This document shows positions 1-64,000 of a stretch of 64,000 nt of DNA, piece by piece. The stretch spans positions 1 to 64,000 of the forward strand of contig JANYHL010000043.1 of NCBI GenBank assembly GCA_025359085.1, read 5' to 3'. The notes under the pieces were generated by a model. That model was not told the origin of the DNA, made no database searches, and saw only the letters and a program-made list of their open reading frames with translations. This DNA is from Gammaproteobacteria bacterium (GTDB lineage Bacteria > Pseudomonadota > Gammaproteobacteria > Burkholderiales > Burkholderiaceae_C). Each line of letters begins with the position of its first letter. The first letter of the stretch is position 1. The translations under genes and the position numbers were made by a program.

Positions 1-252
1 TTGCCGCAGGCATTTCGCCGTATGCTGCCGCCGCTGGGTAACAACGCGATCTCATTGTTGAAGGACTCGTCGCTGATCTCCGCGATTGGTCTGGCCGAAC
101 TGGCCTACGCGGCCCGCACGGTGGCCGGGGCCTATTCGCGCTATTGGGAGCCCTACCTCACCATTTCACTGATGTACTGGGTGCTGACGCTGGGCCTGGC
201 CTACGCGGTGAAGAACTTGGAGGCGCGCTATGGACGAGGTGATACGCGTTAA
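1..252 (+). CDS. Polar amino acid ABC transporter permease, C-terminal part
   Basis: This is the C-terminal 83 residues of an inner-membrane permease of the His/Glu/Gln ABC family; its start lies before the window. The segment [20 protein letters not shown] follows the pattern seen just after the EAA loop that contacts the ATPase. A further hydrophobic segment, [16 protein letters not shown], looks like the last membrane helix. The stop lies 23 bases inside the next gene, which encodes the matching ATPase, so the two are probably translationally coupled. The substrate cannot be told from this fragment. Confidence 0.85.
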
Positions 253-961
253 GGGCCTGACCAAGCAGTTTGGGACGCTGGCAGTGTTGCGCGGTATTGA
301 CTGCACCATCCAGGCCTCCGAGGTGGTGTGCGTGATCGGGCCGTCCGGGTCGGGCAAAAGCACCTTTCTCCGCTGCCTGAATGGTCTGGAAGACGCGTCC
401 GGCGGGCAGGTCTTGGTCGGCGGCGTTTCGGTGCACGACGCCAAGACCGATGTCGACGCCCTGCGTTCTGAAATCGGCATGGTGTTTCAGCGCTTCAATC
501 TTTTTCCGCACAAAACCGTGCTCGAAAACATCACGCTGGCCCCGACCAAGGTGCGCGGACTGAGTGCGGCCCAAGCCCACAGCCGCGCCCACGAATTGCT
601 GCTCAAGGTCGGCTTGCTTGACAAGATTGATGCTTACCCGAACCAGCTGTCCGGTGGGCAACAGCAGCGCGTGGCTATCGCCCGGGCCCTGGCCATGCAG
701 CCTCGCATCATGTTGTTTGACGAGCCCACGTCGGCGCTCGACCCCGAAATGGTCGGCGAAGTTTTGGCCGTCATGCAAACCCTGGCCGAGGAAGGCATGA
801 CCATGGTGGTGGTCACCCACGAGATGGGTTTTGCGCGTCAGGTCGCGGACCGGGTCCTGTTCCTCGACGAAGGACTGGTGGTCGAAGAGGGCACACCGGC
901 TGACCTCTTTGACCGGCCCCAGGAAGAGCGCACCCGCCGCTTCCTGAGCAAGGTGTTGTAG
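230..961 (+). CDS. glnQ: Polar amino acid ABC transporter ATP-binding protein (GlnQ/HisP type)
   Basis: Cytoplasmic ATPase of 243 residues that would drive amino acid uptake with the permease it overlaps. Visible motifs are Walker A GPSGSGKS (37-44), Q-loop Gln87, signature LSGGQQQR (140-147), Walker B MLFDEP (161-166) and the switch His197. The [12 protein letters not shown] stretch after the Q-loop is typical of the polar amino acid subgroup. The ATG is chosen because a strong GGAGG precedes it at about seven bases, inside the end of the permease gene. Family and length fit well; the amino acid carried is unknown, so the symbol is by family. Confidence 0.93.
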
Positions 962-1128
962 CGCACAAGGGCGCGCCAGCAGACGCCCCCGCCGGCCGGG
1001 CCGGTATTGATCGGCTGGCTTGAATTAACCCCCACTGTGCTTGCCCATTGAGCCCGCAGTAAGATGCCGACCGCCGCACTGGCTACAACTTCCACCCTAT
1101 CGCATGGCCCCCTGCAAAGAGGTATCCC

Positions 1129-1710
1129 TTGAAACTTTATCCCCTGTTTTTCTCCTCCCTGCTGCTCCTGGCGCTGGGCGTCAACGGCTGCTCACCGCAG
1201 GATTCCAGCAAGACTGCAGCCGCCAGCAAGCGCGAGGTGTCCCTGCCCACGATCGCCGCCGAGGCCAAAGGCTTTGTTGTCGGCGCCTTGATGAGCAGCA
1301 ACACCGTCTATGTTTTTTTCGACACCCAGTGCCCGCACTGTGGTCACCTGTGGAACGCGTCCGTGCCGCTGCAGCGCAAAGTCAAGTTTGTCTGGATTCC
1401 GATCGGCATGATCAACGCCACCAGCAAGGCCCAGGGCGCCGCGCTGCTGACGGCCGCCAATCCGGCCGCCTTGATGAGCGAGCATGAAGCCTCGTTGCTG
1501 GCAGGCCAGGGCGGCATGGCGGCCAGCAGCAGCATCGCACCGGAAACCGCACAGTCGATCAAGAACAACACCCAGTTGTTGAACAGCTTTGGCGCCGAAT
1601 CGGTCCCGTTCATCGTCGCCAAAAACATGAAATCGGGGCAGACGGTGAGCCGCGAGGGCGCCATGAACACAATCGAACTGACCGAATTTTTGGGTCTGGA
1701 CACGCCCTGA
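1129..1710 (+). CDS. DsbG/DsbA-like thioredoxin-fold lipoprotein
   Basis: Protein of 193 residues with an N-terminal hydrophobic segment ending at Cys21, a plausible lipobox, so probably anchored in the periplasm. A thioredoxin-like active site CPHC (68-71) follows a beta strand, and the cis-proline loop SVPF (158-161) is present. Together these indicate a thiol-disulfide oxidoreductase or isomerase. It lacks the long N-terminal dimerisation domain of DsbC/DsbG and is closer in size to DsbA. Translation seems to begin at TTG with AGAGG seven bases upstream. No partner DsbB/DsbD is nearby, so the redox direction is uncertain. Confidence 0.82.
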   Translation: MKLYPLFFSSLLLLALGVNGCSPQDSSKTAAASKREVSLPTIAAEAKGFVVGALMSSNTVYVFFDTQCPHCGHLWNASVPLQRKVKFVWIPIGMINATSKAQGAALLTAANPAALMSEHEASLLAGQGGMAASSSIAPETAQSIKNNTQLLNSFGAESVPFIVAKNMKSGQTVSREGAMNTIELTEFLGLDTP

Positions 1711-1775
1711 GCCCGCCGCCAACCCCGGCCGGGCCACTTGGCCGACAATCGCGGGTTGACCCACCGTTTAATCCT

Positions 1776-2462
1776 ATGACCTGTACTACACCAGAAGCAC
1801 CTGCCCAAGCCGTACCGCCTATGCAAGCCAACGAGTCCGCTCGCAAGCCAGGGCGCGTTCAATCCGCCCAGCCCGTGCTGGAGCAGCTGTTTGCACTCTA
1901 TCCGCATCTGTTTGGCGCCGAGTTTCTGCCGCTCAAGCTCGGTATTTTTCAGGAGCTGCTGAGCCTTCACCCCGAGCAGTTCCAGCGCGACAGCCTGAAG
2001 CTGGCCCTGGGCCTGCACACACGCTCAACGCGCTACCTGCAAAGTGTTGCCGCCGGCAAACCGCGCCATGACCTGCAAGGCGCAGCCGGGGAGCCGGTCG
2101 CCCCGGAGCATGTGCATTTCGCCCTGCTGGAGTTGTTTCGCCGTCGGCAAGGTCGCAGCCAGGTTGATTTGCGGCCGAAATTGCGCGCCCAATTGCTCGC
2201 CGCTTTTGCCGCATCGGGCCTGCCACGCCAGGAGTACCAGGCCCGGGTGCTGACAAAAGACGTGAGCGCCAATACCTTGCTGGAGGAAACATTTGCCGAA
2301 CTGGATCAAAAGCTGGCCAAGCAAGAGGCCCTTCGCAGTGCCTTCAACAGCAGCGGCAAGACGCCCGCCGAGTTTGCCGACATGTACGGACTCGACCCGC
2401 ACGACGTGATCTTGATGCTGGCGCAGGATCGCAGCCTGTCGATGCCTGCCGTCAACCCCTAG
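1776..2462 (+). CDS. proQ: ProQ/FinO-family RNA-binding protein
   Basis: Protein of 228 residues with a ProQ/FinO domain at about 31-150. The stretch LFALYPHLFGAEFLPLKLGI matches the family's first helices, and TRSTRYLQSVAAGKPRHDLQ matches the RNA-binding helix and loop. Such proteins bind structured small RNAs and mRNA 3' ends in the cytoplasm. The N-terminal 30 residues are low in order, and the C-terminal tail (about 150-228) is charged and poorly conserved. It is a single gene between the DsbG-like gene and marC. The symbol is by family; a small RNA partner cannot be read from the sequence. Confidence 0.85.
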   Translation: MTCTTPEAPAQAVPPMQANESARKPGRVQSAQPVLEQLFALYPHLFGAEFLPLKLGIFQELLSLHPEQFQRDSLKLALGLHTRSTRYLQSVAAGKPRHDLQGAAGEPVAPEHVHFALLELFRRRQGRSQVDLRPKLRAQLLAAFAASGLPRQEYQARVLTKDVSANTLLEETFAELDQKLAKQEALRSAFNSSGKTPAEFADMYGLDPHDVILMLAQDRSLSMPAVNP

Positions 2463-2465
2463 AAA

Positions 2466-2480
2466 CCGGATTTTCTCCGG
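2466..2480 (+). terminator. Possible weak terminator after proQ
   Basis: A CCGGA stem with its complement TCCGG around a TTTTC loop sits just past the proQ stop and is followed by a pyrimidine-rich stretch. The stem is only five pairs, so readthrough into marC is quite possible. Confidence 0.3.
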
Positions 2481-2520
2481 CTTGGACTTCTCTTTCATCC
2501 AAAAATAACAAGAAAATTGT

Positions 2521-3141
2521 ATGGATTTCAAACCCCTCGTCACGCTGCTGGCCATCGTCAACCCCTTGGCGATCGTGCCGTTTTTCATTCATTACACCCT
2601 TGATTTCACGCCCGAGCAACGGCGGCGCACCATCTGGATTGCGTCGTTCAGCACATTTGTTGTGATTGCCATCAGCGCCCTGATGGGCCTGCACATTCTG
2701 GATTTCTTTGGTATCTCGCTGGCCAGTTTTCAGGTCGGCGGTGGCTTGTTGTTGATGACCTCGGCGCTGGCCATGCTCAATGCCCAGCCGGCCGAGGCCA
2801 AATCGAACGCAGAAGAAATGAACGCCGCTTCCGCCCGCGCCAGCATTGCGGTGGTGCCACTCACCATTCCCTTGCTGGCTGGTCCCGCCACCATGTCAAC
2901 CGTGGTGATTTACGCCGAGAAAGCCAAGACTTTCTGGCAATTGAGCACCCTGGTGGGTTACGGCTTGGTCATCGCACTGGCCACCGCCCTGTGCTTTTCA
3001 ATGGCGCAGCCGATTGCACGCGGCCTGGGCAAGACCGGCATCAACGTCATGACACGCTTGATGGGGCTGATCCTGGCGGCGTTGGCGGTCGAGGTCATGT
3101 CGGACGGTCTGGTCAAGCTGTTTCCGGTTCTGGGACGGTAG
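2521..3141 (+). CDS. MarC family integral membrane protein
   Basis: Protein of 206 residues with about six predicted membrane helices, beginning with FKPLVTLLAIVNPLAIVPFF, the characteristic opening of the MarC/UPF0056 family. The conserved PLTIPLLAGPATMSTVV segment in the middle is also present. The family's transport role is not established; the old link with multiple antibiotic resistance is not supported for most members. The last 29 bases overlap the end of uvrA on the opposite strand, so the two stops interlock and no terminator fits between them. Confidence 0.9.
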   Translation: MDFKPLVTLLAIVNPLAIVPFFIHYTLDFTPEQRRRTIWIASFSTFVVIAISALMGLHILDFFGISLASFQVGGGLLLMTSALAMLNAQPAEAKSNAEEMNAASARASIAVVPLTIPLLAGPATMSTVVIYAEKAKTFWQLSTLVGYGLVIALATALCFSMAQPIARGLGKTGINVMTRLMGLILAALAVEVMSDGLVKLFPVLGR

Positions 3142-6100
3142 CCAAAGACCGGCCCAGCACCGCCGCCAGCGCCACGCCGGTGGGCGTGCCCAGCGCCACC
3201 ACCCCTTCGGGCGTCGTCGCCGCCACCACGCGACCCCCGGCGTTGCCGCCATCAGGCCCCAAGTCAATCACCCAATCGGCTTCGGCAATCACATCCAGGT
3301 CATGCTCGATCACCACCACGCTGTGGCCGCCATCCACCAGACGGTGCAGCACTTTGATGAGTTTTTCCACGTCCGCCATGTGCAGGCCCACGGTCGGCTC
3401 GTCCAGCACATACAGGGTGTGCGGCGCCTTTTGACCGCGCCGCGTGATGTCGTCGCGCACCTTGCTCAACTCCGTCACGAGTTTGAGGCGTTGCGCCTCG
3501 CCGCCACTGAGCGTGGGCGAGGGTTGGCCCAAGGTCAGGTAACCGAGGCCCACGTCTTTGAGCAGTTGCAGCGGGTGGCTGATGTTGGGCATGGCAGCAA
3601 AAAACTGCACCGCCTCGTCCACTTCCATCTGCAGCACGTCGCCGATGTTTTTGCCGCGCCAGGTGACGGCCAGCGTCTCGGGGTTGAAGCGCGCGCCCTT
3701 GCAGGTTTCACACAGCACCTTCACGTCCGGCAGAAAACTCATGGCGATGGTGCGGATGCCCTGCCCTTCGCAACCGGCACAGCGGCCCTCACCAGTATTG
3801 AAACTGAAGCGATTCGCCGCGTAGCCGCGTGCCTTCGCTTCGAGCGTGTCGGCAAACAGCTTGCGGATGATGTCCCAGAAACCGATGTAGGTGGCCGGAC
3901 ACGAACGCGGCGTTTTGCCGATGGGGGTTTGATCTACTTCGAGCACACGGTCCACAGTCTCGAAACCGGTGACGGATTCGCAGCCCGTCCACGGTATTTG
4001 TTCGCCAGCGGCCAGCGCATCGCGACCGGCTTTGGTGCTGCGCTTTTGCACGGCGGTGTGGACGTTGGCGAGCAAGACGTCGCGGGCCAAGGTTGATTTG
4101 CCGGAGCCAGAGACACCGGTGATGGCGACCAGGCGGCTCAAGGGAACATCGGCGGTGACGTGTTGCAGGTTGTGCAGGGAGGCGCCGTTGACTGAAAGCC
4201 ATTTGTAAGTTGCGCCCGCAGCGAAAGTCAAAGGGGCGGGCTCCTCAGACGCAAGCTCAACATCGTCACCCGCCCCCTTGACTCCCGCTGCTACGACCGT
4301 AGACTTAGCTCGCTTGCCTTTCAAGACCTTCGCACTCAACAGTCCCGCGGCTGGAGCCGGTTCGCCGGGCAACGATGTTGAGCTAGTCGCTGAGGCGCCC
4401 GGCGAACCGGCTTCGGCTGCAGCGTAAGCCAACACAGGCCGACGCAGCTTCAACGGATGCTTCATCGCATGCAACAAATAGCGCCCCGTTTGTGACTCGG
4501 CAGCCCCCTGAATGTCCGCCACCGACCCCTCGGCCACCAGCTGCCCACCGCGTTTACCGGCGCTCGGCCCAATGTCGATGATGTGATCGGCGTAGCGGAT
4601 GGTGCCTTCGTCGTGCTCCACCACCACCAGCGTGTTGCCCTGGTCGCTCAAGGACTGCAGCGCACCCAGCAGGATCTGGTTGTCGCGCGGGTGCAGGCCA
4701 ATGGTGGGCTCGTCCAGCACATAGCAAACGCCCTGCAGGTTGCTGCCCAGTTGCGCAGCCAGACGGATGCGCTGCGCCTCGCCACCACTGAGCGTGGGCG
4801 CGCCCCGGTCCAGCGTGAGGTAACCCAAACCCACCTGTTCCAGAAACTCAAGTCGGCCTTTGATCTCGGGCACCAGGTCACGCGCAATGTCCGTTTCGCG
4901 TCGGCTCATGCGGCCCGGGGCCTGCAGCGTTTCAACCCACTGGCGCAGGTCAGTGACGCTCAGCCGCGCCAGTTCGGTGATGGCGACACCCCCAATCGCC
5001 GGCCCAAATTTCACCGCCCGCGCCGTGGCATTGAGGCGCGTGCCCTGGCAACTCGGACACGCCGCATCCACCAGGTCCTCCACCTCGGGTTCGGCAAAGG
5101 TCTGCTCGCGCCCTTTGTTGTCATCGTCTTTCACTGAATCATCGAACACCTTGCGCTGCTCTTTGGTCAGGCGCACGCCGGTGCCGACGCAATCCGGGCA
5201 CCAGCCGTGCTTGCTGTTGTAGGAGAACAGGCGCGGGTCCAGTTCGGCGTAACTGGTGCTGCAGACCGGGCAGGCGCGCAGGGTGGAAAAAGCCTGCAGC
5301 GTGCCAATCTGCGCGGTCGGCGTGCCCGCCAGCATGGCGGCCCGCAAGCCCCCCAGATTGCTCAACACATGCACCACGCCTTTGCCCTGCATCAGCGCTG
5401 TAGCCAGCGCCGCGCGCAGTTGTGCCTCGTTCTCCGGCAACACGTCCAGGCTCAGCACCGGCAGCTCGATCGTGTGCTCCTTGAAGCGGTCAATGCGCGG
5501 GAACGCCGTGGTCGGCAAAAAGTTGCCGTCCACCCGCAGGTGCGTGAAGCCGCGCGGCCGCGCCCAATCCGCCAGCTCGGTGTAGACACCCTTGCGGTTC
5601 ATCACCAGGGGCGCCAGCAGGCCGATGTGCTGGCCACGAAAGTTCTTCAGCAATTGCGCAGCAATGCTGTCGGGCGTCTGCGGCGCCACCTTTGTTCCGT
5701 CATGGATGCAGTGCTGCGTGCCGAGCTTGACAAACAGCAGGCGCAAGAAATGCCAGACCTCGGTGGTGGTGCCGACGGTCGATTTGCGCCCGCCGCGAGA
5801 CAGCCGCTGCTCGATCGCCACCGTCGGCGGAATGCCATACACCGCATCCACTTCCGGCCGACCCGCCGGTTGCACGATGCTGCGGGCGTACGCATTGAGC
5901 GACTCCAGATAACGACGCTGGCCTTCATTGAACAAAATATCAAACGCCAACGTCGATTTACCCGAACCAGAAACGCCCGTCACCACCGTGAACTTGCCAC
6001 GCGGAATATTGACACTAAGCGACTTGAGGTTGTGCTCGCGCGCATTGATGATCTGGATGGAATCTGCAGGCACAACGCCACCCGCGGCGGACGGGGTTGC

Positions 6101-9100
6101 GCCGGGCAACGATGTTGAGCGTGCGTCTGAGGCGCCCGGCGTGACCTCGTCCACCGTAGCGCGCACCAAATATGTCGCACTGACTTCATTGACCCCATGC
6201 ACGCCCCCCATCGCCGCCGCGTAGTCGCGCAAAGCCTTCCCCGTATGCGAAGTCGGATGCTGCCGAACATCGTCCGGCGTGCCGAAAGCGACCACTTCGC
6301 CCCCCGCTTCGCCGCCTTCGGGCCCGAGGTCAATCAGCCAGTCACTGGCCCGGATCACATCCAGGTTGTGCTCGATCACGATCAAGGAATGCCCAACATC
6401 CAACAGCTTGCGCAAGGCGCGCATCAGCTTGGCAATATCGTCGAAATGCAGGCCGGTGGTGGGCTCATCGAACATGAACAAGGTGCCGCGTTTGGCGACG
6501 GCCTGGCGGCTGGCGGTGCTGCTTTTCGCAGCTTCGGCCAGGAAGCCAGCCAGCTTCAGGCGCTGCGCTTCGCCCCCGCTGAGCGTGGGCACCGGCTGGC
6601 CCAGTTTCACGTACTCCAGGCCCACATCCAATATGGGCTGCAGCGCACGGATGACGTCGCGGTCATGTGCAAAAAGAATAGCAGCTTCGCTGACGGTGAG
6701 GTTCAGCACGTCGGCCACGTTGAGGTGTCTGACGGTTGTGCTACCGTCCGCGCTCACCGGCCGCTCAATCGTGATCTCCAGAATTTCAGGCCGATAGCGT
6801 TTGCCATCACAGTCCGGGCAACGCAGATACACGTCGCTCAAGAACTGCATCTCCACATGCTCAAAGCCGGAACCACCGCAGGTGGGGCAGCGGCCGTCGC
6901 CATTGTTGAAGCTGAATTTGGTCGCGGTATAGCCGCGCTGGCGGGACAAGGGCGCATTGGCAAAAATCTCGCGCAGGGTATCCCAGGCGCCGACATAACT
7001 GACCGGGTTGGAGCGTGCCGTTTTACCGATCGGCGACTGGTCCACAAACACCACATCACTGAGCTGCTCCGCGCCCAGCAGGCGCTCAAAAACGCCCGGC
7101 GCCTCGGACGACTTGCCAAAGTGACGTTTAAGCGCCGGCGCCAGAATGTCCTGGATCAGGGTCGATTTGCCGGAGCCGCTGACACCGGTGACGCATACCA
7201 GACGCTGCAGCGGAAACTCGACGCTGACGTTCTTCAGGTTGTGCTCACGCGCGCCTTCCAGGATCAGACGCGGCGTGTTGGCCGCCACCAGCCGCTGCAA
7301 GCCCAGGCCGACCTGCTTGCGCCCGCCCAGGTAGGCGCCAGTCAGGGTGTCGGCGTGGCGCAAGTCTGCCGTGGAGCCGTCAAACACAATTTGTCCGCCG
7401 CGCTCGCCCGGGCCCGGGCCCATGTCTATCATGCGATCGGCCGCCAGCATCACCGCCGGGTCGTGCTCCACCACCACCAGCGTGTTGCCGGCGTCGCGCA
7501 GGCGCTGCATGGCCACAATGATGCGGTGCATGTCGCGCGGATGCAGGCCGATGCTGGGCTCGTCGAGCACAAACAGCGTGTTCACCAGCGAGGTGCCCAG
7601 AGCGGTGGTGAGGTTGATGCGCTGCACCTCGCCACCGCTGAGGGTGCGGCTTTGACGGTCGAGCGTCAGGTAGCCGATGCCGACCTCGCACAGGTATTTC
7701 AGGCGGGTGGTGATTTCGTCCAGCAAGAGCTTGAGCGTCTTGAGATCAACCTCAGAAGTAGGCATGACCGGGACGGCCCCGGCTTGGCTTGGGGTATTGG
7801 GGGGTGACGATGTTGAGCTTGCGTCTGAGGAGCCCCCCGATACCCCAAGCCGAGCCTGCAGCGCATCAAAAAAGCGCCGCAACTTATCAAGCGGCAAAAG
7901 CATCAAATCATGCAGACACAACCCCGGCAGCGCCTCCAGCTGGGCACGCGACCATTTGACGCCGGTGGGCATAAAACGCTGCGGCGGCGCCAGCACCGCG
8001 TCAGCATCGGCCTGTGAGCCGATGCGCCACAGCAGGCTCTCGGTCTTCAACCGTGCACCGCCGCAATCCGGACACGGCGTGTAGCTGCGGTACTTGGACA
8101 GCAGCACCCGGATGTGCATTTTGTAGGACTTGGTTTCCAGGTACTCAAAGAAACGCTTGATGCCAAACCAATGCTGGTTCCACTTGCCGTTCCAGTGGGG
8201 CGAACCATGAATCACCCAATATTGCTGCTCGGGCGTGAGCTTGCACCAGGGGGTGTCGCGCGGAATGCCCGCCGCCTCGGCATGGCGCATCAAATCGTCC
8301 TGCGCCTCTTGCCAGGCGGGAGTCTGCATCGGCTTGACGGCACCGGCACGCAGGGTCAGCTTGTCATTGGGGATCACCAAGCCGTAATCGACCCCGATGA
8401 CCCGGCCAAAACCGCGGCAGGTGTCACAGGCGCCGACCGCGGAATTGAAAGAAAACATCGACGCGATCGGGTCGGTATAGCGCAAGTTGCTCTCGGGACA
8501 ATGCAGGCCGGTGGAAAACTGCCATATCTCGGGGACCGAGTTTGCTATTGAATCAGGAGCTTCTTGCGCTTGTTCTACGGGGGCTAGAGCCTCATTTGAT
8601 ACATAAACATTGATCCGGCCGCTGCCGTGCTTGAGCGCCACCTCAATCGCCTCCAGCACGCGCGCGCGCTCAGCGCTGCGCAGCCGGAAGCGGTCCGCCA
8701 CCACGTCCAGCACCTTGCGCTTTGATAGCGGGGCGGCGGCGCTGGGGTCAGCGTCCAAACCGCTGCTGCTCTTTTTGCTGACGCGTTGGCTGCGCCCCGA
8801 AGGGGGAGCCGACCCCACCTCCACTTCGCGCTCAGCCTGCACTTTGGTAAAGCCGCTGACCGACAGCCATTGCGCCACTTCTTCCGGTGTGGCACTGGCC
8901 GGCAACTCCACTGGAAACGTCACCGCCAGACGTGGATCAGCCGGGCCGGATCGCTCCCATAACTGCGCGTAAATCGACTCCGGCGAGTCATGTCGCACCG
9001 CTTGCGCCGTGTTGCGATCAAACAATAACCCAGCGCGCGCAAACAACAGCTTCAAATGGTCATTGAGCTCGGTCATGGTCCCCACCGTCGAACGGCTGGA

Positions 9101-9382
9101 GCGCACCGGGTTGGTCTGGTCAATCGCGATCGCGGGCGGCACGCCTTCGACCTTGTCCACGGCAGGCTTGTCCATGCGGTCCAGAAACTGGCGCGCGTAG
9201 GCGGAAAAGGTTTCCACATAGCGGCGCTGGCCTTCGGCAAACAAGGTGTCGAACACCAAGCTCGACTTGCCTGAACCGCTCGGCCCGGTCACCACCGTGA
9301 GCTCGCCGGTGCGAATGTCGAGGTCCAGGTTTTTGAGGTTGTGCTGGCGTGCGCCGCGAATGCGGATAATTCCCTGGGTCAT
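3113..9382 (-). CDS. uvrA: Tandem (double-length) excinuclease ABC subunit A
   Basis: A single open frame of 2089 residues holds two complete UvrA-like units, each with two ABC ATPase modules, so four nucleotide sites. Walker A motifs lie near residues 33 (GPSGSGKS), 734 (GVSGSGKS), 1137 and 1757; LSGGE signatures lie near 579, 934, 1531 and 1957. Paired Cys zinc modules are visible (for example CPTCGGSG...CPDCDGKRY and CAGCEGQG...CETCKGARF). UvrA recognises helix-distorting DNA damage and loads UvrB; normally two ~940-residue chains dimerise, so this chain may fold as a covalent dimer. The joins and loops contain at least five extra Ser/Ala/Pro-rich insertions made by short palindromic repeats. 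A separate normal uvrA may exist elsewhere. Confidence 0.93.
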   Translation of the reverse strand: MTQGIIRIRGARQHNLKNLDLDIRTGELTVVTGPSGSGKSSLVFDTLFAEGQRRYVETFSAYARQFLDRMDKPAVDKVEGVPPAIAIDQTNPVRSSRSTVGTMTELNDHLKLLFARAGLLFDRNTAQAVRHDSPESIYAQLWERSGPADPRLAVTFPVELPASATPEEVAQWLSVSGFTKVQAEREVEVGSAPPSGRSQRVSKKSSSGLDADPSAAAPLSKRKVLDVVADRFRLRSAERARVLEAIEVALKHGSGRINVYVSNEALAPVEQAQEAPDSIANSVPEIWQFSTGLHCPESNLRYTDPIASMFSFNSAVGACDTCRGFGRVIGVDYGLVIPNDKLTLRAGAVKPMQTPAWQEAQDDLMRHAEAAGIPRDTPWCKLTPEQQYWVIHGSPHWNGKWNQHWFGIKRFFEYLETKSYKMHIRVLLSKYRSYTPCPDCGGARLKTESLLWRIGSQADADAVLAPPQRFMPTGVKWSRAQLEALPGLCLHDLMLLPLDKLRRFFDALQARLGVSGGSSDASSTSSPPNTPSQAGAVPVMPTSEVDLKTLKLLLDEITTRLKYLCEVGIGYLTLDRQSRTLSGGEVQRINLTTALGTSLVNTLFVLDEPSIGLHPRDMHRIIVAMQRLRDAGNTLVVVEHDPAVMLAADRMIDMGPGPGERGGQIVFDGSTADLRHADTLTGAYLGGRKQVGLGLQRLVAANTPRLILEGAREHNLKNVSVEFPLQRLVCVTGVSGSGKSTLIQDILAPALKRHFGKSSEAPGVFERLLGAEQLSDVVFVDQSPIGKTARSNPVSYVGAWDTLREIFANAPLSRQRGYTATKFSFNNGDGRCPTCGGSGFEHVEMQFLSDVYLRCPDCDGKRYRPEILEITIERPVSADGSTTVRHLNVADVLNLTVSEAAILFAHDRDVIRALQPILDVGLEYVKLGQPVPTLSGGEAQRLKLAGFLAEAAKSSTASRQAVAKRGTLFMFDEPTTGLHFDDIAKLMRALRKLLDVGHSLIVIEHNLDVIRASDWLIDLGPEGGEAGGEVVAFGTPDDVRQHPTSHTGKALRDYAAAMGGVHGVNEVSATYLVRATVDEVTPGASDARSTSLPGATPSAAGGVVPADSIQIINAREHNLKSLSVNIPRGKFTVVTGVSGSGKSTLAFDILFNEGQRRYLESLNAYARSIVQPAGRPEVDAVYGIPPTVAIEQRLSRGGRKSTVGTTTEVWHFLRLLFVKLGTQHCIHDGTKVAPQTPDSIAAQLLKNFRGQHIGLLAPLVMNRKGVYTELADWARPRGFTHLRVDGNFLPTTAFPRIDRFKEHTIELPVLSLDVLPENEAQLRAALATALMQGKGVVHVLSNLGGLRAAMLAGTPTAQIGTLQAFSTLRACPVCSTSYAELDPRLFSYNSKHGWCPDCVGTGVRLTKEQRKVFDDSVKDDDNKGREQTFAEPEVEDLVDAACPSCQGTRLNATARAVKFGPAIGGVAITELARLSVTDLRQWVETLQAPGRMSRRETDIARDLVPEIKGRLEFLEQVGLGYLTLDRGAPTLSGGEAQRIRLAAQLGSNLQGVCYVLDEPTIGLHPRDNQILLGALQSLSDQGNTLVVVEHDEGTIRYADHIIDIGPSAGKRGGQLVAEGSVADIQGAAESQTGRYLLHAMKHPLKLRRPVLAYAAAEAGSPGASATSSTSLPGEPAPAAGLLSAKVLKGKRAKSTVVAAGVKGAGDDVELASEEPAPLTFAAGATYKWLSVNGASLHNLQHVTADVPLSRLVAITGVSGSGKSTLARDVLLANVHTAVQKRSTKAGRDALAAGEQIPWTGCESVTGFETVDRVLEVDQTPIGKTPRSCPATYIGFWDIIRKLFADTLEAKARGYAANRFSFNTGEGRCAGCEGQGIRTIAMSFLPDVKVLCETCKGARFNPETLAVTWRGKNIGDVLQMEVDEAVQFFAAMPNISHPLQLLKDVGLGYLTLGQPSPTLSGGEAQRLKLVTELSKVRDDITRRGQKAPHTLYVLDEPTVGLHMADVEKLIKVLHRLVDGGHSVVVIEHDLDVIAEADWVIDLGPDGGNAGGRVVAATTPEGVVALGTPTGVALAAVLGRSLATVPEPETA
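4231..4280 (-). repeat. Family B hairpin repeat, copy 1 (inverted, in uvrA)
   Basis: Arms AAGGGGCGGG and CCCGCCCCCTT enclose the family B loop in reverse orientation (CTCAGACGCAAGCTCAACAT). It is translated within the second UvrA unit as a DDVELASEEP linker. It is the only one of the four copies in this orientation. Confidence 0.75.
4354..4414 (+). repeat. Family B hairpin repeat, copy 2 (in uvrA)
   Basis: Seventeen-base arms (4354-4370 and 4397-4414) are almost perfectly complementary and flank the loop AACGATGTTGAGCTAGTCGC. The arms differ in sequence from those of the other copies, while the loop is nearly the same. It is read as a SATSSTSLPG linker in UvrA. Confidence 0.8.
6100..6143 (+). 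repeat. Family B hairpin repeat, copy 3 (in uvrA)
   Basis: Short arms GCGCCGGGC and GCCCGGCGT flank the loop AACGATGTTGAGCGTGCGTC. It lies at the junction between the two UvrA units and encodes SDARSTSLPG in the same frame as copies 2 and 4. Confidence 0.75.
7781..7856 (+). repeat. Family B hairpin repeat, copy 4 (in uvrA)
   Basis: About 24-base arms (7781-7804 and 7833-7856) pair with only two mismatches around the loop GACGATGTTGAGCTTGCGTC. It lies in the first UvrA unit and is read as a GGSSDASSTSSP segment just before the helix preceding the first signature motif. Confidence 0.8.
8541..8606 (+). repeat. Family A repeat copy A1 (in uvrA)
   Basis: Forward copy running from TTTGCTATTGAATCAGGAGC through GGGGGCTAGAGCCTCATTTG. 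It is translated on the minus strand as NEALAPVEQAQEAPDSIAN within UvrA and matches the frame used by other reverse-read copies. Confidence 0.75.
8722..8827 (-). repeat. GC-rich insertion in uvrA (family C-like)
   Basis: A stretch containing GGCTGCGCCCCGAAGGGGG and a GGGGCGGCGGC segment encodes about 35 extra residues between the EREVEVG and LDVVADRF blocks of UvrA, which are close together in ordinary UvrA. The element resembles the insertion in the carboxylase alpha gene at 15587-15683, but I could not define common ends. Confidence 0.4.
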
Positions 9383-9485
9383 GCTTGTTCTTTTGGCTGT
9401 TGAGGCAGAAGATTCTAGGGACTTCGCCGAGCTCGCATCGGCGCAGGGGCATCAAGCGCCAAGCCGACCAGTGGTTTACCCTCTC

Positions 9486-9512
9486 TTGATCCCTGCAAAG
9501 GACCCCTACACT
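9486..9512 (+). promoter_or_regulatory. Possible sigma-70 promoter for the solute-binding protein gene
   Basis: TTGATC and TACACT are separated by 15 bases, a slightly short spacing, and lie about 25 bases ahead of the ATG at 9536. GAGG six bases before that ATG is a good ribosome binding site. The promoter call is weak. Confidence 0.35.
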
Positions 9513-9535
9513 TAAGGCCCTTTGCGAGGTAACAA

Positions 9536-10642
9536 ATGAAACCTATTCTTCCATTGACCGTCACCCTGGCGCTACTCCTGTGGGGTGCCGCGCTGCAGGC
9601 CCAAATTCTGATCGGCCAAACCGTGGGCGTGACCGGCGCCGTCGCCGCCACGGTCAACGAAGCCAGTGTCGGCGCCCAGCTCTATATTGACGCCATCAAC
9701 GCCAAGGGCGGCGTCAATGGTGAAAAAATCGAAATCCTGACGCTGGACGACAAGTTTGACCCCAAGCTGACCGCCCTGAACGCGCGCAAACTGATTGAAG
9801 AGAAAGGGGTGATCGCCCTGTTCATGAGCCGCGGCACACCGCATACCGAGGTCATCATTCCGCTTCTGGACCAGTATGGCGTGCCCTTGATCGGTCCGTC
9901 CACGGGCGCCATGGTGTTTCATCAACCGGTGCAGCGACACATCTTCAACGTGCGCGCCACCTACCAGCGCGAGGCCGAAAAAGCCATCGCTCACCTGGCC
10001 TCGATCGGCATCACGCGCATCGCCGTGATCCACGTGGACGACACTTTTGGCGCCGACGGACTGCAAGGGGCCCAAAATGGCCTGGCCGCCGCCAAGCTCA
10101 AGCCGGTCGCGCTGCAAAAGTTCGACCGCAGCAAGCCTGATTTCTCGGCCATTGCGCCGCTCGTGGTCAAGGCAGAACCGCAGGCCATCTTGATCATCGG
10201 CTCCGGTACGGCCGTGGTGGACGCTATCAAGGCGGTCAAAGCCGCTGGCAGCGGCGCCCAGCTGGTCACGCTGTCCAACAATGCCTCCAGCGGCTTTGTC
10301 AAGCTGCTGGGCGAACAGGGCCGCGGCGTGATCGTTACCCAGGTACTGCCCCAAACCTTCCGCTACGCCTTCGTCAAGGAAGCCACGCAGCTGGCCAACG
10401 CGCACAGCATCCAGTACCTGAGCCCGGCCATGCTGGAGGGGTTTGCAACCGCCAAGGTGTTGGTGGAAGCCTTGCGCCGCAGTGGGCCCAAGCCGACGCG
10501 CGAACGACTGCAAGCGGCGCTGGAAGGTCTGCAAAAATATGAACTCGGGGGTCTGGTGATCAGCTACAGCCCGACCAGCCACACCGGACTGGATTTTGCC
10601 GACCTGTCCATCATCAGCGCGGACGGCAAGTTCCGGCGTTAA
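9536..10642 (+). CDS. Periplasmic ligand-binding protein of branched-chain amino acid type (LivK-like)
   Basis: Protein of 368 residues with a signal peptide of about 22 residues (cleavage near LQA-QIL) and a type I periplasmic-binding fold. The opening ILIGQTVGVTGAVAATVNEA, followed by AKGGVNGEKIEILTLDDKFD, is typical of the peripheral-binding-6 family that binds amino acids, amides or aromatic acids. No permease or ATPase genes adjoin it, so it is an orphan binding protein here. In Comamonadaceae such orphans are common and may share a transporter or act as sensors. Ligand unknown. Confidence 0.85.
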   Translation: MKPILPLTVTLALLLWGAALQAQILIGQTVGVTGAVAATVNEASVGAQLYIDAINAKGGVNGEKIEILTLDDKFDPKLTALNARKLIEEKGVIALFMSRGTPHTEVIIPLLDQYGVPLIGPSTGAMVFHQPVQRHIFNVRATYQREAEKAIAHLASIGITRIAVIHVDDTFGADGLQGAQNGLAAAKLKPVALQKFDRSKPDFSAIAPLVVKAEPQAILIIGSGTAVVDAIKAVKAAGSGAQLVTLSNNASSGFVKLLGEQGRGVIVTQVLPQTFRYAFVKEATQLANAHSIQYLSPAMLEGFATAKVLVEALRRSGPKPTRERLQAALEGLQKYELGGLVISYSPTSHTGLDFADLSIISADGKFRR

Positions 10643-10648
10643 GACAAT

Positions 10649-11281
10649 TCAACGCCGCACGCCGGGTGCCACGGCGGCGGCGGCGTTCCACGCGCTGGCC
10701 AACCAGGGGTCGCCCGCCAAATAGTCCTGCAGCATCGGCAAGGCATCCAAACCCCAAAACAGCTTGCCATCAATTTCAAAAGTCGGCACGCCAAACACGC
10801 CTTGCGCAATGGCGTCAGCGGTGTGCGCTTTCAGTTGCGCCTTGACCGCGTCGCTGTCGGGGGCCCGCTGCGGCGCCAGCTGTTGGGTGAGGGCCTGTAA
10901 TCGGGGGGCATCGGCGGCCTCAAAGCCACCGTGCCAGACGTGTTTGAACAGGGTTTCGCAGACATAACGGTTGGGCAGCCCCTGCGCCGCACAGGCCACG
11001 GCCAGCCGCAACAGTGCCAGCGGGTTGAACGGATGGCTCGCCGGCAGCTGCAATTGCACCCCCTGTTGCCGCGCCAGCCACAGCACCTGACGGTAGGTCC
11101 AATCGCGCTTGGGCGCAATCTCGGCCGGGCCCAGCTGCCCGTGGTGCTTGAGCAGCGCTGCCAGCAGGATCGGCTTGTAGCTCACGCTGTAGCTGTGCCC
11201 CAGCAGCGCCTCGGGGAATTTTTCAAACGCCAGATAAGCGTAGGGTGAAATGAAATCGAGATAAAAGGTGATGTGTTTCAT
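10649..11281 (-). CDS. 2-hydroxychromene-2-carboxylate isomerase / DsbA-family protein
   Basis: Protein of 210 residues from the ATG at 11281, starting MKHITFYLDFISPYAYLAF, the usual start of the HCCA isomerase branch of the DsbA superfamily. The CxxC motif is replaced by a Ser in ISPYAY, as in glutathione-dependent isomerases. The cis-Pro segment FGVPTFEIDGKLFWG is present near residue 175. The family isomerises 2-hydroxychromene-2-carboxylate in naphthalene breakdown, but many members act on unknown substrates, and nothing aromatic-catabolic adjoins. A GTG at 11299 overlapping the previous stop is an alternative start, adding six residues. Confidence 0.85.
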   Translation of the reverse strand: MKHITFYLDFISPYAYLAFEKFPEALLGHSYSVSYKPILLAALLKHHGQLGPAEIAPKRDWTYRQVLWLARQQGVQLQLPASHPFNPLALLRLAVACAAQGLPNRYVCETLFKHVWHGGFEAADAPRLQALTQQLAPQRAPDSDAVKAQLKAHTADAIAQGVFGVPTFEIDGKLFWGLDALPMLQDYLAGDPWLASAWNAAAAVAPGVRR

Positions 11282-11295
11282 GGTTTGCTTGGGGT

Positions 11296-12051
11296 TCACG
11301 CCGCAGCCAGGGCCAGCCGCTGCTCAATCTGCGCCCAGATGATGCGCTTGGTGGCGTCATCCGCCGTGCTCCACTGAATAATCTCGCCCAGCGTGCGCCA
11401 GCAGCCTTCGCACAGACCGGTGGCTTCGCTCATGCGGCACACCGACACACAGGGCGAAGGTACATTTTGGCCTGTAGCCCTTGCCAGTATTACGCGAGCT
11501 GCTATTGATTCAAGAGCGATTGACTCCCGCTCACCGGCCGGGGCCTGCACCACAGCGACCACCGGGGCGCCGGTCCACCGAGCCAGCTCTTGGGGACTCA
11601 GTTGGAACACGGCGTGCGGGTGCCCCGCCGCCGCCCAGATGTCTTGAAAGCGAAACAGCGTCTGGTCGATCAGTGTCACTGCATCAGAGGCGTGCGCAAT
11701 CGGTGCCACGCCGCCAATCGAGAACCCGGTCTTGGCCTTGACGAAAGCGGCATCCGCGCGCCCCAGTGGCCCCAACAGCGCGGCGACCCGGGCCTCGTCC
11801 ACGCGCTGGTCGCCGGCCGTCACCACCAGCACCGCCGCATCGTCCAGCAGCCGCCTGAAGATGATGCTCTTGGCGATCTGTCCGACCCCCACACCGAGTG
11901 CATCCGCTGCCTGTTGTGCCGTCCGCGCGGCGTCACTCAGCATCAAAGGCGCATGGGGGTGGCCCTGCGCCTGCAGCGCAGCAGCCACGCGCTGCACAGC
12001 GGCAGACCGGGGTTGAGCCGACACTTCGTCACCCTGGCGCAGCCGGTTCAT
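11296..12051 (-). CDS. YbaK/ProX-like aminoacyl-tRNA deacylase fused to a DUF1289 domain
   Basis: Protein of 251 residues from the ATG at 12051. Residues about 10-165 form a YbaK-type editing domain (AKSIIFRR, VKAKTGFSIGGVAPIAH), a family that hydrolyses mischarged tRNA. Residues about 200-250 are a DUF1289 zinc-finger-like domain with the Cys pattern SPCVSVCRMSEATGLCEGCW. The linker between them is encoded by a family A repeat (ESIAARVILARATGQN). The start lies one base after the HMG-CoA lyase stop, and the end overlaps a possible start of the DsbA-family gene, so the three are probably cotranscribed. The function of the fusion is inferred only. Confidence 0.85.
   Translation of the reverse strand: MNRLRQGDEVSAQPRSAAVQRVAAALQAQGHPHAPLMLSDAARTAQQAADALGVGVGQIAKSIIFRRLLDDAAVLVVTAGDQRVDEARVAALLGPLGRADAAFVKAKTGFSIGGVAPIAHASDAVTLIDQTLFRFQDIWAAAGHPHAVFQLSPQELARWTGAPVVAVVQAPAGERESIALESIAARVILARATGQNVPSPCVSVCRMSEATGLCEGCWRTLGEIIQWSTADDATKRIIWAQIEQRLALAAA
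11462..11516 (-). repeat. Family A repeat copy A2 (in YbaK-DUF1289 gene)
   Basis: Reverse-oriented copy. On the minus strand it reads AATCAATAGCAGCTCGCGTA and ends GGGCTACAGGCCAAAAT. It is translated in the forward sense as ESIAARVILARATGQN and forms the linker between the two domains of the host protein. Confidence 0.8.
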
Positions 12052-12052
12052 G

Positions 12053-12961
12053 TCAAGCCTGCCGTTTGTTGAACAAGGCTTTGGCGGCACGCGAGTTGGT
12101 GGACCGGCCCAGGAAGTCGCTGATGAACTGACCGGCGTCAATCAACAGGTCCAGGTCAATGCCGGTCTTGATGCCCATGCCGTGCAGCAAATAAACCACG
12201 TCTTCAGAGGCCACATTGCCGGTGGCGCCCTTGGCGTAAGGGCAGCCGCCCAGGCCCGCCACCGAGGTGTCAAACTGCCAGACCCCCATTTGCAGGCAGA
12301 TCAAGGTGTTGGCCAGCGCCTGACCGTAGGTGTCGTGGAAGTGACCGGACACATCGTTGATATCGAAATGCTTGAGTGTGGCCTCCATGGCGCGGCGCAC
12401 CTTGAGCGGCGTGCCCACGCCAATGGTGTCGGCCACGCCCACATGCTGCACGCCAATGCCCTGCATCAAGCCCGCCAGGTAGCTCACGCGCTCAGGCGCA
12501 ATGTCGCCCTCGTACGGGCAACCCACGGTGCAACTCATGGCGCCACGCACATAGATACCGGCGGCGCGCGCGGCGTCCACCACCGGGGCAAAGCGCTCGA
12601 TGCTCTCGGCAATGCTGCAGTTGATGTTTTTCTGGCTGAAGGCCTCGCTGGCGGACGCAAACACCACGATTTCATCCGGCTTGGCGGTCAACGCTGCCGC
12701 AAAACCCTGCAGATTGGGCGTGAGCACCGAGTAGCGCACGCCCTGCAGGCGGTTGATGCCCGCCATGACATCCAGGTTGTCAGCCATTTGCGGCACCCAT
12801 TTGGGCGACACAAAGCTGGTGACTTCAATCTCTGTCAGGCCGGCGGCCTGCAGCCGGTGCACCAACTCGATCTTGATCGCCGTGGGCACGGGGGTTTTCT
12901 CGTTTTGCAGGCCGTCACGCGGGCCGACTTCGACTAATTTGACGCGGGAGGGAATTGACAT
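12053..12961 (-). CDS. hmgL: Hydroxymethylglutaryl-CoA lyase
   Basis: Protein of 302 residues that would split 3-hydroxy-3-methylglutaryl-CoA into acetoacetate and acetyl-CoA, the last step of leucine catabolism. The TIM-barrel start EVGPRDGLQN (11-20, with Arg15 and Asp16) is intact. The metal-binding GHFHDTYGQ (206-214) and the signature SVAGLGGCPYAKGA with catalytic Cys240 are also present. Length is normal. It leads a minus-strand run with the YbaK-DUF1289 gene and is separated from the carboxylase genes by two small plus-strand genes and ghrA. In the liu nomenclature it would be liuE. Confidence 0.95.
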   Translation of the reverse strand: MSIPSRVKLVEVGPRDGLQNEKTPVPTAIKIELVHRLQAAGLTEIEVTSFVSPKWVPQMADNLDVMAGINRLQGVRYSVLTPNLQGFAAALTAKPDEIVVFASASEAFSQKNINCSIAESIERFAPVVDAARAAGIYVRGAMSCTVGCPYEGDIAPERVSYLAGLMQGIGVQHVGVADTIGVGTPLKVRRAMEATLKHFDINDVSGHFHDTYGQALANTLICLQMGVWQFDTSVAGLGGCPYAKGATGNVASEDVVYLLHGMGIKTGIDLDLLIDAGQFISDFLGRSTNSRAAKALFNKRQA

Positions 12962-13027
12962 AAAAACTCGTTTAAATAAAAGCTATTTTCCACTCGCAAG
13001 ACGAATAATCACGTTCCTGGCACAGAA

Positions 13028-13045
13028 ATAAGGGTAAACCCTTAT
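13028..13045. promoter_or_regulatory. Palindrome overlapping a likely -10 box before the DUF3563 gene
   Basis: ATAAGGGT and its exact complement ACCCTTAT are separated by AA. The right arm overlaps TATACT (13043-13048), a good -10 hexamer about 32 bases before the ATG at 13080. The arrangement suggests a repressor site covering the promoter; the regulator is unknown. Confidence 0.5.
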
Positions 13046-13079
13046 ACTGACTCGCTGCTACCTTTAGAAAGGATACACA

Positions 13080-13250
13080 ATGTCCAAAATTATCGAGTTC
13101 ATCCAAACTCTTGTGGCCGGCTTCAAATCTAAAAAAGAACTTGATGACGTATACATGGCCAAAACCACCGACCTCTGCGAGTTGGAGTGCCGCATGCGCC
13201 AACTCGAGCGACAGTCTCGGCGCTCGTTCATTGGCTGTGGCCTGGTCTGA
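13080..13250 (+). CDS. Small DUF3563-family protein
   Basis: A 56-residue protein too short for most gene finders. The core ELDDVYMAKTTDLCELECRM resembles the DUF3563 family pattern D-x-Y-L-A-x2-x-D-L-x-E-L-E-x-R-[IM]-R, a group of very small proteins common in Burkholderiales with no known function. An AGAAAGGA ribosome binding site lies a few bases before the ATG, and a palindrome-covered promoter lies upstream. The next small gene begins 11 bases after its stop, so they are probably one unit. Confidence 0.75.
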   Translation: MSKIIEFIQTLVAGFKSKKELDDVYMAKTTDLCELECRMRQLERQSRRSFIGCGLV

Positions 13251-13261
13251 GGGAGTCCGCT

Positions 13262-13477
13262 ATGAACTATCCAAGCAGTTTTCCCCAAGCCGCCTGCGAT
13301 GCCAGTCGGACCACCACGCTCCTGCTCGGCCTCCCTTTTGACGTGGCGCGGGAGCAGTATGCGAATGCGATTCGCTTTGGGTTCATCAAGCAGTCGATGC
13401 TGGCCAGTGCCAAATTCGCGCGCACGCTGCAGGCCCTGGAGCAAGCAACCTTGGGGCCTTGGGCACGCCGGGTTTGA
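13262..13477 (+). CDS. Small hypothetical protein, 71 residues
   Basis: Begins at an ATG preceded by GGGAG at six bases and follows the DUF3563 gene by 11 bases. The sequence is mostly helical, with a QYANAIRFGFIKQSMLASAK stretch, and has neither a signal peptide nor a membrane segment. I do not recognise a family. The ribosome binding site, codon use like its neighbours and the tight linkage support it being real. Confidence 0.55.
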   Translation: MNYPSSFPQAACDASRTTTLLLGLPFDVAREQYANAIRFGFIKQSMLASAKFARTLQALEQATLGPWARRV

Positions 13478-13482
13478 GCCAC

Positions 13483-14403
13483 TCAATAGCCCCGCTCCCG
13501 GTCCACCGCGCCGGGCACGGGCTCACCGCGCTCTAGCGCCCCGATCTTGCCGGCAATCTGCGCGATGCTGGTCTCGCGCAGGGTGCGGGCGGAGGTGTGC
13601 GGCGTGAGGGTGATCTTGGGCTGCCGCCAAAACGGGTGCGCTGGCGGCAAAGGCTCGGTGCGAAACACGTCCAGCGTGGCGCCCGCCAGGTGACCGCTGT
13701 CAAGCAGCATCAGCAAATCCTCATCCACCAGGTGCGCGCCGCGCGCCACGTTGATGACATAGCCGCCCGGCTGCAGGCGGCTCAAGGTGGCACGGTTCAG
13801 AATGTCATGGGTATCGGCCGTCAGGGGCAGCAGGTTGACCAGCACGCGGCTGGCGGCCAGAAACGCATCCAACTGCGCCGGGCCACTGAAAGTACGCACC
13901 CCCTCCAGCAGCTTGGGCGAGCGGCTCCAGCCGTGCACCGAAAACTCAAACTGCCTGAGCACCTGCGCCACGCGCTGGCCCAGCACGCCCAGGCCCATGA
14001 CCCCCACGGGAAAGTCAGACCGGTCACGGGGCTTGTGCACGGTCCACTCACGCTGCTGCATGTCCGCGGCATACCGGTCCAGCTCCCGAAAGTGACGAAT
14101 GACCGCATGGCACACGTACTCGGCCATCTGCACGGCCATGCCCGCATCATCCAGGCGCACCACGATGGCGTGCGCGGGCAGACGCAGTTTCAACAAGGCA
14201 TCGACACCAGCACCGATGGCGAACACGCCTTTGAGCTGCGGCTGCTCGTCAAAGAACTGTTGCGGCGGCGCCCAGACCACGGCATGGTCGGCGGGTGCCG
14301 CGCCGGGTTGCCAAAGCTCGATCTGGGCCAGCGGCAAGGCAGCACGCAGCCCCGCCAGCCAGGGTTCGGGGTGGGTGCCGGTGCAGCAGAAACTGACTTT
14401 CAT
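13483..14403 (-). CDS. ghrA: Glyoxylate/hydroxypyruvate reductase A-like 2-hydroxyacid dehydrogenase
   Basis: Protein of 306 residues from the ATG at 14403. It belongs to the D-isomer-specific 2-hydroxyacid dehydrogenase family. The NAD(P)-binding GLGVLGQRV follows the catalytic-domain half, and the catalytic triad is visible as Arg in NVARGAHLVDE, Glu in RTEPLPPAHP and His in TPHTSA. The family reduces glyoxylate and hydroxypyruvate to glycolate and glycerate in the cytoplasm. The start lies 13 bases after the carboxylase alpha stop, so it may be cotranscribed with the leucine genes, although the pathways are not obviously linked. Confidence 0.85.
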   Translation of the reverse strand: MKVSFCCTGTHPEPWLAGLRAALPLAQIELWQPGAAPADHAVVWAPPQQFFDEQPQLKGVFAIGAGVDALLKLRLPAHAIVVRLDDAGMAVQMAEYVCHAVIRHFRELDRYAADMQQREWTVHKPRDRSDFPVGVMGLGVLGQRVAQVLRQFEFSVHGWSRSPKLLEGVRTFSGPAQLDAFLAASRVLVNLLPLTADTHDILNRATLSRLQPGGYVINVARGAHLVDEDLLMLLDSGHLAGATLDVFRTEPLPPAHPFWRQPKITLTPHTSARTLRETSIAQIAGKIGALERGEPVPGAVDRERGY

Positions 14404-14416
14404 GAACGTTCGCCGC

Positions 14417-16525
14417 TCATGGCAGCACCAGCTTGAGCAGCTCGGCTCCTTCCACCACCTGGTCGCCGGGCGCGTAGAGCAACTCGGCCACCACGCCGTC
14501 CGTCGGGGCGGCAATGGTGTGCTCCATCTTCATGGCGTCCATCACCGCCAGCGGCTGGCCCTTGCTGACCTTGTCACCGGCTTTGACCGCAAACGACACC
14601 ACCTTGCCCGGCATCGGCGCGGTCAGGCGGCCGCCTTCAAGCTGACTGTCCCCGGCGTGCGCAAGCGCGTCGATTGCTATTATTTGTATAGCGCCTTGCG
14701 AAGTAAAGACGTGGGCTACAGCGTCTTTTTGATAAACGCTGACGATCTGGCGTTGCGCCGCAAAGCGCACATCGATGCCGTGCGTTAGCGCCGTGAACGA
14801 GAAGCCACCGACCTCGCCCGCGACCGCCAGTTGCAGCGCACCGTCGTGCAAAGTAGTCAGTTGCACGACCTGCAGCTGGCCCTGAAACTCGTAGTCAAAA
14901 CGGCGCGAACTGGGGCCATGCGAGCGCCAACCATCTTGTCGCGACCACGGATCGAGCCAAACAGCGCGCTGGGCCACCTGCGCTTCCGCCGCTTTTTCCT
15001 GCAGCAGCGTATGCGCAACGGCGCCCGCCACGGCCAGGCTCAAGCCCACCTTTTCCTGCTTGAACAACACCGCTTCTTCACGCGCAATCAGCCCGGTGTC
15101 CAGATCGGCCTGGGCAAACGAGCGGCTTTGCACCACGTTGCGCAAAAACTGCACGTTGGTGCTCAAGCCGACGATGTGGGTCTGGGCCAGCGCGGTGTCC
15201 AAGCGTGACAGCGCCTGCTCCCGGGTCTCGCCGTGCACGATCAGCTTGGCCACCATCGAGTCGTAAAACGGCGAAATCACATCGCCCTCGCGCACGCCGG
15301 CGTCGACCCGGACGCCCCCGCTGTTGCGGGCAAAGGTAACGCACTCCGGCAAGCCGTAAACATGCAATGTGCCGGTGGCGGGCAAGAAGTTGTTGTCCGG
15401 GTTTTCGGCGCAAATGCGGGCTTCGATCGCGTGACCGGTAATTTTCAGTTGATCTTGCGCCAGCGGCAGCGGCTCGCCACTCGCCACCCGCAGCTGCCAC
15501 TCCACCAGATCCTGCCCGGTGATGGCTTCGGTGACGGGATGCTCCACCTGCAGCCGGGTGTTCATTTCCATGAAGAAAAAGCGCATGGCCCCCGCGCTTG
15601 CCACTTTGTGTGCTGCGCTGCCCCCCGAGGGGACTGCGCCACCTTGGGGCGGCCCGGCGGTGTCGCTTTCATCGTTGTTTCCAAGTTGCTCGACGATGAA
15701 CTCGACCGTGCCAGCGCCGACGTAGTCCACGGCCCGGGCCGCGGCCACGGCGGCTTCGCCAATTTGCCGCCGGAATTCCTCGGTGATGCCGGGCGCCGGC
15801 GCTTCTTCCAGCACTTTTTGATGGCGGCGCTGCACCGAGCAATCGCGTTCAAACAGGTACACATAATTGCCCAGCGTGTCGCCAAACACCTGAATCTCGA
15901 TGTGGCGCGGACGCTGCACGTATTTTTCAATCAGCACCGCGTCATTGCCAAAGCTGTTGACCGCCTCGCGCCTGCAGGAGGCCAGCGCCGCCGCAAAATC
16001 CGCCGCGTGATCCACCACGCGCATGCCCTTGCCGCCGCCGCCGGCACTGGCCTTGATCAGCACCGGGTAACCGATGGCGTCGGCCTCGCGCTGCAACAAG
16101 GCCGGGTCCTGGTCGGCACCGTGGTAGCCGGGCACCAACGGCACACCGGCCAGCCCCATCAGGCGCTTGGACTCGGCCTTCAGCCCCATCGCCAGAATGG
16201 CGGACGCCGGCGGGCCAATGAACACCAGGCCGGCCGCGGCACAGGCGCGGGCAAACTCTTCGTTTTCACTCAAAAAACCATAGCCGGGGTGAATGGCTTG
16301 CGCCCCGGTGGCCTGGGCCGCCTCAATGATCTTTTCCCAGCGCAAGTAGCTGTCCTTGGGCGCGCTGCCCCCGATGTAAACGGCCTCGTCGCACACGCTG
16401 ACGTGTTTGGCGTTGGCATCGGCGTCGGAATAGACCGCCACCGTTTTGATGGCCATGCGCCGCGCGGTGGCCGCCACGCGGCAAGCGATTTCACCCCGAT
16501 TGGCAATCAGAATTTTGTTAAACAT
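14417..16525 (-). CDS. liuD: Methylcrotonyl-CoA carboxylase alpha subunit (biotin carboxylase plus BCCP)
   Basis: Protein of 702 residues. The N-terminal part is a biotin carboxylase (start FNKILIANRGEIACRVAATA, ATP-grasp GGGGKGMRVV, MEMNTRLQVEHPVTE). The C-terminal ~75 residues are a biotinyl domain with AMKMEH carrying the biotin lysine. It would carboxylate biotin with ATP and bicarbonate for the beta subunit, turning 3-methylcrotonyl-CoA into 3-methylglutaconyl-CoA. The assignment over propionyl- or acetyl-CoA carboxylase rests on the adjoining hydratase and beta subunit. Two repeat-made insertions are unusual: about 33 residues inside the ATP-grasp core near 281-313, and a family A copy just ahead of the biotinyl domain. 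Confidence 0.92.
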   Translation of the reverse strand: MFNKILIANRGEIACRVAATARRMAIKTVAVYSDADANAKHVSVCDEAVYIGGSAPKDSYLRWEKIIEAAQATGAQAIHPGYGFLSENEEFARACAAAGLVFIGPPASAILAMGLKAESKRLMGLAGVPLVPGYHGADQDPALLQREADAIGYPVLIKASAGGGGKGMRVVDHAADFAAALASCRREAVNSFGNDAVLIEKYVQRPRHIEIQVFGDTLGNYVYLFERDCSVQRRHQKVLEEAPAPGITEEFRRQIGEAAVAAARAVDYVGAGTVEFIVEQLGNNDESDTAGPPQGGAVPSGGSAAHKVASAGAMRFFFMEMNTRLQVEHPVTEAITGQDLVEWQLRVASGEPLPLAQDQLKITGHAIEARICAENPDNNFLPATGTLHVYGLPECVTFARNSGGVRVDAGVREGDVISPFYDSMVAKLIVHGETREQALSRLDTALAQTHIVGLSTNVQFLRNVVQSRSFAQADLDTGLIAREEAVLFKQEKVGLSLAVAGAVAHTLLQEKAAEAQVAQRAVWLDPWSRQDGWRSHGPSSRRFDYEFQGQLQVVQLTTLHDGALQLAVAGEVGGFSFTALTHGIDVRFAAQRQIVSVYQKDAVAHVFTSQGAIQIIAIDALAHAGDSQLEGGRLTAPMPGKVVSFAVKAGDKVSKGQPLAVMDAMKMEHTIAAPTDGVVAELLYAPGDQVVEGAELLKLVLP
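14672..14738 (+). repeat. Family A repeat copy A3 (in liuD)
   Basis: Forward copy containing GATTGCTATTATTTGTATAG and GACGTGGGCTACAGCGTC. It is translated on the minus strand as DAVAHVFTSQGAIQIIAI, the same frame as the other reverse-read copies, and lies in the segment linking the carboxylase to the biotinyl domain. Confidence 0.75.
15587..15683. repeat. GC-rich palindromic insertion in the ATP-grasp domain of liuD (family C-like)
   Basis: Contains CTGCCCCCCGAGGGGACTGC followed by CCTTGGGGCGGCCCGG, which can fold back on itself. It encodes about 33 Gly/Ala/Ser/Pro residues between VEFIVEQ and RFFFMEMNTR, two blocks nearly contiguous in other biotin carboxylases. The ends are approximate. 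Confidence 0.55.
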
Positions 16526-16546
16526 GGTTTTTTCTCTCTTGAAAAT

Positions 16547-17323
16547 TCACTGCAACCAAGCGGGTTTGCGTTTTTGCAGAAAGGACTGCACGCCTTCACG
16601 CCCTTCGGCGCTGGCCCGGATGCTGGCGATGCCTTCGACGGTTTGGGCAATCAGCGTCGCATCGATATCTTGGCCCACCACGTCGTGCAACAGGGTTTTG
16701 CACTTTTGCACCGCCTGCGGGCTGGCGCTAACCAGTGCTTGGGTGAGTTCATTTACCGTCGCGTCAAGCTGCTCTGCGCTCACCACCGCGTGGACAAAAC
16801 CAAGGTGATGCGCCTCCACGGCATCAAAGCGTTCAGCGGTCAAAAAATAGCGGTGTGCCGCCCGCGCGCCCATGGCGCGAATCACGTACGGGCTGATGGT
16901 GGCCGGGTACAGGCCGAGCTTGACTTCGCTCAGGCAATAGTTGGCCGTATCCACACTGACCGCCATGTCGCACGCCGCCACCAGGCCCATGCCACCAGCG
17001 TAGACATCGCCCTGAATGCGCGCCACGGTGGGTTTGGGACAGGTGTAGATCACGCGCAGCATCTCGGCCAGTTGCGCGGCATCGGCCAGGTTTTCAGCGT
17101 GGCTGTAATCGGCCATGCGACGCATCCAGTTCAGGTCGGCGCCGGCGCAAAAGGCCGGGCCCACGGCGGCCAGGACGATGGCGCGCACTTGCGGGTCCTG
17201 ACCCAGTTCGGTGAACGCCGTTGTGAGTTCGGCAATCACTTCGTCATTAAAGGCGTTGCGCACCTCTGGGCGGTTCAAGGTCACCCGCGCCACCGCGCCG
17301 GGTTGAATGTTCAGTGTTGCCAT
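16547..17323 (-). CDS. liuC: Methylglutaconyl-CoA hydratase (enoyl-CoA hydratase family)
   Basis: Protein of 258 residues of the crotonase fold. The oxyanion-hole segment AFCAGADLNWMRRM and the GDVYAGGMGLVAACD loop are present, as is the Glu-containing LSEVKLGLYPATISPYV segment typical of this hydratase group. It would hydrate 3-methylglutaconyl-CoA to HMG-CoA. It sits between the carboxylase beta (upstream) and alpha (downstream) genes with spacers of 56 and 21 bases, the usual liu order. Family membership is firm; the substrate is inferred from context. Confidence 0.92.
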   Translation of the reverse strand: MATLNIQPGAVARVTLNRPEVRNAFNDEVIAELTTAFTELGQDPQVRAIVLAAVGPAFCAGADLNWMRRMADYSHAENLADAAQLAEMLRVIYTCPKPTVARIQGDVYAGGMGLVAACDMAVSVDTANYCLSEVKLGLYPATISPYVIRAMGARAAHRYFLTAERFDAVEAHHLGFVHAVVSAEQLDATVNELTQALVSASPQAVQKCKTLLHDVVGQDIDATLIAQTVEGIASIRASAEGREGVQSFLQKRKPAWLQ

Positions 17324-17379
17324 ATGGGTCGGCCTTGCAAGGTCTTCATCACATCAAAAATTGTGTCGCAGCGGCGCAA

Positions 17380-19002
<1,623 letters not shown>

Positions 19003-19012
19003 ACAACTTCTT

Positions 19013-20734
19013 TCAGGCGGTTTTGTCTTCTTGCAGCCCGAGCTGCTGCTTCATGTCATCACGAATTTTGAACTTCTGGATCTTGCCGGTCACGGTCATC
19101 GGGAACTCGGTCACAAAGCGAATGTAGCGGGGCACCTTGTAGTGCGCAATCTGGCCCTTGCAGAAGGCCTTGACATCGTCCTCGTTCAAAGTCTGGCCCG
19201 CCTTCGGGATGATCCAGGCGCACAGTTCTTCACCGTATTTGGCGTCTGGAATGCCGACCACCTGCACATCCTGAATCTGGGGGTGGCGATAGAGAAACTC
19301 TTCGATCTCGCGCGGGTAGATGTTTTCGCCGCCGCGAATCACCATGTCCTTGATGCGCCCGACGATGTTGACATAGCCCTCCATGTCCATGGTCGCCAGG
19401 TCGCCGGTGTGCATCCAGCCCTGGGCGTCAATCGCCTCTGCCGTGCGGTTCGGGTCTTCCCAGTAGCCGTGCATGACCGAGTAGCCGCGCGTGCACAGCT
19501 CGCCCGACACGCCCGGCGCCACGGTTTCTCCGCTGAGCGGATCGATCACCTTGACCTGCAAATGCGGTTGCACCAGGCCGACCGTCGCCACCCGTTTTTC
19601 CAGCGGCGTGCTGGTGCTGCTCTGGCAGCTGACCGGGCTGGTTTCGGTCATGCCGTAGGCAATCGTGACTTCAAGCATGTGCATGTCGCGCATCACGCGC
19701 TTCATGATTTCGGTCGGGCAGGGTGAGCCGGCCATGATGCCGGTGCGCAGGCTCGACAGGTCGAACTCATGGAAGCGCGGGTGGTCCAGCTCGGCAATGA
19801 ACATCGTCGGCACGCCGTGCAGCCCGGTGCATTGCTCGTCCTGCACGGTTTGCAACACGGCCAGCGCATCAAAGCCATCGCTCGGGTAAACAATGGTGGC
19901 GCCGTGCGTGAGGCAGGCCAGGTTGCCCAGCACCATGCCAAAGCAGTGGTACAACGGCACCGGAATGCACAGGCGGTCAGCGGGTGTGAGCTGCATGGCC
20001 TCGCCAATGAAAAAACCATTGTTCAGGATGTTGCGGTGCGTCAGCGTGGCGCCTTTCGGGAAGCCGGTGGTGCCGCTGGTGAACTGGATGTTGATCGGAT
20101 CAAACGGGTGCAGCAATTTGGCAATGGCCGCCAGGCGTGGATCAGCCGCATCACCGCTTGCCAGCAGCCGGGAGAAGCGCAGCAGGCCCGGCGCTTCGTC
20201 GGCCTGGCCCGGCTCGTCAAGCCACACCACGGTGCGCAGCTGCGGCAGGCGGGCGGACAGCAGCGCACCCGGCTGCGCCGTGTTCAATTCCGGTGCCAGC
20301 TCGCGCAGCATGCCCAGGTAGTCGCTGGTCTTGAAACGCGCCATGGTGACCAAGGCTTTGCACCCGACCTTGTTCAGGGCGTAGTCCAGCTCGGCCACGC
20401 GGTAGGCCGGGTTGATGTTGACCAGTATCAGGCCGACCTTGGCGGTGGCGAGTTGCATCAGCAGCCATTGCGCGTTGTTGTGCGACCAGATGCCGACCCG
20501 GTCGCCCGGCTGCAGGCCGAGGCCGAGCAAGGCACTGGCCAGTTGCTGGCTGGCGGTTTGCAGTTCGCGGTAGCTGTAACGCAACTGCTGGTGCGAGCTG
20601 ACCAGGGCTGGGTGCTCGGGCTGGCGCGCCACCATGGCGTCAAAAAAATCGCCCAGCGTTTGCTCGATCAAAGGCACATCGGTGGCGCCGCTGGACAAAC
20701 TGCAGGTCAAGGCAGGCGCAGGGGTTGGTGTCAT
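19013..20734 (-). CDS. AMP-binding acyl-CoA synthetase
   Basis: Protein of 573 residues of the ANL ligase family. Motifs in order are [16 protein letters not shown] (P-loop), [40 protein letters not shown] and the C-terminal catalytic [11 protein letters not shown]. It would activate a carboxylic acid with ATP and CoA in the cytoplasm. Because it heads the liu run, a short or branched acid such as isovalerate or 3-methylcrotonate is a fair guess, but medium-chain fatty acids are also possible. The ATG at 20734 is chosen because the family's N-terminal block begins soon after. The divergent AraC gene is its probable regulator. Confidence 0.9.
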
Positions 20735-20857
20735 AGGTATTTTCCCAAACGGGCACAAGCCCGGACAAGCATCGGACCTGCCAGCATAGCGCCCAATAGC
20801 CCTGCGCGTGCGCCACCCAGGTTGCAAATTGTGCCATATGACCCCATACTGCAGCCC

Positions 20858-21919
20858 ATGCCTTCCCGCTCGCTTCTTCCCGCGCTCGTCGGCGCCCGCC
20901 TGAGCGCCGGCCCGGCTGTCACCCCGATTGCCTTTGTCAATGCCATTGTGCAGGCCTATGCGCGCCAGCAGCAAAACCCGGCCAAGGCCTTGGCATGGGC
21001 ACAAATTGCGCCAGCAGCCCTGGCTGACCCGACCGCGCGCATCAGCGCCGCCCAAATGGAGCGCATCTCGGGGGCCGCCATGCAGGAGCTCGACGACGAA
21101 GCGCTGGGCTGGTTCAGCCGCCGCCTGCCCTGGGGCAGCTATGGCATGCTGGCGCGTGCCAGCATCAGCGCGCCCACCTTGGGCCTGGCGCTGCGGCGCT
21201 GGTGCCGCCACCACGGCCTGATAGCCGATGACATCAGCCTGCAATTGACGGTGGCGGGCGACACGGCCACCTTGTCGATTACCGAGCACCGGCCCTTGGG
21301 CGACTGGCGCGAGTTCTGCCTGGTGTCGGTGTTGCGCAACATTCACGGCCTGGCCTGCTGGCTGATCGACTCGCGCATCCCCTTGCAGGGTGCGCAGTTT
21401 CCGTTTGCCGCCCCCCAGCACCAGGACGTCTATGGCGTGTTGTTCTCCGGCCCGAGCGCGTTCAACACCGAGTCGGCCGCGATCCGCTTTGATGCGCGCT
21501 ACCTGCCGCTGCCGCTGCGCCGCGATGAGCCCGCCCTGCAGCAGATGCTGCAACGTGCGCTGCCCTTGACCGTGCTGCAATACCGGCGCGACCGCCTGCT
21601 GGTGCAACGCGTGCGCCAGGCACTGCTCAGCCAGCCGGATCAGAGCCACAACGCGGACGATTTGGCGGCATGGCTCAAACTTTCACCGCGCACCCTGCAT
21701 CGCCAGCTCAAAGACGAAGGGGCCTCGCTCCAGGCACTTAAAGACGAGGTGCGTCAGAGTCGCGCACTGGCGCTGTTGCTGCGCACCGCGCGCCCGATCA
21801 AGCAGGTGGCGCAAGGGGCCGGGTTTCAGAACGAGAAGAGTTTCATCCGGGCTTTTCGCGGCTGGACCGGTACCTCGCCCGCGGAGTTTCGGCGTTCCGG
21901 GGCCGCCAGCGCCGACTGA
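20858..21919 (+). CDS. AraC-family transcriptional regulator
   Basis: Protein of 353 residues. The N-terminal ~200 residues match the arabinose-binding-like ligand domain of the OruR/ArgR-type AraC subgroup (PF12625-like). The C-terminal ~100 residues hold two helix-turn-helix units, ending [24 protein letters not shown]. It is divergent from the acyl-CoA synthetase gene across a 123-base spacer, which suggests it controls that gene and perhaps the following liuB-C-D. The inducer is not evident. A hairpin terminator follows the stop directly. Confidence 0.88.
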
Positions 21920-21935
21920 AGCCCCACCAGGGGCT
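21920..21935 (+). terminator. Probable terminator of the AraC-family gene
   Basis: AGCCCC pairs perfectly with GGGGCT around an ACCA loop, immediately after the stop codon. It is followed by a T-rich stretch ending in ATTTT. Confidence 0.5.
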
Positions 21936-22465
21936 GATTCTCTGCTATTCATTTTGTGGATAACTTGCCAGGCCAGGCCTCAGACCGGGCCCGCCAAGCC
22001 AGCCCGGGAGCGCGCCGCCAGGTCAGCGCCGCCGAACAGACCGCGCGAGCCGGTTTGCCATTCGGTCGGCCTCCGCCCTGGACTCCACAAAATATGTGGA
22101 TAACTTTGTGCACCAACTGCAGGACAACCCGGCAAACCCTTGCTGGGCGCGGGCTGCAACAGATTGCCTGATAAATAAGCGCCTGGTATAAGTCCTCATT
22201 AATGGACCAATTAGGTAAAAACCCTTAGCAGAAAAATACACCCGAAGGTCTCTGGAAGAATTTATTACGAGCCAATAAGTCTAAAAAATACCCCCCTGTC
22301 GGACGCCCTTGAGAGCGCAAAAACAGGCCAGCATTGATGCACAGCTTCTGTGGATAACTTTGTGGACCACCAGACTGGAAAGCCGCCCAAGCCACAGCCG
22401 GTGCGGGCTGCGCCACGAAGCCCAATAAAGAGGCAAGCGTGGCACCCGGCCAGCGCCGCCAACCC
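21936..22465. other. Gene-free spacer with three consensus DnaA boxes
   Basis: I see no convincing gene here. Three copies of TGTGGATAA, the exact complement of the consensus DnaA box TTATCCACA, lie at 21955-21963, 22095-22103 and 22349-22357, all in one orientation; the last two share TGTGGATAACTTTGTG. The middle copy is also half of an inverted repeat TCCACA-AAATA-TGTGGA (22084-22100). Between the second and third boxes is a relatively AT-rich segment (about 22165-22290). No dnaA, dnaN, gyrB, parA or rpmH gene is nearby. Confidence 0.6.
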
Positions 22466-22535
22466 AAATAGCTATATATTTAGTAGCTTGTAGCGCTTGC
22501 TACACGCGGGCTGCGGGTCAATTTGTTATAAATTT
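22466..22535 (+). repeat. Family A repeat copy A5 (intergenic)
   Basis: Forward copy with AGTAGCTTGTAGCGCTTGCT followed by ACACGCGGGCTGCGGGTCAA. It lies 20 bases past the acyl-CoA dehydrogenase stop and may act as its 3' hairpin. Confidence 0.75.
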
Positions 22536-22554
22536 CGGTCTGCCCAGCAAGGGA

Positions 22555-23685
22555 TCAAGAGAGTGCCCGCTGAATAATGATCTTCTGCACGTCGGAGGTG
22601 CCTTCGTAAATCTGGCAGACGCGCACGTCGCGGTAAATGCGCTCAACCGGAAAGTCGCTCACATAACCATAGCCGCCCAGGGTCTGGATGGCGGCGCTGC
22701 AGACTTTCTCAGAAATTTCGCTGGCAAACAGTTTCGCCATGGCGGCTTCTTTCAGGCACGGGCGCCCGGCGTCGCGCAGGGCGGCGGCATGCCAGATCAG
22801 CTGGCGCGCGGCCTCCAGTTGCGTCGCGCAGTCGGCCAAGCGGAAGCCGACCGCCTGGTGGTTGAAGATGGCGGTGCCAAAGCTTTGCCGCTCTTTGGCA
22901 TAGGCCAGCGCCACCTCAAACGCGCTGCGCGCCATGCCGACACTTTGCGCGGCAATGCCGATGCGACCGCCCTCGAGCGCGCCCAACGCAATGCGGTAGC
23001 CCTCGCCTTCGGCCCCAATCAGGTTTTCCACCGGAATGCGGCAGTTGTCAAAGTTGATCTGCGCGGTGTCGCTGCTGTGCTGGCCGAGCTTGTCTTCCAG
23101 TCGGGCCACCACATAGCCGGGGGCCTTGGTCGGCACGATAAAGGCACTCATGCCTTTCTTGCCCGCGCCCTTGTCGGTCACCGCAATGACGATGGCGACA
23201 TCGCCGTTTTTGCCGCTGGTGATGAACTGCTTGACGCCGTTGATGACGTAGCCATCGCCTTCCTTGACCGCCGTGGTGCGCAGGCCGGACGCGTCCGACC
23301 CCACATGCGGCTCGGTCAGGCAAAACGCGCCCAGCAAGCGGCCTTGCGCCAGGGGGGTGAGCCACTGCTTTTTCTGCGCCGCGTTGCCGTAGCGCAGCAG
23401 AATGGCGTTGACCGGGCAGTTGGTGACGCTGATGGCGGTGCTGGTGCCGCCGTCACCGGCGGCGATTTCTTCCAGCACCAGCGCCACCGTCAGGTAATCC
23501 ATATTGGCGCCGCCCAAGTCTTCGGGCACGCAGATGCCATAAGCACCCAAGGCGGCCAAGCCCTGGTGCGCTTCTTTGGGAAAGCTGTGCTCCTTGTCCC
23601 AGCGGGCGGCGTGCGGCCAGAGCTCGGTCTGGGCAAAGTCGCGCACCGCGTCGCGGATCATTTCCTGGTCTGGGGTCAATAACAT
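22555..23685 (-). CDS. Acyl-CoA dehydrogenase
   Basis: Protein of 376 residues from the ATG at 23685 (a TTG two codons upstream is possible). It has the full family fold: CLTEPHVGSDASGLRTTA and the second FAD-binding block YVINGVKQFITSGKNGD, the helical C-terminal domain, and QIYEGTSDVQ with the usual catalytic Glu. It would oxidise an acyl-CoA to the trans-2-enoyl-CoA with electrons to ETF. The sequence type fits short-chain or 2-methyl-branched substrates, but specificity cannot be fixed. It is separated from the thiolase gene upstream by the restriction-modification pair. Confidence 0.93.
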   Translation of the reverse strand: MLLTPDQEMIRDAVRDFAQTELWPHAARWDKEHSFPKEAHQGLAALGAYGICVPEDLGGANMDYLTVALVLEEIAAGDGGTSTAISVTNCPVNAILLRYGNAAQKKQWLTPLAQGRLLGAFCLTEPHVGSDASGLRTTAVKEGDGYVINGVKQFITSGKNGDVAIVIAVTDKGAGKKGMSAFIVPTKAPGYVVARLEDKLGQHSSDTAQINFDNCRIPVENLIGAEGEGYRIALGALEGGRIGIAAQSVGMARSAFEVALAYAKERQSFGTAIFNHQAVGFRLADCATQLEAARQLIWHAAALRDAGRPCLKEAAMAKLFASEISEKVCSAAIQTLGGYGYVSDFPVERIYRDVRVCQIYEGTSDVQKIIIQRALS

Positions 23686-23708
23686 GGGCAAAGCCCGAAA
23701 GCGTCCAT

Positions 23709-23775
23709 AAAAATTTAGGAAAAATTGGGCTCTAGCCCACGTATCTATTGCGCTACCTGCTACTCTATTTAAAGC
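23709..23775 (-). repeat. Family A repeat copy A6 (left flank of R-M module)
   Basis: Reverse-oriented copy reading TTAGGAAAAATTGGGCTCTA then GCCCACGTATC on the plus strand. It lies between the acyl-CoA dehydrogenase start and the restriction endonuclease stop, in the same direction as copy A7 on the other side of the module. Confidence 0.75.
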
Positions 23776-23796
23776 GATTCAAAAACAAGATCGATG

Positions 23797-24408
23797 TCAA
23801 ACATCAATACCAATGAGCACCAACGGCACCGAGGGCACACCGCGACCATTGCGAATCACGTTGTAGAACTCGCCCTCGTAGTAGGCCACGCCTGAACTCA
23901 TTTGGGCTTGCAGCGCTTTCATCGGCAGAATTTCCACGCCAACATCAATTTCGTCTCGCACATAAAAGGCCAGGTGCTTGACAAAGAGGTCATACGCCAC
24001 AAAAGCATATTTGCCGAACTGCACTTCAACCGCTACTCGCTCTTTGACAAAGTCCGTCTGGTTGTAGCTTGAGATAGGCAACTCGCCCGCAGCCAGAATT
24101 TCCTGCTTTTGCTCTGCGGCGGTCATCGACAACGTTTTGCGTATCAATTTCTCGTTGCGCGTTACCCAATAGCTGACGCGGCTTTCCGCCCAACCGGTCG
24201 CATTCAAGGACTGTTTGAATACGGCATTCATGTCGATCGGGCTGTACAAGAGCTTGTCCAGAGTTCGCTTCTCTTTGGACACTTTGGTGCGGCACGCTGC
24301 CGCATCAATGGACAAAACGACGCGCTCAATTTCCGCCCATAAATGGGGCCGATGCACCAGAAGAAATTCCAGACCGTTGAGATGTGAATAGGTCTCAGCG
24401 ATCTTCAT
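23797..24408 (-). CDS. Type II restriction endonuclease, BglII/BstYI family
   Basis: Protein of 203 residues. The core TDFVKERVAVEVQFGKYAF carries Asp119, Glu128 and Gln130, the D-x8-E-x-Q active-site spacing of BglII and BstYI. Length equals that of BstYI as I recall it. The predicted target is therefore AGATCT or RGATCY, cut to leave GATC overhangs. The gene overlaps the end of the methyltransferase gene by 14 bases, giving a modification-then-restriction operon. Its base composition is visibly less GC-rich than its neighbours, consistent with acquisition. Specificity needs experimental proof. Confidence 0.85.
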   Translation of the reverse strand: MKIAETYSHLNGLEFLLVHRPHLWAEIERVVLSIDAAACRTKVSKEKRTLDKLLYSPIDMNAVFKQSLNATGWAESRVSYWVTRNEKLIRKTLSMTAAEQKQEILAAGELPISSYNQTDFVKERVAVEVQFGKYAFVAYDLFVKHLAFYVRDEIDVGVEILPMKALQAQMSSGVAYYEGEFYNVIRNGRGVPSVPLVLIGIDV

Positions 24409-25345
24409 GAATGGCCACCTCGTAAACGGATTGTTCCTGCATCAGCTTGAGCTGCATGGGTGACACCTCTGGCACTTTCCAATGGTTGGTTGTAAGGGAA
24501 TGCCCAGCCAATTCCGGGTCAAAAACCGGCTTGTGCATCGGTCGCGTCGCCAGACGACCGGCCAACTGCTCCCGCACCCGGTCGTGGGCAATTTTGACGT
24601 AATCATCGGCCAATTCAGCCCCCATGCCGCGACGACCTTGCCTGAGGGCCGCAATGACCGATGTGCCCGACCCCAAAAAGGGGTCCAGCACCCAGTCATC
24701 TTCATCGGTCAGTGCCAGCACGAAGCGCTCCACCAACTCGACTGGGAACTGGCACGGATGCGCGGTTTTTTCAACATGGTTGCTTTTTACATTTGGAATG
24801 ATCCACACGTCACCCGGGTTTTTACCCAAAGGATTGCCGGACAATTCCCCTGCTTTGGGCCCTTTGAAATGGCGCTTTCCCGGGTATTTTTGCGGCACCC
24901 GCACCGGGTCAAGATTGAATTTGTAGTCTTTGGTCTTACTGAACCACAACACTGTTTCGTAACGCCCCGAAAAGCGCTTTGAGCAATGCAAGCCATGCTC
25001 GAAATGCCAAACAATGCGGTTGCGCAATTGCAGCCCCAGACGTTCGAAAATGGGATATAAAACAATGTCAAGCGGTGTAATCTGACCTTTGTCGACAAAA
25101 TTGCCCACTTGCCAGCAAATACTGCCGCTGGGAGACAGCACCCTGACACATGATTCAATGACTTTTTGCTGCTGCGACACGTAGTCCTTCAGACTCAGTT
25201 TCGTTTCGTAGGGCTTGCCAATGTTGTAGGGCGGGGAGGTGATCACCAGTTGCACGGACTCATCCGGAATGTCGCGCAGCAACGTCAGGCAATCCCCGCC
25301 GTACACCACGGCCAGGGCGTCCTTATCAAATTTGGGGGAGATCAT
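24395..25345 (-). CDS. Type II DNA methyltransferase (N4-cytosine/N6-adenine, beta class)
   Basis: Protein of 316 residues from the ATG at 25345. The catalytic motif IV TSPPYN occurs early and the SAM-binding motif I DPFLGSGTS late, the beta-class order. It should protect the same site as the linked endonuclease; the BglII and BstYI relatives are N4-cytosine enzymes, so m4C in a GATC-centred site is the best guess. It precedes and overlaps the endonuclease gene, which lets methylation begin first. The extra 15 residues upstream of this ATG are not needed by the fold. Confidence 0.9.
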   Translation of the reverse strand: MISPKFDKDALAVVYGGDCLTLLRDIPDESVQLVITSPPYNIGKPYETKLSLKDYVSQQQKVIESCVRVLSPSGSICWQVGNFVDKGQITPLDIVLYPIFERLGLQLRNRIVWHFEHGLHCSKRFSGRYETVLWFSKTKDYKFNLDPVRVPQKYPGKRHFKGPKAGELSGNPLGKNPGDVWIIPNVKSNHVEKTAHPCQFPVELVERFVLALTDEDDWVLDPFLGSGTSVIAALRQGRRGMGAELADDYVKIAHDRVREQLAGRLATRPMHKPVFDPELAGHSLTTNHWKVPEVSPMQLKLMQEQSVYEVAIHEDR

Positions 25346-25399
25346 TCGGCAATTCCTTGTTCTAAACCGGTTCAGTTTGCCAGATCCCAACGTTCCCGC

Positions 25400-25468
25400 A
25401 AAAATAATGGAAAAAGTGGCGCTAGCCCGCGTCCAACTTGGGTAGTAAGCTATTTAATTTATAGCATT
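25400..25468 (-). repeat. Family A repeat copy A7 (right flank of R-M module)
   Basis: Reverse copy reading AATGGAAAAAGTGGCGCTAG then CCCGCGTCCAA on the plus strand, closely matching copy A6 in direct orientation. It overlaps the stop codon of the thiolase gene. Confidence 0.8.
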
Positions 25469-26652
25469 TCTAGCGCCAGCGCGGTTCCTTCTCCACCCCC
25501 GATGCAGAGCGTGGCAATCCCTTTTTTCAGGCCACGCGCCTGCAGCGCGTACAGCAGCGTCACGATGATGCGGGCACCGCTGCAGCCAATCGGGTGGCCC
25601 AGGGCGCAGGCACCGCCGTTGACGTTGACGATCTCGTGGCTCAATTTGAGGTCGTGCATCAGTGCCATCGGCACCACGGCAAAGGCTTCGTTCACTTCCC
25701 ACAGGTCCACGTCTTTCACCGCCCAGCCGGCTTTGGCTAGGGCTTTTTGGCTGGCACCGATGGGCGCCGTGGAGAACCATTCGGGCTCTTGCGCATGCAC
25801 GGCATGGCTGACGATGCGCGCCAGCGGCTGGCAACCGAGTTGGGCGGCGGTAGAGGCGCGCATCAGCACCAGCGCGGCAGCACCGTCGTTGATGCTGGAG
25901 CTGCTGGCCGCCGTGATGGTGCCGTCTTTCTTGAAGGCCGGTTTCAGCGACGAAATCTTGTCGAGCTTGACTTTGCCGGGACCCTGGTCGATCGAAATCA
26001 CGGTGTCGCCCGCGCGGCCCTTGATCGTCACCGGTGCGATCTCCAAGGCAAAGGCGCCGGAGGTGGTGGCGGCCTGCGCGCGCTGCACGCTGGTGGTGGC
26101 AAAGGCGTCTTGCTGCGCGCGGGTAAAGCCATACTTGGCGGCGCAATCTTCGCCGAAGGTGCCCATCGAGCGGCCGGCTTCGTAGGCGTCTTCCAGGCCG
26201 TCGAGCATCATGTGGTCAAAAATACGGTCGTGGCCAATGCGGTAACCCCCGCGCGCTTTTTGCAGCAAATAGGGCGCATTGGTCATGCTCTCCATGCCGC
26301 CGGCGATCAGCACGTCGGCGCTACCGGCGAGCAGCATGTCGTGGGCAAACATCGTGGCGCGCATGGCGGAACCGCACATTTTGGACAGGGTAACGGCACC
26401 GGTGCTGTTGGGCAAACCACCCTTGAAGCCCGCCTGGCGCGCCGGTGCCTGGCCTTGGCCAGCCATCAGGCAGTTGCCAAAAATCAGCTCATCCACCATG
26501 TCGGCGGTCAATGTTGAGTTGCGGCTGGCCCGCTCCAGCGCGGCCTGGATGGCGACCCCGCCCAGGTCATGGGCGGCCAGGCCGGCAAAGTCGCCCTGAA
26601 AGCTGCCCAAGGGGGTGCGGGCAGCGCTGACGATAACGATCGCGTCTTTCAT
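25459..26652 (-). CDS. Acetyl-CoA C-acyltransferase (thiolase)
   Basis: Protein of 397 residues, the standard thiolase length. The nucleophilic Cys93 (LSKMCGSAMRA), His353 (GHPIGCSGAR) and Cys383 (CIGGGEG) are all present. It would cleave acetoacetyl-CoA or a 3-ketoacyl-CoA with CoA, or condense two acetyl-CoA. As a biosynthetic/AtoB-like enzyme it could use acetoacetyl-CoA derived from leucine, or feed polyhydroxybutyrate. It is followed on the same strand by the R-M pair and then the acyl-CoA dehydrogenase; before the insertion these two metabolic genes were probably neighbours. Confidence 0.93.
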   Translation of the reverse strand: MKDAIVIVSAARTPLGSFQGDFAGLAAHDLGGVAIQAALERASRNSTLTADMVDELIFGNCLMAGQGQAPARQAGFKGGLPNSTGAVTLSKMCGSAMRATMFAHDMLLAGSADVLIAGGMESMTNAPYLLQKARGGYRIGHDRIFDHMMLDGLEDAYEAGRSMGTFGEDCAAKYGFTRAQQDAFATTSVQRAQAATTSGAFALEIAPVTIKGRAGDTVISIDQGPGKVKLDKISSLKPAFKKDGTITAASSSSINDGAAALVLMRASTAAQLGCQPLARIVSHAVHAQEPEWFSTAPIGASQKALAKAGWAVKDVDLWEVNEAFAVVPMALMHDLKLSHEIVNVNGGACALGHPIGCSGARIIVTLLYALQARGLKKGIATLCIGGGEGTALALEML

Positions 26653-26690
26653 GTCAAGTCCTTTCAGTTAAAAAAACGGTTTTAGCCCCC

Positions 26691-26790
26691 ATGCTGTTCA
26701 GAGAGTACCCCGTCACCGTTCGGGCTGAGCCTGTCGAAGCCTGGTAGCCCTTCGACAGGCTCAGGGCGAACGGACTTAAGTGAACAACAT
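26691..26790. repeat. REP-like palindromic element with terminal inverted repeats, copy 1
   Basis: The core arms (26716-26739 and 26750-26773) pair almost perfectly, starting CCGTTCGGGCTGAGCCTGTC. Outside them, ATGCTGTTCA and TGAACAACAT form ten-base outer inverted repeats with one mismatch. The element lies between thiolase and aceK and shares both core and outer ends with the copy at 50894-51019. Confidence 0.85.
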
Positions 26791-26798
26791 TGGGTTCG

Positions 26799-26833
26799 CC
26801 CTCGTGTCCAGTGCGCGAGCAGCTACTAAAAAA
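26799..26833 (-). repeat. Family A repeat fragment beside the REP-like element
   Basis: On the minus strand it reads TTTAGTAGCTGCTCGCGCAC then TGGACACGAGGGC, matching the first half of family A; the second half is missing where the REP-like element begins. Confidence 0.5.
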
Positions 26834-26843
26834 ACGAGCGTCA

Positions 26844-28691
26844 TCAGATCGATGAGGGCAGCTTGGCATCACTGATCTCGGGGTGAAAACGCTTGTCCTG
26901 GTCATACGGAAACACGTCATACACATGGCCGGCCTGGATGCGCTCTTTGTGGGTTTGCCAAAAAGCCGCCTCCAGCAAGTCGGCGTGGTGCTTCATGAAC
27001 ACTTTGCGAACAAAGGGGTTGCCGAGCAAGAAGGGCGCAAAGGTTTCGGGGAACACGTCGTGGGGGCCGACTTTGTACCAGACCTCGCCCGACATTTCGT
27101 CTTCTTCGTTGCGGGCCTGCGGCACTTTGCGGAAGTTGCAGTCTGTTATGTATTCGATCTCGTCGTAGTCGTAAAAAACCACCTTGCCGTGGCGCGTGAT
27201 GCCAAAATTCTTCCAGAGCATGTCGCCCGGAAAGATGTTGGCCGCCACCAGGTCTTTCAGGGCGTTGCCATACTCCATGACGCCGCGCTCGATCTGTTCG
27301 CGTGCGCGTGCCGCCGCCGGGCTGGTGTCGTTCGGGTTGGCGCCGCCGGCGTCAAACGCCTCCTGCAGGTAAATGTTGAGCGGAATCATGCGCCGCTCAA
27401 TGTAGACATGCTTGATGATGACTTCAACCCGGCCATCGCCGTCACGGTCGCTGATTTCCAGCTGACTGGGGGCAAATTTTTCAAGTTCGGCGATCAGCGC
27501 ATCGTCAAAGCGCGCCCGCGGAAAACCCACTTCGCTGTACTCCAGCGTGTCGGCCATGCGCCCCACCCGGTCGTGTTGCTTCACCAGCAAATACTTGCCC
27601 TTGATCTGCTCGCGCGTGGTGTCCTTGGGCGGCGGATAGAAGTCCTTGATAACCTTGAACACGTATGGGAACGAGGGCAGGTCAAACACCAGCATCACCA
27701 TGCCCTTGATGCCCGGTGCAATGCGAAACTGGTCGGTGGAGTGGCGCTGGTGGTGCAAAAAATCACGGTAAAACAGCGTCTTGCCTTGCTTGGCCAGCCC
27801 CAGCGCGTTGTAGATTTCATTGCGCGGCTTGCGCGGCATCATGCTGCGCAGGTACTGCACATAGGCCGACGGGATTTCCATGTCCACCATGAAATAAGCC
27901 CGCGCAAAGCTGAACAGCATCAGCAAATCGTCCTCACCAAACAAGACGGCATCGATCACCAGCTGGCCGGCTTTGTTGTGCAACACCGGCAAGGCAAAGC
28001 CAAACTCGTTAAAGCCGTTGATCAGCTTGCCGACGATGTAGCAACCCTTGTTGCGAAAAAACAAACCGGACAGCACCTGAAGCTGAAAATTGGCACGCAG
28101 CTTGGCGTCCCCCAACTGCGCCACCATCGCCGCCTGCACCAGGACGGCATCGCCGCCCAAGTCGGCAAACGGGCAGCGCAGATCAAATTCCAGCACCATC
28201 TGCTCCAGCACCTGGGCCAGGCTGTCGTGCGTCGGGTAGTAGGAGCGGTAAGTCGGGCTGGCCTCGGGCTCGTCGTTTTCGATGTACTCGGTGCTCAGCG
28301 CCGGGCGTACAAAGATAAAGTCGTTCTGGAAATAGCTGTGATGCAGGATTTTGGTGGTGACCGAGTTGAAGAAAGTCTCGGCCAACTCGGGCTGATGGTG
28401 GTCCACCAGCAAGCCGATGTAATGCAGCTTCACCTGCTGCCACACTTCCATCGGCTGTTCGTCCGCCTTGAACTCGCGCGCCAAACGCATAAAGCATTCG
28501 CGCACCCGCAGGTCATAAAACTCGATGCGATCCCGCTGGGCGCGCTGCTGGCCGTGCCAGTCGGCCGTCTCAAAGCGGTGCTTGGCGCGCCCTGATTCGG
28601 TTCTGAACAGCCGGTAGTGGCGGTTAAAACCATCCATCATGGCTTTGGCAATGTCGTAGGCCAACGAGGAGTCAAGGCGGGTCGGAAACAT
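26844..28691 (-). CDS. aceK: Isocitrate dehydrogenase kinase/phosphatase
   Basis: Protein of 615 residues matching AceK along its length, opening [19 protein letters not shown] and including an atypical protein-kinase core. It phosphorylates and dephosphorylates isocitrate dehydrogenase, controlling the split between the TCA cycle and the glyoxylate bypass. That fits growth on acetyl-CoA-yielding substrates such as leucine and fatty acids. No aceA or aceB lies in the window. A family A repeat occupies most of the 68-base gap to the carbonic anhydrase gene upstream. Confidence 0.96.
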
Positions 28692-28703
28692 GGTTGCTCG
28701 CCT

Positions 28704-28763
28704 TTTAATAGCTGCTAGCGCAATATAGACGCGGGCTAGAGGTCAATTTCATCAATAATTTAA
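28704..28763 (+). repeat. Family A repeat copy A8 (between can and aceK)
   Basis: The best-preserved copy: AATAGCTGCTAGCGCAATAT, then AGACGCGGGCTAGAGGTCAA. It overlaps the carbonic anhydrase stop by a few bases. Confidence 0.85.
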
Positions 28764-29419
28764 AGTGGGCGACTGGCCGATGCGACGCGGGCGAGCGCCG
28801 CCCGGTAGCGCGGCTCCAGGTCATCGGCGCAGGTCACCGTCATCTGCAGATCATTGAGCAGGCCGTCGTGCACACCATACACCCAGCCATGCAGGGTGAC
28901 TTTCTGGCCGCGCAGCCAGGCGTCTTGCAGCACCGTGGTTTGCGCCACATTGATGACCTGCTCGATGGCATTGAGTTCCACCAGCGCGTCGTAGCGGCCA
29001 TGCTCCGGCAGCGCGTCCAGCAAGCCCCGATGCCTGTCGCGCACATCCTGAATATGGCGCAACCAGTTGTCCGCCAGCCCGATGCGCACCCGCTCCAGCG
29101 CCGCCTGCACGCCGGAGCAGCCATAGTGGCCGACCACCATCACATGCTCCACCTGCAGCCGTTCCACCGCAAACTGGATGGTGGACAGGGCGTTGAGATC
29201 GGAATGCACCACCACATTGGCCACGTTACGGTGCACAAACACCTCGCCCGGCTCCAGGCCGGTGATCTGGTTGGCCGGCACCCGGCTGTCGGAGCAGCCG
29301 ATCCACATGTATTTGGGGTTCTGCTGGCTTTTCAGGTTGGTGAAAAAGCCGGGGCGCTCGCGCTCCATCTGCGCGGCCCAGGCGCGGTTGTGGGCAAAAA
29401 GCTGTTGAATGGCGGGCAT
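28760..29419 (-). CDS. can: Beta-class carbonic anhydrase
   Basis: Protein of 219 residues. The zinc ligands Cys42, His97 and Cys100 and the Asp44-Arg46 dyad are visible (CSDSRVPAN, GHYGCSG). It interconverts CO2 and bicarbonate in the cytoplasm. It lies 84 bases downstream of sbtB and sbtA, so the three probably form a bicarbonate acquisition set. Length and motifs match the E. coli Can type closely. Confidence 0.95.
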   Translation of the reverse strand: MPAIQQLFAHNRAWAAQMERERPGFFTNLKSQQNPKYMWIGCSDSRVPANQITGLEPGEVFVHRNVANVVVHSDLNALSTIQFAVERLQVEHVMVVGHYGCSGVQAALERVRIGLADNWLRHIQDVRDRHRGLLDALPEHGRYDALVELNAIEQVINVAQTTVLQDAWLRGQKVTLHGWVYGVHDGLLNDLQMTVTCADDLEPRYRAALARVASASRPL

Positions 29420-29503
29420 GGAGCTATCTTAATCAAGGGGGAGCGTTGACAAAACTTGCCCAGCCAGAGGGATGCGTTCTGCTGCCACTCAATTCGGGTT
29501 CGA

Positions 29504-29812
29504 TCAGAACTTGTCCGGGCGGATAATTTCGATGTCCTGCAAAAAGGACACCATCGCATAGTTGTCGTAATAGCGTGCCTGAAAGTCCAGCAGCACGGCT
29601 TCTGCCAGTGCGCGCGAGCAGATCACCTCGATCTGGATATTGGCGGCCTCTCCCCAGGCGGCGTCACGCACGCCACGGCGGCCCTGGCCGCGCGCATCCA
29701 GCACGGTGTACCCATGCACGCCCAACTGCTTCAAGTCGCGCAGCAGATTTTTTTCGATGGCGGCTTCGGTGATCACGGTCAGCAGGGTCCGTTTTTCAGT
29801 CAGCAGGGTCAT
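29504..29812 (-). CDS. sbtB: SbtB-like PII-family regulatory protein
   Basis: Protein of 102 residues with the ferredoxin-like fold of PII proteins, GVHGYTVLDARGQGRRGVRD marking the T-loop region. It overlaps the end of sbtA by four bases (ATGA). In cyanobacteria SbtB binds adenine nucleotides and controls SbtA in the membrane. It lacks the classical uridylylated tyrosine motif of GlnB. The call rests on fold, size and its tight link with sbtA. Confidence 0.82.
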   Translation of the reverse strand: MTLLTEKRTLLTVITEAAIEKNLLRDLKQLGVHGYTVLDARGQGRRGVRDAAWGEAANIQIEVICSRALAEAVLLDFQARYYDNYAMVSFLQDIEIIRPDKF

Positions 29813-30750
29813 GGGGTCGCTCCGACGAGTTGCAAGGCCAGCCCATGGTAAAACGGAATGCCAACCAGGATGTTGAAGGGAAAGGTCACGCCCAGAACGG
29901 CGGCCAGCGAAAGCGTCGGGTTGGCCTCTGGCACCGCCAGACGCATGGCGGCCGGTACCGCAATATAAGAAGCACTCGCGGCCAAGGTGGCGAGCAGCGT
30001 GACGCCACCGACCGACAGTCCCAGCAGCACGCCACAGCCCAGCCCCAGCAGCGCCGACAGCAGCGGCATGAGCAGGCCAAAGGCGAGCAGGAACACGCCG
30101 CGCTGGCGCAGCTCGCCGACCTGGCGGCTGACGATCAGCCCCATCTCCAGCAGGAACAGCGCCAACGCGCCTTTGAACAGGTCGTAGAACAAGCCCTTGA
30201 TGGGCGCCAGACCCTCCGGGCCAGCCGCCCAGCCGATCGCCATGCCCCCCAGCAGCAAGGTCACACCCTTGCCCAGAAAGGTCTCGTGCGCCAGTGCGCG
30301 CCAGTCGATTTGCTTGCCAACGCCGCGCGCCAGCACGATGCCGACCATGATGGCCGGCACCTCCATGACGGTGAGGAAGATCGCCAATTGCGGCTCGAAG
30401 CTGATGTTTCTGGTCAACAACCAGTTGACGCCCACGGCAAAGGTGGCCACGCTCACCGAGCCGTAGTGGGCCGCCATCGCCGCGGCGTCGGCCCGGCCCA
30501 GGCGTCCCGCAGCGCGCAGGATGGCGAAGGCGATCAGCGTGAGCGCCACCCCCAGCAGGATCACCGCGCCGAGTTGCGGCAGCAGCGGGCCGAGCGCCTG
30601 TTTCGCCAGGCCTTCGCCGCCCTTGAGGCCAATGGTCAACATCAGGAATACGGACAGGGAGTCATAGAGGGCGGCCGGCAGCTTGAGCTCCGAGCGGGCC
30701 AGGCCCGCTGCCAGACCGAGCAGGAAAAACAGGACGACGACGTCAATCAT
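29809..30750 (-). CDS. sbtA: SbtA-type sodium-dependent bicarbonate transporter
   Basis: Protein of 313 residues with about ten membrane segments and a repeated two-half structure, including LSVFLMLTIGLKGGEGLA and LALFLLEMGLIVSRQVGELR as matching segments. It belongs to the SbtA family (PF05982), which imports bicarbonate with sodium. Its start is only 15 bases after the GNAT gene stop, so it is probably part of the liuR-liuA-gnat transcript. Transport has been shown only for a few family members, so substrate remains inferred. Confidence 0.88.
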   Translation of the reverse strand: MIDVVVLFFLLGLAAGLARSELKLPAALYDSLSVFLMLTIGLKGGEGLAKQALGPLLPQLGAVILLGVALTLIAFAILRAAGRLGRADAAAMAAHYGSVSVATFAVGVNWLLTRNISFEPQLAIFLTVMEVPAIMVGIVLARGVGKQIDWRALAHETFLGKGVTLLLGGMAIGWAAGPEGLAPIKGLFYDLFKGALALFLLEMGLIVSRQVGELRQRGVFLLAFGLLMPLLSALLGLGCGVLLGLSVGGVTLLATLAASASYIAVPAAMRLAVPEANPTLSLAAVLGVTFPFNILVGIPFYHGLALQLVGATP

Positions 30751-30765
30751 GATGCAGGGATGGGG

Positions 30766-31338
30766 TCATGGCTGAATGATAGCGTTTGCGCCCGGGTTGA
30801 TAGGTCGAATTGCCGCCCATTGCACACGGTCGATGACTTGACCGGCCTTGATGGCGCTGCGCCGCAGCTCGGCTTCCTTGTCGTAGCCGCACTTGCGCGC
30901 CACGCCCTGTGAGCCTTCGTTCCAGGCAAAGATGGGGGCAAACAAGCGAGTCACTTCCGGCAATGATGCCCAAGCCCAGGAGGTGACCAGGCGCAGCGCT
31001 TCGGATGCAATGCCGCGTCGCCAATACGCCTGCCCGATCCAGTAGCCGACCTCGGCGTTGCAACGCATCCAGCCGCTTTCAGGACGCACCGAAATGCAGC
31101 CCACGATCTGACCGTCCCGCTCGATGCCCCAGACCAGGCCCATGGCGGGCGAATGCGAAGTGACAGCGCACCAGTTCTGCGCGTCTGCCAGGGTGTAAGG
31201 CCGGGGGAAGCCTTCAAACAAATTGCGCCATACTAATTCGTTGTCGGCGTGAAGCTGCAATGAGGGCGCATCATTGATCCCAAGCGGGCGCAAAACACAG
31301 CGGGCACCCCTCAGCACGGGTACGTCAGGGGCGCTCAC
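30766..31338 (-). CDS. GNAT-family N-acetyltransferase (RimJ/RimL type)
   Basis: Protein of 190 residues with the acetyl-CoA-binding signature [20 protein letters not shown] and a preceding beta strand [11 protein letters not shown]. The start is a GTG overlapping the liuA stop (GTGA), so it is translated as part of that operon. RimJ/RimL-type enzymes acetylate N-terminal or small-molecule amines. A link to leucine catabolism is known only from position here. Confidence 0.85.
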
Positions 31339-32513
31339 ATCGTCTCCGCAAACAACTCACGCCCGATCAGCATGCGGCGGATTTCGCTGGTGCCGGCGCC
31401 GATCTCATACAGCTTGGCGTCGCGCCACAGGCGCCCCAGGGGGTAGTCGTTGATGTAGCCGTTGCCGCCAAATATCTGCACGCCCTCGCCCGCCATCCAG
31501 GTGGCTTTTTCAGCCGTCCACAAAATGACCGAGGCGCAGTCTTTGCGCACCTGGCGCACATGCTCGGCGCCCAGCAGGTCCAGGTTCTTGGCCACGGTGT
31601 AGGCAAAGGATCGACCGGCCTGCAGCACGGTGTACATGTCCGCGACCTTGCCCTGAATCAGCTGGAATTCGCCAATGCTCTGACCAAACTGCTTGCGGTC
31701 GTGGATGTAGGGCAGCACGTTGTCCATCACCGCCTGCATGATGCCCAGCGGCCCGCCGGTCAGCACGGCGCGTTCGTAATCGAGGCCGCTCATCAGCACC
31801 TTGGCGCCCTGGTTCAGGCCGCCAAGGATGTTCTGCGCTGGCACTTCCACGTTGTTGAACACCAGCTCGCCGGTGTGGCTGCCGCGCATGCCCAGCTTGT
31901 CGAGCTTTTGCGCCACTGAAAAACCCGGCATGCCTTTCTCGATCAGAAAGGCGGTGACGCCGCGCGCGCCGAGTTCGGGCTCGCTTTTGGCATACACCAC
32001 CAGCGTGTCGGCGTCCGGGCCGTTGGTGATCCACATCTTGCTGCCGTTGAGCAGGTAATAGCCGCCTTTGTCTTCGGCCTTGAGCTTCATGCTGAGCACG
32101 TCGCTGCCGGCGCCGGGCTCACTCATGGCCAGGGCGCCGACATGCTCACCCGAGATCAGTTTGGGCAGGTATTTTTGCCGCTGCTCGGGCGTGCCGTTGC
32201 GCTTGATCTGGTTCACGCACAGGTTGCTGTGGGCGCCATAGCTCAAGGCGACCGAGGCCGAGGCGCGCGATATTTCTTCCATCGCCACCATGTGTGCCAG
32301 GTAGCCCATGTTGGCGCCACCGTACTCTTCGCCCACCGTGATCCCCAGCACGCCGAGGTCGCCCATCTTGCGCCACAAATCCATCGGGAACTGGTCGGTT
32401 TTGTCAAGTTCGGCGGCGCGCGGCGCGATCTCGCGTTGTGCAAATTCATGCACGGTGTCGCGCAGGGCGTCGATGTCTTCGCCGAGTTGAAAATTGAGTC
32501 CGGGCAGGTTCAT
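31335..32513 (-). CDS. liuA: Isovaleryl-CoA dehydrogenase
   Basis: Protein of 392 residues. Unlike most acyl-CoA dehydrogenases its catalytic Glu is Glu247 in [15 protein letters not shown], the isovaleryl-CoA dehydrogenase position, which supports the specific call. FAD-binding blocks [16 protein letters not shown] and WITNGPDAD are present. It oxidises isovaleryl-CoA to 3-methylcrotonyl-CoA, supplying the substrate of the MCC encoded at 14417-19002. It starts within the liuR stop (ATGA). Confidence 0.95.
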
Positions 32514-32950
32514 GGTTGTCTCCGTTGGGTTGAGTTAATCAGTGGGCGACGGGTGACTGGCTTTTTGCTGCTGCTGGCCAGCAGGGCTCTCGCCTCGCGC
32601 TGGTGTTCTTTGAGCTCGTCCAGGTTGGCCTGCAGATCGTTCATCTGGGCTTCGAGCTGTTTTTGGTGTTCGGCCAGCACCAGCAAGAATTTCTGCAGCT
32701 GCGCACCGGTGTCGCGCGGACTGTCGTACATATCAATGATTTCCTTGGCCTCGCTCAGGCTGAAACCCAGGCGCTTGGCGCGCAGCGTGAGTTTCAGGCG
32801 GGTCCGGTCACGCCCGCTGTAGACCCGCGAACGCCCAGCGGGGCCGGTGCGCTCGGGTTGCAAGAGACCCATGTCTTCATAGAAGCGCATGGCCCGTGTG
32901 GTCAGGTCGAACTCCTTGGCCAGGTCGCTGATGTTGTAAGTGAGTGCCAT
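32510..32950 (-). CDS. liuR: MerR-family regulator of leucine catabolism (LiuR)
   Basis: Protein of 146 residues with an N-terminal MerR helix-turn-helix ([20 protein letters not shown]), a wing, and a coiled-coil dimerisation helix (about 85-125). The C-terminal tail is basic and short. Placement directly upstream of and overlapping liuA matches LiuR of other Proteobacteria. A 22-base perfect palindrome 63 bases ahead of its start is the likely operator. The effector, probably a branched acyl-CoA, is not evident from the sequence. Confidence 0.9.
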
Positions 32951-33012
32951 AAATATTGATCAACCTTGGGGACAGCAATGGTGAGCGCCTGCCCCTAAAA
33001 TGCCGATCCTGG

Positions 33013-33034
33013 TTGACGTTTACGTAAACGTCAA
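33013..33034. promoter_or_regulatory. LiuR operator candidate (22-base perfect palindrome)
   Basis: The half-site TTGACGTTTAC is followed by its exact complement GTAAACGTCAA. It lies in the 108-base divergent spacer between liuR and the metallo-hydrolase gene. The left TTGACG could serve as a -35 box for the rightward gene, with TATGTC 17 bases on. As I recall, LiuR sites in Proteobacteria share a TTGACGT..ACGTCAA core. Confidence 0.8.
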
Positions 33035-33058
33035 TTATGTCGCAAATCTGGAGCCCGC

Positions 33059-34174
33059 TTGAAACCACCTGGACCCCCTGGCGCAAATACACACGCCGAT
33101 GAACTTGAACAGCAGTTGCACTACCCGCTGGGCAACACGCTGCCGACCCCCGGCGCGGCCGTCACGGTGGCCCCGGGCGTGAAATGGCTGCGCATGAGCT
33201 TGCCGTTTGCGCTCAATCACATCAACCTCTGGCTGCTGCGTGATGACATGGACGGCCAATCCGGCTGGAGCGTGGTGGACTGCTGCATCAGCTCCGAGTC
33301 GGCCAAGGCGCAATGGGAGCAGGTCTTCACCAACGAACTCGACGGTCTGCCGATCTTGCGCGTGATCGTGACCCACATGCACCCGGACCACATTGGCCTG
33401 GCGCACTGGCTGTGCGAGCGTTGGCAGGTGCGGCTGTGGATCAGCGCCACCGACTACGGCCTGGCACGCATCGGCAGCCAGGGGCCCGACGGTTTCAGCA
33501 GCGAGGCGGCAGCGGCATTTTTTGCCTTGCATGGCCTGCGCGACCCGGACTCTCTTGAAAAAATCAAGGGCCGCGGCAGTTACTTTTCAACCCTGGTGCC
33601 GACCGTGCCGCGCCAGTATCGGCGCCTGCAGGATGGCGACACGCTCACCATTGACGGGCGCGCCTGGCAATGCATCAGCGGCTACGGCCATGCGCCCGAG
33701 CACATTTCGCTGTATTGCGCAGAATTGCAAGTCCTGATCGGTGGCGACATGATGTTGCCGCGCATCTCCACCAACGTCAGCGTCTACGAGCAGGAACCCG
33801 AATCGAATCCGCTCAAGCAGTTTCTGGAGTCAATTGACAAGTTCCGGGCGCTGCCGGCCCAGACGCTCACCCTGCCGGCCCACGGCAAACCGTTTACCGG
33901 CTTGCATGCGCGCATTCAGCAGTTGCACGATCACCATGAAGAGCGGCTGCTTGAGGTGGTGCAAGCCTGCTCTGATCAACCTTGCAGCGCCGCCGAACTG
34001 CTGCCCCTGCTGTTCAAGCGTGCGCTCGACCTGCACCAGACCACCTTTGCCATGGGCGAGTCGATTGCCCACCTGCATGCGCTGTGGTTTGATGGGCGAT
34101 TGCAGCGCAGGCTGGGTAAAGATGGGGTTTATCGCTTTGGCGTGAGCGCTTGCGCTGGTCCCGCTGTCTCCTAG
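33059..34174 (+). CDS. MBL-fold metallo-hydrolase
   Basis: Protein of 371 residues with the zinc-binding THMHPDHIGL (His106, His108, Asp110, His111), a GYGHAPEHISLYC block and the C-terminal His in LTLPAHGKPF. A further ~90-residue helical domain follows, as in the RNase-Z-unrelated glyoxalase II-like hydrolases seen near liu genes in Burkholderiales. The start is a TTG with GGAG five bases upstream; no ATG fits before residue 46. Being divergent from liuR across its operator, it is probably in the LiuR regulon and may hydrolyse an acyl-CoA or lactone thioester. Confidence 0.85.
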   Translation: MKPPGPPGANTHADELEQQLHYPLGNTLPTPGAAVTVAPGVKWLRMSLPFALNHINLWLLRDDMDGQSGWSVVDCCISSESAKAQWEQVFTNELDGLPILRVIVTHMHPDHIGLAHWLCERWQVRLWISATDYGLARIGSQGPDGFSSEAAAAFFALHGLRDPDSLEKIKGRGSYFSTLVPTVPRQYRRLQDGDTLTIDGRAWQCISGYGHAPEHISLYCAELQVLIGGDMMLPRISTNVSVYEQEPESNPLKQFLESIDKFRALPAQTLTLPAHGKPFTGLHARIQQLHDHHEERLLEVVQACSDQPCSAAELLPLLFKRALDLHQTTFAMGESIAHLHALWFDGRLQRRLGKDGVYRFGVSACAGPAVS

Positions 34175-34179
34175 CTTAC

Positions 34180-34194
34180 CGGCGTTGAACGCCG
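34180..34194. terminator. Possible bidirectional terminator between convergent genes
   Basis: CGGCGTT pairs with AACGCCG around one base, placed between the metallo-hydrolase stop and the dcuB stop. There is no T-run on either side, so termination would be weak. Confidence 0.28.
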
Positions 34195-34241
34195 AGCTGC
34201 CAGGTGCGGGCCGCCCCCTATCCGTTTGCGACTTCCCTGCA

Positions 34242-35567
34242 TCAGAAAATCATGCGCGCGATCAGCAACCCGGTAGCAACAGACACCACGGTGGCCACCA
34301 GCCCTGGAATCATGAACGAGTGGTTCAGAACGTAGCGCCCAATCTTGGTTGTTCCCGAGAGGTCGAAGTTGATCGCTGCAATCAGTGAACCATAGGTTGG
34401 AATGAAGAAGTAGCCATTGACCGCCGGGAACATACCGATCAGGAACTGGGGCGGGATGCCCAGTACCACGCCCAGCGGCATCAATGCACGGGTGGTTGCA
34501 GCCTGGCTGTAAAGCAACACAGAGGCCAGGAACAGGCCGAAGGCAAAGGTCCACGGCGCGACTTTCGCCCATTCACCGATGGCGGGAACAATCAAATCCT
34601 TGTTGGCGGAAATGAAACTGTCGCCGAGCCAGGCCAGACCAAAAATACCGATGACCGCAACCACGCCGGCACGCAAGGTGGCGGTCTTGGGCACATCATC
34701 AACAGCGACTTTTGTCACCAAAAGCATGATCGCAGCGATGGACATCATGATGATTTCGATGACGACCGGCATGGACAGTGGGCTCTTTGCCCCGGGCAGT
34801 TGCCGCAAAGCCGGGAAGAAGCCCAACAGCACGACCAGAGCGACCCCGGTCAGGAAAACAAAGGCAGCGAGCTTCGCTGTGGGCTTGAGTGCCTGGCGTT
34901 GAGCGGCGGGTTGGGGCGCCGGAATCTCACCAGCAGCGAGCCGCGCCTGGTACACCTTGTCGTCCTTCAGGTCCTTGCCGATGAACATCGAAACGATGGC
35001 CGCGGCGATCACGCCGATGAGTGTGGCGGGCACGCAAATCAGCAGTATCTCGCGCAGACCCCACTCTGTCATGCCCTTTTCAGCAAACATGCCGATCATG
35101 GCCGCCGTGGCCGCCGCCACCGGGCTGGCGGTGATGGCCTGCTGCGAGGCGATGGTGGCCACCGCCATGGGGCGTTCTGGTCGGATGCCATTGCGGTGCG
35201 CCGTCTCATAGATCACCGGCAGCAGCGGGTAGACGATATGCCCCGTTCCAGCCAGGAAGGTGAAGGTCCAGGTGGTGAGCGGCGCGACGATCGTCACGTA
35301 CTTCGGATTGGCACGGATGATGCGCTCGGCGATTCCGACCAGAAAGTCGATGCCGCCAGCGGCCTCCATGACTGACGCGGCCATGATGACGGCCAGGATG
35401 ATCAGCATCACATCGACCGGTGGCGAGGTTGGCGTGATGCCAAAGGCACCGACCAGCACCATCAGACCCACCGCGCCCCACAAACCCAGGCCGATGCCGG
35501 AGGACCTGGCCCCCATCCAGATGGCCGCTAGCACGACCAGGAATTGAAGAACAATTGAAACGGTCAT
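34242..35567 (-). CDS. dcuB: Anaerobic C4-dicarboxylate transporter (DcuA/DcuB family)
   Basis: Inner-membrane protein of 441 residues with roughly 10-12 helices. Stretches such as PPVDVMLIILAVIMAAS, GTGHIVYPLLPVIYETA and NGIRPERPMA are closer to DcuB than DcuA of E. coli. It would exchange fumarate or aspartate for succinate. It lies 46 bases downstream of aspA in the same direction, so aspartate taken up would be deaminated to fumarate, a respiratory acceptor. No FNR site could be identified with confidence. Confidence 0.9.
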   Translation of the reverse strand: MTVSIVLQFLVVLAAIWMGARSSGIGLGLWGAVGLMVLVGAFGITPTSPPVDVMLIILAVIMAASVMEAAGGIDFLVGIAERIIRANPKYVTIVAPLTTWTFTFLAGTGHIVYPLLPVIYETAHRNGIRPERPMAVATIASQQAITASPVAAATAAMIGMFAEKGMTEWGLREILLICVPATLIGVIAAAIVSMFIGKDLKDDKVYQARLAAGEIPAPQPAAQRQALKPTAKLAAFVFLTGVALVVLLGFFPALRQLPGAKSPLSMPVVIEIIMMSIAAIMLLVTKVAVDDVPKTATLRAGVVAVIGIFGLAWLGDSFISANKDLIVPAIGEWAKVAPWTFAFGLFLASVLLYSQAATTRALMPLGVVLGIPPQFLIGMFPAVNGYFFIPTYGSLIAAINFDLSGTTKIGRYVLNHSFMIPGLVATVVSVATGLLIARMIF

Positions 35568-35613
35568 TTTGCTTTCTCTCTTTCTTTCTGGGGTAAAAAT
35601 CTGGCGATTGCGC

Positions 35614-37017
35614 TTATTGCTCGAATTTCGGGCTGATCAGGTTCTCGAAGGAGAACACCTCATCCCAATGCTGTTGCGTCAACAGTTTGCGCTCAAGGAC
35701 GACGATGTCGTGCAATGATTTACCGGTCTCGTAGCATTCGCGTGCGATCTCCGCGCACTGCTTGTAGCCCAGTGAGGGCTTGAGCACCGTGATGATTCCG
35801 AGCGAGTTCAACACCCGGCTGTGCATGTGTTCCACGTTGGCGGTGATGCCCCGGATGCAGTTGAGGTTCAGACTGTTGACGGCGTTCTCCATGGTGGAGA
35901 TCGACGTGAATAGCGCGAACGTGATGACGGGCTCCATCACGTTCAACTGTAATTGCCCCGCTGACGCGGCCAGCGTGACCGTGAGGTCCAAGCCGATGAC
36001 GAGGAAGCTGGTCTGGTTGACGACTTCAGGAATCACGGGGTTGACCTTGCCCGGCATGATCGAGCTGCCCGGCTGCATCTGGGGCAGGTTGAGCTCGTTG
36101 AAGCCGCAGCGCGGACCGGAGGCCAGCAGGCGCAGGTCGTTGCAGATCTTGGTGAGTTTGGACGAAGTCCGTTTCAACACACCCGAGAGCAGCACGTAGG
36201 CGCCCGTGTCGGAGGTCGCCTCGACCAGGTCGCCCGCGAGGATGAAGGTGCAACCGCTCACCTCGGACAGGTGTTTGATCGCCAGCTCCGGATAGCCCGG
36301 CGCTGCCGTCACCATGGTGCCGATGGCGGTCGCGCCCAGGTTGACTTCGTGCAGGAACTGGCGAACCTCGGCAATGCGTTGCACTTCCTCGCCCATGGTC
36401 GTGCCCCAGCCATGAAATTCCTGGCCAAGTGACATGGGGACCGCGTCCTGCAGGTGGGTTCTGCCCATTTTCAGCACATTCTGGAACTCCCGGCCTTTGG
36501 CAAAGAAGGCCTCTTGCAGTTGTTCCAGTGCAACCATGTAGCTGTTGAGCCGCAGGATCAAGGCCAAGCGAAAGGCGGTCGGATAAACGTCGTTGGTCGA
36601 TTGCCCGAAGTTCACATGGTCGTTGGGGTTGCAGTATTGGTACTCACCCTTCTTGTGCCCGAGGTGCTCCAGCGCGATGTTGGCGATCACCTCATTGGCG
36701 TTCATGTTCGTGGAGGTGCCAGCGCCACCCTGAATGAAGTCGGTGACGAACTGGTCGCACATTTCACCGGCGATCAAGCGGTCGCAAGCGATCACGATCG
36801 CGTCGGCGATTCTGGCGTCAAGCACGCCCAGATCGCGGTTGGCCAATGCGGCAGCCTTCTTCACGTAGCCGAAGGCCTTCACGAAGTAGGGCTCGTTTGA
36901 CATCGGGATGCCGGTGATGTGGAAGTTCTCCTTGCCGCGCAGGGTCTGCACGCCGTAGTAGGCGCTGTCGGGCAGTTCTTTTTCGCCCAGGAAGTCTTTT
37001 TCGATTCGAGTAGTCAT
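35614..37017 (-). CDS. aspA: Aspartate ammonia-lyase
   Basis: Protein of 467 residues from the ATG at 37017, beginning MTTRIEKDFLGEKELPDSAY as in other aspartases, with GGAAAAC upstream. The fumarase/aspartase signature GSSIMPGKVNPVIPEV is intact, as is GGAGTSTNMNANEVIAN. It converts aspartate to fumarate and ammonia. It is the first gene of the aspA-dcuB unit. A longer frame upstream exists but lacks family similarity. Confidence 0.95.
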   Translation of the reverse strand: MTTRIEKDFLGEKELPDSAYYGVQTLRGKENFHITGIPMSNEPYFVKAFGYVKKAAALANRDLGVLDARIADAIVIACDRLIAGEMCDQFVTDFIQGGAGTSTNMNANEVIANIALEHLGHKKGEYQYCNPNDHVNFGQSTNDVYPTAFRLALILRLNSYMVALEQLQEAFFAKGREFQNVLKMGRTHLQDAVPMSLGQEFHGWGTTMGEEVQRIAEVRQFLHEVNLGATAIGTMVTAAPGYPELAIKHLSEVSGCTFILAGDLVEATSDTGAYVLLSGVLKRTSSKLTKICNDLRLLASGPRCGFNELNLPQMQPGSSIMPGKVNPVIPEVVNQTSFLVIGLDLTVTLAASAGQLQLNVMEPVITFALFTSISTMENAVNSLNLNCIRGITANVEHMHSRVLNSLGIITVLKPSLGYKQCAEIARECYETGKSLHDIVVLERKLLTQQHWDEVFSFENLISPKFEQ

Positions 37018-37569
37018 TGTGTTTTCCACGGTTGGTTGTTGGTAGCTGGTGCGCCGGTTATCACCTCGTGCCAGCAGAAAGATGCAAGGCGTGGCACCGC
37101 GCCACAATCCCATCCCGGCCTGTGCTCCCGCTGGCGGCGGGTACGGCATGCAGCCGGAGATAAGCGGGCGGCTTGGCAAGCGTGAAACTGGCCATGAGGC
37201 ACCGGTTGAGTATTTGCATGCCAGTCAGTCTAAGCCTGCCCCTCTGATTTGAAAACAAATTAATTGGCGAAAAACATCTTTATGCAAAAAATGCATGGCC
37301 AAAAAATGCGAAGCAAAATGGGGCGCTGCAGACACTCTCCATCGAGATGAATAGCGGGCCGGGAAGCCATGATCGTGCGGTGGCAGGATCACGCCGAGGA
37401 CGGGTGTCCCTTCTACCAAAATATCGGCTCATCAAGAGCAGTTGATGCCTTTGAAGATGCCGCTCATCCCCGCCATCCGCAATTCGTCGCACCGCGCTTG
37501 AAGTGAGTGTTCAACGTTCATAAACTCCTTTCCACGCAGCCCAAGCTTGCGATTGAAAAGGAGATTTTG
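37018..37569. other. Spacer between aspA and the small exported protein gene
   Basis: No gene is evident in these 552 bases. The part from 37245 to 37320 is clearly AT-rich and includes an inverted repeat ATGCA-AAAAA-TGCAT (37282-37296), which may be a regulator site for aspA. On the minus strand TTGTTTTC near 37250 and TAGACT near 37228 could form a promoter. The rest holds nothing I can name. Confidence 0.4.
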
Positions 37570-37920
37570 ATGTGGAACGCAATGAAAACCAAATCCCTTG
37601 CAGCGGCGGTGGTGGTCACCAGCCTGCTCCATGGCTCACTACTTTGGAAGATGAATGATGTGGCCACTGAAGCGGCGTCCGTGACGTCGCAGACCAGCGC
37701 CAACAGCAGGTTGGCTGGCTCGACAGAATCCAGTTCGGAAATCCGCTATGTGACGCTTGAACCGGTCCTCATCGTCGGCAGATACAAGCCTTTCCTGCCG
37801 GATCAGATCGGGACCCAGGCCGATATTTTGTCATTAACCTCCCAAGGTCAGTGCATCACCGGTCGCGCCAACCCAGTCACCGCGAATAAGCAGCAAAACG
37901 GCACACTGGATTATTGCTAA
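37570..37920 (+). CDS. Small exported or membrane-anchored hypothetical protein
   Basis: Protein of 116 residues. The ATG at 37570 is chosen because AAGGAG lies seven bases ahead. Residues 4-22 (AMKTKSLAAAVVVTSLLHG) form a signal peptide or membrane anchor. The rest is Ser/Thr/Ala-rich and then contains VTLEPVLIVGRYKPFLPD and two Cys residues near the C-terminus (GQCITG and the final DYC), which could pair in the periplasm. I do not recognise the family. It lies beside a LytTR-type response regulator gene that ends 54 bases away on the opposite strand. Confidence 0.6.
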   Translation: MWNAMKTKSLAAAVVVTSLLHGSLLWKMNDVATEAASVTSQTSANSRLAGSTESSSEIRYVTLEPVLIVGRYKPFLPDQIGTQADILSLTSQGQCITGRANPVTANKQQNGTLDYC

Positions 37921-37973
37921 GCGTTTCCGACGCCACACCCACCGCTGTCGAAGCGGCCGGGTTCGGACCATGC

Positions 37974-38747
37974 TCAAATCTGGTGGAACAAATGAACATG
38001 GTTGCGACTCACCGCCAATCGTTCGGTGCGCCCTTTCAAGTGCAACTCGCCAGCGTCACCCGGCCCATGTGAGAACTGCCTCACCTTGTCCAGGTTGACG
38101 ATGGTAGAGCGGTGAATCTGGATGAATCGATCCGGGTCAAGTTCAGCCGCCATTTCCAGGATGGACTTGCGGATCAGGGCTTCGCCACCCTCCCAGACCA
38201 CCAATGTGTATTTGGTGGCTGACTTCAGGTAAAAGACTTCCTCGACCGGTATCAGACGAACCACACTGCCGACCGATGCCTTGATCCACTTCAGGCGATG
38301 TTGCGATTCCAGACGCTGACGCCATTGCTCGTTGATGCAGTTCAGGACGGTAACAAGCTCGGGTCGGAATTCGGGCGTCGTCAGTTGCAGTCGCGCACGC
38401 AGTCGCTGGACGGTCTCAGCCAAGCGCTCTTCTTCAATCGGTTTGACGAGGTAGTCAATCGCTCCCCGGCGAAAAGCTTCCACCGCATATTGTTCAAAGG
38501 CCGTGACAAAGACCAACTCGGCGCGTCCACTCATGCAGCGCGCTACTTCAATGCCACTCAGGCCCGGCATATGGACATCAAGAAACACCACCTGGGGCTG
38601 GAGTCGGTCAAAAAGCTCGACCGCTTCGGTCCCATTGCGTGCTTGCGCCACCACCTCCAGCTCGGGCCATAGACGAGTCAGATGCGAGACCAGTCGCTCA
38701 CGCAACAGCGGTTCGTCGTCCGCAATCAGGGCAGTTGCGGTGGGCAT
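37974..38747 (-). CDS. LytTR-family response regulator
   Basis: Protein of 257 residues. Residues 1-120 are a receiver domain with phosphoacceptor Asp57 (VVFLDVHMP) and conserved Asp10-Asp11 and Lys (DYLVKPI). Residues about 152-257 are a LytTR DNA-binding domain (VYLKS-like FYLKSATKYTLV, FIQIHRSTIVN). It starts one base after the stop of the histidine kinase gene. The AlgR/LytR group controls exopolysaccharide, envelope or metabolite-transport genes; its targets here are unknown. Confidence 0.92.
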   Translation of the reverse strand: MPTATALIADDEPLLRERLVSHLTRLWPELEVVAQARNGTEAVELFDRLQPQVVFLDVHMPGLSGIEVARCMSGRAELVFVTAFEQYAVEAFRRGAIDYLVKPIEEERLAETVQRLRARLQLTTPEFRPELVTVLNCINEQWRQRLESQHRLKWIKASVGSVVRLIPVEEVFYLKSATKYTLVVWEGGEALIRKSILEMAAELDPDRFIQIHRSTIVNLDKVRQFSHGPGDAGELHLKGRTERLAVSRNHVHLFHQI

Positions 38748-38748
38748 T

Positions 38749-39828
38749 TCAGGTGGAAACCGTCAATCGCAGGTCGACACGCAAGCCATGTGGCGTCTGC
38801 TCGCTGAGTTCGAGGCGGGCATTGACCCCAAAGAGTGCTTGCAAGCGGGCCTGTAAATTTGTCAAGCCGGTGCCCATGCCTGCGCTCTCGGCCATGCCAA
38901 CCCCGGTGTCCGCCACCCAGATCTGTACCGTGCTGCCATCCACACGGCGCGCACCTACCTCAATGTTGCCGCCATCACAAGCCGGATCGATGCCGTGACG
39001 GATCGCATTTTCCGCCAGTGTCAACAAGGCCATGGGGGGAAAACGCAGGCGCCGCAGGTCCGGATCGATGCGAAAAGACACTGTCAGGCGGTCCGGCATG
39101 CGCATGGTCATCAGTTCAAGATAGGCGCGCAGCAGCTGCTCTTCATCCCCCAGCGTTGCCGCTTCGCGCCGCAATTGCGGCAGGGCGGCGCGCAGGTACG
39201 CAATCAGGCTGCGAAACATCGGCACCGCCTGCGGTGAGCCGCTTTCCACCAATTCCTGGACATTGGCCATCGTATTGAGCAGGAAATGGGGCTCAATTTG
39301 GGCGGTCATCAGTTGCAGCCGGGCCAAGTCTGCCTGGCGCTCCAGCATTTCGCGCTCCAGCGCAAACTGCAAGGACTCGGCTCGCGCGTGCGCATCGCGG
39401 TCGCGGTACAGGGCGCCCAGGGCAAACAGGGTGCCGATGATGGCGCCGCCCAAGGTCACCATCACATAACCGCGGACCAGGGGCACCGAGTTAAAGAAGA
39501 CCGACGGCACGCCGTCCGACGACAACAGTTTGAGGGTCAAAGGTGCGAGCACTGCACCCACGGCAACCGCCAGCAACTGAGCCATTCGACGCGGCATTAA
39601 TTTCTGGCGCCAGATGCCCGCCAGCGTCGGGGCGAACACGACCCCCATGCCGAACAGCATGGTCTCGGCGACCAGCTCTATAAACGGGTTGACGAACCAA
39701 AGTTTGAACACCAGAGCAGCAATCATCACCACCGCGGCAGCGAGCGCCAACTGCCGCCGCCGCGGCGCTGCTCGTCGGCGGTCCCAGTTGCCCGCTTGAG
39801 TCAGGGGGGAAGATTCAGTGAAAATCAT
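38749..39828 (-). CDS. LytS/AlgZ-type sensor histidine kinase
   Basis: Protein of 359 residues with four to five membrane helices (about 27-145) and little periplasmic sequence. A short coiled coil leads to the His_kinase domain with QIEPHFLLNTMANVQ (phosphoacceptor His). The C-terminal ATPase has ENAIRHGI and DTGVGM. It is the sensor partner of the response regulator encoded directly downstream. The membrane part is not a 5TM-LYT domain I can name, so the signal is unknown. Confidence 0.9.
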   Translation of the reverse strand: MIFTESSPLTQAGNWDRRRAAPRRRQLALAAAVVMIAALVFKLWFVNPFIELVAETMLFGMGVVFAPTLAGIWRQKLMPRRMAQLLAVAVGAVLAPLTLKLLSSDGVPSVFFNSVPLVRGYVMVTLGGAIIGTLFALGALYRDRDAHARAESLQFALEREMLERQADLARLQLMTAQIEPHFLLNTMANVQELVESGSPQAVPMFRSLIAYLRAALPQLRREAATLGDEEQLLRAYLELMTMRMPDRLTVSFRIDPDLRRLRFPPMALLTLAENAIRHGIDPACDGGNIEVGARRVDGSTVQIWVADTGVGMAESAGMGTGLTNLQARLQALFGVNARLELSEQTPHGLRVDLRLTVST

Positions 39829-40134
39829 AGGGTCAAGGTCAGCACGACACTTCCCCCAAGAACGATGGCTGCGGGCATGTCATTCTCCAAAATGGTGGTG
39901 TTCGGCCAAGGTCACACCGACGCAAAAATTGGATTCCAAAAATATAAAAAATTCAACTGTGAACGGATGGTTGATATGCCAACAGGGTCAATGCCACAAA
40001 AAACAGGGCAACCCAGGGGGGACAGGACACGTCGGCGACCGAGCTCACCCGCAGCCAGTATGCCTCTCAGGGCGGATGGGATTTTCAGTTTAGACTGACA
40101 AATATTTTTCAAAATTGCTAACCAGGAGGCGATC
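39829..40134. other. Divergent spacer between the sensor kinase and isochorismatase-like genes
   Basis: These 306 bases hold no convincing gene. The end carries a strong ribosome binding site AGGAGG seven bases before the ATG at 40135. The segment 39925-39965 is AT-rich and may hold promoters for one or both genes, but no clear hexamers were chosen. Confidence 0.4.
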
Positions 40135-40761
40135 ATGCGCATTCAATTCCCGATTCTGGCCCTTACTTTTATCGTTGTCGCGCAGTCGGCGACGGCGGCG
40201 AACATCATCGAGTTGTGGGACCAGGTGAAGGCACCGCCGGCGCCCAGTCTCTCGGCGCCCACCGTGAAAGCCAACGACACAGCCCTGCTCCTCCTCGACA
40301 TAGAGGCATTGACCTGCAATCAGGAACGTCGCCCTCGTTGCGTCGAGGCCGTGCCGGCGATGGCGATGTTCCTGGCGAAGGCAAGAAACGCGCACATGCC
40401 GGTCATGTACAGCAACACCGCTGGCGGATCGCGAGAAACCATGTTGCCGCAGGTGGCGCCAAGGGACGACGAAGCCATCGTCAAAGCGAGCGTCAACAAG
40501 TTCTTCGGGACCCAGCTCGACGAATACCTGAAGAGCAAAAATGTCAAAACCGTGATTATTTGCGGCACCAGCGCCTCCGGCGCTGCGCTCCACACCGCGA
40601 CCGGTGCCGCCCAGTATGGCTACAAGATCGTGTTGCCGGTGGATTGCGTGCCCGGCAACAGTTTGTATGAGGAGCAGGCCAGCGTTTGGAGCCTGATCAA
40701 CGGCCCCGGCACGGCCGGGGCCATGACCGCTACCACGCTCGACGCGATCAAGATCGAATAG
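40135..40761 (+). CDS. Exported isochorismatase-fold protein lacking the catalytic Cys
   Basis: Protein of 208 residues with a clear signal peptide (1-22, ending ATAA), unusual since most of this cysteine-hydrolase family is cytoplasmic. The family's Asp (Asp55 in LLLLDIE) and Lys (Lys122 in VNKFFGT) are present. The expected nucleophilic Cys in the G-x2-T-x2-C-V block aligns with Ala150 (CGTSASGAALHTA). It may bind a ligand without hydrolysing it, or use different chemistry. It is followed 110 bases later by the molybdopterin oxidoreductase gene. Confidence 0.82.
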   Translation: MRIQFPILALTFIVVAQSATAANIIELWDQVKAPPAPSLSAPTVKANDTALLLLDIEALTCNQERRPRCVEAVPAMAMFLAKARNAHMPVMYSNTAGGSRETMLPQVAPRDDEAIVKASVNKFFGTQLDEYLKSKNVKTVIICGTSASGAALHTATGAAQYGYKIVLPVDCVPGNSLYEEQASVWSLINGPGTAGAMTATTLDAIKIE

Positions 40762-40871
40762 CACGGCTTGCGTCCTGGGCTAGCTCGGGCTGCGTTTGTC
40801 GTGTCCCCCATGTTCTGGACAAGCCGCTTCAGCCTGTGACTCAATGCCCCATTTCTTCAACGAGGCCTGCC

Positions 40872-43088
40872 ATGACGGACACCACCCACTACCGAATTTG
40901 CCCCCTGTGCGAAGCCTGCTGCGGGCTGGAGATCAAGGTGCGGGACGGCGTGGTCACCAGCATCAAGGGTGACGCCCGTGATGTCCTCAGCCAAGGTTAC
41001 GTCTGCCCCAAAGCAGTGGCGCTGAAAGACCTGCACGACGACCCGGACCGGCTGCGTACGCCGCTGATCAAGCGCCGCGGCCAGCACGTAGCCGCCACTT
41101 GGGAGGAAGCATTTGCCGAGATTGCACGCCGCTTGCCGCCGTTGCAAGCCCAGTACGGTCGCCAGGCAGTTGCGGTGGCCGTGGGCAACCCCACGGTCCA
41201 CAAATACGGCTTGCTGAGCTACTTTCCAAGACTGGCGCGCGCTCTGGGCACGCGCAACGTGTTTTCAGCGTCCAGCCTGGACCAGGTGCCCAAGCAACTG
41301 GCCTGCGGCTTGATGTTTGGCCACTGGATGACGGTGCCGCTGCCCGACATCACGCGCACGCAGTTGCTGCTGGTGATCGGCGCCAACCCGCTGGCCAGCA
41401 ATGGCAGCATGTGGACCGTGCCCGACTTTCGCGGCAAAGCCAAAGCCCTGCAAGCCCGCGGTGGCCGCCTGGTGGTGATTGACCCCAGGCGCACCGAGAC
41501 CGCCGCCATCGCGGATGCGCACCACTTCATTCGTCCCGGCGCCGACGTATTTTTGTTGGCGGCCATGGTCAACACCTTGTTTGCCAACCAGTGGGTGCGA
41601 TTGGGCGCGGTGGCCGACTGGGTCCAGGGCGTTGAAGCGGTGCGGCAAGCGGTGGCCGCCTTCACGCCTGCGGCGGTGGCGGCGCGTTGCGGCATGGCGG
41701 CAGACACCATTGTTGAACTGACGCGTGAACTGGCCCACACCGAGCGCGCCGCCGTCTACGGCCGCATTGGCACCTGCACGCAAACCTTTGGCACGCTGGC
41801 CAGTTGGCTGGTGGATGCGCTCAATGTGCTCACCGGCCACCTGGATGCACCGGGCGGCGCCATGTTCACCCAAGCTGCCGCCTTTGCCAGCAACACGTCG
41901 GGCGCCAGCGGCACAGGGCGCGGCGTGGCCACCGGCCGCCACCGCTCGCGTGTGAGCGGCGCGCCCGAGGTGATGGGCGAGCTGCCGATGACCTGCCTGG
42001 CCGAAGAAATTGAGACCGCGGGGGTCGATCAAGTTCGCGCCCTGATCACGGTGGCCACCAACCCGGTACTTTCTGCGCCCAACGGGCCACGCCTGGCGAA
42101 AGCGTTTCAGGCGCTGGACTTCATGGTCAGCGTGGACATCTACCTGAACGAGACGACGCGCCATGCGGATGTGATTTTGCCCGGTATGTCGCCCCTGCAA
42201 GACGACCACTTTGACGTGTCGTTTCCGCAGTTGTCATGGCGCAACCACGCCCGTTACAGCCCCGCCGTGCTGCCGGTCGAAGATCGACCAGCCGAATGGC
42301 AAATCCTGCTCAAACTGGCCGCCATCGCGCAAGGTCAACCGGCTGACGTGGATGTGAATGCGCTGGATGACGCGCAGTTTGCGCAAGATGCACAACGTTT
42401 GTTCGGCGTGCAAGCCGTTGCGGTGATGCATGCCAGCGCGCCGCTGCGCGGGCCGCAGCGCCTGCTCGATGTGGCCTTGCGCACGGGGCCCTATGGCGAT
42501 GCTTTTGGCCTGAAGCCCGAGGGCTTGACGCTGACCAAGGTGGCGGCCGCCAACGCCAGCGGTGGCATTGACCTGGGCGAGTTGCAGCCGCGTGTGCCAG
42601 CGCTGTTGCGCACCCCCAGCGGCAAGATTGAGCTGGCCCCGCCCCTGTTGCTGGCCGACCTGCCGCGCGCCTGGGCCGACCTGCACAGCACGGCGCCCGA
42701 TCTGGTCGTCATCGGGCGGCGCGATGTGCGCAGCAACAACAGCTGGATGCACAACCTGCCGACCCTGGCCAAGGGGCCGTTTCGCTGTACCGCCTTGCTG
42801 CACCCGGCTGATGCGGCGCGCCTGCAACTCGCCGACGGCGCGGTGGCGCGCATCAGCAGCGGCGCGGGCAGCATTGAGGCGCAGGTGCAAATCAGCACGG
42901 ACATGATGCCCGGCGTGGTCAGCCTGCCGCACGGCTGGGGCCACGACTTGCCCGGCACTCAATTGACGCTGGCCGCCCAGCGCCCGGGTGCCAACCTGAA
43001 TGTGCTGCTGGGCGATCAGGCGCGCGATCCGCTCTCCGGCAACGCCGTACTGAGCGGGGTGGCGATCAGCATGATGGCCGTGGCTTGA
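40872..43088 (+). CDS. Molybdopterin-dependent oxidoreductase with N-terminal Fe-S cluster
   Basis: Protein of 738 residues of the DMSO reductase superfamily. The [4Fe-4S] ligands are Cys10, Cys13, Cys17 and Cys45 (CPLCEACC...VCPK). Later blocks include LVIGANPLASNGSMWTVPDF, VVIDPRRTETAAIADAHHFI and LPHGWGHDLPG, which bind the bis-MGD cofactor. There is no Tat signal, so it is cytoplasmic. The metal ligand could not be assigned; the expected position reads SSLDQVPKQLA without Cys. No partner subunits are adjacent. Substrate unknown. Confidence 0.88.
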   Translation: MTDTTHYRICPLCEACCGLEIKVRDGVVTSIKGDARDVLSQGYVCPKAVALKDLHDDPDRLRTPLIKRRGQHVAATWEEAFAEIARRLPPLQAQYGRQAVAVAVGNPTVHKYGLLSYFPRLARALGTRNVFSASSLDQVPKQLACGLMFGHWMTVPLPDITRTQLLLVIGANPLASNGSMWTVPDFRGKAKALQARGGRLVVIDPRRTETAAIADAHHFIRPGADVFLLAAMVNTLFANQWVRLGAVADWVQGVEAVRQAVAAFTPAAVAARCGMAADTIVELTRELAHTERAAVYGRIGTCTQTFGTLASWLVDALNVLTGHLDAPGGAMFTQAAAFASNTSGASGTGRGVATGRHRSRVSGAPEVMGELPMTCLAEEIETAGVDQVRALITVATNPVLSAPNGPRLAKAFQALDFMVSVDIYLNETTRHADVILPGMSPLQDDHFDVSFPQLSWRNHARYSPAVLPVEDRPAEWQILLKLAAIAQGQPADVDVNALDDAQFAQDAQRLFGVQAVAVMHASAPLRGPQRLLDVALRTGPYGDAFGLKPEGLTLTKVAAANASGGIDLGELQPRVPALLRTPSGKIELAPPLLLADLPRAWADLHSTAPDLVVIGRRDVRSNNSWMHNLPTLAKGPFRCTALLHPADAARLQLADGAVARISSGAGSIEAQVQISTDMMPGVVSLPHGWGHDLPGTQLTLAAQRPGANLNVLLGDQARDPLSGNAVLSGVAISMMAVA

Positions 43089-43257
43089 GTAGCGAGCGTT
43101 CGAACTCGATGTGCTCGATCAGGCCAAACAGGCGTTCGTCAATGTCCAGAAAAGACATGTGGCAGCCAAAGCCGTCGCGGCCCTCATGCGCCGGGACGCA
43201 AACCCATCCACGGTCAGGCGCCGACGACGTCGTATTGCACCCCCAAACATCAGGCAA
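43066..43257 (-). CDS. Possible small protein or gene remnant
   Basis: An open frame of 63 residues starting at TTG. It has host-like codon use in its second half (FLDIDERLFGLIEHIEFERS), which suggests real coding history. It overlaps the end of the molybdopterin gene by 23 bases on the other strand. The start is weak, there is no familiar domain, and a family A repeat lies just upstream. It may be the C-terminal remnant of a longer gene cut by the repeat. Confidence 0.3.
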   Translation of the reverse strand: MPDVWGCNTTSSAPDRGWVCVPAHEGRDGFGCHMSFLDIDERLFGLIEHIEFERSLLKPRPSC

Positions 43258-43308
43258 GGTGCCCCCGCTGTGCGTCGCTTGTCGGTGTATTTTTGGTCGT
43301 TTTTATAT

Positions 43309-43360
43309 GAAAATGATAGCTACTTACCCATACTAATCGGGGGCTATGGCCTGATTTCTT
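43309..43360 (+). repeat. Family A repeat copy A9 (intergenic)
   Basis: Forward copy with AAAATGATAGCTACTTACCC and then CGGGGGCTATGGCCTGATTT. It lies in the spacer between the molybdopterin gene and the ferritin-like gene. Apart from this repeat and the doubtful frame at 43066, the spacer 43089-43407 holds nothing recognisable. Confidence 0.75.
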
Positions 43361-43407
43361 CGTATGGGCACCCCATCACCCCCCTGCCATGAATGAGCCT
43401 GGTTTTG

Positions 43408-43866
43408 TTAGAAGGATTCCGGAAACCCAATATCGACGAACAGCGCTTCAAGACGGCACTTGTGGCCCGCCTCCATCTCCGCCAGACTCTGGAAAATTCC
43501 TTTCAGTTCCTGATCGGCACACTGGGCGGCCATGCCGGCGTAAAACTCCATGGCCCGCTGCTCGGTCTTCATGGCCAGTGCGATGGCTTCGGCCGGTTTC
43601 ATGTGGGTGGACAGCGTGGGTAAGTCAACTTCTTCGGCGACCTTGTAGTCCATTGCGGGTTTGTGCATCTTCATGGGCAGCGTCGGGTCTGCGCGCAAGC
43701 GCTCCAGCAACTCCATGTGCGCCAACTCATCCTTGGCCAGATCGGCAAATATGGCCCGCACGCTGGTGTCCAGGGCCGTCTTTGCCGCCTTGGCGTAGAA
43801 ATCGTTGGCTTCAATTTCGCGCGCGATGGCGAGATTGAACAGTTTTCCTGTTTCTTCAAAATTCAT
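43408..43866 (-). CDS. Ferritin-like/rubrerythrin-like di-iron protein
   Basis: Protein of 152 residues from the ATG at 43866, with AAGGA upstream. Two helix pairs carry the di-iron motif: Glu in AREIEANDFYAKAA, ELAHMELLERL, KTEQRAMEFYAGMA and EMEAGHKCRLEALF. It lacks the C-terminal rubredoxin of full rubrerythrin. Such proteins handle iron or peroxide in anaerobes and microaerobes. It is only 10 bases after the formate dehydrogenase alpha gene, so probably part of that operon, perhaps guarding its oxygen-sensitive Fe-S clusters. Confidence 0.85.
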   Translation of the reverse strand: MNFEETGKLFNLAIAREIEANDFYAKAAKTALDTSVRAIFADLAKDELAHMELLERLRADPTLPMKMHKPAMDYKVAEEVDLPTLSTHMKPAEAIALAMKTEQRAMEFYAGMAAQCADQELKGIFQSLAEMEAGHKCRLEALFVDIGFPESF

Positions 43867-43876
43867 TGTGTAGTCC

Positions 43877-46579
43877 TTAAGATGCACGTTCAAGGCGTGC
43901 CGCGCAGACCTTGAATTCGGGAATCTTGGCGATCGGATCGAGCGCGTCGTTGGTCAACCGGTTGGCGGGCGCTTCGGCGAAATGAAAGGCCATGAACAAA
44001 GCGCCTTTATCGATGCGGGTGGTGACGTTGGCTCGCGTTGTGACCTTGCCCCGGCGGGTTTCTACGTGCACCATTTCACCCTGCCCCACCCCCAGTCTGG
44101 CGGCGTCGTCGGGATGGATTTCCACCTCGCCGTCGGGCACCAGGGTGTTGAGCGTGTAGGAGCGACGCGTCATGCTGCCGGTGTGGTAGTGCTCAAGCAG
44201 ACGGCCCGTCGACAACAGCAGCGGGTATTCGCCACACGGCAACTCCATCGACGGGCGGTAATCGAGCGCAGCCAACAGCGCCAGGCCACGGGTGAACCGT
44301 TCCTTGTGCAAGATCGGCGTCCCCGGATGATCCTCGGTTGGGCAGGGCCAGCGCAGTCCGACTTTTTCCAGACGGGCATAGGTCATGCCGCGGTAGGAAG
44401 GGGTCACCATGCGCATTTCATTGAACAGCGCCAGCGGGGTTGCCGGGAAATCGACCGCCCCTAATCGTGCCGCCAGGTCGGCAATGATTTCGTAATCCTG
44501 ACGCACACCGGGCAGGGGGTCGATCACCGGGCGGCCAATCTGGACACGTCGCTCCGTATTGACGTAGGTGCCCAGCTTTTCCGCGAAGGAGGCCGCAGGC
44601 AACACAACATCGGCGAGTTGCGCAGTTTCAGTCAGGAAAATATCCTGCACGACGATGAAATCGAGCTTCCTCAGTTGTTCTTCGGCATGGCGCAAATTCG
44701 GGTCGGCCATCATCGGGTTTTCACCCATGATGTAAAGCGCCTTGATCTGCTCACCGGCCTGGTCAACCATCACCGTGACTGGCAGGCCGTTTTCAGTGTC
44801 CATCGTGGACGCATCGATGCCCCAGGCCCGGGCGAATTTCTCACGCACGCCAGCGTCGCCCACCGGCTGATAACCGGAAAAAACATTGGGCAGTGCGCCC
44901 ATGTCGCAGGCCCCTTGTACATTGGACTGGCCGCGCAGCGGATTGATACCGCCGCCTTCGACACCCAGATTGCCCGTGATCAACGCCAGGTTGGAAATGG
45001 CCTTGACGTTGTCAACGCCGTGCGAGTGCTGGGTGATGCCCATGCTGTAATAAATGGCAGCCCGCCCACCCGTGGCATAGAGCCGGGCCATGGCGTAAAG
45101 GTCATCCCCGGAAATGCCGGTGATCGCCGACACGAGCTCAGGCGTATAGGCTTGCAGGCTTTGGTAGTACGCGTCCCAGCCTTCGCAGCGGGCATCAATG
45201 AAGGCCTGGTTGTGCCAGCCATTGTCGATGATGATCTTTTGTATCGCCATCAGCCACGCCACGTCGCTGCCGCCTTTCTGGCGGATGTGGATGTCAGCCA
45301 CCTTGGCCAAGTCGATTTCACGCGGATCAACAACGATCAGCTTGACACCGTTTTCCTTGACCGCTTTTTTAATCATGCCCCCAAACACCGGATGACACCA
45401 GGTGGTATTGCTGCCCGTGATGAGAATGACTTTAGACTTCATCACCTCCTGCATGCTGTTGGTCATGGCGCCAGAACCCAAGGTGGCAGCCAGACCGGCA
45501 ACGGTTGATGCGTGGCATAAACGGGCGCAGTGGTCAATGTTGTTGGTCTTCAGCACGCCTCGGGCGAAGCGCATCATGGCGTAGTTTTCTTCGTTGCTGA
45601 CCTTGGCCGAACTCAAACAGCCAATGGCACGCGCGCCATCCTTGGCCATCACTTTCTGGAGCCCGGCTGCAGCGGCAGTCATGGCTTCTTCCCAGCTGGC
45701 TGGCACCAGTTTGCCGTCCTTGCGAATCAGCGGCGTCGTCAGGCGCTCGGGGCTGTTCACAAAGTCCAGACCAAAGCGGCCTTTGACGCACAGGCTGCCC
45801 TGGTTGGGTAAATCCTGCCAGTTCTCTTCCGAGCCCAGGCCGTAAAGAATTTTGTTGCCCTTGGTAACGATGTCAATATTGCAGCCAACCCCACAGTAAG
45901 CACAAATGGTACGGGTTTTCTTCAGCTCCCAGGTGCGCGCTTTGCCCTCTGCAGACTGCGGGACCAGGGCGCCCGTCGGGCAAACCTGGACGCATTCACC
46001 ACAGCGCACGCAAGACGATTCGCCCATCGGCAGATCGTCATCGCAAATGACCCGCATGTCATGACCGCGCCCGCCGAAACTGAGCACTTCGTGCATGACC
46101 ACCTTGTTACAGGCATCAACGCAGCGGCCACACTTCACACACTTGCTGGCATCGAAGATGATGGACTCTGAACTGGTGTCACAGGACCGCTCACGGTGCA
46201 CCGGATCCACCAAGTACGACGGCTTCTTGATGCCGAGAAAGTGAGCGGCGGTTTGCAGCTCGCAGTCGCCGTTTTTTTGGCAGGACATGCAATCATGGTC
46301 GCCCACGGACAGTTGCAGATCAATGACCAATTTTTGCGCCGCCACCGCTTTCTCAGTTTCGGTGCAAACCTTCATGCCCTCCTGAACGAGGGTGGTGCAA
46401 GTCGTTTGCAAACCACGCATGCCATCGATTTCGGCGACGCAAGCGCGGCACTTGCCGGCCGTCCCGGAACGGGGGTAGTAACAAAGCGAGGGAATATAAA
46501 GGCCGTTATCCCGGGCAGTTTGCAGGACGCTGGCGCCCGCTTTGGCTTCGCACGCGATGCCGTTGATAGTGATGCGCAT
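43877..46579 (-). CDS. fdhF: NAD-linked formate dehydrogenase, alpha (molybdenum) subunit
   Basis: Protein of 900 residues. In order: a [2Fe-2S] ferredoxin domain (Cys33, 44, 47, 61), a NuoG-like His-Cys3 cluster (93-105), two [4Fe-4S] sites (CVKCGRC... 146-156; CVRCGEC... 189-199), the MGD-associated [4Fe-4S] (CAYCGVGC 225-232 and Cys263) and the bis-MGD domain. Active-site Cys354-His355 (ARLCHAS) marks a Cys-type formate dehydrogenase. It oxidises formate to CO2 and passes electrons to the NADH module encoded next to it. There is no Tat signal, so it is cytoplasmic. Confidence 0.94.
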   Translation of the reverse strand: MRITINGIACEAKAGASVLQTARDNGLYIPSLCYYPRSGTAGKCRACVAEIDGMRGLQTTCTTLVQEGMKVCTETEKAVAAQKLVIDLQLSVGDHDCMSCQKNGDCELQTAAHFLGIKKPSYLVDPVHRERSCDTSSESIIFDASKCVKCGRCVDACNKVVMHEVLSFGGRGHDMRVICDDDLPMGESSCVRCGECVQVCPTGALVPQSAEGKARTWELKKTRTICAYCGVGCNIDIVTKGNKILYGLGSEENWQDLPNQGSLCVKGRFGLDFVNSPERLTTPLIRKDGKLVPASWEEAMTAAAAGLQKVMAKDGARAIGCLSSAKVSNEENYAMMRFARGVLKTNNIDHCARLCHASTVAGLAATLGSGAMTNSMQEVMKSKVILITGSNTTWCHPVFGGMIKKAVKENGVKLIVVDPREIDLAKVADIHIRQKGGSDVAWLMAIQKIIIDNGWHNQAFIDARCEGWDAYYQSLQAYTPELVSAITGISGDDLYAMARLYATGGRAAIYYSMGITQHSHGVDNVKAISNLALITGNLGVEGGGINPLRGQSNVQGACDMGALPNVFSGYQPVGDAGVREKFARAWGIDASTMDTENGLPVTVMVDQAGEQIKALYIMGENPMMADPNLRHAEEQLRKLDFIVVQDIFLTETAQLADVVLPAASFAEKLGTYVNTERRVQIGRPVIDPLPGVRQDYEIIADLAARLGAVDFPATPLALFNEMRMVTPSYRGMTYARLEKVGLRWPCPTEDHPGTPILHKERFTRGLALLAALDYRPSMELPCGEYPLLLSTGRLLEHYHTGSMTRRSYTLNTLVPDGEVEIHPDDAARLGVGQGEMVHVETRRGKVTTRANVTTRIDKGALFMAFHFAEAPANRLTNDALDPIAKIPEFKVCAARLERAS

Positions 46580-46590
46580 GGCGATGCTCC

Positions 46591-48312
46591 TTATGAGCGC
46601 AGCAACGCGTCAAATTCGTTGCGAAACTTGGTGACCATCGCTCGGATAGGCAGTGAGAATGCCTCCCCTAACGGGCAGATCGTCAGACCGACGATGGTAT
46701 GGGTCAGGGCAAGGATGCGGTCAATGTCCTGCGTCTGGCCTTGGCCCGCCAGTAATTTCTCGATCAGGCACTGGATGGCAACCGAGCCGTCACGGCAGGG
46801 CGTGCACTGGCCACAAGACTCGTGGGCATAAAACTTGATGGTGCGCAACGCCAGTTTCGGAATGGAGACTGTGTCGTTGACCACCATGATGCCAGCCGAA
46901 CCGAGCACGGTGCCGGCGGCAGCACAGGAGTCGTAATCCATTTTCAAATCCTTGATCTCATCGGGCTTCAGAATGGGCGCGGACAAGCCGCCAACAATGA
47001 CCCCCTTGAGTTGGCCTTTGACGCCACCGGCGGCGTCAAGAAGGGTCGCCAGCGGCGTACCGAGCGGGAACTCATAGACACCCGGTCGATGCACGTGGCC
47101 ACTGATGCCAAAAATCTTCGGCCCATAGCCGGTGGAACTGCCCATAGCGCGAAACCCTTCGGCACCATGGTTGAGAATGAAAGGCAAGCAGGCCAGCGTT
47201 TCGACGTTATTGACGATGGTCGGACAGCCATACAAGCCTTTGCTGGCCGGAAATGGCGGCTTCAGACGCGGCGTGCCACGCCCGCCTTCCAATGACTGAA
47301 TGAGCGCCGTCTCATCGCCGCAAACATAAGAACCGGCGCCCAAAAAAACGACAATATCGACATGCGCCAGCAGGCCGGCCGCCTTGGCTTCTTCGATGGC
47401 CTTTTCGAGAATAAAAGAAATCCAGCGAAATTCGCCACGAATGTAGATGAAAGCTTTCTTGGCGCCGAAGGCGTGGGCCGCGATGGCTATCCCCTCCACC
47501 AGCAGGTGCGGGTCGTACTCCATGATCTGGCGATCCTTGAAGGTGCCCGGCTCGCCTTCGTCGGCGTTGGCAATCAGGTAGACCGGACGCGGATCGTCTT
47601 TCGGCAGAAAGCCCCACTTGGTTCCAGCCGAAAAACCGGCTCCGCCGCGACCTCGCAACACAGCGCGCCCGACTTCATCGGCCACCTCCGCCGACGTTTG
47701 TGCCAACGCCTTGGCCAAGGCGGTATAGCCTTCATCAGCCTGATAGGTCGCCAGTGCAGTGGAATTCGGGGTTAAACGGTGCTTCAACAGCACGCTGCGT
47801 TCGCCACCGACGTGATTGACGGGCTCCGAGGTCGGCATTTCGCCTGTTCTTAGCGCGGCAATCAGTGCGTCGGTCTTGGCGATCGTCATCGACTCCTGAT
47901 AACTATCGTTGACCTGAATCACCGGACAGGTGCCACAGGCACCCAGGTCCTGGACCCGGGAGAGCGTAAAGAGGCCATCGGCGGTGGTTTCGCCGACCGC
48001 AATGCCCAGGCTCTGCGCCAGATGGGCGAGAATTTCGTCAGCCCCCATCAGCATGCCCGGCACATTGGTATCGACCTGCAGGTGATACTTGCCAACCGGG
48101 GCTTTATTGATCATCGTGTAATAAGTCGCTACACCATGCACCTTGCTTTTGGAAACCTTGAGGTGCGCAGCCACCTGCCGGGCGTCTTCCTTGAGCAGCT
48201 GATTGTTGTTTTCTCGCTGCACCAAGTCGAGACAAGGCAACAAGGCAGATTCACGTTGGGGGTAACGCGCCGCCAGCCTGTCGATGCGCTGAAGAATATG
48301 TTCGGTGATCAT
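46591..48312 (-). CDS. Formate dehydrogenase beta subunit, NuoE-NuoF fusion
   Basis: Protein of 573 residues. Residues 1-150 resemble the 24-kDa NuoE subunit and 165-573 the 51-kDa NuoF subunit. NuoF motifs are complete: GRGGAGFSAGTKW (FMN), ANADEGEPGTFKDR, GGRGTPRLKPPFPA (NADH) and ESCGQCTPCRDG (4Fe-4S). In the NuoE part, three of four usual cluster Cys are replaced: VDTNVPGML has Asp81 and Gly86, and QDLGAC has Asp122, leaving only Cys126. The domain therefore probably lacks the [2Fe-2S] cluster. It would reduce NAD with electrons from formate. Confidence 0.92.
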   Translation of the reverse strand: MITEHILQRIDRLAARYPQRESALLPCLDLVQRENNNQLLKEDARQVAAHLKVSKSKVHGVATYYTMINKAPVGKYHLQVDTNVPGMLMGADEILAHLAQSLGIAVGETTADGLFTLSRVQDLGACGTCPVIQVNDSYQESMTIAKTDALIAALRTGEMPTSEPVNHVGGERSVLLKHRLTPNSTALATYQADEGYTALAKALAQTSAEVADEVGRAVLRGRGGAGFSAGTKWGFLPKDDPRPVYLIANADEGEPGTFKDRQIMEYDPHLLVEGIAIAAHAFGAKKAFIYIRGEFRWISFILEKAIEEAKAAGLLAHVDIVVFLGAGSYVCGDETALIQSLEGGRGTPRLKPPFPASKGLYGCPTIVNNVETLACLPFILNHGAEGFRAMGSSTGYGPKIFGISGHVHRPGVYEFPLGTPLATLLDAAGGVKGQLKGVIVGGLSAPILKPDEIKDLKMDYDSCAAAGTVLGSAGIMVVNDTVSIPKLALRTIKFYAHESCGQCTPCRDGSVAIQCLIEKLLAGQGQTQDIDRILALTHTIVGLTICPLGEAFSLPIRAMVTKFRNEFDALLRS

Positions 48313-48338
48313 TGACCGGCTCCGTGCTTCAATTGAAC

Positions 48339-49715
48339 TTAAGCCTTCTTGACGAACGGTTTGTTATTCAATGCAAAGGACACCAGCATCCCCGCCGCCA
48401 GGAAGCCCGCGCCGATCAGGAAGATCAGACTGGCGGCCCGGGTGGGATTGTCCTTGAGCGTGTCTTTGATGATGGCCACAATTTGCGGTCCAATCAAACC
48501 GCCCATGGCCCACGCTGTCAACAGGCAGCCATAGACCACGCCCATGACCTTGTTCCCAAACACCGTCAAAACGAATGAAGGTGCGGTACCAAAACCGCCA
48601 CCGTAACAAAGCAGGACGTAACAAACGAGAGCACCAAAAATGTACGGGTTGGTGACTTGCGTCATGAGCAAGAACACCACGATCTGCGAGGCCAGAATGG
48701 CGCGGAACGTCTGGATGCGGCCAATCTTGTCGGACAGACTGCCCCAAAAGAAACGCCCAATGCCGTTGAACACCGAACTGACGGCGATGAGCGTGCCCCC
48801 CGCGGCAGCCAAGGCCGCCGCCGTCATGCCGGGGTCGGTCACTTTGAACAAGTCCTGGATCAAGGGCGACTGGAAGCCGATGAACATAATGCCGGCGGTG
48901 ATATTGCAAAAGAAGACAAACCACATCAACCAGAAGCGACTGGACTTCACACACTCACTGGGCGTGACGCTTTCGTCATGGTCATCTGCTTTGGCTGCGG
49001 CCGAACCCTGCCAGCCCGGCGGAGCGTAGCCAACGGGCGGGTTTTGCAAGACGTAGGCCGCAATCACGCCCGGAATACCAAGGACAAAGGCCATGTAATA
49101 GAACACGGTCGGCCAGACAACAGTGGTCACGCCGTTCTCGGTCACCGAGCAAATATCCAGCAAAAACGGGCCAATAACCTTGCTCATGAGCAGAGCGCCG
49201 AAGCCGAAGCCCATGACCACCATGCCGGTAATGAAACCCTTCTTATCGGGAAACCACTTGGCGGCGGTCGCCACCGGGGTCACGTAACCGAGCCCGAGCC
49301 CGATACCCCCGATCACGCCGAGGCCCACATACAGCAGAGGCAGATTCTTGCTCACCAAGGCAAAGCCACCGATAGCCCAGCCGAGCGCGTAAAGCAGTGC
49401 ACCAGCGACCGCCAGTTTGCGAGGACCGTGTTTGGGCAATAGAACACCGCCGACGGCAGCGGAAAGACCTAGAAAGCAGATGGCCAAAGAAAGAATCCAG
49501 GCCACTTGCTGGTTATTCCAGCCCGCATAGTTCATCAACGGTTTTTGAAAGTAGCTCCATGAATAAATCGTACCCAGAACCAATTGCAGTACCGTGCCCA
49601 TGATGGCCACGAGCCAGCGATTGGGCGCCGTGTTGGCATCCTCGCCTCTGGCAAACGGCCTTTGGAACCCCGGGTCGCCGGCAGTTGCCGCGTTCACTTT
49701 AAGATTGCTCGACAT
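48339..49715 (-). CDS. OxlT-like MFS transporter (oxalate:formate antiporter family)
   Basis: Protein of 458 residues with 12 membrane helices and a cytoplasmic loop near 235-260 rich in Asp/Glu. The opening GTVLQLVLGTIYSWSYFQKP and the FGFGALLMSKVIGP segment follow the OxlT/YhjX family. It ends 27 bases before the formate dehydrogenase beta gene, so it probably moves formate, or exchanges formate with oxalate or another acid. The ATG at 49715 was chosen; a GTG three codons upstream sits at a better distance from AGGAG and is a real alternative. Confidence 0.85.
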   Translation of the reverse strand: MSSNLKVNAATAGDPGFQRPFARGEDANTAPNRWLVAIMGTVLQLVLGTIYSWSYFQKPLMNYAGWNNQQVAWILSLAICFLGLSAAVGGVLLPKHGPRKLAVAGALLYALGWAIGGFALVSKNLPLLYVGLGVIGGIGLGLGYVTPVATAAKWFPDKKGFITGMVVMGFGFGALLMSKVIGPFLLDICSVTENGVTTVVWPTVFYYMAFVLGIPGVIAAYVLQNPPVGYAPPGWQGSAAAKADDHDESVTPSECVKSSRFWLMWFVFFCNITAGIMFIGFQSPLIQDLFKVTDPGMTAAALAAAGGTLIAVSSVFNGIGRFFWGSLSDKIGRIQTFRAILASQIVVFLLMTQVTNPYIFGALVCYVLLCYGGGFGTAPSFVLTVFGNKVMGVVYGCLLTAWAMGGLIGPQIVAIIKDTLKDNPTRAASLIFLIGAGFLAAGMLVSFALNNKPFVKKA

Positions 49716-49841
49716 GGTTGACACTTGTCTCCTGTGGTGTGCGCCCACTTGTTGCGGGTGGCGGAGAGTGTCAATGCAAGGTCAGCAGTTGGTCCAATTG
49801 TTAATGAACATGACCCGATACAGAAACATTATGGCTTCTAA

Positions 49842-49851
49842 GGGTATACCC
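49842..49851. promoter_or_regulatory. Palindrome upstream of the formate operon
   Basis: GGGTATACCC is a perfect ten-base palindrome in the 192-base spacer ahead of the transporter-formate dehydrogenase operon and after the LysR gene. It could be an operator; no regulator can be assigned. Confidence 0.35.
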
Positions 49852-49907
49852 CATGTTCAAGCCGATTCAGGTCACCGCACGGGACCTCGACGTCTGGGCC
49901 ATTCTGA

Positions 49908-50849
49908 TTAAGGCAAACCGGCATGAGATGCGAGGTGTTGCAACCAAGTGGGGTCGTCGGCCATGTCAAGCGCTGCACGAAGAGCATGGGATGGACGATC
50001 ACTGAACGAGTACATGAATCCTATCGGCGTCAACACCTCCGGCGCATTCAAAGGCACGGTCTCCAGTTCAGAATAACCGCGCAGCACGTTGACCAGCGCC
50101 CCCGGCAAAATGCTGCTGACTTCGCCCGCCAACACCGTCATGCCCAGGGCCAGTATGGAATTGGTTTCAATCACTGGCTTGATGACAATGCCAGCTTGCC
50201 GGAAAGCGTCCTCCACAATGGCTCGGTTGTGCATGTCCGGTGTCAACAGGCACAGTGGAAATTGCGCTGCGGCTTGCCACGACATCGGGCGCCTCTTGGC
50301 GCTCAAGCCTTTTCTTCCGGATTGGGCTTTGCGGCGCAATAAAAAATAACGTTCGGTGTACTGATGAATGGTGGTCAATTTTGCGGCCTTTACCTGTAAT
50401 CGGCCAGTAAAGCCAAATCCAAGATCCAGCGAAAGGTCCTGCAGACCAACCTCAATATCAGACGAACTCATCGCCCACAAGACCAGAGAAAGACCCGGAT
50501 GTCGGGCCTGCAACACCCCGGAAAATCGCGCAGCCATCGGCATCACCGTGGGCACCGCAGCCAGCGTCAGGGTGCCTGTGGGATGACCGGCTGCGCTTTT
50601 GAGATCTTGTTGCAGCAGTTTCTGTTCCTGCAGCATCCGCTGGGCGCTGACAAAGATACGCTCGCCCTCGGGCGTGAAACTTTGAAACGAGCGACCTCGT
50701 TTGACAATGGCGGTACCAAACTCTTCTTCCAGGGCGCGAATGGCATTCGACAAGGCGGGCTGGGTGATGTGACAGGCTTCGGCGGCGCGCCCGAAGTGCT
50801 TGTGCTGGTGAAGCGCAGTCAGGTAGATCAGTGATGTAAACAAGTTCAT
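49908..50849 (-). CDS. LysR-family transcriptional regulator
   Basis: Protein of 313 residues with an N-terminal winged helix (LTALHQHKHFGRAAEACHIT, QPALSNAIRALEEEFG) and a type 2 periplasmic-binding-like effector domain. It lies upstream of and in the same direction as the antiporter and formate dehydrogenase genes, which are its most probable targets. A LysR protein also controls soluble formate dehydrogenase in Cupriavidus (FdsR), a fair parallel. The effector may be formate or oxalate; this is inference. Confidence 0.9.
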   Translation of the reverse strand: MNLFTSLIYLTALHQHKHFGRAAEACHITQPALSNAIRALEEEFGTAIVKRGRSFQSFTPEGERIFVSAQRMLQEQKLLQQDLKSAAGHPTGTLTLAAVPTVMPMAARFSGVLQARHPGLSLVLWAMSSSDIEVGLQDLSLDLGFGFTGRLQVKAAKLTTIHQYTERYFLLRRKAQSGRKGLSAKRRPMSWQAAAQFPLCLLTPDMHNRAIVEDAFRQAGIVIKPVIETNSILALGMTVLAGEVSSILPGALVNVLRGYSELETVPLNAPEVLTPIGFMYSFSDRPSHALRAALDMADDPTWLQHLASHAGLP

Positions 50850-50893
50850 AAGTGCTGGAAGTCTATGGGTTCTGTCGCGATAAGCCTAGCCGC

Positions 50894-51019
50894 AATACTG
50901 TTCAGATAACGCCCTATCACCGTTCGGGCTGAGCCGCCTGTCCTGAGCTCTGTCGAAGGGGTCGAAGCCTGGCAGCCCTTCGACAGGCTCAGGGCGAACG
51001 GGCTTAAGTGAACAGCATT
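50894..51019. repeat. REP-like palindromic element with terminal inverted repeats, copy 2
   Basis: Shares the core CCGTTCGGGCTGAG and CTTCGACAGGCTCAGGGCGA with copy 1, plus outer ends AATACTGTTCA and TGAACAGCATT. It has an extra partial duplication in the left arm (50933-50968). It lies between the LysR start and the fmt stop. Confidence 0.85.
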
Positions 51020-51023
51020 GATG

Positions 51024-51992
51024 CTAGCCGTGCGGGTCAAACACCATGCCGGGCTGCACATCAAAGCCGCGCAAGAATTCGGCCACGCCCAGTCGTTTGC
51101 CGCCGGAGCGCTGCAACTGCGTGATAGTTACTATTGATTTCATAGCTGCCACCGCAATACCAACGGGGTCTACGGCCAGAATTGATCCAAATTCTGCAGC
51201 AACAGGCGGTTTTTCAGTCGAAAGCTCGGCCAGCCAGATTTTGAGCGTTTCCCCATTCAACACTGCGCTGGCGCCCGGGAATGGATTGAAGGCACGGATG
51301 CGTTGCGTGATCAGCGCCGCACTTTGCGTCCAGTCAATCGCCGCCTCGTGTTTTTCAATTTTGTGCGCATAAGTCACGCCCTCAGCGGCCTGTGCCAGCG
51401 GCTGCAAACGGCCTTGCGCGGCCAAGTCCAGCGCTTGCCGCATCAGTTGCCCCCCCAACTCGGCCAGCCGGTCCTGCAAGCTGCCGGTGGTATCCGCAGC
51501 CGTAATCGGGATCGCCTGCGCCAGCAGCATGGCGCCGGTGTCGAGCCCGGCGTCCATTTGCATGATGGTGACGCCGGTTTGCGCGTCGCCCGCCTCAACG
51601 GCGCGGTGAATCGGTGCCGCGCCACGCCAGCGCGGCAGCAGTGACGCGTGAATATTGAAGCAGCCACGGACGGTCACCGCCAGCACCCACGGCGGCAGGA
51701 TCAGGCCGTAGGCCGCCACCACCATGGCATCAGCCTGCGCCGCCGCCAGCGCCTGCTGCGCGGCCCTTGCCGCCTCAGGGTATTTGCCATCCAGGCGCAA
51801 GCTGCGCGGTTGCGCCAGCGCCAGCCCGTGCTCCAGCGCAAACTGCTTGACGGCACTGGCCTGCAGCTTCAGGCCGCGCCCGGCGGGACGGTCCGGCTGC
51901 GTCAGCACCAGCGCAATTTCATGCCCGCTGGCGTGCAACTGGGCCAGCGCGACGCGGGCAAATTCGGGCGTACCGGCAAAGACCAACCTCAC
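51024..51992 (-). CDS. fmt: Methionyl-tRNA formyltransferase
   Basis: Protein of 322 residues from a GTG start that overlaps the def stop. N-terminal [15 protein letters not shown], the catalytic block [20 protein letters not shown] and the C-terminal OB-like domain are present. It formylates initiator Met-tRNA with 10-formyl-THF. The C-terminal domain carries a family A repeat translated as [19 protein letters not shown], near residues 267-286. Partnered with def as in most bacteria. Confidence 0.96.
51134..51191 (+). repeat. Family A repeat copy A10 (in fmt)
   Basis: Forward copy with TTGATTTCATAGCTGCCACC and CGGGGTCTACGGCCAGAATT. It is translated on the minus strand in the same frame as copies A1, A3, A4 and A11. 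Confidence 0.7.
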
Positions 51993-52498
51993 GCACGTTC
52001 CTCGCGCAGGCTTTTGAGCATTTTTTTCTTGATCCGGTTGCGCTTGAGCGGCGACAGGTATTCAACAAACACCTTGCCCAGCAGGTGGTCCATCTCGTGC
52101 TGGATGCAGACGGCCAGCAGGCCTTCGGCTTCAATCAGGCGCGCCTGACCCTGGCGGTCCAGCGCGGTCACGCTCACAGAATCAAAACGCTCAACGCCGT
52201 CGTAAATGCCCGGCACCGACAGGCAACCCTCTTCGTTGAGGTGGGTCTCGGCGCTGCTCCAGACCAGCTGCGGGTTGATCAGGACCAGTGGCACATCACG
52301 TTCTTCAGAGACGTCAATCACGATCAGACGCTCATGCACATCGATCTGCGTCGCCGCCAGACCAATGCCTTTGGCCTCGTACATGGTTTGCAGCATGTCC
52401 ACGATCAGGGTTTGAACGCGCGCGTCCACCACCGCCACCGGCTTGGCCACCGTGTGCAGCTTGGGGTCGGGATAACAAAGAATCGGAAGTAAGGCCAT
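51989..52498 (-). CDS. def: Peptide deformylase
   Basis: Protein of 169 residues from the ATG at 52498. The three motifs [20 protein letters not shown] and [12 protein letters not shown] carry the metal ligands Cys, His and His. It removes the formyl group from new polypeptides, the step paired with fmt, which overlaps its end by four bases. Length is normal. Confidence 0.97.
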
Positions 52499-52732
52499 GA
52501 GTTGATCAGTTGGGGACAGCGCTTGACGCGGCGCGCTGCCGCGCAAGGTTGAGGGATATGTCGCTATTTTCGCTACTTTTGGCGCCTTGCGCAGCCCACC
52601 GGGTGAGGAAACGTTGCCCGATCAGGGGCTTGAGTGCAAAATCGTGCGTCACTTATCATGATCTCCTCCAGGTTGGCCAGCGCGTCGCCTGGCGCCCCCA
52701 ACCGCCTGAAGCCATTTGCTGCGCAGAAACCT

Positions 52733-53962
52733 ATGACCAAAAACCTGATGCCAAATTTCACCGTTGCAGCCAAAGTCATTGGGGTCAGCCTGGCGCTGCT
52801 GGGCAGCAGCCTGGTCAGCGCACCCGCCGGCGCCCAGAATTTCCCGATCACGGCGGGTCAGAAAGCCACCGCCACGCAGGTGGCGCAGGCGGGCGTGCCG
52901 GTGAGTGAATTGGCGGCCAATGCACCCGAGCGCTATACCGTCAAACGCGGCGACACCCTGTGGGCCATCTCTGGCATGTTCCTGAAAAGCGCTTGGCGCT
53001 GGCCCGAGTTGTGGGGCATGAACCTGGCTGACATCCGCAACCCGCACCTGATCTACCCCGGGCAAACGCTGTACCTGGAACGGCTCAACGGGCGCGCCAC
53101 CCTGCGCAGCCGGCCCGCGGGGTCCGAGAACGCGCCGCTGGATACCGTGCGCGTGTCGCCCCGCACCCGGATTGAACTGTTGGCCAGCGACGCCCTGCCG
53201 ACACTCAAAAGCCACTTGATCGAGCCGTTTCTGGCCGAGCCGGTGATCGTGGACGAGAACGGACTCAGCTTGGCGCCGCGCATTGTGGCGGCGCAGGATG
53301 GCCGCGTCTTGCTGACCCGGGGTGACCGGGCCTACGCGCGCGGTCAGGGTGCGGCCGTGCTGCTCGATGCGCCCGGGCAAAAGCAGAAAGCCTACCGCGT
53401 GTTTCGCAACGCCACACCGCTGAAAGACCCGGTGACGGCTGAAATCTTGGGCTACGAGGCGCAGTACGTGGGCAAGGCGCTGTTGGTGCGTGGTGAATCG
53501 ACCCAGGCCTCGGTTGATAAGGACGGCAAACCCCGCACCGACATCATCCCGGCGACGATTGACATTGTGGCGGCCAAAGAGGAAATGCGCGTGGGCGACC
53601 GGCTGCTGCCCGAGCCGCCGCCGCAGTTGCTGAGCTATGCGCCGCGCGCACCGCAAAACCCGGTGAACGCCCGCATTGTCTCGGTTTATGGCAGCGCCGT
53701 GGTCAATGCGGCGCAAAACCAGGTGGTGGTGATCAATCTGGGCACGCGCGATGGCATCGAAAGCGGCCACGTCCTGGCCATCCTGAAAGACGGAGCGCGC
53801 CTGATCGACAAAACCGATGCGGCGCGCCCCGAACTGAAGTTGCCGGACGAGCGCAATGGTCTGCTGATGGTGTTTCTCACCTTTGAAAAGCTCTCTTATG
53901 CGCTGGTGCTCGACATCACCGATGGCGTCAAAGTCGGCGACCGCTTGGTCAACCCGCGCTAA
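52733..53962 (+). CDS. LysM-domain exported protein
   Basis: Protein of 409 residues from the ATG at 52733. A signal peptide (about 1-35, ending PAGA) precedes a LysM peptidoglycan-binding domain, YTVKRGDTLWAISGMFLKSA through NPHLIYPGQTLYL, at about 63-115. The remaining ~290 residues have no named domain but are conserved in Burkholderiales in this position, just upstream of dprA and divergent from def. It is probably periplasmic and cell-wall associated. An earlier ATG at 52658 is possible but would lengthen the signal region. Confidence 0.85.
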   Translation: MTKNLMPNFTVAAKVIGVSLALLGSSLVSAPAGAQNFPITAGQKATATQVAQAGVPVSELAANAPERYTVKRGDTLWAISGMFLKSAWRWPELWGMNLADIRNPHLIYPGQTLYLERLNGRATLRSRPAGSENAPLDTVRVSPRTRIELLASDALPTLKSHLIEPFLAEPVIVDENGLSLAPRIVAAQDGRVLLTRGDRAYARGQGAAVLLDAPGQKQKAYRVFRNATPLKDPVTAEILGYEAQYVGKALLVRGESTQASVDKDGKPRTDIIPATIDIVAAKEEMRVGDRLLPEPPPQLLSYAPRAPQNPVNARIVSVYGSAVVNAAQNQVVVINLGTRDGIESGHVLAILKDGARLIDKTDAARPELKLPDERNGLLMVFLTFEKLSYALVLDITDGVKVGDRLVNPR

Positions 53963-54005
53963 AGCGGCGTGACACGCGCTTGACGCCCGCACACCCCAGG
54001 TTCCG

Positions 54006-55235
54006 GTGGAACGCGACGAACTGGCCGCCTGGCTGCGCCTGACGCTCAGCAGCGGCATCGGCAATGATAGCGCCCGCAAACTGCTGGCCGCGTTTGGCCT
54101 GCCCGCGGCGGTGTTTGAGCAGTCGCCCACGGCGCTGCGGCAGGTGGTGAGCGAAAGACAGGCCACGGCCCTGCGCAACGAGCCGCCGGAGTTGGCGGCG
54201 CTGCTGGCGCAGACCTGGGCCTGGCTGCAGGACACCGGTGTCGGCAGCGCCCGGCGCCAGATCGTGGTGCTGGGCGATGCCAACTACCCGGCGTCGCTGC
54301 TCAACATCGAAGACCCGCCGCTGATGCTGTACCTGCTGGGAGGCGGTGAATTTATATCAAATCAGGCTGTAGCCCCCATACACCATGGGCAGACAGCTAT
54401 CAATTTAATTGACAACCCGCTTTCCTTGTGTCTGGTCAACAGCCTTGCCGTGGTTGGCAGTCGCAACCCGACGCCGCAAGGCGCCGCCAACGCGCGCCAG
54501 TTTTCCAAGGCGCTCGGGCTGGCCGGCTTGACCATCGTCAGCGGACTGGCGCTGGGCGTGGACGGCGCGGCGCACGAAGGCGCGCTAGACAGTCTGACGC
54601 CGGGTTCTGATCGGCTCGCCACGGTGGCCGTGGTCGGCACCGGGCTGGACCGGGTCTACCCGAAAAGACACCTGGCGCTGGCGCACCGCATCGCCCAGAA
54701 CGGCTTGCTGATCAGCGAGTACCCATTGGGCACGCCGCCGATGCCCGCTAATTTTCCCAGACGCAACCGGCTGATTGCTGGGCTGGCGCAGGCCACCCTG
54801 GTGGTCGAAGCCGCCCTGAAGTCCGGCTCCCTGATCACCGCGCGGCTCAGCGCCGAACAAGGCAAAGACGTTTTTGCCATCCCCGGCTCGATTCATTCCA
54901 CGCAGGCGCGCGGTTGCCATGCGCTCATCAAGCAAGGCGCCAAGCTGGTGGAGTCGGCGCAGGATGTGCTGGAAGAAATGAAAATCAACCTCGGCCTGCC
55001 AACAGCTCTCAATTTAATAGCTGATGACGCTTGTTTCACGGGCACTAGCGGCTGTTTTGGCACGCAAGCGGCGTTGCTCGACGCGATCGGCTTCGACCCG
55101 GTCGGGCTGGATGCCTTGCAATCACGCTGCGGCATCGACACCGCCGCTCTGCAAGCGCAGTTGATGTCGCTGGAGCTCGACGGTCTGCTGGTGCGCTTGC
55201 CCGGTGGTCTGTTCCAGCGCCTGAGCCCGGGATAA
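54006..55235 (+). CDS. dprA: DNA-processing protein DprA
   Basis: Protein of 409 residues from a GTG start. An N-terminal SAM-like region precedes the Rossmann-type domain (SLAVVGSRNPTPQG, VSGLALGVDGAAHEGAL, YPLGTPPMPANFPRRNRLIAGL) and a C-terminal winged-helix domain. It loads RecA on incoming single strands in natural transformation. Two family A repeats are translated inside: FISNQAVAPIHHGQTAINLI just before the Rossmann domain, and LNLIADDACFTGTSGCFGT between the Rossmann and winged-helix domains. Both lie at domain borders, so function could survive. Confidence 0.94.
   Translation: MERDELAAWLRLTLSSGIGNDSARKLLAAFGLPAAVFEQSPTALRQVVSERQATALRNEPPELAALLAQTWAWLQDTGVGSARRQIVVLGDANYPASLLNIEDPPLMLYLLGGGEFISNQAVAPIHHGQTAINLIDNPLSLCLVNSLAVVGSRNPTPQGAANARQFSKALGLAGLTIVSGLALGVDGAAHEGALDSLTPGSDRLATVAVVGTGLDRVYPKRHLALAHRIAQNGLLISEYPLGTPPMPANFPRRNRLIAGLAQATLVVEAALKSGSLITARLSAEQGKDVFAIPGSIHSTQARGCHALIKQGAKLVESAQDVLEEMKINLGLPTALNLIADDACFTGTSGCFGTQAALLDAIGFDPVGLDALQSRCGIDTAALQAQLMSLELDGLLVRLPGGLFQRLSPG
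54350..54412 (-). repeat. Family A repeat copy A11 (first in dprA)
   Basis: Reverse copy reading ATCAGGCTGTAGCCCCCATA then GACAGCTATCAATTTAATTG on the plus strand. It is translated as NQAVAPIHHGQTAINLIDN, which aligns with the UvrA product of copy A1. Confidence 0.75.
55004..55060 (+). repeat. Family A repeat copy A12 (second in dprA)
   Basis: Forward copy with AATTTAATAGCTGATGACGC and ACGGGCACTAGCGGCTGTTT. It is translated in the forward sense, the same frame as copy A2. Confidence 0.7.
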
Positions 55236-55281
55236 ATCGAGGGTCCGCCCGCGTCGGGACTCGGGTGGGCCGGGTCTGGGA

Positions 55282-57672
55282 TCAGTTAAGCAAGCGCTCC
55301 GGATTGGCTTCCAGCTTGCCCAAGGCATCGCGCGTGGCGCGCACGGTGAGTGTTTCTTCTTCTTGCGGCAACAACAGGCCCGCCTGCAAGTAAGCCGCCA
55401 GGCGCCCGGTCTGCATCAGGTAGCTGTGCCCCGTGGTCGACGCAAACAGGTGCAGGTGTTTGCGTTCACTGCGCCAGGCGAACTGCACCTGAGCCAGCTT
55501 GCCGTTATGGTCCAGCGTGAACCAGGCGCCGACTTGCAACTCCTGTGCCCACGCCAGCATCGCCGCACTGGGCTGGGAGCCGCCATCCGCCACCACGTCA
55601 ATCGTTGAGGCATCAATGCCCAGCATCATTTCAATGCTCTGGGCGTCCAGCGGCAAATCGCCCAGGCCGTCATCGGTCACAAAATTCTCAAGGTGAACCA
55701 AGTGTTCGGCCATCGCCGCAATCTGCTCACTGCCAATGAGCTGGGTCTTGGACAGGAACGCGTCAGCCAGGGTGTCGCTGATCGTCTGGATATGACGCTG
55801 CTGCTCGGACGGCGCCACACCCAACAACGTCATCCCGGCGCGCAACTTTTGCAGCAATAGCGGCAAATCTGCGATCACGCGGGCACGGTCGTTGCGGTTG
55901 GGCTTGGCACTGGCGGCCCAAAGAAGGTCGGCCGCGGTTTTTTTGAATGCCAGGGTGTCGGTGTGCTGCGGGCCTTTGCGCACCGCGACCACCGCCAGCA
56001 CCTCGGCCCAGACCTTGAACAAAAACTCACGAATCTCGTCGCGCACCGGCATATCTTTGAGCATGTTGCGCATCTCGATCGTGTACTGGATGGTCAGCGT
56101 TTCCTTCTGCTCCACCTGCTGCGCCACGCTAACCGCTTTTTGGGTTGACGCGCGTCCGGTCAGGAATTTGGCCAGGAATTTCTGAAACTCGTCATAAACC
56201 AGTTGGTACACTCGGCGCCCGGTTTCAGGGTACTGCTCAATCACCTGCACCACCCGCTTGATCTCGGACTCCAGGGCACTGCCGCCAATGCCACTGGCGT
56301 CAAAGCCCATGACGCAAGAACCCATGCGGTCAATCAATTGGCGCGCCGGATGATTCAGCGTGCCAAAAAAATCCGGCTCGGCCAGCGCCAGCCGCAGCAC
56401 CGGCATTTGCAGGCGCGCAAACCAGACCCGAATGCCGGGCGGTATGCGCTCCTCCTGCAAAATGGCCTGGAACATCAAGGCGACAATTTCAATGATGGCC
56501 TTTTCACTTTTGGTTTCGGCCTTGTTCTTCAGATCGGTGGTACGGCGTCGCAACTCGCCCGCCACCCGGGCCACGGCCGCCGGACTGTCCTCGTCGAGCA
56601 GCGTGCCAGCGCTCGAAAAGACACCCACCGGCGGGGAACGCACCGCCATTGCCGCCACCAGCGCGGGCGAGGGCGACTCATAATGCGTGGCTTCAAAATC
56701 CGCGGCGCCCGACCCCAGCAACAGTCTCTTGAGCTGACCCAACATCCCCTGCGCCCGGCTGCGTGCCCGCGTCAAGGGGGTGTTGGAGGTCATCATGCGG
56801 GTCTCTTCCGAGGCGCTGCCAAAAAACCCACTTGACTGCGACACCGCGTGACCTGCCGAGCCTGATTGCGACCGACGCCCCGACGCCGCACCCCCACTGC
56901 CATGCTCATTGCCGCCCCCCGTGTCAGTGCCCGCCTGCCCCGACGCTCGGTGGGCGCTCTCGTCAGGCGAAGCGCGGACCGGTGCCGGTGCTGGCGAGAT
57001 CACCGGGCCGCTGCGGGGCGGCGCCGGCGGAAGGCGCCGGACACGGTCTTTTAATTCGATTGTGGGCAGCACCCCTTGCTTGATCAACAAGGTGTTGGCG
57101 TTCGCATAAGCCTGATTGATACGCTGCCCCAACAGGGTGCGCGCCACGTCGTTCACCTGGGACCAAACATCGCGCGGCATGCCCACTCCCGCCCATTGTT
57201 CGATCAGCAGCAGCAGCAGCACTTCGGGGCGAAAAATATCGTGCTCCTGCAGGTCTTGCGTGCCCTCCAGCAACTTGATGCGCACGCACAGATCGTTCAA
57301 CTCGGCGCTGACTTGATCCACCACACCCAAGACCAGCCGCGAGGCGATGATTTTGTCCTCAGCCACCTCGGTGCCGACCAGTTCCAGATCCGTGTCGGAC
57401 GCCCTTTGGGGTGCCGCCGGTGGCGTCAAGGATGCCTGCCAGGCGGTCAGGGTGCCTTCGACCCAAGCCGCCTGACGGCTCTGGTAAAGCGTCCAGGCAT
57501 CGCGTCGGCTTTGCAGGTCGCGCGAAGACGCTGTCTCGTTAATCAAATCGGTCAGCCGCTGTCGCGCCGCCACACCCAACTCCACCATGGCGCGGCCCAC
57601 CTCGGCCAGAAAACGTTTGCGCGTCTCTTGAGCGAGCTGGATGCGTTGCGCCATAGCGGCCGGTGTGGACAT
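55282..57672 (-). CDS. DUF1631 family protein
   Basis: Protein of 796 residues matching the long DUF1631 family of Beta- and Gammaproteobacteria. Conserved helical blocks include EDKIIASRLVLGVVDQVSAE and HPARQLIDRMGSCVMGFDAS. A low-complexity stretch rich in Gly/Ser/Pro (about 215-285) separates two helical halves. The C-terminal ~110 residues (GAWFTLDHNGKLAQVQFAWR) look like a PilZ-like beta domain. Some members are linked to c-di-GMP in Pseudomonas; here function is unknown. No signal peptide is visible. Confidence 0.85.
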   Translation of the reverse strand: MSTPAAMAQRIQLAQETRKRFLAEVGRAMVELGVAARQRLTDLINETASSRDLQSRRDAWTLYQSRQAAWVEGTLTAWQASLTPPAAPQRASDTDLELVGTEVAEDKIIASRLVLGVVDQVSAELNDLCVRIKLLEGTQDLQEHDIFRPEVLLLLLIEQWAGVGMPRDVWSQVNDVARTLLGQRINQAYANANTLLIKQGVLPTIELKDRVRRLPPAPPRSGPVISPAPAPVRASPDESAHRASGQAGTDTGGGNEHGSGGAASGRRSQSGSAGHAVSQSSGFFGSASEETRMMTSNTPLTRARSRAQGMLGQLKRLLLGSGAADFEATHYESPSPALVAAMAVRSPPVGVFSSAGTLLDEDSPAAVARVAGELRRRTTDLKNKAETKSEKAIIEIVALMFQAILQEERIPPGIRVWFARLQMPVLRLALAEPDFFGTLNHPARQLIDRMGSCVMGFDASGIGGSALESEIKRVVQVIEQYPETGRRVYQLVYDEFQKFLAKFLTGRASTQKAVSVAQQVEQKETLTIQYTIEMRNMLKDMPVRDEIREFLFKVWAEVLAVVAVRKGPQHTDTLAFKKTAADLLWAASAKPNRNDRARVIADLPLLLQKLRAGMTLLGVAPSEQQRHIQTISDTLADAFLSKTQLIGSEQIAAMAEHLVHLENFVTDDGLGDLPLDAQSIEMMLGIDASTIDVVADGGSQPSAAMLAWAQELQVGAWFTLDHNGKLAQVQFAWRSERKHLHLFASTTGHSYLMQTGRLAAYLQAGLLLPQEEETLTVRATRDALGKLEANPERLLN

Positions 57673-57755
57673 CGTTTGATTCTAGTCAGAGGCCAACTGC
57701 GCTGGCAAGGGACGCTCCGCCACGGCCCGGATCGCCCGGCAGCGCGACGTCTGGA

Positions 57756-58709
57756 TCAAACGGTGGCGCCGGCATTGGGGTCATTCGGGTCTTCTTCTTT
57801 TTTGGCGCCGCCCTTGATCAGGTCTTCACGCTGGATGCCGAGCCACATGGCAATGGCGGCCGCCACAAAAACTGAAGAATAGATGCCAAACAAAATACCG
57901 ATGGTCAGTGCCAGCGCAAAATAGTGCAGCGTGGCGCCCCCGAACAACAACATGGACAACACCATCATCTGGGTCGAACCGTGGGTGATGATGGTCCGAC
58001 TGATGGTCGAGGTAATGGCGCTGTCGATAATTTCATGGGTGTTCATCTTGCGGTAACGCCGGAAGTTTTCACGAATCCGGTCAAAAATCACCACCGACTC
58101 GTTGACTGAATAACCCAACACCGCCAGCACCGCGGCCAGCACCGGAAGCGAAAACTCCCACTGGAAAAACGCAAAAAATCCCAAAATAATCACAATATCG
58201 TGCAAATTGGCGATGATGGCGGCGACGGCAAACTTCCATTCAAACCGGATGGCCAGGTACAACATGATGCCGACAATCACACTGGCGAGCGCCTTGATGC
58301 CGTCAACGGCAAGTTCGTCGCCGACCTGAGGCCCCACAAACTCGGTACGGCGCATCACCGCCGACGCGTCCGCCGCTTTCAGAGCCGTCATCACCTGCAC
58401 GCTTTGCTGGGCGGAGCTCACGCCTTTTTGCACCGGCAGGCGAATCAGCACATCGCGCGCCGTGCCAAAGTTTTGCACCTGCACGTCGTTCAAGCCGAGC
58501 TTGGCCACCGTGCTGCGCACCAGATCCAGGTCGGCCGGTTGCGCGTAGGTCACCTCCATCAAGGTGCCGCCGGTGAACTCGACGGACAGGTGCAGACCGC
58601 GGCTGAACAGAAAGAACACCGCCGCCAGAAAGGTGATGAGCGACACCACATTGAAAATAATGGCATGCCGCATGAACGGAATGTCGCGCTTGATTTTAAA
58701 AAATTCCAT
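57756..58709 (-). CDS. secF: Protein translocase subunit SecF
   Basis: Protein of 317 residues with the SecF layout: membrane helix near 15-35, periplasmic domain, then five helices with SVNESVVIFDRIRENFR and TISRTIITHGSTQMMVL. With SecD it uses the proton gradient to pull secreted proteins through SecYEG. It follows secD by 23 bases. The C-terminal tail (EKEEDPNDPN-like, acidic) is short. Confidence 0.97.
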   Translation of the reverse strand: MEFFKIKRDIPFMRHAIIFNVVSLITFLAAVFFLFSRGLHLSVEFTGGTLMEVTYAQPADLDLVRSTVAKLGLNDVQVQNFGTARDVLIRLPVQKGVSSAQQSVQVMTALKAADASAVMRRTEFVGPQVGDELAVDGIKALASVIVGIMLYLAIRFEWKFAVAAIIANLHDIVIILGFFAFFQWEFSLPVLAAVLAVLGYSVNESVVIFDRIRENFRRYRKMNTHEIIDSAITSTISRTIITHGSTQMMVLSMLLFGGATLHYFALALTIGILFGIYSSVFVAAAIAMWLGIQREDLIKGGAKKEEDPNDPNAGATV

Positions 58710-58732
58710 GAATATCTCGCTGTAGTTCGCGC

Positions 58733-60613
58733 TTATTTCGAGGGAGCCTGAGCCTCGGGCTCAGGGCGCCAAATGGTCCCGATGGACACCGTCTTGAGCT
58801 TGTTTTGGCGGCCGTACCACAAATTGACCAGGCCTCTGGAAAAGAAGACGCCGGAGAACATGCTGGTCAGAATGCCGAGCACGTGCACCACGGCAAAGCC
58901 GCGCACCGGTCCAGAGCCAAAGGCCAACAAGGCGAGGCCCGCAATCAGGGTGGTCACGTTGGAATCCAGAATGGTGGCCCAGGCCCGGTCGTAGCCGGAG
59001 TGAATGGCAGCCTGCGCCGACGCCCCGTTGCGCAACTCTTCACGCACGCGCTCATTGATCAGCACGTTGGCGTCAATCGCCATACCCAGCACCAGCGCCA
59101 TCGCGGCCATGCCCGGCAACGTCAGGGTGGCTTGCAGCATCGACAGCACTGCCACCAGCAGCAGCAGGTTGACGGCCAGCGAAATACTGGAAAACAATCC
59201 AAACAGCACGTAGTACATGCACATGAAGATGGCCACCGCAACGAAGCCATAGGTGACGCTGTTAAAACCCTTGGCAATGTTCTCCGCGCCCAGACTCGGG
59301 CCAATCGTGGTTTCCTCGATGATTTCCATCGGTGCGGCCAAGGAACCGGCGCGCAGCAGCAAGGCCGTGTCGGTGGCTTCCATCGCGGTCATGCGCCCCG
59401 AAATCTGCACCCGGCCGCCGCCAATCTCGGAGCGAATCACCGGCGCCGTCACCACTTCGCCCTTGCCCTTTTCAAACAGCAAGATCGCCATGCGCTTGCC
59501 AATGCTCTCGCGGGTGACATCGCGGAAAATCCGGGCGCCCTTGGCGTCCAGCGTCAGGTTGACCACGGCTTCCTGCGTCTGGCTGTCAAAACCAGGCTGG
59601 GCATCGATCAGGTTTTCGCCCGTCAAGATCACCTGTTTTTTCACAATGACGGGTTGGCCACTGCGCTCCAGAAAGCGTTCGGACCCAAACGGTACCGCCG
59701 CCGTGCCGCCCTCGGCTGCGCGGGCTTCGCCGCTCTCGTCGACCATGCGCACTTCGAGGGTCGCGGTGCGCCCCAGAATGTCTTTCGCCTTGGCGGTGTC
59801 CTGCACGCCCGGCAGTTGCACCACGATCCGGTCCAAGCCCTGTTGCTGGATGACAGGCTCGGCCACCCCCAGCTCATTGATGCGGTTGTGCAGCGTGGTG
59901 ATGTTCTGCTTGAGCGACTGGTCCTGTACCCGGCGCGCTGCCGCCGGTTTGATGGAGGCCGTCAGTTTGTAATCGCTGCCATCAGGTCCATCCACCGATT
60001 GCAGGTCGGTGAACTGATCGAGCAGGATTTCCTTGGCCGCCGCCAAAGTCTGGGCATCGCGAAACCGCACTTCAATGGTCTGGCCATTGCGATTGATACC
60101 GCTGTGGCGCACATTCTTCTCGCGCAAGCTGGTGCGAATGTCACCGGCCAAGGATTCCGCTTTTTTGGTCAGCGCAGCCGCCATGTCCACCTGCAACATA
60201 AAGTGCACGCCGCCGCGCAAATCCAGCCCCAAATACATGGGAAATGCGCGTAGCGCAGTCAACCAGGTCGGCGAGCGCGACAGCAAATTGAGCGCCACCA
60301 CATATTTTGCGCTGGCCGGATCCGGGATCAGGGCTTTTTGAAGCGCATCCTTGGCGCGGAGCTGGGTCTCGGTGTTGCCAAAGCGCGCTTTGACCGAGCT
60401 GCCGTCCAGCGTCACCGCATCAGCAACCAGGCCGGCCGTCTGCAGGACTGCCTGGACTTGCACTTTGGTGCTGCTGTCAACCTTGACGCCCACCTTGACC
60501 GCCGACACCTGCACGGCCGGGGCTTCACCAAAAAAATTGGGAAGGGTGTACACCACCCCCACCACCAGCGCGATCACGATGATCACGTACTTCCAGACCG
60601 GGTAACGATTCAT
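58733..60613 (-). CDS. secD: Protein translocase subunit SecD
   Basis: Protein of 626 residues with one N-terminal helix (YVIIVIALVVGVVYTLPNFF), a large periplasmic region with the FPMYLGLDLRGGVHFMLQVD block, and five C-terminal helices with GMAIDANVLINERVREELR. The length is typical of E. coli-like SecD. It is the middle gene of yajC-secD-secF. Confidence 0.97.
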   Translation of the reverse strand: MNRYPVWKYVIIVIALVVGVVYTLPNFFGEAPAVQVSAVKVGVKVDSSTKVQVQAVLQTAGLVADAVTLDGSSVKARFGNTETQLRAKDALQKALIPDPASAKYVVALNLLSRSPTWLTALRAFPMYLGLDLRGGVHFMLQVDMAAALTKKAESLAGDIRTSLREKNVRHSGINRNGQTIEVRFRDAQTLAAAKEILLDQFTDLQSVDGPDGSDYKLTASIKPAAARRVQDQSLKQNITTLHNRINELGVAEPVIQQQGLDRIVVQLPGVQDTAKAKDILGRTATLEVRMVDESGEARAAEGGTAAVPFGSERFLERSGQPVIVKKQVILTGENLIDAQPGFDSQTQEAVVNLTLDAKGARIFRDVTRESIGKRMAILLFEKGKGEVVTAPVIRSEIGGGRVQISGRMTAMEATDTALLLRAGSLAAPMEIIEETTIGPSLGAENIAKGFNSVTYGFVAVAIFMCMYYVLFGLFSSISLAVNLLLLVAVLSMLQATLTLPGMAAMALVLGMAIDANVLINERVREELRNGASAQAAIHSGYDRAWATILDSNVTTLIAGLALLAFGSGPVRGFAVVHVLGILTSMFSGVFFSRGLVNLWYGRQNKLKTVSIGTIWRPEPEAQAPSK

Positions 60614-60643
60614 GATCGCGCTTCTTGAGGTTTTAACTGCTGC

Positions 60644-60973
60644 TTACTTGATGCTGCCCTTGGGCAAGACCAGTACCACGGCACTGCGTTGAACTTGAAC
60701 TTCAACGTTATTCGCCACTTCCAGCGTCAAATAACCCTCGCCCAATTTGGTGACCTTGCCCAGCAGGCCGCCCACGGTGGCGACTTCATCGCCCTTGGCC
60801 AGGGCCTCAATCATGGCGCGATGCTCCTTTTGTTTTTTCATCTGCGGGCGAATCATGACGAAGTACAAAACCACAAACATCAGCACCAGCGGCAGCATGC
60901 TCATGAGCGTCGATTGCATATCGCCGCCAGCGGCGGCAGGAGCGGTTTGGGCGAAGGCAGAGGAAATAAACAC
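60644..60973 (-). CDS. yajC: Preprotein translocase subunit YajC
   Basis: Protein of 109 residues. The start is set at GTG 60973, since GGAG lies six bases ahead and the product then begins MFISSAFAQ, the usual YajC start; a TTG four codons upstream lies on the ribosome binding site itself. One membrane helix (MLPLVLMFVVLYFVMIRPQM) is followed by the conserved KGDEVATVGGLLGKVTKL domain. It joins the SecDF complex. Confidence 0.95.
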   Translation of the reverse strand: MFISSAFAQTAPAAAGGDMQSTLMSMLPLVLMFVVLYFVMIRPQMKKQKEHRAMIEALAKGDEVATVGGLLGKVTKLGEGYLTLEVANNVEVQVQRSAVVLVLPKGSIK

Positions 60974-61046
60974 AGGCAACTCCAAAATAATTAGTCAAAA
61001 AACAAGACCCACCGCAGTTTCACACGCGGGCTGGTGCAAAAAAGGG

Positions 61047-64000
61047 TCAACCGGACATTGTATGCGGGGCCACCGACCCGCGAAACCGGATCATCTGATT
61101 CTGCCAATTTTGGCGCGCAACGCTCAGATGGCGCGCCTTGATGTGGCCAAAGCCCCTGATTTGTTCGGGAAGACGGGCAATCTCCAGTGCCAACTGGTAA
61201 CGCGCGGGGTCCCCGTCTCCCGCCAGCGGGGGACGTCCCAGCACGCTGAGCAGCTCATCCACGCTGGCCCGGTATTCGGTGATCAGCGCACGCTCTTGGC
61301 GCCGCTCCTGTGTCTTGCCAAAAATATCCAGCGCCGTGCCGCGCAGGCCCTTGAGCTGCGCCAGCAGCTTGAAGGCCAGCAACATGGCGGGGCCATAGGG
61401 CCGCTTTTGCAGCTCGCCCCGCTCGTTCTTGCGAGCCAGCAGCGGGGGCGCCAGGTGGTAGTGAATCTTGAAATCACCTTCAAACAAAGCGGCGATCCGG
61501 GCGTTGAAATCGCTGTGGCTGTGCAAGCGCGCCACTTCGTACTCATCCTTGTACGCCATCAACTTGAACAGGTAGCGTGCCACCGCCTCGGTCAGTGCCA
61601 GCTGCTGGGGGCCGACCGATTCGTCCACGCTTCTGACCTTTTGCACAAAAGCCTGGTAGCTTTCAGCGTAAGCGGCATTCTGGTAGGCGGTCAAAAACAG
61701 CACCCGTTTGGCAATCAACTCATCGAGTGAAGGGGGTTGGGCAAACGCCACCACTTGCCCCGGGTTGAGCAGCTTCTCAAACGCGGCCGGGTCGTGCGCC
61801 GCGCGTCGGCCCCAGGCAAATGCGCTCTTGTTTTGCTCGACCGCCACCGCATTGAGTTCCATGGCGCGCAGCAGCGACGCCAGTCCCAGCGGAATCCAGC
61901 CTTGTTGCCAGGCAAAACCGAGCAGCATCGGATTGGTGTAAATGCTGTCGCCCATCAGCCGGGTGGCTGCCGCATCGGCATTGAAGGCGCCGATCGCATC
62001 GGCCCCGACGGTCCGGGCGATCTCCATGACGCAGGCCTCTGCGGCGTTGACCCAGTTGGCGTTGCTGACAAAAGCGGCCGTCGGCGTGGCGTGGGCGTTC
62101 AGCGCCACCTGGGTGCGTCCGGCGCGCATGCGCAGCAGGGTTTCCGCGCTGGCCGCCACCACCGGGTCGCAGCCGATGATCAGATCAGCCCCCGCCATGC
62201 CGAACCGGGTGGTACGGATCGCGTCCTGGGAGGCGCCAATCAGCACATGGCTCCAGGTGGCGCCGCCTTTTTGCGCCAGACCACCCGCATCTTGCGTCAC
62301 GATGCCCTTGCCCTCCAGATGCGCCGCCATGCCGAGCAGCTGCCCGATGGTGATGACACCGGTGCCGCCGACACCGGCGACCACGATGCCCCAGACCTGG
62401 CGGTCCTGGCCGGTCAGCAAGGGCAGCATCGGCTCCGGCAACGCGCTCCATGCCGCATCAAACGGTGACGGTCCCTGGCCCTTTGATTTCTTTCTGAGCT
62501 GACCGCCCTCGACCGTAACAAAGCTCGGGCAAAAGCCCTTGACGCACGAATAGTCCTTGTTGCAGGTGCTTTGGTTGATCTGGCGCTTGCGGCCAAATTC
62601 GGTCTCCAGCGGCTCCACGCTCAAGCAATTGCTCTGCACGCCGCAGTCGCCACAACCCTCGCACACCCATTCATTGATGATGACGCGCTTGGCTGGATCA
62701 ACCAGGCTGCCGCGCTTGCGACGGCGCCGTTTTTCAGTGGCACAGGTCTGGTCGTAAATGATGACGCTGCAGCCTTTGATCTCCCGAAACGCACGCTGAA
62801 TACGATCAAGCTGGTCACGGTGCTCGATGGCGATGCCCGCGGGCAAACCGGTGCTGCTTTGGTACTTTTCTGGCTCGTCCGTCACCACCACTATTTTGCT
62901 AGCGCCTTCGGCCCGCATGCTCTGGGCCATCTGCACCACCGAATGTCCTTCCGGGCGTTCGCCAATTTGCTGGCCCCCGGTCATGGCAACCGCGTCGTTG
63001 TACAAAATCTTGTAGGTGATGTTGACACCCGCCGCGATGGCCTGGCGAATTGCCATCAGCCCGCTGTGAAAGTAGGTGCCATCGCCCAGGTTGGCAAACA
63101 TGTGCTGCTCGGTGCTGAAGGGCTGCTGGCCGACCCACGGCACGCCCTCGCCGCCCATCTGGGTGAAGCCCACGGTGGCACGGTCCATCCAGATCGCCAT
63201 GAAGTGGCAGCCAATGCCGGCCATGGCGCGCGAGCCCTCGGGTACTTTGGTCGAGGTATTGTGCGGACAGCCCGAGCAGAACCAGGGTTGCCGCTCCGCG
63301 CCCTTGATGCTGCTCACCTCGAGCACCTGCATGGCCTGCTCCTTGGCCTGCAGAACAGCCAGCCGGGCGTCAATGCGCGCTGTGGTGTCGGCGTCCAGGC
63401 CCATTTTCTTCAGACGCTGGGCGATGGCGCGGGCAATCAGGGCCGGTGACAAGTCGGCGTTGGCGCGCAACAAGGTGTTGGCACTCGGGTTCGGCATCGA
63501 CCATTCGCCACCGCTGCCGTAGGGGGCGCCTGCGGCGCCGCTGTCCACCTCGTTGAATTTGCCCAGCACGGTGGGACGCAGGTCGGCACGCCAGCTGTAC
63601 AACTCTTCTTTGAGCTGGTACTCAATGATCTGGCGTTTTTCTTCCACCACCAGAATTTCCTGCAGGCCGGTGGCGAATGCGCGCGTCAGCTGGGCCTCCA
63701 GCGGCCACACCACGCCGACTTTGTGCAGACGAATGCCGACCCGCTGACAGCTGGCGTCATCGAGCCCGAGGTCGAGCAGGGCCTGGCGTGTGTCGTTGAA
63801 GGCCTTGCCGCTGGCCATCAGGCCAAAACGGTCGTTAGGGCCCTCGATCACGTTGTAGTTGAGCCGGTTCGCCCGCACATAGGCCAGCGCCGCGTACCAT
63901 TTGTAGTCAAACAGGCGCGCCTCTTGCGCCAGGGCGTGGTCAGGCCAGCGAATGTGCACGCCACCCGGCGGCATCTCAAAATCGGTCGGAATTTTGATCT
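61047..64000 (-). CDS. Indolepyruvate ferredoxin oxidoreductase family protein (5' end outside the window)
   Basis: C-terminal ~984 residues of a large fused 2-oxoacid oxidoreductase; the frame runs off the window edge. The TPP-binding block NLGDGTYFHSGLM...YNDAVAMTGGQ is present, then a 4Fe-4S region (CEGCGDCGVQSNC, CVKGFCPS) and a gamma domain (VAGVGGTGVITIGQLLGMAA). A C-terminal helical part (MAYKDEYEVARLH onward) is typical of the fused form in Proteobacteria. It would decarboxylate arylpyruvates or branched 2-oxoacids to acyl-CoA, reducing an unknown acceptor. For leucine's keto acid this would give isovaleryl-CoA, the substrate of LiuA, but that link is only inference. Confidence 0.9.
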   Translation of the reverse strand, partial: IKIPTDFEMPPGGVHIRWPDHALAQEARLFDYKWYAALAYVRANRLNYNVIEGPNDRFGLMASGKAFNDTRQALLDLGLDDASCQRVGIRLHKVGVVWPLEAQLTRAFATGLQEILVVEEKRQIIEYQLKEELYSWRADLRPTVLGKFNEVDSGAAGAPYGSGGEWSMPNPSANTLLRANADLSPALIARAIAQRLKKMGLDADTTARIDARLAVLQAKEQAMQVLEVSSIKGAERQPWFCSGCPHNTSTKVPEGSRAMAGIGCHFMAIWMDRATVGFTQMGGEGVPWVGQQPFSTEQHMFANLGDGTYFHSGLMAIRQAIAAGVNITYKILYNDAVAMTGGQQIGERPEGHSVVQMAQSMRAEGASKIVVVTDEPEKYQSSTGLPAGIAIEHRDQLDRIQRAFREIKGCSVIIYDQTCATEKRRRRKRGSLVDPAKRVIINEWVCEGCGDCGVQSNCLSVEPLETEFGRKRQINQSTCNKDYSCVKGFCPSFVTVEGGQLRKKSKGQGPSPFDAAWSALPEPMLPLLTGQDRQVWGIVVAGVGGTGVITIGQLLGMAAHLEGKGIVTQDAGGLAQKGGATWSHVLIGASQDAIRTTRFGMAGADLIIGCDPVVAASAETLLRMRAGRTQVALNAHATPTAAFVSNANWVNAAEACVMEIARTVGADAIGAFNADAAATRLMGDSIYTNPMLLGFAWQQGWIPLGLASLLRAMELNAVAVEQNKSAFAWGRRAAHDPAAFEKLLNPGQVVAFAQPPSLDELIAKRVLFLTAYQNAAYAESYQAFVQKVRSVDESVGPQQLALTEAVARYLFKLMAYKDEYEVARLHSHSDFNARIAALFEGDFKIHYHLAPPLLARKNERGELQKRPYGPAMLLAFKLLAQLKGLRGTALDIFGKTQERRQERALITEYRASVDELLSVLGRPPLAGDGDPARYQLALEIARLPEQIRGFGHIKARHLSVARQNWQNQMIRFRGSVAPHTMSG

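What the first reader, a model, noticed from the sequence alone, without database searches (positions are those of the whole stretch)
8541..55060. Family A: a ~60-bp dispersed repeat that enters conserved genes in only two reading frames
Twelve copies and one fragment share an AT-rich end with ATAGCTGCTAGCGC, a variable middle, and GCGGGCTAGAGG..AATTT. Positions: 8541, 11462, 14672, 18134, 22466, 23709, 25400, 28704, 43309, 51134, 54350, 55004; fragment 26799. Seven lie inside uvrA, the YbaK-DUF1289 gene, liuD, liuB, fmt and dprA (twice). Five are read in reverse and give aligned peptides ([94 protein letters not shown]). Two are read forward (ESIAARVILARATGQN, LNLIADDACFTGTSGCFG). The other frames would meet TAG stops. 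This resembles the translated palindromic elements of Rickettsia and suggests an active, selected insertion process.
Basis: seen in the sequence. Interest (0 to 1): 0.82.

Follow-up and report, generated by a model that had tools for sequence, protein, structure and literature searches.

The report
Genome-wide DNA motif evolving inside genes
In a Rhodoferax-like bacterium a degenerate DNA motif of about 65 letters recurs roughly every 5,000 letters, also inside ordinary enzyme genes; in most genes tested it has not been inserted but has grown in place by changing the gene's own letters, which suggests a DNA recognition sequence, perhaps for taking up DNA, that our searches did not find described.

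Summary
The repeat is real and the two-frame rule holds here. A two-round profile finds 86 copies in 446 kb of this genome (about 1 per 5 kb). Of 35 counted inside genes, 33 sit in two of six frames.

The insertion reading (Rickettsia-like element) fails for 7 of 10 genic sites tested: Fmt, LiuB, LiuD, DprA site 2, NAD kinase, NAD synthase and an SDR align to homologues with mostly 0-7 residues of length change. UvrA and DprA site 1 are longer where the motif is present; the YbaK-DUF1289 site varies without tracking it. Copies show no clear sign of recent duplication, and spacing is more even than random. All 35 genic copies beat every synonymous recoding tried, so the constraint is on DNA.

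The state is nearly all-or-none per genome: Fmt carries the motif in 29 of 35 motif-rich and 0 of 35 motif-poor genomes; DprA in 17 of 18 versus 0 of 12 congeners.

Best explanation: an unusually long uptake-sequence-like motif spread by biased DNA uptake. The recogniser is unknown; a chromosome-protein site array is the main rival.

The parts
8541..8610 (+). motif copy inside uvrA (3113-9382, - strand), frame R2
   Evidence: R2 54.8 bits; four congeners without the motif have a loop 33-60 bp shorter
11463..11521 (-). motif copy inside the YbaK/tRNA_edit-DUF1289 gene (11296-12141, - strand), frame F2
   Evidence: 38.1 bits; Pfam; length varies among congeners without tracking the motif
14672..14735 (+). 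motif copy inside liuD (14417-16525, - strand), frame R2
   Evidence: 36.3 bits; same length (74) in 4 of 4 congeners aligned, three of which lack most motif letters
18127..18197 (+). motif copy inside liuB (17380-19002, - strand), frame R2
   Evidence: 40.0 bits; same length (81) in 8 of 8 congeners and gapless to PDB 3u9r and 9tps
22467..22537 (+). motif copy, intergenic
   Evidence: 48.5 bits
23708..23779 (-). motif copy, intergenic (gap 23692-23796)
   Evidence: 48.3 bits
25397..25469 (-). motif copy filling the 68-bp intergenic gap 25391-25458
   Evidence: 50.6 bits; gap length
26798..26834 (-). weak fragment beside a REP-like hairpin, intergenic
   Evidence: 21.3 bits, model positions 11-47
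28694..28762 (+). motif copy filling the 68-bp intergenic gap 28692-28759; also present at this place in G151
   Evidence: 47.4 bits; G151 67 bits at the same gap
43302..43359 (+). motif copy, intergenic
   Evidence: 34.5 bits
51126..51198 (+). motif copy inside fmt (51024-51992, - strand), frame R2, on a conserved stretch
   Evidence: 49.2 bits; gapless to E. coli Fmt 1fmt across the motif; 70-genome comparison
54344..54409 (-). motif copy inside dprA (54006-55235, + strand), site 1, frame R2
   Evidence: 49.8 bits; motif in 17 of 18 rich and 0 of 12 poor congeners
55003..55072 (+). motif copy inside dprA, site 2, frame F2
   Evidence: 39.6 bits; motif in 11 of 18 rich and 0 of 12 poor congeners

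Best explanation
Family A is not, in the main, a mobile element but a long, degenerate, asymmetric DNA recognition motif (about 65 bp; consensus TTGCTATTAATTTAATAGCTGCTTACGCAttaTTgACGgGGGCTAGAGCCcaATTTGATATAAAT). It builds up in place: existing intergenic or coding DNA is remodelled towards the motif by substitutions and small indels, at synonymous positions where possible and at the cost of amino acids where not. Genic copies therefore occur where the native protein tolerates the two peptide readings. Shown here: DNA-level constraint, in-place origin in most genic sites tested, no clear copy ancestry, even spacing, and a nearly all-or-none state per genome that switched repeatedly. Inferred: the force is a molecular drive of the uptake-sequence kind. 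A cell-surface DNA receptor prefers motif-bearing DNA, so motif-improving alleles spread by transformation and recombination; lineages that lose the receptor lose their motifs.
For: (1) In place: LiuB and Fmt align without gap across the motif to PDB homologues; NAD kinase differs by at most 1 residue, NAD synthase by 1-3, an SDR by 4; LiuD has equal length in 4 of 4 congeners; DprA site 2 has similar length in most of 29 congeners. (2) DNA level: 35 of 35 genic copies score above all 300 synonymous recodings of the same peptide, median z 6.9. (3) All-or-none: best fmt score is positive in 29 of 35 motif-rich genomes and 0 of 35 motif-poor ones, Fisher p 8e-14 without correction for kinship; dprA site 1 17 of 18 vs 0 of 12, site 2 11 of 18 vs 0 of 12. 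Fmt uses two alternative places: + strand from about nt 756 (23 genomes) or - strand near nt 798 on a conserved stretch (5 genomes). (4) No excess of close pairs over a first-order profile. (5) Even spacing: CV 0.69 vs 0.92-1.03 simulated; 3 gaps under 1 kb vs 12-19 expected. (6) Both orientations used, 45/41. (7) Repeated switching: fewest changes 15 on the best Fmt tree (bootstrap 13-16, 2 forced by well-supported branches) and 7 on the DprA tree (3 forced); one rich clade in the genus rejected, AU p 5e-5. (8) Known uptake sequences share in-gene location, a coding-orientation bias, even spacing and a proposed origin by point mutation rather than insertion (passages of PMC2346458, and PMC1939737). 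ComEC is present in the own genome.
Against: No receptor and no uptake experiment. ComEC is near-universal in motif-poor genomes too (114 of 120 in all), is not found in motif-rich G042 (100% complete) and is split into three pieces in motif-rich G003. For the ComEA model no genome of 120 had a match above the cut-off, so it was uninformative. Known uptake sequences are about 10 bp; this is about 65. At three places (UvrA, DprA site 1, the thiolase-aceK gap) motif-bearing genomes are longer, by 33-60 bp at UvrA, up to about 60 bp at DprA and about 50-75 bp at the gap compared with two of three motif-poor genomes; the third, G131, has a longer gap. This looks like insertion, or deletion after loss. 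Motif-poor genomes show no intermediate scores in dprA and fmt, although decay might be expected to leave some. Six of 35 rich genomes lack the motif in fmt, one of the 29 positives (G012) has it elsewhere in the gene, and G050 and G003 score only 2.4 and 7.9 bits. Test (2) is inflated because copies were found by their score. Against a model of independent columns, nearest-neighbour identity (p 0.035) and the closest pair (0 of 200 simulations) are slightly too high.
Confidence: 0.45

Rival explanations
1. Binding-site array for a chromosome-organising or DNA-maintenance protein: about 600 evenly spaced long sites, maintained by selection on cell function rather than by biased uptake, and present only in genomes that encode the protein.
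For: Even spacing, length and multi-box architecture, DNA-level constraint, all-or-none presence, no dependence on ComEC seen.
Against: No orientation preference (45/41). Gain or loss at many loci with a fewest count of 7 switches inside one genus (3 forced) is odd for an essential chromosome function. No candidate protein was sought or found.
Confidence: 0.25
2. Inserted, translated mobile element of the Rickettsia palindromic-element type: random insertion of about 60 bp, with only stop-free frames surviving, later decay in some lineages.
For: Two-frame bias; loops or gaps longer where the motif is present at UvrA, DprA site 1 and one intergenic site.
Against: Little or no length change in LiuB, LiuD, Fmt, NAD kinase, NAD synthase, an SDR and DprA site 2; no clear recent copies; spacing repulsion; R2 is favoured beyond the stop filter (23:1 over R0 vs 11:13 expected, p 3e-4).
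Confidence: 0.15
3. REP-like element moved or templated by the single-copy RAYT (Y1 transposase), for example by conversion of partly matching sites by an excised single strand.
For: The own RAYT gene has a copy on both sides, the 3' one supplying its stop codon; a few other genera also carry a copy beside it.
Against: A RAYT homologue is in 114 of 120 genomes, motif-rich or not; among motif-rich genomes G040 (74% complete) has no match and G095 only one of 41% identity. In other genera its flanks share other repeats. Only 7 of the 30 RAYT loci examined (up to 3.7 kb each) hold any match at E<=1. Templated conversion would not keep gene-specific residues.
Confidence: 0.08

Closest known systems
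DNA uptake sequences of Pasteurellaceae (USS) and Neisseriaceae (DUS)
   Same: Hundreds of copies, many inside genes, coding-orientation bias, even spacing, origin proposed by point mutation in place, presence specific to a lineage (passages of PMC2346458, PMC1939737, PMC3630211).
   Different: About 65 bp and degenerate instead of about 10 bp and near-exact; different bacterial family; no receptor or uptake shown; some sites differ by tens of bp in length.
Rickettsia palindromic elements (RPE)
   Same: Short repeat read in frame within many unrelated genes, in few frames (recalled; RPE papers were seen only as a search listing).
   Different: RPE are insertions (recalled); here most genic copies tested have little or no length change, and no conserved RNA structure is supported.
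REP elements with RAYT transposase
   Same: Hundreds of short dispersed copies; one RAYT in this genome, flanked by two copies.
   Different: Many copies are genic, RAYT presence does not track the motif, and RAYT flanks in other genera share another repeat.
BRE, Betaproteobacterial repeat element (Hot et al. 2011, PMC3110155; passages, section 14)
   Same: Dispersed in Polaromonas, Rhodoferax and Delftia; some copies within coding sequences.
   Different: Bordetella BREs average 69% G+C and are about 90 bp; the 12 window copies of family A are 38-53% G+C. BRE's sequence is not in the text read, so this was not compared directly.

Membership tests
DNA uptake sequence (USS/DUS) | strong genomic over-representation | tested here: met
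   86 copies in 446 kb; matrix control 92 vs 1 vs 0
DNA uptake sequence (USS/DUS) | arises by point mutation in place rather than by insertion | tested here: inconclusive
   little or no length change at 7 of 10 genic sites tested (Fmt, LiuB, LiuD, NAD kinase, NAD synthase, SDR, DprA site 2); length differences at UvrA, DprA site 1, the YbaK-DUF1289 gene and one gap
DNA uptake sequence (USS/DUS) | short, near-exact core of about 10 bp | tested here: not met
   conserved positions spread over about 65 bp with a variable middle
DNA uptake sequence (USS/DUS) | preferential uptake and transformation by a dedicated receptor | not testable with these tools
   needs a strain; ComEC distribution not discriminating
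Rickettsia palindromic element | inserted into genes relative to orthologues | tested here: not met
   not met at 7 of 10 genic sites tested; UvrA, DprA site 1 and the YbaK-DUF1289 gene remain open
Rickettsia palindromic element | palindromic, RNA-foldable unit | tested here: not met
   pairing no better than shuffles and no covariation for the helices tried
REP/RAYT | element abundance tracks a cognate RAYT flanked by the element | tested here: not met
   RAYT homologue in 114 of 120 genomes, motif in 45 of 120; flanking copies do occur in the own genome
BRE | sequence match to BRE | not tested
   BRE sequence not in the text read; base composition differs

The most novel reading that the evidence does not exclude
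A new class of genome-wide signal: a roughly 65-bp DNA motif, switched on or off per lineage, that by drive or selection rewrites hundreds of loci in place, including conserved enzyme sequences, and whose recogniser (uptake receptor or chromosome protein) is unknown and unlike any described.
Probability: 0.4. Interest if true: 0.92.

Novelty: new variant of a known kind. Interest (0 to 1): 0.8.

Why it matters
If right, an environmental bacterial family outside the two classic ones (Neisseriaceae, Pasteurellaceae) carries its own, far longer sequence signal, perhaps for recognising its own DNA. It is a rare natural experiment: related genomes with and without the signal let one watch a DNA motif bend protein sequences in place, test molecular drive against selection, and look for the gene that switches it. 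It also warns that frame-restricted 'inserted peptides' seen in single genomes may be no insertions at all.

Tried and rejected
Insertion or translated mobile element: rejected as the general case (little or no length change in constrained genes), kept open for the length-variable sites. Recent transposition: not supported. Conserved RNA structure: no covariation and no Rfam match. RAYT as the driver: weak. Competence genes as a discriminating marker: ComEC is near-universal; the ComEA model matched mostly long frames that look like Tex by their length (recalled; no annotation call) and none above cut-off. Selection on the peptide alone: rejected by synonymous recoding, with the caveat that copies were found by score. 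Literature: the searches list no paper that I recognised as describing this motif; only open-licence PMC is held. For PMC3110155 I saw passages and section 14; for PMC2346458, PMC1939737 and PMC3630211 only passages; RPE papers only as a search listing.

Choices and dropped rows: five R2 hits under 16 bits that overlapped stronger hits or were short were dropped (93 rows, 91 after removing overlap duplicates, 86 kept). Fmt was read in all 35 motif-rich and in 35 of the 85 other genomes; DprA in the 30 genomes whose loci one search gave, own genome included. The four genes taken to the PDB from outside the window were picked from 20 Pfam-scanned genes because solved homologues were likely and, for two, because their peptides already looked native; for IspD/F the alignment shown did not reach the motif. 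An earlier count said 30 of 35 fmt positives; the recount is 29 of 35.
Full report
WHAT IS THERE. A covariance model from the 12 listed copies finds them all. In the own genome (G000, 3.16 Mb, 149 contigs) all 150 places scored, which is the cap, pass E<=0.001. In the window plus 20 stretches (446 kb) a second, sequence-only model gives 93 rows, 91 after removing overlap duplicates, and 86 after dropping five weak rows: 35 inside genes, 23 at gene edges, 28 intergenic, by gene calls from my own codon-usage script. That is about one per 5 kb, so about 600 genome-wide by extrapolation. A weight matrix made only from the 51 copies not counted as inside genes finds 92 places of 10 bits or more, against 1 in the reversed sequence and 0 in a Markov resample. 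The consensus has three TAGC/GCTA boxes, a GGGGCTA core and AT-rich ends, with a variable middle.

FRAMES. Of 35 genic copies 23 are in frame R2, 10 in F2, 1 in F1 and 1 in R0. Stop codons explain part of this: open frames among the 51 other copies are F0 6, F1 1, F2 21, R0 13, R1 3, R2 11. But 33 of 35 in F2+R2 is more than the 58% expected (p 2e-6), and R2 beats R0 23:1 where 11:13 is expected (p 3e-4). Other genera also use F0, in fmt.

NOT AN INSERTION IN MOST GENES. LiuB aligns without gap across the motif to PDB 9tps and 3u9r and Fmt to E. coli Fmt 1fmt. NAD kinase aligns without gap to 2an1 and with one residue at the edge to 4hao. NAD synthase is longer by 3 residues than 4f4h and by 1 than 5kha, and an SDR by 4 than 5va8. 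LiuD is longer by 7 residues than the P. aeruginosa subunit and by about 2 than another solved subunit at this place. An alignment for IspD/F was requested but did not show the motif part. In congeners the LiuD and LiuB sites have equal length in 4 of 4 and 8 of 8 genomes, with and without the motif. DprA site 2 has similar length in most of 29 congeners, with two clearly shorter. Against this, UvrA is 60 bp longer than in G131 and G120 and 45 and 33 bp longer than in G125 and G122. DprA site 1 is up to about 60 bp longer than in motif-less congeners, though two of these (G135, G122) keep a longer loop. The YbaK-DUF1289 site has flank gaps of 69 bp in the own genome, 83 in four congeners including motif-poor G122, and 6-54 in three others, so its length does not track the motif. 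The distance between the thiolase and aceK protein matches is 77-97 bp in motif-rich G129, G151, G143 and G123 but 22-28 bp in motif-poor G122 and G125, and 290 bp in motif-poor G131.

DNA LEVEL, NO CLEAR COPY ANCESTRY. Every one of the 35 genic copies scores above all 300 synonymous recodings of its own peptide (copies were found by score, which inflates this). Nearest-neighbour identity among the 86 copies is not above that of draws from a first-order profile (0.686 vs 0.698, p 0.95), but slightly above independent columns (0.681, p 0.035); no pair exceeds 82.2%, a maximum that is high against independent columns (0 of 200) and not against the first-order profile (p 0.075). Spacing is more even than random even when at most one copy per intergenic gap is allowed. 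Base-pairing tests do not exceed shuffles.

A STATE OF THE GENOME. In 200 genomes of the order 8 have a match; the 4 outside the family have 1 or 2. Fmt was read in all 35 rich and in 35 of the 85 other genomes. The best matrix score in fmt is positive in 29 of 35 rich genomes and in 0 of 35 poor ones. The motif sits on the + strand from about nt 756 in 23 genomes, changing the linker to EIDSxxR, on the - strand near nt 798 in 5, where conserved residues are changed, and elsewhere in G012. DprA site 1 carries the motif in 17 of 18 rich and 0 of 12 poor congeners read, at nt 342 in the 15 whose position was printed; site 2 in 11 of 18 and 0 of 12. Trees without the motif columns need at fewest 15 changes across the family (weakly supported tree, 2 forced by well-supported branches) and 7 in the genus (3 forced), where a single rich clade is rejected (AU p 5e-5).

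MECHANISM. In-place origin, DNA-level constraint, even spacing, coding bias and lineage-specific presence are the marks described for uptake sequences (passages). I therefore favour an uptake-type molecular drive, but this step is inferred. ComEC does not discriminate, is missing in motif-rich G042 and is in three pieces in G003. A site array for a chromosome protein remains the main rival.

ORGANISM. The named relatives found by DprA are Rhodoferax, other Comamonadaceae and unnamed MAGs; records nearest to the window's own genome may be left out of that list.

Noticed in passing
window 15584-15679 (inside liuD): A GC-rich repeat (77% G+C over 15586-15662) encodes about 32 extra residues (283-314) that the two PDB homologues aligned lack, so this one looks like a real in-frame insertion. 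Other copies at L038:1448-1523 and, inside a molybdopterin-binding gene, L047:1550-1622; many copies in congeners, those listed at 85-92% identity. Possibly the published BRE; not compared.
   Followed up: partly
window 26716-26792 and 50961-51020: REP-like hairpin repeat with CTTCGACAGGCTCAGGGCGAACGG, two copies 95% identical over 60 bp.
   Followed up: no
L053 1462-2166 (G000:C107:4418-5119): Single-copy RAYT gene flanked by two family A copies, the 3' one containing its stop codon; in many other genera GGGGTCAGATTCCAATTA-like and GGGGACA-like repeats lie beside it.
   Followed up: partly
L259, L261, L263, L264 (fmt of G042, G064, G072, G088): Fmt of four motif-rich genera has an extra stretch after residue ~107, a different in-frame insertion.
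   Followed up: no
window 28762-43302 and 55072-64000: Long stretches without the motif; ten proteins scanned there are ordinary metabolic, transport, signalling or unknown-function genes.
   Followed up: partly
window 24395-25390: N6/N4 DNA methylase gene directly beside a 68-bp gap filled by the motif.
   Followed up: no
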